Origin: Oscillospiraceae bacterium
GTDB taxonomy: Bacteria > Bacillota > Clostridia > Oscillospirales > Oscillospiraceae
Reading direction: 5' to 3'
NCBI GenBank assembly: GCA_017428565.1
Contig: JAFRQP010000030.1
Location: 1 to 32,888, forward strand
Length of the DNA stretch: 32,888 nt
Both the position numbers and the translations under genes were made by a program. The notes beneath the pieces were generated by a model that saw nothing but the letters and a program-made list of their open reading frames with translations, had not been told where the DNA came from and ran no database searches. Below are positions 1 through 32,888 of the stretch, one piece after another (position 1 is the first letter of the stretch; each line of letters opens with the position of its first letter).

Positions 1-131
1 ATTGAGATTTATTATTCTTTTGTTGGCAAGGTGGACTTGCCCGAATAACCGCCCGACCTATCCGACACAATGCGCAAGTGCCGGATAGGAACGGCAAAAT
101 TTTTTACACTTCTATTACTTCTTTATCGCAC
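1..131 (-). mobile_element. Possible 5' end of a group II intron (continues beyond the window)
   Basis: Read on the minus strand, the GH31 reading frame runs to base 132 and then meets GTGCG (bases 131-127), which matches the 5' consensus GUGYG of bacterial group II introns, and a stop codon follows at once. The next 120 bases are much richer in A and T than the gene and look like structured RNA. A 12-base-pair stem with a 9-base loop is formed by bases 69-80 and 90-101 (one G-U pair), and a 6-base-pair stem with a 5-base loop lies nearer the window edge. Domains II to VI and any intron-encoded reverse transcriptase would lie outside the window, so exon-binding sequences cannot be tested. The alternative is another kind of insertion or a simple gene truncation. 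Confidence 0.5.
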
Positions 132-1553
132 ATCAGTAAAGCTGGCGGGCATCACGCAGGGCATGCCGTAGTCCCGTGTGGTGTCGGTGTGCTGGTCCCC
201 GTTCCAGAGGATGGGGGCGTAGGTCTGGATGCCGGTATAGCCGGAGCGGGAGAAGAAGAAAGCGTCCTTGGCGCCGTATTCCTCGATGGCCTCCCGGTTC
301 ACCTTGGCCCAGAGCACCGGCCAGAGATTGTGGAGCTTGGCCGGGTCACCGTCGTGGAGCACGCAGTCCAGCGGCAGGTATTCCCCGAAGTCCGCCATCC
401 AGCCGGAAACGCCCAGATCCAGCATGTTCTTCTTGATGAGCACGTTCTTGATGTAAGTCACGGCCTCGGGATTGGTCAGATCCAGCATGCCGGCGTCAAA
501 GGTGGTGGACTTGATGTGGTAAATGCTGCCGTCCCGCCTGGTGATGAGGTAGCCCTTCTCCCTGCAGAATGTATAGAGCCTGCTGTCCTTCACCAGATAG
601 GGGTTGATGTAGGCCAGGAAGCGGACCCCCCGCTCGTTGAGCTTGCGGATCATGCCCCGGATATCGGGATAGAGCTTCTCGTCCGCCTCCCAGTTCCACC
701 AGACCTGGTAGCCCATCATGGTCCTGTTGCAGCCGGACCAGTCCTGGCTCCAGACGCCGCAGATCTCTGCCCCCGCGTCCAGCAGGGAGAAGGTCTTGCG
801 CAGCACCTCCTCGGCGCCGCCCTGGGCGCCAAGGATCATGCCGTCCAGGCACCAGTCGGGCAGGTACTGGCGGTTGGGGATCTGGACGGAGAGCAGAGCC
901 GCCAGCTCCTGGAAGCTGGAGCCCTTCTGCAGGGTCAGCGAGGCGGGGCAGGCGTCGTACTGGAAGCGGTACTCCTCCTCGCCGAAGTCCGCCCAGCCGT
1001 CGGAGGCGGTGTCGAAGCGGATAAGCCGTCCCGCGTCGGTGACGAAGACGGGCATGGGGGCATAGCTTCCGATGCTGGAAGCCTTCTTTTCCCGGTAGAG
1101 GGCCCGGGGCACGATGGCCTTTTCCAGCACGGTGGAGGCCTTGATGTGCTCGGAGACGAAGTTCTTCACCCGCTCGCCCCGGAGATCCACCTTGCGGTAC
1201 TGCTCGCCGCCGCCGAAGACGCACTCGTCCTCCATGGCGGGCAGGGAGAACTCATAGGCCCAGCCCTCCTCGCCCCGCAGAAAGATCTGCACGCCCCGGG
1301 GTCTGGCCTCCGGCCGCAGGGAAAGCTCGTGCCCCTCCCCGGAGAAGACGATCTCCTCCCCCTGACGTCTGACCTTGGTCAGCGGGATGCGGGCGGTCTC
1401 GGTGACGGTGGCCTTGAAGGTGCCGCGCTTCTCCTGGTAGCTTTTCTCCCGCCGCACGGCGGTGGCGAAGGGGCGCTCCACCGTATGACAGGCCAGCAGG
1501 GTCCCGTCCTGCTCCAGTATCCATGATCCGGCGCGAACCTGTGATTGCAGCAT
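123..1553 (-). CDS. GH31 glycosidase, YihQ (sulfoquinovosidase)-like, interrupted at its 3' end
   Basis: This retaining alpha-glycoside hydrolase resembles E. coli YihQ closely. The nucleophile motif WMADFGEYLP places the catalytic Asp at 388, and NGDQ places the acid/base Asp at 453. The motif SQDWSG (269-274) keeps the Gln-Asp-Trp of the substrate site (Gln270), and Trp286 matches YihQ Trp304. The residue matching the sulfonate-binding Arg301 is Gln283, so sulfoquinovose may not be the substrate. YihQ has about 680 residues, but this frame stops at 476, right after the conserved CVMPAS region and before the expected HSDIGGY segment. Codon 474 ends at base 132, where an intron-like sequence begins, and the last two residues and stop would be intron-encoded. 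An AGGAGG site lies 8 bases before the ATG. There is no signal peptide, so the enzyme is probably cytoplasmic. It may be functional only if the element splices out. Confidence 0.8.
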   Translation of the reverse strand: MLQSQVRAGSWILEQDGTLLACHTVERPFATAVRREKSYQEKRGTFKATVTETARIPLTKVRRQGEEIVFSGEGHELSLRPEARPRGVQIFLRGEEGWAYEFSLPAMEDECVFGGGEQYRKVDLRGERVKNFVSEHIKASTVLEKAIVPRALYREKKASSIGSYAPMPVFVTDAGRLIRFDTASDGWADFGEEEYRFQYDACPASLTLQKGSSFQELAALLSVQIPNRQYLPDWCLDGMILGAQGGAEEVLRKTFSLLDAGAEICGVWSQDWSGCNRTMMGYQVWWNWEADEKLYPDIRGMIRKLNERGVRFLAYINPYLVKDSRLYTFCREKGYLITRRDGSIYHIKSTTFDAGMLDLTNPEAVTYIKNVLIKKNMLDLGVSGWMADFGEYLPLDCVLHDGDPAKLHNLWPVLWAKVNREAIEEYGAKDAFFFSRSGYTGIQTYAPILWNGDQHTDTTRDYGMPCVMPASFTDVR

Positions 1554-1679
1554 GTCCTTATCCTCCTGTCATATTCTTTTCCGTTCTATTGTATCGGGTT
1601 TTCCTCCGTCCGTCCAGAGGGGGAAGCAAATTCCCGCAACTTTTTTTGTCTTCTTTTCGCCCCGGCCCGGTTTTTTCTC

Positions 1680-1708
1680 TATACAAAGGCCTTTTTTCCT
1701 GCTATACT
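1680..1708 (+). promoter_or_regulatory. Candidate promoter of glnA
   Basis: A -35-like TATACA at 1680-1685 and a -10 TATACT at 1703-1708 are separated by 17 bases. They lie about 70 bases upstream of the glnA ATG in an AT-rich patch. The rest of 1554-1779 holds no gene. A -10-like TACAAT facing the GH31 gene lies at 1588-1593 on the minus strand, without a clear -35. Confidence 0.5.
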
Positions 1709-1780
1709 ACGTATCAGCCGACCGGCCATTCGCCGCCGGAGAGAATGAGATCTGCCCAAGGCAGAGAAGTGAGGAGAGCT

Positions 1781-3205
1781 ATGGCAAGAACCGCGCAAGA
1801 AATCATGCAAATGATCCGGGAGCAGGACATCCAGATGGTGGACTTCAAGGTGGTGGACATCGACGGGCAGTTTCGCCATGTGACCATCCCCGCCGCCCAC
1901 TTCAACGAGGACACCATGATCAACGGCATCGGCTTCGACGCCTCCAACTACGGCTACGCCGTGGTGGAGAAGAGCGACATGGTCTACATCCCCGATCTGG
2001 ACAGCGCCAGCATCGAGCCCTTCACCAGCATCAAGACTCTCTCGATGATCGGCAACGCCATGATCATCGACTATCCCAACAACCGCCCGCTGAAGCAGTA
2101 CCCCCGCAACATCGTGGCGGCGGCGGAACAGTACATGAAGGACAGCGGCGTCGCCGACACCATGCTGATCCTGCCGGAATTTGAGTTCTATCTCTTCGAC
2201 GAGGTGGGCTGGAAGGTCACCAACAACGCCATCGGCGTGCATCTGGACACCAAGCAGGCCTACTGGAACAGCGACACCGAGGGCAGCGGCAACGTGGTCC
2301 CCTTCCAGAAGAACTACCACGTGGCCAAGCCCCTGGACCGCAGCTATGAGTGCCGCAGCGAGATGTGCCTGGAGATGGAAAAGGCCGGCATCCCCGTGAA
2401 GTACCACCACCCGGAGGTGGGCGGCGCCGGCCAGTACGAGATCGAGCCGCTGCTGATGCAGATGTCCAGGATGGCCGACGGCAGCATGATGATCAAGTAC
2501 ATCATCCACAACGTGGCCCGCAAGTACGGCTACAGCGCCACGCTGATGCCCAAGCCCGTCTACGGCGAGGCCGGCAGCGGCATGCACGTGCACATGCTGC
2601 TCTTGAAGGACGGGGAGCCGGTCTTCTCCGACGACGAGGGCTACTCCCATCTGAGCAAGGAGGCCCACTGGTTCATGGGCGGCCTGCTGGAGCATATCGC
2701 CTCCCTCTGCGCCATCACCAATCCCTCCACCAACTCCTTCAAGCGCCTGGTGCCGGGCTTTGAGGCGCCGGTGACCGTGGGCTACGCCACCTCCAACCGC
2801 AGCGCGGTCATCCGCATCCCGGCCTACGCCAAGAGCCCCAAGCTGCGCCGCTTTGAGCTCCGCAACCCCGACGCCACCTGCAACCCCTATTTCTGCTACG
2901 CCGCCATCCTGATGGCCGGTCTGGACGGCATCCAGAAACAGATCGACCCCCACGAGCGGGGCTGGGGTCCCTACGACATGAATCTCTTCCACCTGCCCGA
3001 GGAGGAGAAGGCCAAACTCCACCATCTGCCCACCTCGCTGGAGCAGGCGCTGGACGCTCTGGAGCGGGATCACGACTATCTCACCGCAGGCGGCGTCTTC
3101 CCCGAGGAGCTGCTGCAGGGCTTCATCCAGCGCAAGCGGGCCGAGTGTCTGGAGCTCAGCCAGATCCCCCACCCGGCGGAGTTTGAGAAGTATTATAATC
3201 TGTAA
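1781..3205 (+). CDS. glnA: Glutamine synthetase, type I (GSI-beta-like)
   Basis: The enzyme makes glutamine from glutamate, ammonia and ATP in the cytoplasm. The 474-residue product has the N-terminal beta-grasp domain (about 15-100) and the catalytic domain. Visible motifs are LPEFEFYLFD (131-140), GGAGQYEIEP (214-223), the GSGMHVHMLL signature (265-274), NPSTNSFKRLVPGFEAP (314-330) and RFELRNPD (357-364). The C-terminal half aligns with the beta subtype that is controlled by adenylylation in proteobacteria, but the modified Tyr of NLYDLPPEE is Phe403 here (NLFHLPEEE). Covalent control of that kind is therefore not possible at this site. The ATG at 1781 follows GAGGAG at 1771-1776. A longer upstream frame exists but lacks a ribosome binding site and the family N-terminus. 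The gene is monocistronic and ends in a hairpin terminator. Confidence 0.96.
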   Translation: MARTAQEIMQMIREQDIQMVDFKVVDIDGQFRHVTIPAAHFNEDTMINGIGFDASNYGYAVVEKSDMVYIPDLDSASIEPFTSIKTLSMIGNAMIIDYPNNRPLKQYPRNIVAAAEQYMKDSGVADTMLILPEFEFYLFDEVGWKVTNNAIGVHLDTKQAYWNSDTEGSGNVVPFQKNYHVAKPLDRSYECRSEMCLEMEKAGIPVKYHHPEVGGAGQYEIEPLLMQMSRMADGSMMIKYIIHNVARKYGYSATLMPKPVYGEAGSGMHVHMLLLKDGEPVFSDDEGYSHLSKEAHWFMGGLLEHIASLCAITNPSTNSFKRLVPGFEAPVTVGYATSNRSAVIRIPAYAKSPKLRRFELRNPDATCNPYFCYAAILMAGLDGIQKQIDPHERGWGPYDMNLFHLPEEEKAKLHHLPTSLEQALDALERDHDYLTAGGVFPEELLQGFIQRKRAECLELSQIPHPAEFEKYYNL

Positions 3206-3232
3206 GCACATAGAAACAGATGACAAAACGCG

Positions 3233-3265
3233 AGGATCCCCCGGAGTTCATCTCCGAGGGATCCT
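3233..3265. terminator. Bidirectional intrinsic terminator between glnA and the anti-sigma gene
   Basis: A 14-base-pair stem with one C-A mismatch (3233-3246 with 3252-3265) closes a TTCAT loop. It sits between two convergent genes and is followed on the plus strand by a T-rich TATCTTTC. Its GGATCCCCCGGAG arm resembles that of the terminator at 7294. Confidence 0.75.
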
Positions 3266-3271
3266 TATCTT

Positions 3272-4435
3272 TCATGGCGCTTCCCAGATCACCTGCCCGT
3301 CCAGGGTGATCTGCTGAACATTGTGAATATCCACGGCTCTCTCCCAGCCGATGCCGCAATTCACCGTCCCGTCCTCCAGCGGAGCGGCCACGGCGCCGGG
3401 CAGGGTAAGACTCGATCCGTCCGCGAAAACGATCTGTGTCTCCCGGATCATCCGATCCTCCGCATGAGCCCAGGTGGACAGCTCTTCCTGATCCTGGGCG
3501 GCGAAGCTCTCCTCCATCCCCGCATACCGCAGCCGCCATACAGCGGCTGTGGGGCTCAGCTCCAGGGCCACAAGCTCCAGCTCCCGGCCAGTCTCGGGAT
3601 CCCGATAGCGGAAGCCGCCCAGGTCAAAGACCGTCATCTCCCGCTCCGTGGGGCGGAAGGAGACGCTGCCGAAGCTGGGCTGACTGTGCAGCCAATCTCC
3701 CAGGCTCTCCTCCCCGGCCTCCGCCTGTGCCTGGGGATCCCAGAGCCAGACGGTCAGCCCCACCCGCTCAGAGCCGGTCTGCCTCTGAAGCTCCCGGATC
3801 TGGGACAGGGGGATCTCGATCCGCAGGGTGAGAGTCTGGTTCTCGGCGTCGTAGGCGTCCTCCAGGATGGCGGCGACAGTCTCCCCGTGCTCATGGACGA
3901 CTCTGCCTTCTCTCAAGCGGGGGCTTGCCATGCCGAAGGCCTCTTGTCCGTCCACCCGGAAGCCCTCCAGCTGCCACATGAAGAGCAGGGGCTCCGTATA
4001 GCGATCAAGCTGCTCTCTCGTCACAGGGGAGACGTCCACGTACACCTTCTGAAATGAGCCGTCCTGGATGGCAGAGAGGAGGACGAGCCCAGGCGCATTC
4101 TCCTCTGGCAGCTCATATTCCACATAGCTTTCCGTGTGGCTCTCGCTGATGTTCAGTTCTGCGCGCAGCTCCTGCTGGCGTGCCGCGTGGATGCTGCCGA
4201 TGGCATAAGCAGCCAGGCCGAAGGACAGCATCAGTGCCGCGGCAAGGCCAAGGGTGACGATCCTTCTGGGACGGACAGAAAGACGCTTTTCCCTCATATC
4301 TGCGGCGCTGTTCTCCGCTTCGATCCTTGCCAGCACCCGCGCCTTTACACGGGATGTCAGTTCTGCATCTGCTTTTCCGATCATCACATTCTCCGGGAAG
4401 CAATCCTCCGCCAGCTCAGCAATACTCAGCTTCAC
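3272..4435 (-). CDS. Membrane anti-sigma factor, DUF4179-like, paired with the upstream ECF sigma factor
   Basis: The 387-residue protein has a cytoplasmic N-terminus (about 1-58), one membrane segment (about 59-77, ending LSFGLAAYAIG) and a large extracytoplasmic domain. This is the layout of DUF4179-type anti-sigma proteins of Clostridia. It is clearly paralogous to the protein at 21930-23057: both have a RQ(Q/E)ELR.EL stretch after the membrane segment, then YVEY..PE and LLSA..DG.FQ. The start is GTG at 4435 with AAAGGGGG seven bases before it, and it overlaps the sigma gene by 20 bases, which suggests translational coupling. The inferred role is to hold the sigma factor at the membrane until an unknown envelope signal releases it. 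No zinc-finger anti-sigma motif is visible. Confidence 0.75.
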   Translation of the reverse strand: MKLSIAELAEDCFPENVMIGKADAELTSRVKARVLARIEAENSAADMREKRLSVRPRRIVTLGLAAALMLSFGLAAYAIGSIHAARQQELRAELNISESHTESYVEYELPEENAPGLVLLSAIQDGSFQKVYVDVSPVTREQLDRYTEPLLFMWQLEGFRVDGQEAFGMASPRLREGRVVHEHGETVAAILEDAYDAENQTLTLRIEIPLSQIRELQRQTGSERVGLTVWLWDPQAQAEAGEESLGDWLHSQPSFGSVSFRPTEREMTVFDLGGFRYRDPETGRELELVALELSPTAAVWRLRYAGMEESFAAQDQEELSTWAHAEDRMIRETQIVFADGSSLTLPGAVAAPLEDGTVNCGIGWERAVDIHNVQQITLDGQVIWEAP

Positions 4436-5003
4436 AGCAAAGCCCCCTTTCCACTAAGATTTTTTTGAGCTTCTCCCGGCCGCGGGAGAGACGGTTCCGC
4501 ACGACAGAGGGCTTCACGCCCATTTCGGCCGCGATCTCGTCGGTTTTCTGGTACAGATAATAGTAGCGGCGGAAGATGGAGCGATCCGGCTCGTCCAGGG
4601 CGTCCACCGCCTCCTTGGTGGTGCGGATGGCCTCCCGCCGAAGCGTCTCCGTCTCCGGATCCTCCGCCGTGAGCTCCAGCGCGTCCTCCTCCAGGGGCAA
4701 GCTCAGGTGCAGGGCGCGGAGCTTGTCCTTGGCACGGTTGCGCGTCACGGCGGCAAGCCAGGGACGCAGCTTTCCCTCTTCCACATCGGCGGCATTGTGC
4801 CAGAGAGACAGGAACACGTCGGAGACCACTTCCTCCACGTCCTCCGCCTGCAGGGGCGGGTCGATGATATTCCGCACGATGGCGGCCACATAGGGGGTAT
4901 AACGCTCCATGAGCTCGCCCAGGGCGGCGCTCTCCCTGTTTTGTATCCGACGCAAAAGTCCGGCTTCCTTCAAGGCGAATCCCTTCTTTCTAATGCCTTT
5001 CAT
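4416..5003 (-). CDS. ECF-type RNA polymerase sigma factor
   Basis: This is a 195-residue sigma-70 family protein. Region 2 spans about 20-90 (ALGELMERYTPYVAAIVRNI, then DVEEVVSDVFLSLW and PWLAAVTRNRAKDKLR). Region 4 spans about 130-185 (DEPDRSIFRRYYYLYQKTDEIAAEMG, then VRNRLSRGREKLKK). There is no region 3 or 1.1, as expected for the ECF group. It is co-transcribed and overlaps with its predicted anti-sigma factor. The ATG at 5003 has no good ribosome binding site. A TTG at 4973 (MKEAGLLRRIQ) has GAAGGG seven bases upstream and is a credible alternative start. It probably regulates itself and a small envelope regulon, but its target genes cannot be read here. Confidence 0.88.
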   Translation of the reverse strand: MKGIRKKGFALKEAGLLRRIQNRESAALGELMERYTPYVAAIVRNIIDPPLQAEDVEEVVSDVFLSLWHNAADVEEGKLRPWLAAVTRNRAKDKLRALHLSLPLEEDALELTAEDPETETLRREAIRTTKEAVDALDEPDRSIFRRYYYLYQKTDEIAAEMGVKPSVVRNRLSRGREKLKKILVERGLCCEAEYC

Positions 5004-5029
5004 TCTTAAGAACGCAGGCGAAGGCAGTT

Positions 5030-5065
5030 TTGTCGCGCCAAAAAGAAACTTTTTATTTGCGACAA
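5030..5065 (+). promoter_or_regulatory. Inverted repeat in the divergent region between the sigma and lipoprotein genes
   Basis: TTGTCGC (5030-5036) and its exact reverse complement GCGACAA (5059-5065) flank an A/T-rich stretch between two divergent genes. The left arm could serve as a -35 element (TTGTCG) with a poor -10 (TTATTT) 17 bases on. It may be an operator for the sigma factor or another regulator. I see no better promoter in 5004-5109. Confidence 0.35.
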
Positions 5066-5109
5066 TGGCTGCCGGGGCGACGTTCTTATGGGCGAAAGGA
5101 GGTCATCCT

Positions 5110-7272
5110 ATGACCAAAAAAATCATCATTCTGATTCTTGTTCTTTCCATTGCACTCTCCTTTGCCGCATGCGGCAAGCCTGCGGAGATGCCAACCGGGG
5201 AGAGCGCTGAAGTCGACAGCGTCCCTGGCTACATTCCCTCGGAAATCAAGATTCCAGCGGAGCTGGGGATCCTGGAAACTGCCTGGGACGCCCAGGGGGA
5301 TACGCTGATCCTCTGCGGGCGGGGCGGCAGCGCCCTGATCGGCTGCTATGACACCGGAACCGACGCCTGGACGCTGCTTTCCTGCGACACCTCGTCCCCC
5401 ATGGCTCCGCGGGCCGTATCCGCCGCCGGAAGCACGGTCTGGGCGCTGCTGGAGCAGCAGCCCGATGCGAGCGGAGAACGGCGCTATCTGCTCTTCTTCT
5501 GCGACCGGGCACAGGGCAGCAGCGGAGCGCTGCTGGATATCCCCTTTTCCGGCGGGGAGAGCAGCGAGGCCTCCGGCCTCTACTTTTCCGGCGTCTACGC
5601 CCTGGATGAAAACCGGGCGATCCTCTGCGCCGGGGAGCAGGGCTACATCGTAGACCGGGAGATGAACCTGTTGGAAAAGCTGGAGCTGCAGGGCTGCAGC
5701 TTTCAGAGCAGCCTGCGCGCCGGGTCGGAGCGGCTTTTCTACGCCGGGCGCATGGAGGGGCAGGACTACGTCTCCGGCTGTTGCAGCTTTGATGCGGAAA
5801 CGCTGCGCTTCGGGTCGATGAGAGAGCTGGAATTCAACGGCAGCTTTTTCAGCGAACGGGGTCGCTGGCTGAGCAGCGTGGACGGCGCTCTCTGCGAGAT
5901 CGACCCCGACACCGGCGCGGTCAAAGAACGGCTCTTCCGCTGGATCGACGTGGCGCTGAGTCTGGACAGCAAGGGCGGCTACGCCGTTCTGGAAAACAGC
6001 GCGGGAGACTTCTTCTACCCCGTCATGGGCGGGAGTTCTCTCATCAAGGTCACGCCCGGGCTGGTAAAGGAGCGGAATACGCTGGTGCTGGGCAGCTTTG
6101 GCCCAGCTCCGGGCGGCCTCTGCGACCCGGAGACCGGCCTTTCCCGGGATCTGCTGAATGCGGTGATTCGCTTCAATCACACAAATCCCGACTACAAGGT
6201 GGAGCTCCGGCGGCTGGACTGGGACGATGAGAGCCAGCGGGATCGCCTGTTGGTGGAGCTTGCAACGGAAGGCGGCGTGGACATTCTGGACACCGCAGGT
6301 CTCCCGGCGGGCAGCCTGGACAGCGGCCTGCTGTTGGATCTGCTCCCCTATCTGGACGCCGATCCCGACTTGAGTCGGGAGAACTTCATCCAGCCTCTTT
6401 TGAATGCCATGCTGCAAAACGGCGCCCTCTATGAGCTGACGCCCCGCGTTACCCTCCTCGGCTTTGCCGGGCACCCGGATCGTTTTTCCGGTAGGGAGGC
6501 CTGGACGGTGGAGGAAGCGGAGCGGCAGATGCAGGACATGCCCGAGGGCTGGCAGCTCTTCCCCGCCTGGGAGGATCGGGAGTTTTTGCTGGACATGCTG
6601 GCTAAAATGGCCTCGGCGGAGTTTGTGGACTGGGAGGCGGGCAGCTGCAGCTTTGACAGCGAGGGCTATAAATCCTGGCTGCAGCTGGTGAAGGACGCGC
6701 CTTACAGCACGGAGTATTCTGAGGATCCCCAGCTGCTTTACCCCTGCTGGGATCTGGCCGGGAACACCGGGGCAACGATCCGCATGGCGCTGCAGGACGA
6801 CTATGTGTACTGCGGCTTTCCCGGCACAGGCGGCAGCGGCTGCTATTTCATTCCCCTGGGCACCGGCCCGGACGCATACCGATCGACCCTGGGTGCCGCG
6901 ACCCGTCTGGGGATCATGGCATCTTCCCAGCACCCAGACGGGGCCTGGCAGTTCGTGCGTCTGCTGCTCCTGAGCGGCGGGGAGAGCCACATCATGAACG
7001 GCATCCCCGTGCTAAAGGACAGCTTTGAGTCTGCGTTGGAGGCAAGTCTCTCCGATCAGAGTGTGCGCGGCTACGACAACTTTAATGCCGAGGACGCGGC
7101 ACGGCTCCGGGCGCTGGTCTACGGAACGGACAAGCTGGTGCGCTGCGACGAGGCGCTGCTGGACATCCTCAAGGTGGAGGCCCGAGCCTATTTTGCGGGT
7201 CAGATCAGTTTGGACGAGGCCGCCTCCAGAACCCAGAGCCGCGCCAGCCTCTATCTTGCCGAGCAGCGCTGA
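5110..7272 (+). CDS. Large lipoprotein with an extracellular solute-binding-like C-terminal half
   Basis: The product has 720 residues and begins with a lipoprotein signal peptide (MTKKIIILIL, then SFAAC with Cys21 as the predicted lipidated residue). Residues about 45-340 show repeated beta-strand, Gly/Asp-rich segments (GCYDTGTDAWTLLS, YALDENRAILCAG, LCEIDPDTGAVKERLF) that suggest a beta-propeller-like fold. From about residue 345 the pattern changes to that of family 1 solute-binding proteins (VIRFNHTNPDYKVELRRLDW, DILDTAGLPAGSLDSGLLLDL, QHPDGAWQFVRLLL). No permease or ATPase gene is next to it, so a sensory or binding role is as likely as transport. AAAGGAGGT lies 6 bases before the ATG at 5110. 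It is divergent from the sigma/anti-sigma pair, so it may belong to that regulon. Confidence 0.75.
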   Translation: MTKKIIILILVLSIALSFAACGKPAEMPTGESAEVDSVPGYIPSEIKIPAELGILETAWDAQGDTLILCGRGGSALIGCYDTGTDAWTLLSCDTSSPMAPRAVSAAGSTVWALLEQQPDASGERRYLLFFCDRAQGSSGALLDIPFSGGESSEASGLYFSGVYALDENRAILCAGEQGYIVDREMNLLEKLELQGCSFQSSLRAGSERLFYAGRMEGQDYVSGCCSFDAETLRFGSMRELEFNGSFFSERGRWLSSVDGALCEIDPDTGAVKERLFRWIDVALSLDSKGGYAVLENSAGDFFYPVMGGSSLIKVTPGLVKERNTLVLGSFGPAPGGLCDPETGLSRDLLNAVIRFNHTNPDYKVELRRLDWDDESQRDRLLVELATEGGVDILDTAGLPAGSLDSGLLLDLLPYLDADPDLSRENFIQPLLNAMLQNGALYELTPRVTLLGFAGHPDRFSGREAWTVEEAERQMQDMPEGWQLFPAWEDREFLLDMLAKMASAEFVDWEAGSCSFDSEGYKSWLQLVKDAPYSTEYSEDPQLLYPCWDLAGNTGATIRMALQDDYVYCGFPGTGGSGCYFIPLGTGPDAYRSTLGAATRLGIMASSQHPDGAWQFVRLLLLSGGESHIMNGIPVLKDSFESALEASLSDQSVRGYDNFNAEDAARLRALVYGTDKLVRCDEALLDILKVEARAYFAGQISLDEAASRTQSRASLYLAEQR

Positions 7273-7293
7273 GAATCTACCCACAACACATAG

Positions 7294-7320
7294 ATCCCCC
7301 GGAGCTGGGCTCCGGGGGAT
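7294..7320. terminator. Bidirectional intrinsic terminator
   Basis: A perfect 11-base-pair stem (7294-7304 with 7310-7320) with loop CTGGG separates the convergent lipoprotein and ABC transporter genes and is followed by TTGTCTTTG on the plus strand. Confidence 0.8.
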
Positions 7321-7341
7321 TTGTCTTTGTATGCGTTTTTC

Positions 7342-9030
7342 TCATTCCCCCGCCAGGTCGATGCGCTTGTCGCAGATCGAGAGGGCGGCGGGGCGGTGGG
7401 TCACGATGAGAACGGTCTGATCCGTCATGGCGCGCAGATTTTCCAGCACGCGCTTTTCCGTCTCCGCGTCCAGGGAGCTGGTGGCCTCGTCCAGCAGCAG
7501 CACGGGCCGGTCGGAAAACACCGCCCGGGCGATGGCGATGCGCTGCATCTGCCCCTCGGAGAGGCCGGCGCCGCTCTCGCCCAGAGAGCTGTCCAGGCCC
7601 TTGTCCAGAGCTGCCACAAAGTCCTCCGCGCAGGCAACGCGCAGCGCCCGCCAAAGCTCCTGCTCCTTCCGCATGCCCTCCGCGTCCCCAAAGGCCACGA
7701 TCTCCCGGATCGTGCCGCTGAGGAGCTGGTTGCCCTGGGGCACATAGGCGAAGAGCCCGCGCCAGGAGGCGTCCAGGGGCTGCTCCCCCGCGGCGCCGTC
7801 CACATAGCGCTCTCCGCTGTCCAGGGGATAGAGGCTCATCAAAAGCTTCAGCGCCGTGCTCTTGCCGCTGCCGGAGTGCCCGGTAAAGGCCGCAAACTCG
7901 CCCTTGCGCAGCTCCAGGAACAGATGCTCCAGCACCACGGGCATGGGCGCGTCCTCCTCGTCCCGCACCGGGGGCCGGTAGGTAAAGCAGGCGTCCCGCA
8001 GACCCAGGGCGCGGAAATCCTCCCGATAAAAACGGCGAATCTCTTCCAGAGGCCGGGCTCCGACCGCGTCCTCGGGGAAGCGCTCCGCCTCCATAAGACG
8101 CTCGGCGCTGGCCACCATGCTGTAGTACTCGGGCACCAGGCCGGAGATATTGGAGAAGGGCGCCTGGATCTGCCCCACCAGCTGCAGGATCGCCATGAGG
8201 GTACCGTAGCTGAGGCTGCCATGGAGCAGGCCGACGGCGCAGTACACGGCGGCGCCCAGGTAGGCTCCCTGGATCACCAGGCCGAAGCCCAGGTTGCAGA
8301 GGTTCGACACGTGGTTGCGGCGCATGCGGGCGGTCCGGTGGGTCTTCATCCGCTCCTCCGCCAGCTCCTCGCTGCGCTCCTCCACGCCGAAGCTGCGCAC
8401 CACCAGGAGGCTGCCCAGCCGCTCCTGCAGGAAGATGCGCAGGGCGCCGTCCGACTCCTGGATGCGCTTGTGCAGGGCCTTCAGCACCCGGCGGAAGCCG
8501 TAGGTCAGCAGGATCATCAGGATCCCGCCGGGGATCAGGATGGCGGCGAAGCCGGGCTCCAGGATGATGAGGGCCGTCAGCGCGCCCAGAAGGCGCACCA
8601 GCATCCCCGCCAGATTCGGCAGCAGGTTCACCATGGCCTTTGAAACCACGGCGGTGTCGCTGGTCAGACGGTTCATCCACTCTCCCGAGTGGACGGCGGT
8701 CACGGAGGCGTAGTCCTTCCGCAGCAGGCAGGAAAAGAGCCGCTTCTTGAAGCGGTTTTCCAGGCTGGAGGCGGAAAACTCCCGCAAAAAGCGGCTCAGC
8801 GCCCGCAGAGACAGCTGGGCCAGGACCAGCAGCACCAGATACACGGCGCTGCGACGGATCCCCTCCCCGCTGCCGGCCACCGCCGCGTCGATCAGATCCC
8901 GCAGCAGCACGGCGTACAAAACCCCGCTGCCGCCCAGGATCGCCTGCGTCAGCGCGAGAAGGCCGATATAGACTTTGTCTCTCCCCGCGGCGGCGCGCAG
9001 CCAGCGCAGCGAGCTCTGCTGATTTTTCAT
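7342..9030 (-). CDS. ABC exporter, fused membrane and ATPase domains
   Basis: The 562-residue half-transporter has an N-terminal type I exporter membrane domain (about 20-320, with hydrophobic segments near 20-45, 62-78, 138-175 and 245-290) and a C-terminal ATPase domain. Walker A is GHSGSGKS (384-391), the signature is LSEGQ (490-494), Walker B is VLLLDEA (510-516) and the H-loop is THR (544-546). It has no N-terminal C39 peptidase domain. It is the last gene of a five-gene operon with PqqD-like, HPr-kinase-like and S26-peptidase genes, so export of a processed peptide is the natural inference. It starts 4 bases after the peptidase gene stop (ATG at 9030). A longer frame upstream overlaps the peptidase gene and is rejected. 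Confidence 0.9.
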   Translation of the reverse strand: MKNQQSSLRWLRAAAGRDKVYIGLLALTQAILGGSGVLYAVLLRDLIDAAVAGSGEGIRRSAVYLVLLVLAQLSLRALSRFLREFSASSLENRFKKRLFSCLLRKDYASVTAVHSGEWMNRLTSDTAVVSKAMVNLLPNLAGMLVRLLGALTALIILEPGFAAILIPGGILMILLTYGFRRVLKALHKRIQESDGALRIFLQERLGSLLVVRSFGVEERSEELAEERMKTHRTARMRRNHVSNLCNLGFGLVIQGAYLGAAVYCAVGLLHGSLSYGTLMAILQLVGQIQAPFSNISGLVPEYYSMVASAERLMEAERFPEDAVGARPLEEIRRFYREDFRALGLRDACFTYRPPVRDEEDAPMPVVLEHLFLELRKGEFAAFTGHSGSGKSTALKLLMSLYPLDSGERYVDGAAGEQPLDASWRGLFAYVPQGNQLLSGTIREIVAFGDAEGMRKEQELWRALRVACAEDFVAALDKGLDSSLGESGAGLSEGQMQRIAIARAVFSDRPVLLLDEATSSLDAETEKRVLENLRAMTDQTVLIVTHRPAALSICDKRIDLAGE

Positions 9031-9034
9031 GGGC

Positions 9035-9481
9035 TCAGTCCCGTTTCCAAAGCTTCCTGATTCTGCGCCGCACAGCGCGCAGACCGTCCCGCACGAAGAA
9101 GATCCCCGCGCGGACGGGAAAGAAATCGCACCAGAGACGGACATAGCGCCGATAGGCCGGGTCCTCGGCGGTGATGGTCCTTCCGTCCCGCACTACCTGG
9201 GTCATCACGCCCAGGATCTGGCTGTCCCTCACGCTCTCGCCCCGGCGGTGGTTATCTCCCACCACGTAGTAATCCCGCTCCCGCACCTTCAGGATCCGGT
9301 GCAGCACGTACTTCCCGTCCCGCTTGAAGAGGATCACATCATACTTTTTGCAGCGCTCCGGGCCCTTTCTCTCGATGACCATCAGATCCCGGTCCTGCCG
9401 CAGGAGGGGCATCATGCTCCTGCCCTTGTTGGTGAAGACCAGGGTCCCGTTGCGCTCCAGCTCTTCCTCAAAGCTCGTCAT
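9035..9481 (-). CDS. S24/S26-family peptidase of the Ser-His (SipW-like) type
   Basis: The 148-residue protein has the signal-peptidase-like motif GRSMMP with Ser22 as predicted nucleophile, a VILFKRDGKYVLHRI segment whose His61 sits where SipW/Sec11-type enzymes have their general base, and VVGDNHRRGES. Unlike ordinary signal peptidases it has no clear N-terminal membrane anchor. The C-terminus (about 110-148) is basic and amphipathic and could touch the membrane. The ATG at 9481 overlaps the PqqD-like stop by ATGA, and the ABC exporter follows after 4 bases. The inferred role is to cut a leader or precursor recognised by the PqqD-like protein. The substrate is not visible in the window. Confidence 0.82.
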   Translation of the reverse strand: MTSFEEELERNGTLVFTNKGRSMMPLLRQDRDLMVIERKGPERCKKYDVILFKRDGKYVLHRILKVRERDYYVVGDNHRRGESVRDSQILGVMTQVVRDGRTITAEDPAYRRYVRLWCDFFPVRAGIFFVRDGLRAVRRRIRKLWKRD

Positions 9482-9741
9482 GCCAGCGCGCCGATCTCCC
9501 GCAGCTTCTCCACGATCCGGTGCACGTCCTGCTCCACGGTCTCCCGCGGGGCCTCGTACTCCGCCAGCATGGCCTCCACAATGCCCTCCTCGCTGGTCTC
9601 CTTCTTCAGGCAATTGATGATGAAGGCCGCCGTCTCGTTGGAGCGCACCAGGCCGTGAAAGCTCCTGGCCGCGGGTCCCGCCGCCACCATCATCTGCTCC
9701 TTGCCCACGTTGTGGGTGACAAATCCGGGTTTCAGCTTCAT
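9478..9741 (-). CDS. PqqD-like peptide-recognition protein (RRE fold)
   Basis: The 87-residue protein fits the PqqD family: N-terminal beta segments (MKLKPGFVTHNVGKEQMMVA), then LVRSNETAAFIINCLKKE and a helical C-terminus ending VHRIVEKLREIGALA. Such proteins bind the leader of ribosomally made, modified peptides and present them to processing enzymes. GGAGGAAG precedes the ATG at 9741, and both ends overlap neighbours by ATGA (9738-9741 and 9478-9481), so the operon is translationally coupled. No precursor peptide, radical SAM enzyme or cyclase is seen nearby. Confidence 0.85.
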   Translation of the reverse strand: MKLKPGFVTHNVGKEQMMVAAGPAARSFHGLVRSNETAAFIINCLKKETSEEGIVEAMLAEYEAPRETVEQDVHRIVEKLREIGALA

Positions 9742-10481
9742 GTTTCTTCCTCCTGCATTCCCTGATAGGATACTCTGGCCGCCTCCGGCTCCATATTGCA
9801 GCCCAGGCGGTAACATTTCACTTCTGTGCCCAGGCGCTCCAAAAGCGAGAGCACCAGGGGCATTTTTTCCGGCTGACGCGGCCGGTAGCACTGCTGAAAC
9901 AGCATGGGGAAGGCGTCCTCCAGCGAGATGGGCTCGATGTGGTTCCCCTCGTCCCGGCTGAGGATGCACAGCGCCTTCAGCGGGGCGGACAGATTGCCGC
10001 CTAACCGGTGCTTGCCGTTCCAGGGGGTGCCGAAGGCCGTGACGCCCTCCTCGCTCACGCGCAGAAGGGGCTTGTCGTCGTTGATCATCACCGCCCGCTC
10101 CCCGAAAAGCTCCCGCCAGAGGCGGGTGTGGGTGCTCTTGCCGGTGCCGCTTTTGGCGGTAAAGAGATAGGCCTGCCCGTCCACCGCGACGACGGAGCCG
10201 TGGAGCAGCAGCACCTCCCGTTCCACCAGCGCCTCCGCCAGCTTCCGGTAGAGGGCAAGGGTCTCCAGATAGGCGTCCGAAAAACGAATGGGCTCCAGAC
10301 CCTCCGCCGCGCGGCTCTCCGCGTCCAGCTCCCGCTCCCGGTCGATATCCTCCGGCTGCATCTCCACCGTCAGCTCCGGCTCCTCCTCACAGAGCCAGTC
10401 CCGCAGGAAGCGCCGCAGCTCCGGGTGCACGGCCCGGATCAAAATCGGCAGATCTGCCAGCTTTGCCGTAAACTCAGTCAT
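9738..10481 (-). CDS. HPr-kinase-like P-loop protein of a PqqD cassette
   Basis: The 247-residue protein has the P-loop AKSGTGKST (109-117) within LLLHGSVVAVDGQAYLFTAKSG and an INDDKPLL segment (133-140), both typical of the HprK C-terminal kinase-like fold found in peptide-modification clusters, including lasso-peptide kinases. The regulatory N-terminal domain of true HPr kinase is absent and is replaced by a unique Glu-rich stretch (1-70). A peptide or small-molecule phosphotransfer role is inferred, not shown. The ATG at 10481 follows GGAGAAGAGG and overlaps the previous gene by 8 bases. Confidence 0.82.
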   Translation of the reverse strand: MTEFTAKLADLPILIRAVHPELRRFLRDWLCEEEPELTVEMQPEDIDRERELDAESRAAEGLEPIRFSDAYLETLALYRKLAEALVEREVLLLHGSVVAVDGQAYLFTAKSGTGKSTHTRLWRELFGERAVMINDDKPLLRVSEEGVTAFGTPWNGKHRLGGNLSAPLKALCILSRDEGNHIEPISLEDAFPMLFQQCYRPRQPEKMPLVLSLLERLGTEVKCYRLGCNMEPEAARVSYQGMQEEET

Positions 10482-11448
10482 CCTCTTCTCCGTTCCACTC
10501 GGCATAGATTTCCTGGAGCTCCTCGTCCACCACACGGATCCGCTCGTCCAGCTCCGCCTTCTCGATCTCCCAAACCGCCCGGGCCTGGGCAGCGCCGTTC
10601 AGCGTCGGGTCGTGCAGGTCCCGGGCCGTCAGAAAGCCCGTCACCCGCAATTCCCCGCTGTCCAGATAGGGCTGGATGAAGTTCAGCATGTTCAGAAAGG
10701 ACTCCGCCGTGTACGTTTCCCGCCCCTCGGTGAAGCGGACGGTATAGCAGTGCTCGCCGTGCTTGCCGATCACGTCGCGGATCTGGTCACGAACGCCGTT
10801 GTAGTTCCAGGGGTGGGCGCCGGTGAGCCACAGCTCTCCCTCCACCTCGCCGCCGATCAGCGGGCGGAAGCTCTCTCCGTGGTGGACCGCCACGGTAAAG
10901 CCGGCGGCCAGGATCTGCCCGTCCAGCGCGGCGTCATAGCTGTCCTCCGGGAAGTACACGGCTTTGGGCTTCTGCAGCCCCGCGGCGGAAAGCCGCTCGC
11001 TCATGCTCCGGTCCCAGGCGGGAAAGTCCCCGCTCTTGTCATAGATCAGGCAGCTCTCCCAGTCGGCGGCCAGGAGCCGGTCATAGTCCTCCCGGGTGAT
11101 GCGCCCCGGGTCCCCGGGGAAATTCCCCTCGCCAAGCCCCAGGACGCCGCTGATCCCCCGCTCCTGCAGGGCGGGAAAGAGCTCCGTCATCAGCAGCGGG
11201 TCCAGCTCCAGGAACAGCAGCTGCTCCGTGGCGACGGAGCGCGCGGCCTGATCCACTTCGTTCTGGCGCCGGTCCCGCTGGATGGTAAGCCTGTCCCGCT
11301 CCAGCTCCAGAGGCTCCGCCCGCAGCAGGAACTCCTCCCGCGCGGCATTGGCTCGGCGCGCCTTGTATTCCACATAGCCCAGGCCCGCCAGGACCGCCAC
11401 AGTCAGGAGGATGATCACCCAGCGATGCCACCGACCTTCTCTTCTCAT
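10474..11448 (-). CDS. Membrane-anchored protein with a coiled coil and a polysaccharide-deacetylase-like domain
   Basis: The 324-residue protein begins with a basic segment and one membrane helix (about 9-26). A charged heptad-like coiled coil follows (about 30-70, REEFLLRAEPLELERDRL), and then a domain whose pattern (ELFPALQERGISGVLGLGEGNF, then SERLSAAGLQKPKAVYFPED) recalls NodB/polysaccharide-deacetylase folds. The usual catalytic Asp-Asp and HxxxH motifs are not obvious, so it may be a non-catalytic relative. A C-terminal helix (about 285-320) is Glu-rich. It is the first gene of the cassette, just behind a strong promoter, and its tail overlaps the kinase-like gene by 8 bases. The ATG at 11448 has GGGGAG about 10 bases upstream. 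Confidence 0.6.
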   Translation of the reverse strand: MRREGRWHRWVIILLTVAVLAGLGYVEYKARRANAAREEFLLRAEPLELERDRLTIQRDRRQNEVDQAARSVATEQLLFLELDPLLMTELFPALQERGISGVLGLGEGNFPGDPGRITREDYDRLLAADWESCLIYDKSGDFPAWDRSMSERLSAAGLQKPKAVYFPEDSYDAALDGQILAAGFTVAVHHGESFRPLIGGEVEGELWLTGAHPWNYNGVRDQIRDVIGKHGEHCYTVRFTEGRETYTAESFLNMLNFIQPYLDSGELRVTGFLTARDLHDPTLNGAAQARAVWEIEKAELDERIRVVDEELQEIYAEWNGEEDD

Positions 11449-11503
11449 GGTTATTTGACTCCCCGTTTTCCTCGTTTCAATACCTTCCCAGTATATCCAA
11501 GTT

Positions 11504-11532
11504 ATTATACCAGAGTTGGGAAAATTGGTCAA
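11504..11532 (-). promoter_or_regulatory. Strong promoter of the PqqD/peptidase/ABC operon
   Basis: On the minus strand TTGACC (11532-11527) and a consensus TATAAT (11509-11504) are separated by 17 bases, about 55 bases upstream of the first gene. Confidence 0.85.
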
Positions 11533-11582
11533 TCGCCGCCCCTGGTTTTTTCACTTTTTCCCCGCTTTTCCCCTTCGCCCGG

Positions 11583-11611
11583 TTGACCTTTTGCCGGAAG
11601 TATGATATCTT
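11583..11611 (+). promoter_or_regulatory. Promoter of galK-galT
   Basis: TTGACC (11583-11588) and TATCTT (11606-11611) are 17 bases apart, 37 bases before the galK ATG. No CcpA-type site was recognised nearby. Confidence 0.65.
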
Positions 11612-11647
11612 CACCGTGGATTATTGTGTTATATGGAGGATCTGCAT

Positions 11648-12832
11648 ATGATTGATACCCTCAAGCGGCGCTTCGAGGAGAGCTTCTCCCGGCCCGCCCG
11701 CTACGTCTTCTCCGCCCCCGGCCGCACGGAGCTGGGCGGCAACCACACCGACCACCAGCTGGGCCGGGTGCTGGCCGGCGCCGTCAGCGTGGATACCCTG
11801 GCCGCCGTCGCCCCCAACGGGGAGCCGGTGATCCGCGTCCAGTCCGAGGGCTATCCTCTCTGCACCGTGGCCCTCTCCGCGCTCGCTCCCGACGAGGCCG
11901 AGTTTGGCAGCACCACCTCTCTCATCCGGGGCGTGGCCGGGCGCATCGCCGCGCTGGGTCATCCCGTCTCCGGCTTTGACGCCTTTGTCACTTCCCGGGT
12001 GCTTCCGGGCAGCGGGCTCTCCTCTTCCGCCGCCTTTGAGGTGCTGATCGGCACCATCATCAACCACCTGGACGGCTGCGGTCTCGACGCCGTTCAGATC
12101 GCCCAGATCGGCCAGTACGCCGAGAACGTCTTCTTCGGCAAGCCCTGCGGGCTGATGGATCAGATGGCCTCCTCCGTGGGCGGCATCGTGACCATCGACT
12201 TTGCCGACCGGGAGCATCCCGTGGTGGAGCCGCTGGACTTCGACTTTGCCTCCTGCGGCCACGCCCTCTGCATCGTGAACTCCGGCGCCGACCACGCCGA
12301 TCTCACCGATGAGTACGCCGCCATTCCCCGGGAAATGGGGGAGGTCTGCCGCGTCTTCGGCAAGGAGCATCTGCGGGAGGTGGACGAGGCGGCGTTCTAC
12401 GCCCGTCTCCCCGAGGTGCGTGCCGCCGCGGGCGACCGGGCCGCTCTGCGCGCCATGCACTTTTTTGACGAGAACCGCCGGGTGGAAAAGGAAGTGGCGG
12501 CCCTCCGGGACCATGACTTCGCCCGCTTCCTCACGCTTGTCACCGAGTCCGGCCGCTCCAGCTGGCTCTATCTGCAGAACGTGATCCCCACGGGCAGCAC
12601 CCGCCACCAGGAGCTGGCGCTGAGTCTGGCGCTGGCCTCCCGTCTGCTGGAGGGCCGGGGCGCCTGCCGGGTCCACGGCGGCGGCTTTGCCGGAACGATC
12701 CAGGCCTTTGTTCCCCTGGATCTGCTGGAGAGCTTCAAGGCCGGCATGGAGGCGGTGCTGGGCGCGGGCAGCTGCCAGGTGCTCTCCATCCGCCCCGAGG
12801 GCGGCATTCTGCTGGAGGAGGTGCAGGGATGA
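11648..12832 (+). CDS. galK: Galactokinase (GHMP kinase), divergent sugar-site clade
   Basis: The enzyme phosphorylates galactose to galactose-1-phosphate, the first committed step of the Leloir pathway. The 394-residue GHMP kinase has the N-terminal substrate motif GRTELGGNHTDHQ (25-37), the phosphate-binding loop LPGSGLSSSAAF (119-130) and the C-terminal motif VHGGGFAGTIQAF. Classical galactokinases read GEHTDY where this protein reads GNHTDH, so the Glu that usually contacts the sugar is Asn. The neighbouring galT supports galactose as substrate, but a related sugar is possible. The ATG at 11648 follows GGAGG (11635-11639). An in-frame ATG at the GGAGG itself is less likely. The stop overlaps galT by ATGA. 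Confidence 0.88.
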   Translation: MIDTLKRRFEESFSRPARYVFSAPGRTELGGNHTDHQLGRVLAGAVSVDTLAAVAPNGEPVIRVQSEGYPLCTVALSALAPDEAEFGSTTSLIRGVAGRIAALGHPVSGFDAFVTSRVLPGSGLSSSAAFEVLIGTIINHLDGCGLDAVQIAQIGQYAENVFFGKPCGLMDQMASSVGGIVTIDFADREHPVVEPLDFDFASCGHALCIVNSGADHADLTDEYAAIPREMGEVCRVFGKEHLREVDEAAFYARLPEVRAAAGDRAALRAMHFFDENRRVEKEVAALRDHDFARFLTLVTESGRSSWLYLQNVIPTGSTRHQELALSLALASRLLEGRGACRVHGGGFAGTIQAFVPLDLLESFKAGMEAVLGAGSCQVLSIRPEGGILLEEVQG

Positions 12833-14310
12833 AGGGATATCTTGACGCGCTGGTGGATTACGCGCTGGTACACGGCCTGATCCAGGAGGGCGACGAGCTC
12901 TGGGCCTATAACCGCCTGCTGGAGACGATGGAGCTGGACGAGGCCGAGGGCGAGCCTGTTACGGCGGAGCTGCCGGAGATCCTGGAAAAGCTCACCGACG
13001 ACGCGGTGCGCCGGGGTCTCGTCGAGGACAACGTCACCGCCCGGGATCTCTTCGACACCAAGCTCATGGGCGCCATCCTGCCCCCGCCCCACGAGGTGCG
13101 GGCCATCTTCCGGGCGCTGTACGAGCACAGCCCCGAAAGCGCCACCGACTGGTACTATCAGTTCAGCTGCGACTCCAACTATATCCGCCGGGACCGGATC
13201 GCCAGGGACCGCAAGTGGGTCTATCCCTGCGAATACGGCGACCTGGACATCACCATCAACCTCTCCAAGCCCGAGAAGGATCCCCGGGCCATCGCCGCGG
13301 CGCGCCTCGCGCCCCAGAGCGGCTACCCCAAGTGCCTGCTCTGCGCGGAAAACGAAGGCTACGCCGGGCGCATGAACCACCCGGCCCGGCAGAATCACCG
13401 CATCATCCCCCTGGAGATCAACGGCTCCCCCTGGTACTGGCAGTACTCCCCCTATGTGTACTACAACGAGCACTGCATCGTCTTCAACGCCCAGCACACT
13501 CCCATGAAGATCGACAAAGCCGCCTTCCTGAAGCTGCTGGACTTCGTCACCCAGTTCCCCCACTACTTCGTGGGCTCCAACGCGGATCTGCCCATCGTGG
13601 GCGGCTCCATCCTGAGCCACGACCACTTCCAGGGCGGGCACTACGAGTTCGCCATGGCCAAGGCTCCTGTGGAGACGCCGGTGGTCTTCCGGGGCTATGA
13701 TGACGTCCAGGCGGGCCTGGTGAAGTGGCCCATGTCGGTGATCCGCATCACCGGGCCGGACCGCTTCCGTCTGGCGGAGCTGGCGGACAAGATCCTGGGC
13801 TGCTGGCGGGGCTATACCGACGCGGAGGCGACGATCTTCGCCGAGACCGAGGGCGTGCCCCACAACACCATCACCCCCATCGCCCGCCGGCGGGGCCGTC
13901 AGTACCAGCTGGATCTGGTGCTGCGCAACAATCTGACCACGGAGGAATTCCCTCTGGGTCTCTACCATCCCCACCAGAACCTGCACCACATCAAGAAAGA
14001 GAACATAGGCCTCATCGAGGTCATGGGTCTGGCCGTGCTGCCCAGCCGCCTGAAGACGGAGCTGGAGGAGCTACGCCGGGCGATCCTGGCGGGCGAGGAC
14101 CTGCGCGCAAATCCCCTCACCGCCGCACACGCCGACTGGGCGGAGGAGCTGAAGGGCCGCCACGCCTTCACCGAGGAAAACACCGAAGCCATCCTCCAAC
14201 AGGAGGTGGGCGAAGTGTTCATGCAGGTGCTCACGGACGCCGGCGTCTACAAGCGGACGGATTTCGGCAAGGCCGCTTTCCTGCGCTTTATTGATTATGT
14301 AAACCAATAG
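12829..14310 (+). CDS. galT: UDP-glucose--hexose-1-phosphate uridylyltransferase, Gram-positive type
   Basis: The enzyme exchanges UMP between UDP-glucose and galactose-1-phosphate. The 493-residue length and motifs match the Firmicutes GalT (GalT2-like) family rather than the shorter E. coli type: DWYYQFSCDSNYIR, YPKCLLCAENEGYAGR, GGSILSHDHFQGG with the catalytic His region, and GLYHPHQNLHHIKKENIGLIEVMG. The Cys pair in YPKCLLC could bind a metal. It overlaps galK by four bases (ATGA), so the two are translationally coupled. The last codons (FIDYVNQ) are AT-rich, unlike the rest of the gene, and contain a XerD-arm-like TTATGTAAACC. A bidirectional hairpin terminator follows. Confidence 0.95.
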   Translation: MKGYLDALVDYALVHGLIQEGDELWAYNRLLETMELDEAEGEPVTAELPEILEKLTDDAVRRGLVEDNVTARDLFDTKLMGAILPPPHEVRAIFRALYEHSPESATDWYYQFSCDSNYIRRDRIARDRKWVYPCEYGDLDITINLSKPEKDPRAIAAARLAPQSGYPKCLLCAENEGYAGRMNHPARQNHRIIPLEINGSPWYWQYSPYVYYNEHCIVFNAQHTPMKIDKAAFLKLLDFVTQFPHYFVGSNADLPIVGGSILSHDHFQGGHYEFAMAKAPVETPVVFRGYDDVQAGLVKWPMSVIRITGPDRFRLAELADKILGCWRGYTDAEATIFAETEGVPHNTITPIARRRGRQYQLDLVLRNNLTTEEFPLGLYHPHQNLHHIKKENIGLIEVMGLAVLPSRLKTELEELRRAILAGEDLRANPLTAAHADWAEELKGRHAFTEENTEAILQQEVGEVFMQVLTDAGVYKRTDFGKAAFLRFIDYVNQ

Positions 14311-14349
14311 AGTTTACGATAATATACGATCATTGTTCTTATGTAAACT
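14295..14349. other. Cluster of three XerD-arm-like motifs (dif half-sites)
   Basis: TTATGTAAACC lies at 14295-14305 inside the last codons of galT. An inverted, imperfect AGTTTACGATAA is at 14311-14322, and TTATGTAAACT is at 14339-14349. The last is identical to the XerD arm of the B. subtilis dif site. The second and third form an inverted pair with a 16-base spacer. No XerC arm at the correct 6-base spacing is visible, so this is not a complete dif. Confidence 0.55.
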
Positions 14350-14357
14350 CAACGGAC

Positions 14358-14397
14358 AACAGCAAGCTCCCTGCCGCACGGCAGGGAGCTTGCTGTT
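14358..14397. terminator. Bidirectional terminator between galT and the lar operon
   Basis: A perfect 18-base-pair stem (14358-14375 with 14380-14397) with loop GCAC. The TAA stop of the convergent pyrophosphatase-like gene lies within its right edge. T-tracts are weak on both sides. Confidence 0.75.
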
Positions 14398-14719
14398 ATA
14401 GCTCGATCTCGCTCTGAAAAAACCGCTCCTGGAAATCCACGGCGGCGGCGATCTGCTCTTTTGTAAAGCGGCTGCCCTCCGGGGCGACCACCCACTTGTC
14501 CTCCACGTCGTCCAGACGGCGGATCCGGGCGATCAGCTGCCCGGTAAAGCGCTCCAGAGGCCGGTCCACGCCCAGGATATAAGCGTCCTGCTCCTCCCCG
14601 TCTCCGCCCAGGACGCTGGGGACGAAGCCGTAATTCACCGGGTAGATCAAATCCGGATACTCAGGGTGGGCGCTGCCGAGAGGGCGGTCCACCGCCACCG
14701 TAACAGTCCTGCCGATCAC
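14396..14719 (-). CDS. Small inorganic-pyrophosphatase-like protein
   Basis: This 107-residue protein belongs to a short Clostridia/Bacilli family annotated as inorganic pyrophosphatase (it begins IGRTVTVAVDRPLGS). It keeps traces of the family I core: LIYPVNYGFVPSVLGGDGEEQDAYILG in place of the DxDPxD region, and RLDDVEDKWVVAP resembling the later Asp/Lys motif. The full set of metal-binding Asp residues of family I enzymes is not present, so activity is uncertain. The start is GTG at 14719, overlapping the kinase-like gene by GTGA. As the last gene of the nickel-pincer operon it could remove pyrophosphate released by LarE and LarC. Confidence 0.7.
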   Translation of the reverse strand: MIGRTVTVAVDRPLGSAHPEYPDLIYPVNYGFVPSVLGGDGEEQDAYILGVDRPLERFTGQLIARIRRLDDVEDKWVVAPEGSRFTKEQIAAAVDFQERFFQSEIEL

Positions 14720-15237
14720 AGCCGGCCCTCCTCGAAGAGGCGCAGGGCGGCGTCCACCTGCCGCTGGTTTTCCAGCAGGTGGCTCTTCTGCGGGTACCGC
14801 CGCACCACGTCCCGCATGTTCCGCTTCTTCTCCTGTGTGCAGCCACGCCGCAGCACCCAGTCGGCGAAATCCCGGTCCAGCCTCTCCGTGCAGCCCTCGG
14901 CCATATCCGGGCGGGTCTGTCCCCGATAACGCCGGTAGCGGCGGCACACCCGTGCAAAGCGGGTGAAGCGGTTGAAGAGCAGGATCCAGATCTGATCCGC
15001 CTCCTCCAGCCGCCGCTCGTAGGAAAGCTTGGTGTAGTTCCCGTCGATGATCCAGGCCAAATGGGAGTCCAGAAACTCTTCCACCATGGCCTGCTTCTCC
15101 TCCGGGGGACGGATCTCCCAGTCCGGGAGAAACTGCACATTATCCAAGTGCAGCACCGGGGCCCCGGTGAGCTCCGACAGCGTTTTCGCCAGAGTGGACT
15201 TGCCGGAGCCGGCAAAGCCCAGGATCGCAATCTTCAA
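14716..15237 (-). CDS. P-loop nucleotide kinase-like protein (adenylate kinase/FlaR-like)
   Basis: The 173-residue protein starts with the Walker A motif GFAGSGKST (7-15) and has the LHLDNVQFLPDW and WIIDGNY segments of the 'topology modulation'/adenylate-kinase-like family, with basic stretches CRRYRRYRG and EKKRNMRDVVRRYP that may form the phosphate-binding lid. The substrate is unknown. The start is TTG at 15237, created by the TTGA overlap with larC. Position in the lar operon suggests recycling of AMP or CMP, but small kinases of this family are common and the link is only by context. Confidence 0.75.
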   Translation of the reverse strand: MKIAILGFAGSGKSTLAKTLSELTGAPVLHLDNVQFLPDWEIRPPEEKQAMVEEFLDSHLAWIIDGNYTKLSYERRLEEADQIWILLFNRFTRFARVCRRYRRYRGQTRPDMAEGCTERLDRDFADWVLRRGCTQEKKRNMRDVVRRYPQKSHLLENQRQVDAALRLFEEGRL

Positions 15238-16409
15238 AACCGCTCCTCCAACAGGGCCGCCGCCTCCCGCAGGCTGATCCCCAGCCTCCGGGCGACTGCC
15301 GCCAGATCCTCAAATTCCGGCTTCTCCCGGCTGACGCCGAAGCCCTCGGCGGTCTTGACGCGCACCGGCCCCGCCTCCGTCTCCACCGTGCGGAAGTCCC
15401 GGCGCAGGGTATAGCGGGGATGGGCAGTCTCCCGCACTCCCAGGGTCCCGGTGTGCCGGAACAGGCAGCGCAGCAGCTCCTCTCGCCGTTCTTGTTTACA
15501 TAATACTGTTAACATAATGCCCGGACGGTTCTTCTTCATGCCGATGGGCGTGGTGAAGACGTCCAGGGCGCCGCCCTCGAAGAGCCGCTCCATGGCGAAG
15601 CCGATCTCCTCCGGCGTGTTGTCGTCCAGATTGCAGCTGAGCTCCAGGATGCTCTCGCGCTCCTCCCCGCTCTCACCCCAGAGGGCACGCAGGATATTAG
15701 GGCTGGCGAAGTCCTTGGTGCCGGTGCCCACGCCGCTTTTCAGCAGACGCATGGCGGGGATCGGCCCGAAGCCGGCGGCGAAGTAACCCAGCAGGGCAGC
15801 GCCCGTGGGGGTGCAGAGCTCGCCTTTTTCGCTGCCGCCCTCGATGGGCAGGCCCCGCAGCAGCAGCGCGGTGGCGGGGGCGGGCACGGGCAGGACGCCG
15901 TGGGCGCATTTCACCGTGCCGCTGCCCACGGCGATGGGCGAGCAGACGATCCGCTCCGGCGCAAGCTCGTGCAGCAGCCAGCACACGCCCAGCACGTCCG
16001 CCAGGGCGTCCAGGCTGCCCAGCTCGTGGAGGTGGATGTTCTCCACCGGCGTGCCGTGGACCTGGCTCTCCGCCTCCGCGATGCGGCGGTAGACGGCGGC
16101 GGCGTCCTTTTTCACCTGCTCCGGCGCGTCCAGGGCCTCGATCCGCGCCAGGATCTCCGCAACAGAGGTATGGGGGTGGTGGTGATGACCGTCCCCGTGC
16201 CCCTCCTCTTCCCCGTGGACGTCCACATGGAAGTGGGTGCCGACAATGCCGCGCTTTTCGTCCCGCTCCGCCCAGACGGTGACGCCCGCGGGCAGGGCGG
16301 CGTTGAGCTTTTTCAGAAAAGCCGCAGGTTCAGGGTGCAGCTCCAGCAGGGCCGCCGCCAGCATGTCCCCGGCGGCGCCCATGGCGCAGTTGAAATACAG
16401 GATCTTCAC
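15234..16409 (-). CDS. larC: Nickel-pincer cofactor nickel insertase LarC
   Basis: LarC inserts nickel into pyridinium-3,5-bisthiocarboxylic acid mononucleotide in a CTP-dependent step. The 391-residue product begins ILYFNCAMGAAGDMLAAALL, a LarC hallmark, and has a His-rich metal-binding segment at about 65-80, NIHLHELGSLDALADVLG, and the C-terminal SCNLDDNTPEEIGFAMERL domain. In Lactobacillus plantarum the two parts are joined by a ribosomal frameshift, while here they are one continuous frame. The start is GTG at 16409, overlapping larE by GTGA. Codons near 15493-15517 (IMLTVLCKQ) are unusually AT-rich and contain two XerD-arm-like motifs. No lactate racemase gene (larA) is in the window. 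Confidence 0.93.
   Translation of the reverse strand: MKILYFNCAMGAAGDMLAAALLELHPEPAAFLKKLNAALPAGVTVWAERDEKRGIVGTHFHVDVHGEEEGHGDGHHHHPHTSVAEILARIEALDAPEQVKKDAAAVYRRIAEAESQVHGTPVENIHLHELGSLDALADVLGVCWLLHELAPERIVCSPIAVGSGTVKCAHGVLPVPAPATALLLRGLPIEGGSEKGELCTPTGAALLGYFAAGFGPIPAMRLLKSGVGTGTKDFASPNILRALWGESGEERESILELSCNLDDNTPEEIGFAMERLFEGGALDVFTTPIGMKKNRPGIMLTVLCKQERREELLRCLFRHTGTLGVRETAHPRYTLRRDFRTVETEAGPVRVKTAEGFGVSREKPEFEDLAAVARRLGISLREAAALLEERF
15493..15517 (-). other. Tandem pair of XerD-arm-like motifs inside larC
   Basis: On the minus strand TTATGTTAACA (15517-15507) is followed three bases later by TTATGTAAACA (15503-15493). Both encode part of IMLTVLCKQ with rare TTA, ACA and GTA codons. 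Confidence 0.5.
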
Positions 16410-17161
16410 AGACTTGTTCTCCTCCCTTCCGGGTCGATGCGGATCTCGGAAAAATCGGCCGCCAGCCGCCGGCGGATCTCCTCCTCCCGCGCATAGGCGG
16501 CGGGAAGCTGCTCCGCCGGAAACTGCAGCAGGGCCGCGCCCCCGCAGGTGCGCAGGCGGAAATCGGTGAAGCCCAGGGAGAAGAGGAAGTCCTCCCCCGC
16601 CTCCACCGCAGCCAGACGCTCGTTTGTGATGCTCTCCCCGGTCTTGACCCGGGTGGCCAGGCAGGCGTAGGCAGGCTTATTCCAGGTAAAGAGCCCCGCC
16701 TCCCGGCTGAGACGCCGGATCTCCGGCTTTGTGAGACCGCAGAGCCGCAGGGGCGACAGCACCCCCAGCTCTCCCAGCGCCCGCATGCCGGGCCGGTCGT
16801 CCGCCGCGTCCGAGGCGTTGGTCCCGTCCAGCAGGAAGGGATAGCCTTCCTCCCGCGCGGCGGCCATAACGGTTGACATAATATTGATCTTGCAAGAATA
16901 GCAGCGATCCGGGCCGTTGGCCCGCACCTCCGGAACGGAGAGCGCGTCCAGCCGCAGCACCCGGGGCTCGATCCCCAGCTCCCGACAGAGGCGCAGGGCG
17001 TCCTCAAACTCGAACTGGGGCTGGAACTGGCTCTTGACGTAGTAGGGCCGGATCTCCGCGCCGCAGGAAAGGCCCGCGTATAGCAGGTAGGCCGAATCCA
17101 CGCCCCCGGAAAAGGCCAGCGCGGCCCTGTGGTAGGCGCGGAAGAAATCTTGAATGGTCAT
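16406..17161 (-). CDS. larE: ATP-dependent sacrificial sulfur transferase LarE, probable iron-sulfur type
   Basis: LarE adenylylates and thiolates the pyridinium dicarboxylate intermediate of nickel-pincer cofactor synthesis. The 251-residue protein has the PP-loop SGGVDS (18-23) and three cysteines in the pattern RCYSCK (Cys87, Cys90) and YACLATR (Cys167). The last matches the sacrificial Cys of the L. plantarum enzyme. The additional pair suggests the form that carries a [4Fe-4S] cluster and can recycle sulfur instead of being consumed. I chose the ATG at 17161, which has GGAGG 11 bases upstream. An ATG at 17179 is too close to any ribosome binding site. It overlaps larC by GTGA. It contains one XerD-arm-like motif at 16871-16881. 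Confidence 0.92.
   Translation of the reverse strand: MTIQDFFRAYHRAALAFSGGVDSAYLLYAGLSCGAEIRPYYVKSQFQPQFEFEDALRLCRELGIEPRVLRLDALSVPEVRANGPDRCYSCKINIMSTVMAAAREEGYPFLLDGTNASDAADDRPGMRALGELGVLSPLRLCGLTKPEIRRLSREAGLFTWNKPAYACLATRVKTGESITNERLAAVEAGEDFLFSLGFTDFRLRTCGGAALLQFPAEQLPAAYAREEEIRRRLAADFSEIRIDPEGRRTSL
16871..16881 (-). other. XerD-arm-like motif inside larE
   Basis: TTATGTCAACC on the minus strand, coding part of NIMSTVM in an AT-rich codon patch of a GC-rich gene. It matches TTATGTNAAC. Confidence 0.4.
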
Positions 17162-17195
17162 AGGCGTATGATCCTCCATTCTCCGGAACCGGCAG

Positions 17196-17266
17196 CCCCT
17201 TCCGTCATCCGGCTTGCGTGAGACGCCGGATGCCACCTCCCCCTTGGGGGGGAGGCAAGAAGCGCC
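17196..17266 (+). repeat. GC-rich palindromic intergenic repeat, type A, inside the lar operon
   Basis: This element fills most of the 121-base gap between larB and larE. Its outline is CCCCTTCCGTCA, a stem-loop around CTTGCGTGAGACG, GCCACCTCCCCC, then GGGGAGGCAAGA and GCGC. The same element occurs in opposite orientation at 28335-28402 with only scattered differences, so it is a dispersed, probably mobilised repeat. It contains no gene. Confidence 0.75.
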
Positions 17267-17282
17267 CCTCGTCCTGTCAAGC

Positions 17283-18035
17283 TCACTCCAGATGATTGAT
17301 CACGCTGGCCATGAAGCCCGCGCCGAAGCCGTTGTCGATGTTCACCACCGCCACCCCGCTGGCGCAGGAATTGAGCATGCTCAAAAGCGCGGCCACGCCG
17401 CCTAAGGAGGCGCCGTAGCCCACGCTGGTGGGCACGGCGATCACCGGGCAGTCGGCCAGACCCCCGATGACCGAGGGCAGGGCCCCCTCCATGCCGGCCA
17501 CGGCCACGATGACCCGGGCGCTCATGATCTCGTCCACATGGCTCAGAAGCCGGTGGATGCCGGAGACGCCCACGTCATAGAGCCGGGTGACCCGGTTGCC
17601 CAGGGCCTCGGCGGTGACGGCGGCCTCCTCGGCCACGGGGATATCGCTGGTGCCGCCGGTGGCCACCACCACGGTTCCCTTGCCCGTGGGCTCCGGCAGC
17701 CTGCCGATCACGCCGGTTTTGGACCGGGGATCATAGCGCAGGGGCAGCTCCGTCTCCAGCAGGGCCGCGGCCTCCGGGGTGAGACGGGTGACCAGCACCG
17801 TCTCCTGCCCCGCCTCGCGCATGGCCTTGGCGATGCCCAGGATGTGCTCCGGCGCCTTGCCCGCGCCGTAGATGACCTCCGGCACGCCCTGGCGCAAGCC
17901 CCGGTGCAGATCCACCTTGGCATAGCCCTCCAGCTCCCGAATGGGCGCGGTCTTCAGCTTCAAAACCGCCTCCTCCACCGAGATGGCCCCGGCTGCCACG
18001 CTCTCCAGCAGAGCGGTGATCTCCTGCTTATCCAT
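17283..18035 (-). CDS. larB: Pyridinium-3,5-biscarboxylic acid mononucleotide synthase LarB
   Basis: LarB carboxylates and hydrolyses nicotinic acid adenine dinucleotide, releasing AMP, in the first step of nickel-pincer cofactor synthesis. The 250-residue length is typical. Visible family motifs are VDLHRGLRQGVPEVIYGAGK, VVATGGTSDIPVAEEAA, RLYDVGVSGIHRLLS and VAVAGMEGALPSVIGGL, followed by PTSVGYGASLGG and NIDNGFGAGF. These place it in the AIR-carboxylase (PurE)-related fold. The ATG at 18035 follows GGAGG with a 6-base gap and overlaps the MOSC gene by 8 bases. The gap to larE is filled by an intergenic repeat. Confidence 0.95.
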   Translation of the reverse strand: MDKQEITALLESVAAGAISVEEAVLKLKTAPIRELEGYAKVDLHRGLRQGVPEVIYGAGKAPEHILGIAKAMREAGQETVLVTRLTPEAAALLETELPLRYDPRSKTGVIGRLPEPTGKGTVVVATGGTSDIPVAEEAAVTAEALGNRVTRLYDVGVSGIHRLLSHVDEIMSARVIVAVAGMEGALPSVIGGLADCPVIAVPTSVGYGASLGGVAALLSMLNSCASGVAVVNIDNGFGAGFMASVINHLE

Positions 18036-18477
18036 TCAGCACCTCCATCGAGTCGCCGGGGCGGACCTCACCCGCCTCCAGTACCCGGACGAAGATCCCC
18101 TCCCGGGGCATGACGCAGTCCCCCGCCTGGCGGCGGATGGCGCAGTCGGCATGGCACTCCTTGCCGATCTGGGTCACCTCACAGAGGGCGCTGCCCAGAC
18201 GCAGCTTCGTCCCCACCGGCAGACGGGACACCTCGATCCCCTCCACCAGCACGTTCTCCGCGAAGGCGCCGGGCAGCAGCGGGAAGGGGATCTTCTCCTG
18301 CAGCCGGGCAACGCTCTCCGCCGAGAGCAGGCTCAGCATCCGGTGCCAGTCCCCGGCGTGGGCGTCCCCGGGGATGCCCAGATGGGGCTCCAGCCGGATC
18401 GCGTCCACCGGGTGCTTCTGCTGGCCCTTCTTCTCGCTGATGCAGACGGCCTTGACGACGGCCTTTTGTTTATTCAT
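18028..18477 (-). CDS. MOSC-domain protein
   Basis: The 149-residue protein is a single MOSC (molybdenum cofactor sulfurase C-terminal) domain. It shows IPGDAHAGDWHRMLSLLS, PGAFAENVLVEGI and the conserved cysteine region QIGKECHADC. MOSC proteins bind or move sulfur and metal-pterin cofactors, and short stand-alone forms in Clostridia usually accompany moaC or mog genes. It overlaps moaC by 8 bases and larB by 8 bases. The ATG at 18477 has GGAGG 7 bases upstream. The other in-frame ATG at 18483 is too close to it. Its place between moaC and larB raises the question of whether it serves molybdenum or nickel cofactor chemistry. Confidence 0.85.
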   Translation of the reverse strand: MNKQKAVVKAVCISEKKGQQKHPVDAIRLEPHLGIPGDAHAGDWHRMLSLLSAESVARLQEKIPFPLLPGAFAENVLVEGIEVSRLPVGTKLRLGSALCEVTQIGKECHADCAIRRQAGDCVMPREGIFVRVLEAGEVRPGDSMEVLNG

Positions 18478-18952
18478 GTTCATCCCTCCGGAAATCCCCG
18501 TGGACCCCGCCGGTCTTTTCCAGCAGGCGGATGTCCGCAATGACCATATCCTTCTGCACGGCCTTGCACATGTCGTAGACCGTCAGCGCCGCGGCGCTCA
18601 CCGCGGTCAGCGCCTCCATCTCCACGCCGGTGCGCCCGTCGCAGGAGACGGCTGCCCGGATCTCCACGCTCTGCCGCTCTTCATCCAGCCAGAGCTTCAT
18701 GTCGATGCCGCCGATGGCCACGGGATGGCACATGGGGATCAGTTCCGGTGTGCGCTTGGCGCCCATGATCCCGGCCACCTGGGCCACGGTGAGCACGTCC
18801 CCCTTCTTCATGCCGCCGCTGCGGATGAGGGCAAAGGTCTCCTCATTCACCAGCACCCGCCCCGCGGCCAGCGCCGTCCGGGTGCTGACGGGCTTTTCGC
18901 CCACGTCCACCATCTTGGCCCGGCCCTGTTCGTTAAAATGGGTAAAATCCAT
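18470..18952 (-). CDS. moaC: Cyclic pyranopterin monophosphate synthase MoaC
   Basis: MoaC converts 3',8-cyclo-7,8-dihydro-GTP to cyclic pyranopterin monophosphate in molybdenum cofactor synthesis. The 160-residue length is standard. It has the motifs MVDVGEKPVSTRTA (14-27), GIMGAKRTPELIPMCHPVAI (61-80) and TGVEMEALTAVSAAALTVYDMCKA with Asp127. The ATG at 18952 has GGAG nine bases before it, and longer upstream frames lack family similarity. It heads the operon behind a clear promoter. No moaA, moaB or moeA is in the window. Confidence 0.95.
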   Translation of the reverse strand: MDFTHFNEQGRAKMVDVGEKPVSTRTALAAGRVLVNEETFALIRSGGMKKGDVLTVAQVAGIMGAKRTPELIPMCHPVAIGGIDMKLWLDEERQSVEIRAAVSCDGRTGVEMEALTAVSAAALTVYDMCKAVQKDMVIADIRLLEKTGGVHGDFRRDEHE

Positions 18953-18993
18953 GGCTTTTCGCTCCGTTCCGGCCCGCAGCTCGGGCCTTCCCC

Positions 18994-19022
18994 AGTGTAA
19001 CACAAAGATCGGTTTTGTGCAA
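18994..19022 (-). promoter_or_regulatory. Promoter of the moaC-lar operon
   Basis: On the minus strand TTGCAC (19022-19017) and TACACT (18999-18994) are separated by 17 bases, about 40 bases before moaC. I saw no moco or nickel riboswitch in the short leader. Confidence 0.7.
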
Positions 19023-19081
19023 TCGGCTGCTCCGGGGTTTTTTCGTCTCTCCAAAAAAAACCGCGTGCCCGCCGTTCCCTC

Positions 19082-19110
19082 TTGACTTGCGCCTTGATTT
19101 AGTGTACCTT
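19082..19110 (+). promoter_or_regulatory. Candidate promoter of the phosphodiester-glycosidase-like lipoprotein gene
   Basis: TTGACT (19082-19087) and TACCTT (19105-19110) are 17 bases apart. The -10 is poor, so this is tentative. Confidence 0.4.
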
Positions 19111-19146
19111 TTTGGTATTCGTCAGAAGATAGAAGGAAACTGTGTT

Positions 19147-20607
19147 ATGAAACATCGAACCTGGAAGGCCTCTTTGGCCGTCTTGCTCCTCGCCGCCCTC
19201 ATCCTGTCTCTGGCCGCCTGCAGCGCGCCTCCGGTCCCGGAGGCCGAGGCCCCCTCTCCGACAGCGGAGATTGCCGAAGCAGCCGGCGCCGAAGCCGCGC
19301 CTGCTTCCACGCCGGAGGCGGCCCCCGCGCCCACGCTTGAACCGACCCCCGAACCCACGCCTGAGCCGACCCCCGAGCCCACGCCCGAACCCACGCCTGA
19401 GCCCATCGTCGGGGAGACGCTCCTGGATGAGGACGGCGACGGGATCATCCCCTATCGCTTCACCTACAAGGGCTCCACGGTCTACGTTCTGTTCGTGCTG
19501 GACCCCTCCCAAGTCTTTGTGGGGACCGCCCTGCCGGAGCCCACCGCCTACGGCGGCCGCGGGCTGACGCTGGACGTCCTGGCCGGGCAGTACGGCGCCA
19601 TCGCCGGAATCAACGCGGGCGGCTTCAAGGACGAGGACGGCACCGGGGCCGGCTGGCCTCCCCAGGGCATCACCTACAGCCTCAGCGTCAACTTTGAGGG
19701 CGAGGAAAGCGGCCCTGTGGCCGGACTGGACGGGAGCGACCATCTGTGGGTCGGATACTACTCCTATGAGGACTGCGAGGCCGTCGGTCTGCGCGACGCG
19801 GTCAGCTTCGGGCCCTATCTGGTTCAGAACGGCGTGAAGGCGGATCCGGCCAAACTGGATTCCGGCATCGGCGCAAGAACGCTGGTCGGCCAGCGGGAGG
19901 ACGGCGTTATGGTCCTGGTCGCCATCGACGGGCGGCAGGGCTACAGCATCGGGCTGACCATGGGAGACTGCATCGACATCATGGCGGACAAGCTGGGCTG
20001 CGTCAACGCCGCCAACATGGACGGCGGCAACTCCACCTGCATGCTGCTCCACGGGGAGGCCGTGAACCGCTCCGCCAACCAGGCGGGAGGCACCCGCGTG
20101 CTGCCCAACGCCTGGCTCGTGGCCCCGCTTCCGGAGGGCTACGTCCGTCCGGAGGGGGTCCCGGAATCCGTCGTGATTCCCGACAACGCCCTGGGCGAGA
20201 TCCGGGAATACGAGGCGGAGATCACGGACGAGGCCACGCTGGAACGGTTGTACACCTTCTCCTGGGTGTTCACCAAGGCCTACTACGGCTATTTCGGCAC
20301 CCAGTGGTACGACAAGCATTATCCCGATCTGTCCCAGTACGTGGCCCGGGAATGCGAGCTGCGGGAACGGATGGATCTTGCGTCCATGGACCGGGCCTGG
20401 GTCAACACCAGGACCAACGAAGTGACCGCGCTGCAGCTGGACGGCGTATATCAGAACGCCGACGGGAGCTATGACCTGTATATCACGCTGGACATGGTGG
20501 AGCGGGCCCCCTACTGGAAATATGAGGCCACCGGCACCAGGCTCCGCATCACCGTGGCGGAGGCGCCGGAGACCCCGCTGGGCTTCCTGGCCCTGGCGAC
20601 CTATTGA
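19147..20607 (+). CDS. Lipoprotein with a phosphodiester glycosidase (NAGPA-like) domain
   Basis: The 486-residue protein has a lipoprotein signal peptide (lipobox LAAC, Cys25), a Pro/Glu/Ala-rich spacer (about 26-87) with about six Thr-Pro-Glu-Pro repeats, and a phosphodiester glycosidase (PF09992-like) domain at about 100-330. Diagnostic segments are AIAGINAGGF (151-160), FGPYLVQNGV, GARTLVGQ, VLVAIDGRQGYSIGLTM and NMDGGNSTCM (290-299). Family members cut sugar-phosphodiester links. Bacterial ones may act on wall glycopolymers or glycolipids. A C-terminal domain (about 340-486), with aromatic-rich strands and no clear family, may bind substrate. The ATG at 19147 has AAGGAAA about 10 bases upstream. 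The spacer suggests display through the cell wall. Confidence 0.85.
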   Translation: MKHRTWKASLAVLLLAALILSLAACSAPPVPEAEAPSPTAEIAEAAGAEAAPASTPEAAPAPTLEPTPEPTPEPTPEPTPEPTPEPIVGETLLDEDGDGIIPYRFTYKGSTVYVLFVLDPSQVFVGTALPEPTAYGGRGLTLDVLAGQYGAIAGINAGGFKDEDGTGAGWPPQGITYSLSVNFEGEESGPVAGLDGSDHLWVGYYSYEDCEAVGLRDAVSFGPYLVQNGVKADPAKLDSGIGARTLVGQREDGVMVLVAIDGRQGYSIGLTMGDCIDIMADKLGCVNAANMDGGNSTCMLLHGEAVNRSANQAGGTRVLPNAWLVAPLPEGYVRPEGVPESVVIPDNALGEIREYEAEITDEATLERLYTFSWVFTKAYYGYFGTQWYDKHYPDLSQYVARECELRERMDLASMDRAWVNTRTNEVTALQLDGVYQNADGSYDLYITLDMVERAPYWKYEATGTRLRITVAEAPETPLGFLALATY

Positions 20608-20621
20608 TTTGACCAAACACG

Positions 20622-20666
20622 AAATCAGAGGCGAATCCGCAATATAGACGGATTCGCCTCTGATTT
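20622..20666. terminator. Bidirectional intrinsic terminator
   Basis: A perfect 18-base-pair stem (20622-20639 with 20649-20666) with a 9-base loop and T-rich flanks on the plus strand (TTTCTGTTCT) lies between convergent genes. Confidence 0.85.
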
Positions 20667-20680
20667 TCTGTTCTGCCGTC

Positions 20681-21817
20681 TCAGTCCCCTTCGGCGGCGA
20701 GCAGCGGATCGTAATAGTTCACCAGCAGATCCACGCAGGCGCCGTAGCTCTTGAGCCCCAGCTCCTGGTCATAGCTCTGGAGAAAGCCCTCGTACACCGT
20801 GTTGGAGACCTGCCGCGCAGGGGTCTCGAACTGCTTCCAGTATTCCCGGTTGGCGTCAAAGTCCCGCCGCACGTCCTCGTTCAGGCTCTGGTAGATCTCC
20901 TGCCAGGCGGCGTAGTCCACATCGTGGAGGGCGTTTCCCAGGTGGGTGTAGGCCAACAGCGCCGCGGCGTAGACATACTCCGGCTCCCCGTAGTCCAGGC
21001 AGGCCAGCACCGCCACGAAGTTGGCCTCCTGCTCCCGGGCCACACCCCGCTGGTGGGCCAGCTCATGGGCCACCGTGGCCGGAAACTCGCAGCTTGGGCA
21101 GTCGGTGTTCACGTTGGCCTCAGCCGTGAGGGGGAAGAAAAAGCCGGTGAAGTCGATGTAGCTCATGACGCGGGAGAAGAACACGCCCTTGGCCCGCACC
21201 TCCGGTCCCTCCAGACAGGGGTAGCGCTCCTCCAGGCCCAGATAGACCTCCGGAGATTTCTGCAGCACCGCCCGCCGGTCCAGATCGCAGACGCCGTTTT
21301 CGTCCCGGGGCACCCGGTCGGAATACTCGTTGGCCAGGCCGGCGAAGTAGGCGGTCACCCGCTGAAGCTGCTCCACGCTGATCTTCTCGTGGGGCAGGCC
21401 GCTGCGGGTCATGAAGTCGTCCCCATAGTAAAACACGCCCCAGAGCAGGCAGAAGCTGCCGTAAAACACCGCCCCCGCCGTCAGCAGCGCGGTGAGGATG
21501 AGGTAGAGCCGCTTCGCCCACTCTTTGCGCCGGATCATCCGAACAATGGTAAGGATTATGTAAACCAATCCGCCGATGACCGCCGCCGCGATCAGCAGCT
21601 CCGCCAGGGAGAAGGGCAGCACGTTGGTCGCCCGGCTGAGAAAGCGGTGCGCCGGGCGCACAAAGCGCTCGGAGAGGGTCTGGTTCAGCGCATGATCCCC
21701 CCGGGTGGCCAGGTGCAGGCCGATGATCAGGGCATTCAGCAGGATCAGCACATGGCGGACGGGGCAGAGCTTCCATATGGCGGCAAGGCCGCGTTTTTCG
21801 GTCTTCACGTTTTCCAT
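20681..21817 (-). CDS. DUF3810 membrane protein with an HExxH zinc-protease motif
   Basis: The 378-residue protein has three N-terminal membrane segments (about 20-37, 68-93 and 104-130). A large outer domain follows, with HELAH (251-255) preceded by CEFPATVA and followed by RGVAREQEANF, whose Glu264 could be the third zinc ligand. This pattern fits DUF3810, a gluzincin-like family of unknown substrate. Other features are GVFFSRVMSYIDFTGFFFPLT before the active site and CPSC (240-243). The gene stands alone between two terminators. An AT-rich codon patch at 21552-21570 in the second membrane segment holds a XerD-arm-like motif. The function is unknown, and an envelope protease is inferred. 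Confidence 0.85.
   Translation of the reverse strand: MENVKTEKRGLAAIWKLCPVRHVLILLNALIIGLHLATRGDHALNQTLSERFVRPAHRFLSRATNVLPFSLAELLIAAAVIGGLVYIILTIVRMIRRKEWAKRLYLILTALLTAGAVFYGSFCLLWGVFYYGDDFMTRSGLPHEKISVEQLQRVTAYFAGLANEYSDRVPRDENGVCDLDRRAVLQKSPEVYLGLEERYPCLEGPEVRAKGVFFSRVMSYIDFTGFFFPLTAEANVNTDCPSCEFPATVAHELAHQRGVAREQEANFVAVLACLDYGEPEYVYAAALLAYTHLGNALHDVDYAAWQEIYQSLNEDVRRDFDANREYWKQFETPARQVSNTVYEGFLQSYDQELGLKSYGACVDLLVNYYDPLLAAEGD
21556..21566 (+). other. XerD-arm-like motif inside the DUF3810 gene
   Basis: TTATGTAAACC. It is part of a 16-base exact repeat, GATTATGTAAACCAAT, that also occurs at 14293-14308. Confidence 0.45.
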
Positions 21818-21887
21818 GGCCGTATTCTACACCCTCCCCCGCCCCGCGCGCAAGAGGAACATGCTGGAGACGCGCCCCGGCGCAAAA

Positions 21888-21915
21888 GGCAGACAGCCAC
21901 AATTGGCTGTCTGCC
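21888..21915 (-). terminator. Intrinsic terminator after the second anti-sigma gene
   Basis: A perfect 12-base-pair stem (21888-21899 with 21904-21915), loop CAAT, is followed on the minus strand by TTTTG, 15 bases after the anti-sigma stop. Confidence 0.8.
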
Positions 21916-21929
21916 TGTGTTTATGGGGT

Positions 21930-23057
21930 TTAGGGGATCTCGAAGGTCACACCGCCCAGGGTGACGCCAACCACCCGGCTGAGATCGATGGTAGAACCGA
22001 AGAGGCACTTGTCCTTCACCATATCTCCCGCCAGCTCGCTGCTGAGGGGCAGGTTCACAGCCATGCTGCTGCCGTCGGCAAAGTGCAGCACCGCCGTCCG
22101 CTCCAGCTCCTCGATGGCCTGGAGCCAGCTCTGCTCCCACTCCAGGAAGTCCCGGCGTTCCTCTTCCGAGGCGAAGTCCCGGGGCCGGTACATCTCACTC
22201 GCGCCGTCGTGGCGGAGGATCCAGTTGAGGCCGCTGGCGCTGAGCTCCATACCCAGGAATTCGCCGCTGCCGCGGTCGCCGTTTGTAAAGGGCACAGGCT
22301 CCGGGAACCAGAACGTGCGCAGGGTCTGGCCGGTGCGCTCCACGGTCACGCTGCCCAGATCCCAGGCCAGCTCCCCGTCGGAATCATGGGCGTCGCCGTA
22401 GTCGATGACGTCCATGATGATAAATCGCAGCTCCGCCCGCTCCGGCATCCTGTCAATGGTGATGGCCGTTCGCACCGTCAGGGTGCCGCTCTCCTCGTCG
22501 TAGGCGTCCCACAGGCCCTCCGCGTTGTGGCCGCCCTCCGGCCAGACGTCGTACCAGCTCTCCCCGTCCCAGCCGCAGTAGAGCCAGCAGTACCGGTGGT
22601 CGTTCTCCCCCAGGGGGCTGCCGTCCCGATCCTCCCGGATCGGCGCGGCCATGCGCTCGACCATCTCCGGTGTCACGCCGTTGAGCACCACCCAATAGTT
22701 CTGGAACTCCCCGTCGCTCATGGCGGAGAGCAGGGTCACGCCGGTCTCCGGCGCCTCTGCCGGATCCTCCGGCACCGGGTATTCCACATAGTCCTCCACC
22801 CGGTTCTCGTCCACCTGCAGCTCCTGCCGCAGCTCCTCCTGCCGCTGCCGGTGGATGCTCAGCCCGATGGCCCAGGCCGTGGCGCCAAGGGCCAGGATCA
22901 GCGCCGCCGCCAGCGCCAGGGTCACCAAACGTTTGCTCTTCATCTTTCCGCTCCTTTCCGGGGAGCCGACCGCCTCCTCGGGCGCGTAGCGCAGCGCTTC
23001 CGCAACATAGCGGTCGTCCAGGCCGCTCAGAGCCGCAAAGACTTTTTCCCGATTCAT
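21930..23057 (-). CDS. Membrane anti-sigma factor, DUF4179-like (second copy)
   Basis: The 375-residue protein has an N-terminal cytoplasmic part (1-42) that could grip the sigma factor, one membrane helix (about 43-64, LVTLALAAALILALGATAWAI) and a large outer domain. It is paralogous to the protein at 3272-4435, and the similarity is clearest just after the membrane segment (RQ.ELR.EL, YVEY..PE, LLSA..DG.FQ). The outer domains diverge, with a Trp/Tyr-rich stretch here (YCWLYCGWDGESWYDVW), so different signals are likely. It overlaps the sigma gene by ATGA at 23054-23057. Confidence 0.78.
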   Translation of the reverse strand: MNREKVFAALSGLDDRYVAEALRYAPEEAVGSPERSGKMKSKRLVTLALAAALILALGATAWAIGLSIHRQRQEELRQELQVDENRVEDYVEYPVPEDPAEAPETGVTLLSAMSDGEFQNYWVVLNGVTPEMVERMAAPIREDRDGSPLGENDHRYCWLYCGWDGESWYDVWPEGGHNAEGLWDAYDEESGTLTVRTAITIDRMPERAELRFIIMDVIDYGDAHDSDGELAWDLGSVTVERTGQTLRTFWFPEPVPFTNGDRGSGEFLGMELSASGLNWILRHDGASEMYRPRDFASEEERRDFLEWEQSWLQAIEELERTAVLHFADGSSMAVNLPLSSELAGDMVKDKCLFGSTIDLSRVVGVTLGGVTFEIP

Positions 23058-23611
23058 GTCAGCAGGCCCTCCTTTTGCAAAGTCTTCCGCAATTTCTCGC
23101 GGAGGCGGAAAAGACGCAGGGAGATCCGGCTCTCCTTCCGCTGCATGGCGGCGGCGATCTCCTTCACCGAGTCGGCGTACCAGTAGCGGCGCACGAAGAG
23201 GAAGCGGTCGTCATAGCTGAGGCTATCCAAAAAGCGGTTGATCCCCTCCACCGTTTCCTTGTAATCGTAGTCCGCCTCCACACTCTGGCCGGAGGGGAGA
23301 AAGTCCTCCAGCTCCTCCAGCACCAGATCCAGGCCGCGGTTTCGCTTGGCCGCCGTCTCGCTGCGGAGCCGGGACACCGCCAGGTTGCGGGCAATGCGGC
23401 AGACGTAGCTGCAGAGAGGCTTGGGACGCTGAGGCGGGATACTGTTCCAAACCCCCAGCCAGGTGTCGTTGACGCATTCCTCCACATCCTGTCGGTTCCG
23501 AAGGATATTCCCCGCCGTTTTCGCCGCGGCGGCGCCGTATTTTCTGTCCAGCTCTCCGATGGCCTGTTCCGAGCGCTCAAAGAACAGGGCGATGATCTGT
23601 TCATCCTCCAT
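23054..23611 (-). CDS. ECF-type RNA polymerase sigma factor (second copy)
   Basis: The 185-residue sigma factor has region 2 (about 15-80: AIGELDRKYG, AGNILRNRQDVEECVNDTWLGVW, SYVCRIARNLAVSRLR) and region 4 (about 125-180: SYDDRFLFVRRYWYADSVKEIAAAM, ESRISLRLFRLREKLRKTL). The RRYWY and NDTW motifs are typical of Clostridia ECF factors paired with DUF4179 anti-sigma proteins. The ATG at 23611 has AGGAAG eight bases upstream. The GTG nine bases earlier abuts the ribosome binding site and is unlikely. It differs enough from the factor at 4416-5003 to suggest a separate regulon. Confidence 0.9.
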   Translation of the reverse strand: MEDEQIIALFFERSEQAIGELDRKYGAAAAKTAGNILRNRQDVEECVNDTWLGVWNSIPPQRPKPLCSYVCRIARNLAVSRLRSETAAKRNRGLDLVLEELEDFLPSGQSVEADYDYKETVEGINRFLDSLSYDDRFLFVRRYWYADSVKEIAAAMQRKESRISLRLFRLREKLRKTLQKEGLLT

Positions 23612-23681
23612 CCGCGTCACTTCCTTTCCGCCTCACCTATCTACTCGCAAAACGAAGGCGCATCTTGCAGGTCTCGGAGAA

Positions 23682-23710
23682 AAAATAGCATGTTTCCCGG
23701 GAATTGGCAA
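23682..23710 (-). promoter_or_regulatory. Promoter of the second sigma/anti-sigma pair
   Basis: On the minus strand TTGCCA (23710-23705) and TATTTT (23687-23682) are separated by 17 bases. The gap between them includes the palindrome TTCCCGGGAA, a possible operator. Confidence 0.6.
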
Positions 23711-23802
23711 GGCTGTGGACCCGGCGCCGGTGACGGATGTCCGACCTAGCGCCGGGGGCGAGATCCTTCGCTTCGCTCAGGATGACAGGGGGACGGGGGA
23801 AA

Positions 23803-23850
23803 CCCCTCCGACCTCGCTGCGCTCGGCCACCTCCCCTTTCACGGGAGGCG
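23803..23850 (+). repeat. GC-rich palindromic intergenic repeat, type B
   Basis: It begins CCCCTCCGACC, contains the stem CTCGCTGCGCTCGG, and continues CCACCTCCCC and CGGGAGGCG. The same design occurs in opposite orientation at 28093-28150. A short companion repeat, GATCCTTCGCTTCGCTCAGG, precedes it at 23763-23782. The gene-free stretch 23711-23867 holds only these repeats. Confidence 0.65.
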
Positions 23851-23867
23851 GACGGGCGCAAAAAAAG

Positions 23868-23900
23868 AAGACGATCTGCCGTTTTGTCGCAAATCGTCTT
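23868..23900 (-). terminator. Intrinsic terminator of the infC-rpmI-rplT operon
   Basis: On the minus strand an 8-base-pair stem (AAGACGAT with ATCGTCTT), extended by three pairs after a mismatch, is followed by CTTTTTTT. It lies 21 bases after the rplT stop. Confidence 0.85.
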
Positions 23901-23921
23901 TTATTCTTTCACCGGGTCTAT

Positions 23922-24275
23922 TTACTGGGCGTTCTTCGCCAGGTCGCAGAGAGCGGTGAAGGCGGCGGGATCGTGGATGGCGGTCTCGCTGAGCATCTTG
24001 CGGTTCATCTCGATGCCGGCCTTCTTCAGACCGTACATGAACTTGGAGTAGTTCAGACCGTTCATCTTGCAGCCCGCGCTGATGCGGGTGATCCAGAGCT
24101 GACGGAAGTCTCTCTTCTTCTGCTTGCGGCCGACGTAAGCGTAGCGGCCGGACTTCATCATCTGCTCCTGAGCCATCTTATAGTGACGGGACTTGTTGCC
24201 CCAGTAACCCTTCGCCAGGCCAAGCACCTTGTTTCTGTGCTTGCGGGTCATCATAGCGCCTTTAACTCTAGCCAT
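23922..24275 (-). CDS. rplT: 50S ribosomal protein L20
   Basis: L20 binds 23S rRNA early in large-subunit assembly and in Bacillota represses its own operon through the leader. The 117-residue sequence is typical: [54 protein letters not shown], and [20 protein letters not shown] with [10 protein letters not shown]. It is the last gene of infC-rpmI-rplT, 30 bases after rpmI, and ends before a strong terminator. Confidence 0.98.
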
Positions 24276-24305
24276 TTGTCAAATCCTCCTATTTCGCGTC
24301 TGCCC

Positions 24306-24503
24306 TTATTTGTAAGGGATCATTTTCTTGATGGTGGCGGCGTTGGTCTCGTCGGCGTAGGTCTCGCTGCGCAGACGACGGCAGCGCTTGCTGTCCTTCT
24401 TGGTGAGGATATGGCTCTTGAAAGCGTGGGCGCGCTTTACCTTACCGGTCTTGGTGAGATTGAATCTCTTCTTGGCACCGCTGTGGGTCTTCAGTTTAGG
24501 CAT
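24306..24503 (-). CDS. rpmI: 50S ribosomal protein L35
   Basis: The 65-residue basic protein begins [20 protein letters not shown] and contains [21 protein letters not shown], the standard L35 sequence. The ATG at 24503 has GGAAGGAGAAAA upstream. Longer in-frame extensions run into infC and are not real. It lies 22 bases after infC. Confidence 0.98.
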
Positions 24504-24525
24504 GACTGTTTTCTCCTTCCGTGTG

Positions 24526-25098
24526 TTAGCCCTCAGGCGTTTCGGCCTTGGGCGCTTTGGGTTTTCCCGGCTTCTTCGCCGGGGTGACAGGCTTGGGGGA
24601 GAGGAACATGGACATGTTGCGCCCCTCCAGCTTGGGGGCCTTGTCCATGTTCGCAATCTCCGCGCACTGGGCCGCAAAGTCCTTCAGCAGCGTGGCGCCG
24701 ATCTCGGTATGCGCCATCTCGCGGCCGCGGAAGCGCACGCTGACCTTGACCCGGTCGCCGTCCGCCAGGAACTTCTGGGCGTTTTTCAGTTTGGTGTTGA
24801 AGTCGTTCGTGTCGATGCCCGGGGACATGCGGATCTCCTTGATCTCCACGATGCGCTGATTCTTCTTGGCCTCTTTCTCCTTCTTGGTCTGCTCAAAGCG
24901 GTACTTGCCGTAGTCCATGATCTTGCAGACGGGAGGATTGGAGCCCGGAGCGATTTTGACCAGGTCCAGTTCCTTCTCCTCCGCGATGCGGAGCGCATCT
25001 GCGGCAGACATGATGCCCAGCTGCTCGCCCTGATCTCCGATCAGGCGAACTTCCTTGTCAAGAATCTCTTCGTTGATTTGATGAACAGCGTTTGCGAT
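24526..25098 (-). CDS. infC: Translation initiation factor IF-3, with a non-canonical ATC start
   Basis: IF-3 binds the 30S subunit, keeps it free of 50S and checks the start codon. The 190-residue product has the N-terminal domain ([23 protein letters not shown]), the linker with [17 protein letters not shown], the C-terminal domain ([34 protein letters not shown]) and an added Lys/Pro/Ala tail. No ATG, GTG or TTG lies at the right place. Instead ATC at 25098 sits 6 bases after GGAGGTG, giving (M)[10 protein letters not shown]. Rare AUU/AUC-class starts are known for infC and allow IF-3 to limit its own synthesis. In-frame ATGs further upstream fall on or before the attenuator hairpin and are rejected. 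Confidence 0.93.
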
Positions 25099-25112
25099 GG
25101 GAAACACCTCCG

Positions 25113-25149
25113 AAAAAATGAAATGCGCGGACGCACAGCATCCGCGCAT
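25113..25149 (-). terminator. infC leader attenuator (transcription terminator in the 5' leader)
   Basis: On the minus strand a 9-base-pair GC-rich stem (25149-25141 with 25131-25123) is followed by TTTCATTTTTT, directly before the infC ribosome binding site. The leader runs about 155 bases from the promoter at 25260. This arrangement matches leaders of infC-rpmI-rplT operons in Bacillota, where L20 binding favours termination. I could not fold the whole leader. Confidence 0.75.
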
Positions 25150-25259
25150 AAAAACACCCATAAAGTCCACTGGGGGACGTGCTTCTATTGACCGCGGCTG
25201 GCTCTTATGGCCGCCGGGTGAGGTCGGGGATGCCGTACCTGCTTTGTTTTAGCTTTGAT

Positions 25260-25288
25260 AATATACCAGCACTTTTGCCCTTTGTCAA
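25260..25288 (-). promoter_or_regulatory. Promoter of infC-rpmI-rplT
   Basis: On the minus strand a consensus TTGACA (25288-25283) and TATATT (25265-25260) are 17 bases apart. A small hairpin (25297-25302 with 25308-25313) lies just upstream. Confidence 0.88.
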
Positions 25289-25337
25289 GGCTTTTCTCCG
25301 CATTTTATGCGGATTTTTTCAAAAACATGCCGGGCGC

Positions 25338-26606
25338 TCACGCGCTCCGCTCATTCCGGATATATTCCAGGCAGAATCGGATGTTCCCCACCTTCAGCTC
25401 CACGTCCGGTATCGTTCCCTCCAGGCTCATGCTGCCGTCCGGGTTCTCGCCGGCGACGATGCTGAAGCGGTACAGCAGCCCGGAGTCCGGAAGCCGGTAC
25501 AGCGCGGGATCGAAGCCCACGCCGTCCCCGCCGGTCGGTCTGCCGATCACGGTGGCCCAGCCGGTCGCCTTGCAGAAGAAGACGAACTGCTCCGCCGAAG
25601 AATACACCGTGCCGCTCACCAGGACCCAGCGCCTGGCGTCGCTGCGGACTTTGGGTTCTCCCTTGATCCGGTATTCTTCGACAGCATACCGGTCCAGGCC
25701 CAGCTCCAGCGCCCAGGGGGGCGGCTCCTCCGCCTCCGCCGTGGGAAAGTTCTCAAGGTGCCCGTCGATCAGCAGCCGGTTCTGCGGCGTATCCCGGTAG
25801 AACATGCGCGTGTTCACGGTGTAATCCTCGCCGAAGGGCCCCACGATGTTTTCCATCCAGTATCGGGTGTCGCCGCCGCTGTTGCCGGAGATGTCGAAAA
25901 CAATGTTCTCCGCCTCCGGGTACTGCTCGATGGCCTGCCAGATCAGGTCCCGGTCCCGCTCTACGGTCTCATGCCAGAAGGTGTAGATGGTCAGGCAGAG
26001 GGTCCGGCAGTCCTCGTAATAGGTGACCTTGACCGGCGGAAGGACGCCGACCCCGCTGTTGGCCAAGCTGCCGAAATCCTCCGGAAGAGCGTAATACGGG
26101 GACAGAGCCGCCTCCTCCACAAGCTCCCGCCAGGGGGCGTCAAAGGCATCCGTAGTGTCCTCATAGACGCTGTAGCACATGGGGAAGAAATCCGAGTCGA
26201 TCACCCCCAGATGGGCCGTGTTCCGCAGCGCGTAGAACAGCTTGTCCAGGACCGCGACAAAATCCTCCACATCCTGCGCCATCCGCGCCTGCTCCGCGTA
26301 CTGTGCGCGAATCTGATCCACCTGCACGCCCTTGCTCCGCAGATAGTCCAGATAGGGATAGTCCGTCTCCAGCGTCTCCCAGACGCGCTCATAGTCGGCG
26401 GAGAAGGGCCCCGGCTCCGGAGTTGGAGCCGGGGTCGGGATGGATTCGGTGGGCTCAGGCTCGGCGGGGGTCGGTTCAGCGGGCTCCGGTTCGGCGGCGG
26501 TCGCCCCGCTCTCTGTCGCGACGGAAGGCGCAGGCGAAGCGCAGCCGGCCAAAAGCAGCGCGACGCAGAGAATGGCGAGCAATATGCTCAGGCCTGCTCT
26601 TTTCAT
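25338..26606 (-). CDS. Lipoprotein with an S41-family (C-terminal processing) peptidase domain
   Basis: The 422-residue protein has a lipoprotein signal (LLLAGC, Cys22), a Glu/Pro/Thr-rich spacer (about 30-67) and a peptidase domain like S41/tricorn-core enzymes. VFDISGNSGGDT (236-247) corresponds to the family's D.RGN.GG strand. SGTVYSSAEQF (331-341) holds the likely nucleophile Ser337. GRPTGGDGVG (355-364) follows in the usual order. There is no PDZ domain. An N-terminal helical part (70-150) resembles the S41 cap. It starts 15 bases after deoC, with GGAG immediately before the ATG, so it is probably in the deoC transcript but weakly translated. The substrate is unknown. Confidence 0.82.
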   Translation of the reverse strand: MKRAGLSILLAILCVALLLAGCASPAPSVATESGATAAEPEPAEPTPAEPEPTESIPTPAPTPEPGPFSADYERVWETLETDYPYLDYLRSKGVQVDQIRAQYAEQARMAQDVEDFVAVLDKLFYALRNTAHLGVIDSDFFPMCYSVYEDTTDAFDAPWRELVEEAALSPYYALPEDFGSLANSGVGVLPPVKVTYYEDCRTLCLTIYTFWHETVERDRDLIWQAIEQYPEAENIVFDISGNSGGDTRYWMENIVGPFGEDYTVNTRMFYRDTPQNRLLIDGHLENFPTAEAEEPPPWALELGLDRYAVEEYRIKGEPKVRSDARRWVLVSGTVYSSAEQFVFFCKATGWATVIGRPTGGDGVGFDPALYRLPDSGLLYRFSIVAGENPDGSMSLEGTIPDVELKVGNIRFCLEYIRNERSA

Positions 26607-26621
26607 CTCCGCCGTCCCGGG

Positions 26622-27305
26622 TCAGTAATTCTCGTTGGGTGCGCCCTCGGCGTTTTCCAGCTCCATGGCCAGCTTCACGATCCGGCTGGTGCCCAGACGC
26701 TCGGCGCCCAGGTTAATGAAGTCCTCCGCATCCTGGAGGGAGGAGATGCCGCCGGCGGCCTTCACCTTCACCTCGGGGGCCACGTTCGCCCGCATGAGGG
26801 CCACGTCCTCCCGGGTGGCGCCGCCCTTGGAGAAGCCGGTGGAGGTCTTGATATACTCGCAGCCGCAGGCAGAGACGATGTGGCAGAGGCGGATTTTCTC
26901 CTCCTCGGTGAGCAGGCAGCACTCGATGATGACCTTCAGGAGCGTGCCCCGGGTGGCCTCGCGCACGGCGGCGATGTCCTTGCGCACGCCTTCCCAGTAG
27001 CCGTCCTTCACCATGGAGACGTTGATGACCATGTCGATCTCGTCCGCGCCGTTCTCGATGGCGTCCTTCGCCTCAAAGGCCTTGGCGGCGGAGGTCATAT
27101 AGCCGTTGGGGAAGCCGATGACCGTGCAGATCTTCAGCGCGTCGCCCACATAGCGCTTGGCGCCGGGGACGTGGCAGGGCGGGATGCAGACGCTGGCGCA
27201 GTGGTACTTGATGGCCTGGTCGCAGAGTTTTTTGATCTCCTCGCTGGTGCAGTCCACCCGCAGGAGGGTATGGTCGCATTTTTCAAGAATTTCACGAAGT
27301 TCCAT
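26622..27305 (-). CDS. deoC: Deoxyribose-phosphate aldolase
   Basis: The enzyme splits 2-deoxyribose-5-phosphate into acetaldehyde and glyceraldehyde-3-phosphate. The 227-residue TIM barrel has CDHTLLRVDCT near the N-terminus, VIGFPNGYMTSAAKAFEA, ADEIDMVINV with Asp91, the Schiff-base lysine in YIKTSTGFSKGGAT (Lys153), and VKAAGGI with Lys182. AAAGGAGA precedes the ATG at 27305, and a TTGATT/TATAAT promoter lies upstream. No other deoxynucleoside catabolic genes are adjacent. Confidence 0.97.
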   Translation of the reverse strand: MELREILEKCDHTLLRVDCTSEEIKKLCDQAIKYHCASVCIPPCHVPGAKRYVGDALKICTVIGFPNGYMTSAAKAFEAKDAIENGADEIDMVINVSMVKDGYWEGVRKDIAAVREATRGTLLKVIIECCLLTEEEKIRLCHIVSACGCEYIKTSTGFSKGGATREDVALMRANVAPEVKVKAAGGISSLQDAEDFINLGAERLGTSRIVKLAMELENAEGAPNENY

Positions 27306-27336
27306 TTAGGTATCTCCTTTACCGCTTGATGGCACC

Positions 27337-27365
27337 ATTATATCCGAATCCCCCCGCATAATCAA
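27337..27365 (-). promoter_or_regulatory. Promoter of deoC
   Basis: On the minus strand TTGATT (27365-27360) and a consensus TATAAT (27342-27337) are 17 bases apart. Confidence 0.85.
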
Positions 27366-27417
27366 GCCCCGGCGCGGCATAGATTGGGATGAAACCAGGA
27401 AAGGAACGGAAGAAAGC

Positions 27418-28038
27418 ATGGAAGATTTTTCGGAAAACAACCGCGTCCTGCTCTGCGGCACAGCCGCGGGGCGTCCCGTCTACTCCCACAGCAGCCGGGG
27501 GACGGATTTTTTCAGCTTCCCGCTGGAGGTGCGGCGGCTCTCCGGCAGCGTGGACCGGCTCCCACTCCTGCTGCGCCGGGAGCTGCTGGAGACGGCGGAG
27601 CTGCGGGAGGCGGGCAAGCTCCGCGTCGCGGGAGAGCTGCGCAGCTTCAACAACCGCCGGGGCGAGGGGGCGAAGCTGGTGCTCACGGTCTACGTCCGGG
27701 AGCTGGACTTCTGCGACGAGGAGGACGGAAACCTTGCCCAGCTGCGGGGTGCGCTGTGCAAGCCGCCCATCCTGCGCAGCACGCCCTTAGGCCGGGAGAT
27801 CTGCGATCTGATGCTGGCGGTGAACCGGCGATACGGCCGCTCGGACTACCTGCCCTGCATCTGCTGGGGCGCCCTGGCCCGTCGGGCGGCTCTCTGGCCG
27901 GTGGGCCAGCGGCTGCAGCTCTCGGGCAGGCTGCAGAGCCGGGACTACCGGAAGCTGACGGAGCAGGGTCCGGAGACCCGCACGGCCTACGAGGTCTCCG
28001 CCATGGAAATCGAAGAGGAAGTGAAAAGTGAAGAGTGA
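27418..28038 (+). CDS. Single-stranded DNA-binding-like protein with two OB-fold halves
   Basis: The 206-residue protein has two SSB-like segments. The first is about 8-102 (RVLLCGTAAGRPVYSHSSRG, DFFSFPLEVRRLSGSVD, LRVAGELRSFNN). The second is about 107-190 (AQLRGALCKPPILRSTPLGR, EICDLMLAVNRRYGRSDYLP, WPVGQRLQLSGRLQSRDY). Each has the start strand, core 'F.L.V.R' strand and closing 'G.L.SR.Y/FNN' strand of an OB-fold. The acidic DDDIPF-type tail of housekeeping SSB is absent. The last residues, EEEVKSEE, are encoded by a simple GTGAAAAGTGAAGA repeat that continues past the stop, so the original tail may have been replaced. AAGGAACGGAAG precedes the ATG. Confidence 0.75.
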   Translation: MEDFSENNRVLLCGTAAGRPVYSHSSRGTDFFSFPLEVRRLSGSVDRLPLLLRRELLETAELREAGKLRVAGELRSFNNRRGEGAKLVLTVYVRELDFCDEEDGNLAQLRGALCKPPILRSTPLGREICDLMLAVNRRYGRSDYLPCICWGALARRAALWPVGQRLQLSGRLQSRDYRKLTEQGPETRTAYEVSAMEIEEEVKSEE

Positions 28039-28065
28039 AAAGTGAAAAGTGAAGAAAGTGCGTAG
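28018..28065 (+). repeat. Short tandem repeat (GTGAAAA/GTGAAGA units), first copy
   Basis: About six imperfect 7-base units of (A)GTGAARA run through the stop codon of the SSB-like gene and end AGTGAAGAAAGTGCGTAG. The same array and the same end occur again at 28149-28198. Confidence 0.85.
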
Positions 28066-28092
28066 TGCATTGGAGGCGATGGACGCGAAAAG

Positions 28093-28150
28093 CCCCCCCT
28101 TGCCTAAAGGGGGGGGTGGCCGAGCACAGCGAGGCCGGGGGGGATACGGA
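28093..28150 (-). repeat. GC-rich palindromic intergenic repeat, type B, reverse orientation
   Basis: It matches the element at 23803-23850 read on the opposite strand (CTCGCTGTGCTCGGCCACC core). It is flanked by the two GTGAAGA arrays. Confidence 0.7.
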
Positions 28151-28198
28151 AGAGTGAAGAGTGACGAGTGAAGAGTGAAGAGTGAAGAAAGTGCGTAG
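28149..28198 (+). repeat. Short tandem repeat (GTGAAGA units), second copy
   Basis: About five units with one variant (GTGACGA), ending AGTGAAGAAAGTGCGTAG exactly as the first copy does. Confidence 0.85.
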
Positions 28199-28211
28199 GA
28201 GAGGCGGGGTT

Positions 28212-28450
28212 GTAGGGGCTGGCGTCCTCGACAGCCCGTAGGGCGCCCTCCGCTTCGCTCCCCCTTGCGTTCGCCCGCCGTTCCCGGCGTTTCTCCGTAG
28301 GGGCGGCCTTGGTCGCCCGCAAAGCCTTCCCCGTGCGCTCTTGCCTCCCCCTCCGGGGGAGGTGGCAGCCGCCGTCTCCCGCAAGGCGGCTGACGGAAGG
28401 GGTCCAGAGACGAGGGTTCGGGCCGCAGTGGGCGTCGGCCCCTACGGGAG
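28212..28450. repeat. Intergenic repeat island, including a second type A palindrome
   Basis: This gene-free stretch holds GTAGGGGC-headed elements at about 28212 and 28297 (GTAGGGGCGGCCTTGGTCG) and their inverted counterpart ending GGCCCCTAC near 28443. The type A palindrome, in reverse orientation to the copy at 17196-17266, lies at 28335-28402. I see no promoter or gene in 28039-28490. Long open frames here follow from the GC-rich palindromes. Confidence 0.7.
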
Positions 28451-28490
28451 ATAGCGGGCTTCCTTCCTTTTTTGTTTCTTTTTCACTCCT

Positions 28491-28532
28491 TTTGTCGAAT
28501 GGGTTGACGAGAGGCAAATAGCGCGTTATGTT
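28491..28532 (+). promoter_or_regulatory. Spo0A-type box and candidate promoter
   Basis: TTTGTCGAA (28491-28499) is a perfect match to the B. subtilis 0A box. It lies just upstream of TTGACG (28504-28509) and TATGTT (28527-28532), which are 17 bases apart. The -10 overlaps the XerD-arm-like TTATGTTAACC at 28526-28536. Confidence 0.5.
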
Positions 28533-28551
28533 AACCGTCGGAGGTGGTTTC

Positions 28552-29127
28552 ATGGGAAGAAAAGAGCCGCCCCGGGACTGGCGCGCCATCCGCCGGGTGG
28601 GGCTCGCCGCCCTGGTGCTGCTGCTGACGCTGGCGGCCCATCTGCGCCCGGTCTACCGGGTGACGGTGGCCGGGAAGACCCTGCCGGGCCTCTACAGCCC
28701 CCTGCAGACGACGCGCTGTATGTCTCTGGCCCGGGAGACGGCGGAGGAACTGCTGGCGGGCGGCGCGAAGGAACCGGAGTTGGGGCTGCGGCTCCGGCTG
28801 ACGCTGCGCCGGGCGGACGGGAACGAGCTCCTGCTCACCGACGCCCTGCTGCGGGCGACGGAGGGGATCGCCGTGTCGGACCAGGTGAGCGTCAACGGGA
28901 CTTGTCTGGGCACCGTGGAGGACGGCTACCGGCTCTGCGAGGAGCTGCGCCGCTCCATCCGGATGCAGATGCCTCTGGCGGCGGTATCCGGCAACATCAG
29001 CGGCAAGCTGGAGCTCCGGCGGGTCTATACCCGGGCCGGGAAGGACACGCCCAACAGCGATATGATCCTGCTCATCACCGGCATGGCCCCGGTGGTGTAC
29101 GTGGACGCCAACGGCAAGCTGGCCTGA
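28552..29127 (+). CDS. Single-pass membrane protein of unknown function
   Basis: The 191-residue protein has a basic N-terminus (GRKEPPRDWRAIRR), one membrane helix (about 18-31, VGLAALVLLLTLAA) and an outer domain. The segments PVYRVTVAGKTLPGLYSPL and VSVNGTCLGTVEDGYRLCEELR resemble the N-terminal parts of some Clostridia cell-wall peptidases, but no catalytic domain is present. It is therefore a stand-alone accessory or a shortened relative. GGAGG lies 7 bases before the ATG at 28552. The 0A box upstream suggests sporulation-stage or stationary-phase control. Confidence 0.6.
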   Translation: MGRKEPPRDWRAIRRVGLAALVLLLTLAAHLRPVYRVTVAGKTLPGLYSPLQTTRCMSLARETAEELLAGGAKEPELGLRLRLTLRRADGNELLLTDALLRATEGIAVSDQVSVNGTCLGTVEDGYRLCEELRRSIRMQMPLAAVSGNISGKLELRRVYTRAGKDTPNSDMILLITGMAPVVYVDANGKLA

Positions 29128-29143
29128 CCGGATTGGAAAGGGA

Positions 29144-29196
29144 TTGCCCTCCCTCGATTCTTGTGCTATAGTAGCGCTGCACAAATCGAGGGAGGG
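29144..29196 (+). promoter_or_regulatory. Promoter within a 13-base inverted repeat, upstream of the DUF3267 gene
   Basis: TTGCCC (29144-29149) and TATAGT (29167-29172) are 17 bases apart. CCCTCCCTCGATT (29147-29159) is exactly complementary to AATCGAGGGAGGG (29184-29196), so the arms flank the -10, and the right arm contains the ribosome binding site. Transcripts started here lack the left arm. Read-through transcripts from the gene upstream would form the hairpin and hide the ribosome binding site. Confidence 0.65.
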
Positions 29197-29202
29197 GTTT
29201 TT

Positions 29203-29784
29203 ATGCATTGTTCCCAGACGCTGCCGGAGAACTACCGGGAGCTGCTGTCCATCGACCTGCAGAAGGACAAGAAAACGGCCCTGCTTGTAAACATGGCCGC
29301 CGTATGCGCGATGGTGGTTCTGGCGCTGATCGGCCTGCTGCTTGTTCCTTTTCGCACGCTGCTTGACTTTTCCCAGGGCTTTGGCCTGTATTTTCTCCGC
29401 CTCGGCGTGCTGCTGGCGGGGATGTTTGCCTATATCGTGCTCCACGAGTTGACCCACGCCGCCGTGATGAAGGCTTACGGCGCCAAGAAGCTCCGCTTCG
29501 GCTTCACCGGCATGTACGCCTACGCGGGCAGTGAGGCAGACTATTTCGCCAAGCGCCCCTACCGGCACATCGCCCTGGCGCCGCTGGTGCTGTGGGCGCT
29601 GATCTTCGGCCTGCTCAGTGCTCTGGTGCCTCAGGAGTGGTTCTGGGTGGTCTGGATACTGCAGATCGCCAACGTCTCCGGCGCTGCGGGAGACGTGTAC
29701 GTGACCCTGAGGCTGCTTCGCCTGCCCAGGGATCTTCTGGTGCGGGACACCGGCGTCGCCATGACGGTCTATTCCGCGGAATAA
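29203..29784 (+). CDS. DUF3267 membrane protein, putative zinc metallopeptidase
   Basis: The 193-residue protein has hydrophobic segments at about 25-47, 57-80, 122-142 and 145-160. HELTH within VLHELTHAAVMKAYGAKKLRFG follows the second one, which is the arrangement of DUF3267 (YqfZ/site-2-protease-like small membrane zincins). GDVYVTLRLLRLPRD near the C-terminus could supply an Asp ligand. The substrate is unknown. GGAGGGG lies 5 bases before the ATG at 29203, and a strong terminator follows. Confidence 0.85.
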   Translation: MHCSQTLPENYRELLSIDLQKDKKTALLVNMAAVCAMVVLALIGLLLVPFRTLLDFSQGFGLYFLRLGVLLAGMFAYIVLHELTHAAVMKAYGAKKLRFGFTGMYAYAGSEADYFAKRPYRHIALAPLVLWALIFGLLSALVPQEWFWVVWILQIANVSGAAGDVYVTLRLLRLPRDLLVRDTGVAMTVYSAE

Positions 29785-29790
29785 AACGTG

Positions 29791-29820
29791 AAAAAGGCAT
29801 CGGTTTTCCGATGCCTTTTT
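29791..29820 (+). terminator. Intrinsic terminator of the DUF3267 gene
   Basis: A perfect 13-base-pair stem (29791-29803 with 29808-29820) with a TTTT loop ends in TTTTTT. The A-rich left side makes it usable in both directions. Confidence 0.92.
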
Positions 29821-29860
29821 TCTGATATCTGATAGAAGCCAGCCAAAGATTGTCTTGAAT

Positions 29861-30316
29861 CTATTTGGTATTCGTTTCATACACAAACTCGGTCTCGCCA
29901 TAGACGGCGAGGCCTTTTTCTTTCAGCAGTTCTGCCGTGACCCCGTCGCCGGGGATCAGGGTTTGGCTGAAGCTGCCGTCATAGATCCGGCCGCTGCCGC
30001 AGGAGGGGCTGCGCTCCTTCAAGAGGGCAAGGCGGCAGCCTGCTTTCTCTGCAGTCTGGAGAGCGATGGCCGCGCCCTTTCGGAAGGCCTCCGTCACGTC
30101 CTCCCCTTCCCGGTTCACCACCCGCTCTCCCCGGCGCTCGCTGGGGGTGCGGGGCGTGGGCAGGCCCCCGTCCCGCTCCGGGCAGACGGGCACCAGGCGA
30201 TACCGCGCCTCCAGAGCGGTCAGGGTCTCCGGGGGCAGGGCGTTGTTTCCGCCGCTGTACTTGCAGTTGACCCCCAGCAGGCAGGCGCTGACCAGCAGCG
30301 GCGTTTTCCCGCTCAT
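29861..30316 (-). CDS. DUF523 protein with conserved cysteines
   Basis: The 151-residue protein matches the DUF523 family: [17 protein letters not shown] at the N-terminus, [16 protein letters not shown], and [10 protein letters not shown]. The conserved cysteines (in ACLLG.NC, VCPE and SPSCG) suggest a metal or Fe-S site. The biochemical function is unknown. The ATG at 30316 overlaps the macrodomain gene by ATGA, so the two proteins are made together. Confidence 0.9.
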
Positions 30317-30825
30317 GCCAGCTCCGCCAGGGCCCGGTCATAGTGGGCCTTGGTGCGCGCGTCAAAGCAGACCATCCGCACCCGGCGGATCTCCGGATGC
30401 TCGGCCAGATAGGCCGCGATGGTCCCCACGGCGATCCTCGACGCCTTCTCCAGGGGGAAATGATAGACCCCGGTGCTGATGGAGGGGAAATCCACGGTCT
30501 CGCAGCCGTTTTGGGACGCCAGCTCCAGGCAGGAGCGATAGCAGGAGCGGAGCAGCGCCTCCTCCCCATAGCCGCCGCTTTGCCAGACGGGGCCGGGGGT
30601 GTGGATGACATACTTTGCCGGCAGCCGGTAGCCCTTGGTAATCTTGGCCTTGCCGGTCTCGCAGCCGTGGAGCGTGCGGCACTCGGCCAGCAGCTCCGGC
30701 CCCGCCGCCCGGTGGATGGCCCCGTCCACTCCGCCGCCGCCCAGCAGGGAGCAGTTGGCGGCGTTGACGATGGCGTCCACGGCCTGTTTGGTAATATCGC
30801 CCAGGATGACTTCAATGTTCGGCAT
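30313..30825 (-). CDS. Macrodomain protein, O-acetyl-ADP-ribose deacetylase-like
   Basis: The 170-residue single macrodomain of the YmdB/MacroD type binds ADP-ribose derivatives and can remove acetyl or mono-ADP-ribose groups. Key segments are [18 protein letters not shown] (7-24, with Asp10 and Asn24), [43 protein letters not shown] and [14 protein letters not shown]. The ATG at 30825 has GGGAGGT 7 bases upstream. A much longer upstream frame runs through repeats and another gene's complement and is rejected. Confidence 0.94.
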
Positions 30826-30845
30826 GGATATGACCTCCCACAACT

Positions 30846-30871
30846 GAATTCGGAATTCGGAGTTCGGAATT
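30846..30871 (+). repeat. Short 7-base tandem repeat
   Basis: About three and a half copies of AATTCGG (one variant AGTTCGG) just upstream of the macrodomain ribosome binding site. The adjacent 30872-30926 holds no clear gene or promoter. Confidence 0.8.
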
Positions 30872-30926
30872 GTACAGGCTTTGCCATAATTCTTTCCGTC
30901 CAGGCTTGCAGCAAGCATGGCAGCTT

Positions 30927-31328
30927 TCAACGGGAATACTTCGTCCTGCGCTGCGCATCCTGCTGCAAACGGAGAAAGAGAATGAGGCAAGCCTTGATGC
31001 CGAGGAAGATATAGAGAACGATCTTCCAGGCGGGATAGCCGCTCAGCTGGAGCCAGAGCAGGACAGCCGCCTGTGGCAGAAGTGAGAGCAGCTCTGCAAG
31101 ATAAAGCCCGCGGAAGAAACGGAAGTCCCGCTGATAGCGCTTCAAATAAGGGAAAATATACCCCAGCGTGATCCTCTGCCGCAGGCTTTGCTGCGCATGG
31201 ATCTTTTGCATACTTTTCCGGTTGCGCGCTCCGATCAAAAAATCCCGCAAAAGCTCCCGCAGTTCCCAGATCGCGATTCCATCGAAAAGCAAGAGCGCAA
31301 AATTCCAAGCAAGCATGACCTTGTTCAC
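30927..31328 (-). CDS. Small membrane protein of unknown function, downstream of clpC
   Basis: The 133-residue protein has a hydrophobic N-terminus ([18 protein letters not shown], 4-21), a basic middle ([19 protein letters not shown]) and two hydrophobic segments (about 74-95 and 100-120), ending in a basic tail. I recognise no family. It starts 3 bases after the Clp ATPase stop, so it is likely co-transcribed. Its codons are richer in A and T than those of its neighbours, which may indicate more recent arrival. Confidence 0.6.
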
Positions 31329-31331
31329 GGC

Positions 31332-32888
<1,557 letters not shown>

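Follow-up and report, generated by a model that had tools for sequence, protein, structure and literature searches.

In Escherichia coli, the matS sites form a terminus-side set for MatP, a protein that removes SMC-type complexes. Extra XerD sites have reportedly been found around the terminus of Bacillus subtilis, where Karaboja et al. (2021) are said to have described XerD-dependent unloading of SMC. To our knowledge, the removal of SMC loop extruders is a largely open question in bacteria other than B. subtilis and those of the MatP group. Four papers (PMC8242196, PMC8357415, PMC12322038, PMC13220808) describe the unloading of SMC by XerD at the terminus of B. subtilis. The experimentally confirmed dif site of B. 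subtilis is ACTTCCTAGAATATATATTATGTAAACT (PMC3025954), and another study describes the xerS-difSL and xerH-difH modules, in which a Xer gene adjoins its own recognition sequences (PMC2731167).

The DNA analysed here (the window) is a stretch of 32,888 nucleotides that makes up the entire contig C16 of an Oscillospiraceae draft genome (G000; 105 contigs totalling 2.69 Mb, completeness 83.7%). An earlier note had described seven exact copies of a ten-base motif, TTATGTNAAC, and one imperfect inverted copy, as dispersed XerD arms. All seven exact sites were confirmed, with the three on the minus strand located one base higher than noted. The imperfect copy, GTTTACGATAA, is also real, at 14312..14322 on the minus strand rather than at 14311; it carries one additional base relative to the motif and, because of this insertion, does not count as a one-mismatch match. 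The tight cluster that had been claimed is present as well, with five exact sites within 14295-16881 (2.6 kb) and the imperfect copy also inside. The first site, TTATGTAAAC at 14295..14304 (+), occupies the final codons of galT (galactose-1-phosphate uridylyltransferase; 12829..14310, +; Pfam PF01087/PF02744) in the Tyr-Val-Asn frame. The second, TTATGTAAAC followed by T at 14339..14348 (+), lies between galT and a convergent gene (14396-14722); as had been stated, the sequence at 14339 is identical to the 3' (XerD) arm of the B. subtilis dif, TTATGTAAACT (PMC3025954). Two minus-strand sites, TTATGTTAAC at 15508..15517 and TTATGTAAAC at 15494..15503, are respectively halves one and two of a tandem with a 14-bp period, hosted by a larC-like Ni_insertion protein gene (15234..16409, minus strand; Pfam PF01969). 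The coding frame at the 15508 site reads G-I-M-L-T-V-L-C-K-Q and uses two TTA leucine codons, which within a GC-rich gene looks like selection on the DNA. A further minus-strand site, TTATGTCAAC at 16872..16881, is located within a gene that has no Pfam match and lies between the larC-like gene and a larB-like one. The remaining two are TTATGTAAAC at 21556..21565 (+), antisense within a DUF3810 gene, and TTATGTTAAC at 28526..28535 (+), directly 5' of a GGAGG that precedes a probable start codon at 28552.

Fewer than one exact match had been predicted by chance, and none of 100 dinucleotide shuffles of the window gave any; with one mismatch allowed, the window count is still 7 compared with a shuffle mean of 0.84. 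The excess extends to the genome as a whole, which holds 43 TTATGTNAAC sites versus 5 for the reversed motif. When pairs closer than 500 bp are merged, C16 contains 5 sites, compared with the 0.49 that the genome average predicts (P ~1.5e-4 for a single contig, 0.016 across the 105 contigs). In view of the contig-wide values we consider the local cluster real but modest; the window had been picked for looking dense. The flanks of the 43 sites (30 tabulated, the remainder inspected) share no common sequence and are unrelated, ruling out a repeat element. An uptake sequence was likewise rejected, as uptake sequences have far more copies per genome and tens of sites are far too few. A purine precedes the motif in 28 of the 30 tabulated contexts and G follows it in none, flanking bases that agree with ATTATGTAAACT within the dif XerD arm.

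By rough gene calls, with open reading frames picked by GC3, 22 of the 43 sites are coding and 21 intergenic, several of them near start codons. Twelve of the 22 coding sites are in the Tyr-Val-Asn frame. A codon-usage model built from four contigs of the genome predicts 1.9 sense and 0.15 antisense coding sites genome-wide, and for TTATGTAAAC, where N is A, 0.11 coding sites compared with 15 called. The N of the motif is never G in the 43 sites, though N=G accounts for half of the coding sites that the model predicts.

Enrichment of the motif extends to most members of the genus and to many of the family's genera. Across 36 congeners, 1,516 sites were counted versus 213 for the reversed control, and in 31 of these genomes the site count reaches or exceeds three times (control + 1); G011 and G028 hold just 5 each. 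A survey of 174 family genomes of at least 97% completeness revealed that the excess differs by genus, from 134 versus 15 (G210) down to 1 versus 18 (G080), with some sister genera showing no enrichment.

The expectation that individual sites would be conserved in relatives held in the closest of them and poorly in others. In L031, which shares 80% nucleotide identity with the window across the aligned part, six of the seven exact sites were compared (28526 was left out). Four are exact (14295, 15494, 16872 and 21556) and two carry one mismatch (14339, where the flanks diverge more, and 15508), such that 58 of 60 motif bases are retained, compared with 80% identity overall. Only 0 to 2 exact sites occur near galT in L032-L036; the alignment with L032 covers none of the six window site positions.

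The new result of this analysis is the presence of sites at the xerD promoter. A XerD match was found in 37 of 41 genus genomes and the best 30 were taken as loci; L286 was excluded from the upstream analysis since a contig end cuts the region, leaving 29 readable loci. An exact site is present upstream of xerD in 27 of these 29, against ~0.016 expected per 800 bp, while L290 and L307 have one-mismatch sites in place of exact ones. Alignment of the 27 loci places a sigma-A-like promoter (CTTGAT, 17 bp, TATATT) amid the sites, with a TAATATATTGTT block in 26 of the 27. A reverse copy (mostly GTTGACATAA) is located upstream of this promoter, TTATGTNAAT or a close variant follows shortly downstream of the -10 box, and most loci have a third site further upstream; in 26 of the 27, a paired site occurs 78-92 bp after the exact one. 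The distance from the exact site to the start of the XerD match is 650-685 bp in 16 loci and 130-253 bp in 11. The latter 11 of 27 indicate that the sites stay with the promoter where an intervening gene has no room. In the genome under study, xerD is found at C96:30097-30921, with sites at 31562 and 31678. The matched part scores 306 bits with TIGR02225, the XerD model (cut-off 329.6), and 282 with the Xer subfamily PRK00283 (cut-off 279); the four relatives examined carry a XerC-like gene as well. The motif is tied to XerD by its recurrence at like positions around the xerD promoter, and the placement of the sites around the promoter suggests XerD autoregulation. Among the literature matches listed, no title reports XerD half-sites at the promoter of xerD or within this family; the study of Karaboja et al. 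(2021) may report more.

A related arrangement was found beyond the genus. We searched 300 family genomes from 82 genera for the tandem TTATGTNAAC-N4-TTATGTNAAC, which has a 14-bp period, and found it in 109 genomes and 44 genera, as a single copy in 104 of these genomes; across the same 300, one instance of the reversed pattern was counted. Part of xerD lies within 1.5 kb in 27 of the 30 first-listed tandem loci, as identified by tblastn using a query from L232, itself one of the 30; for L237, included in the 27, the match is short and partial. Those without xerD in this range are L230, L234 and L233, the last a short contig. In all four loci scanned, a SpoIIM-like gene separates the tandem from xerD, with Pfam PF01944 scoring above its cut-off and NCBIfam spoIIM below. 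Most of the 33 aligned tandem contexts share a common block containing TNATCAAG, the reverse of the -35 CTTGAT, together with more half-site-like sequence, and the contexts in other genera point to a similar promoter-site arrangement. The conserved block of this xerD-linked element is absent from the tandem in the larC-like gene of the window. We also considered the 14-bp tandem as a dif site. This is disfavoured because its arms are direct, not inverted, and because, in the xerD operon, it falls on the 5' side of the likely -35 box; for these reasons we read it as an operator. The dif reading may still be argued from the several genomes in which xerD lies at the terminus.

Terminus positions were assigned from sampled GC skew, at 2.06 Mb (G217), 1.90 Mb (G189) and 0.415 Mb (G616). 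For G189 and G616, which were selected because the tandem sits on a long contig, the skew was taken from ten 6-kb samples each, with those of G616 negative also at 150 and 230 kb. Sites less than 500 bp apart were merged before permutation tests. The enrichment towards the terminus that had been envisaged was observed in G616, G189 and G217 and partly in G186, and was absent from G213, G211 and G033, as well as from the contigs that carry xerD in G641 and G030. In G217, a single contig of 4.31 Mb with dnaA at base 122, the stretch 2,085,218-2,456,765 contains 18 of the 44 sites, and the skew changes sign at ~2.04-2.085 Mb, where xerD and the tandem are also located. In G189 (3.67 Mb contig), 20 of 43 sites fall in 2,145,457-2,517,757, ~0.2 Mb past xerD and the flip. 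The corresponding block of G616 (3.67 Mb contig) comprises 19 of 28 sites in 269,004-630,149, around xerD at 387.8 kb and with the sign change nearby; the overall excess in this genome is small (28 sites versus 12 for the control). Permutation of the mean distance to the terminus gave p=0.0013 (G217), 0.0025 (G189) and 0.00005 (G616), and the largest count in 400 kb gave p=0.00025 in each of the three, which is the floor of the test. Each of these three genomes is assembled as a single contig of genome size, and its terminus-side block measures about 370 kb. In G186, 12 of 53 sites occupy 137 kb adjoining a GC-skew flip at ~100 kb of C9. With regard to a KOPS-like polar guide motif, whose copies would point along the direction of replication, the G217 block contains 10 plus-strand and 8 minus-strand sites, and 13 of 16 sites on G186 C9 are on the minus strand.

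No terminus concentration was detected in G213 (permutation p=0.78), and the 4 of 42 sites on the 221-kb flip contig of G211 are as expected by length. The same holds for the congener G033, with 6 of 45 sites on a 387-kb flip-spanning contig; two of these are the pair upstream of xerD and two are at the flip, with xerD ~90 kb from the flip. Two other congeners have no excess on the contig that carries xerD, on which a flip was not located (G641, 3 of 61 sites on 378 kb; G030, 3 of 26 on 239 kb). From the order, five other genomes assembled as one contig, in which enrichment is weak or absent, were assessed with the terminus set at half the rounded genome length: sites lean to the midpoint in G425 (p=0.005), and no such lean was seen in G421, G383, G445 or G044. 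Permutation tests for the terminus covered these five genomes together with G217, G189, G616 and G213. The xerD gene itself maps to the skew flip or its vicinity in G211, G213, G217 and G189, and on few samples in G616 too. Homologues of window genes occur at 2.25 Mb in G217 (galT/galK, with galT inside the terminus-side site block) and at 1.125 Mb in G213 (larC/larB/larE-like, ~100 kb from xerD), and just two or three are present on the G033 terminus contig. We draw no conclusion on synteny between window and terminus, since terminus regions were preferentially sampled and homologues on the G033 terminus contig are few. Taken together, part of the family has a terminus-side block, and in the genus the distributions look like scattered patches.

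The reading we favour, with a probability of roughly 0.58, is that TTATGTNAAC is a XerD recognition sequence used as free half-sites, with presumed roles in autoregulation and in SMC unloading at the terminus. XerD would bind single TTATGTNAAC half-sites along the chromosome, without a XerC arm. Bound beside and just after its own promoter, it would repress the (spoIIM-)xerD operon, and through this self-repression the level of XerD is proposed to track how many free half-sites there are. XerD bound near the terminus would stop and unload SMC loop extruders, by analogy with what is reported for B. subtilis. The window would then represent one dense patch of half-sites, with five inside 2.6 kb. 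Of the original proposal of XerD binding and SMC unloading, the link to XerD is supported by arm identity, enrichment and the xerD promoter, whereas a terminus role finds support in some relatives only; judged from the DNA, the earlier reading was right on the motif and probably right on XerD. A broader and more tentative view, which we hold to be rather unlikely in full, is that XerD of this family is a self-regulating chromosome-wide binder that acts as a repressor on its own promoter via arrays of half-sites, and whose tens of dispersed half-sites both titrate XerD and mark an SMC-release domain, terminus-side in some species. The number and placement of half-sites would under that broader view set the SMC landscape. 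If true, SMC release domains would be predictable from sequence in many genomes, and a recombinase would have a second role as a dispersed architectural and regulatory protein.

The alternative that survives best retains XerD binding to the half-sites, with a main role in the genus other than SMC unloading: titration tuning of xerD, effects on nearby genes or patchy chromosome organisation. It could account for compact patches away from the terminus, as in G033, which has no terminus excess yet carries 7 sites in C6:76713-117304, and in G641 (4 sites in C8:70547-73095), as well as for the 21 intergenic sites of the 43. The terminus-side blocks of G616, G189 and G217 speak against it, and we regard it as a minority possibility. 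The sites might instead be operators of some other transcription factor that has the xerD operon among its targets, and their resemblance to the XerD arm a coincidence. While the promoter-placed sites at xerD and the several sites just 5' of start codons would suit such a regulator, 22 of the 43 sites are called inside genes, the ten bases are identical to the B. subtilis XerD arm, and the best-conserved copies are at xerD itself, making this distinctly improbable. Some XerCD-dependent elements bear dif-like sites, and the motif could in principle derive from remnants or decoys of such mobile elements, or from extra dif sites. However, a scan of the loci holding the 43 sites identified none that, at the spacing of dif, agrees with the XerC arm in at least 8 of its 11 bases, the best 28-mer in the window, at 14322, having 6 of 11, and a scan of the sampled stretches near skew flips for a B. 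subtilis-type 28-mer gave no convincing match to a classical dif. With no common flanks, and with many sites lying within genes and retained in L031, we consider this origin very unlikely. Chance, base composition or Tyr-Val-Asn coding has a negligible probability, for although 12 of 22 coding sites are in that frame and a site of G033, located at the skew flip in a putative metK, encodes Y-Y-V-N-P, it is already contradicted by the enrichment, with 0 matches in shuffles and ~2 coding sites modelled versus 22 called.

With respect to the known systems, the sites described here have the XerD arm sequence in common with dif. They differ in that dif is a single-copy 28-bp site composed of a XerC arm, a 6-bp centre and a XerD arm, whereas these are half-sites, 43 of them in G000. 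The matS/MatP system of E. coli is analogous in its working, but relies on another motif and another protein. The xerS-difSL and xerH-difH modules resemble the present case in having a Xer gene beside its own sites, at the terminus in several relatives here; those modules contain an inverted-arm recombination site, in contrast to half-sites that are often a direct tandem by a promoter, with XerD as the recombinase. As compared with SMC unloading in B. subtilis, several relatives here are without a terminus excess, and there are tens of half-sites per genome, in scattered patches and with copies at the xerD promoter. The likeness to that system lies in the motif, which is the XerD arm, and in the terminus-side concentration seen in G616, G189 and G217.

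Several other intergenic half-sites of the window's genome are no more than ~55 bp away from the start of a called gene. At 28526-28552 in the window, the half-site is followed directly by GGAGG, resembling a ribosome-binding site. Between 11624 and 18035, larC, a larE-like gene and larB adjoin galK-galT, the names larE and larB being presumed. Pfam matches in this region comprise GalK/GHMP, GalT, Ni_insertion and AIRC, with none returned by the Pfam search for the larE-like gene. The three lar genes are nickel-pincer cofactor genes.

In a relative, four consecutive direct half-sites with a 14-bp period, the last carrying one mismatch, form an array at L230:1473-1524 (a locus from G061 C27); xerD was not found in the 3 kb of locus examined around it. 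Three TTATGTTAAC copies in relative G213 (621418, 622941 and 625030) are each preceded by the same GC-rich terminator-like sequence and form a small repeat, inflating the site count of this genome. Genomes of f23, another family of the order, share a divergent motif pair spaced by 116-119 bp (G421:127260/127376, G383:101336/101452, G343:145857/145974, G268:607436/607553, G385 C2:554192/554309, G058 C3:80375/80491 and G445:258299/258418), perhaps representing one conserved locus.

A second Xer-type recombinase gene is present in the congener G033 (C1:257969-259063) and in relatives G211 (C9:74173-75189), G213 (1236754-1237779) and G217 (2058557-2059732), with 46-61% identity between genomes. 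In all four, the GC-skew flip occurs at, or no more than ~30 kb from, this gene. The XerC model scores highest for the G033 protein, but below the model cut-off. Immediately 5' of the gene in G211 and G213 lies a palindrome, CAACAAAAT-N4-ATTTTGTTG, which may be an unorthodox dif.
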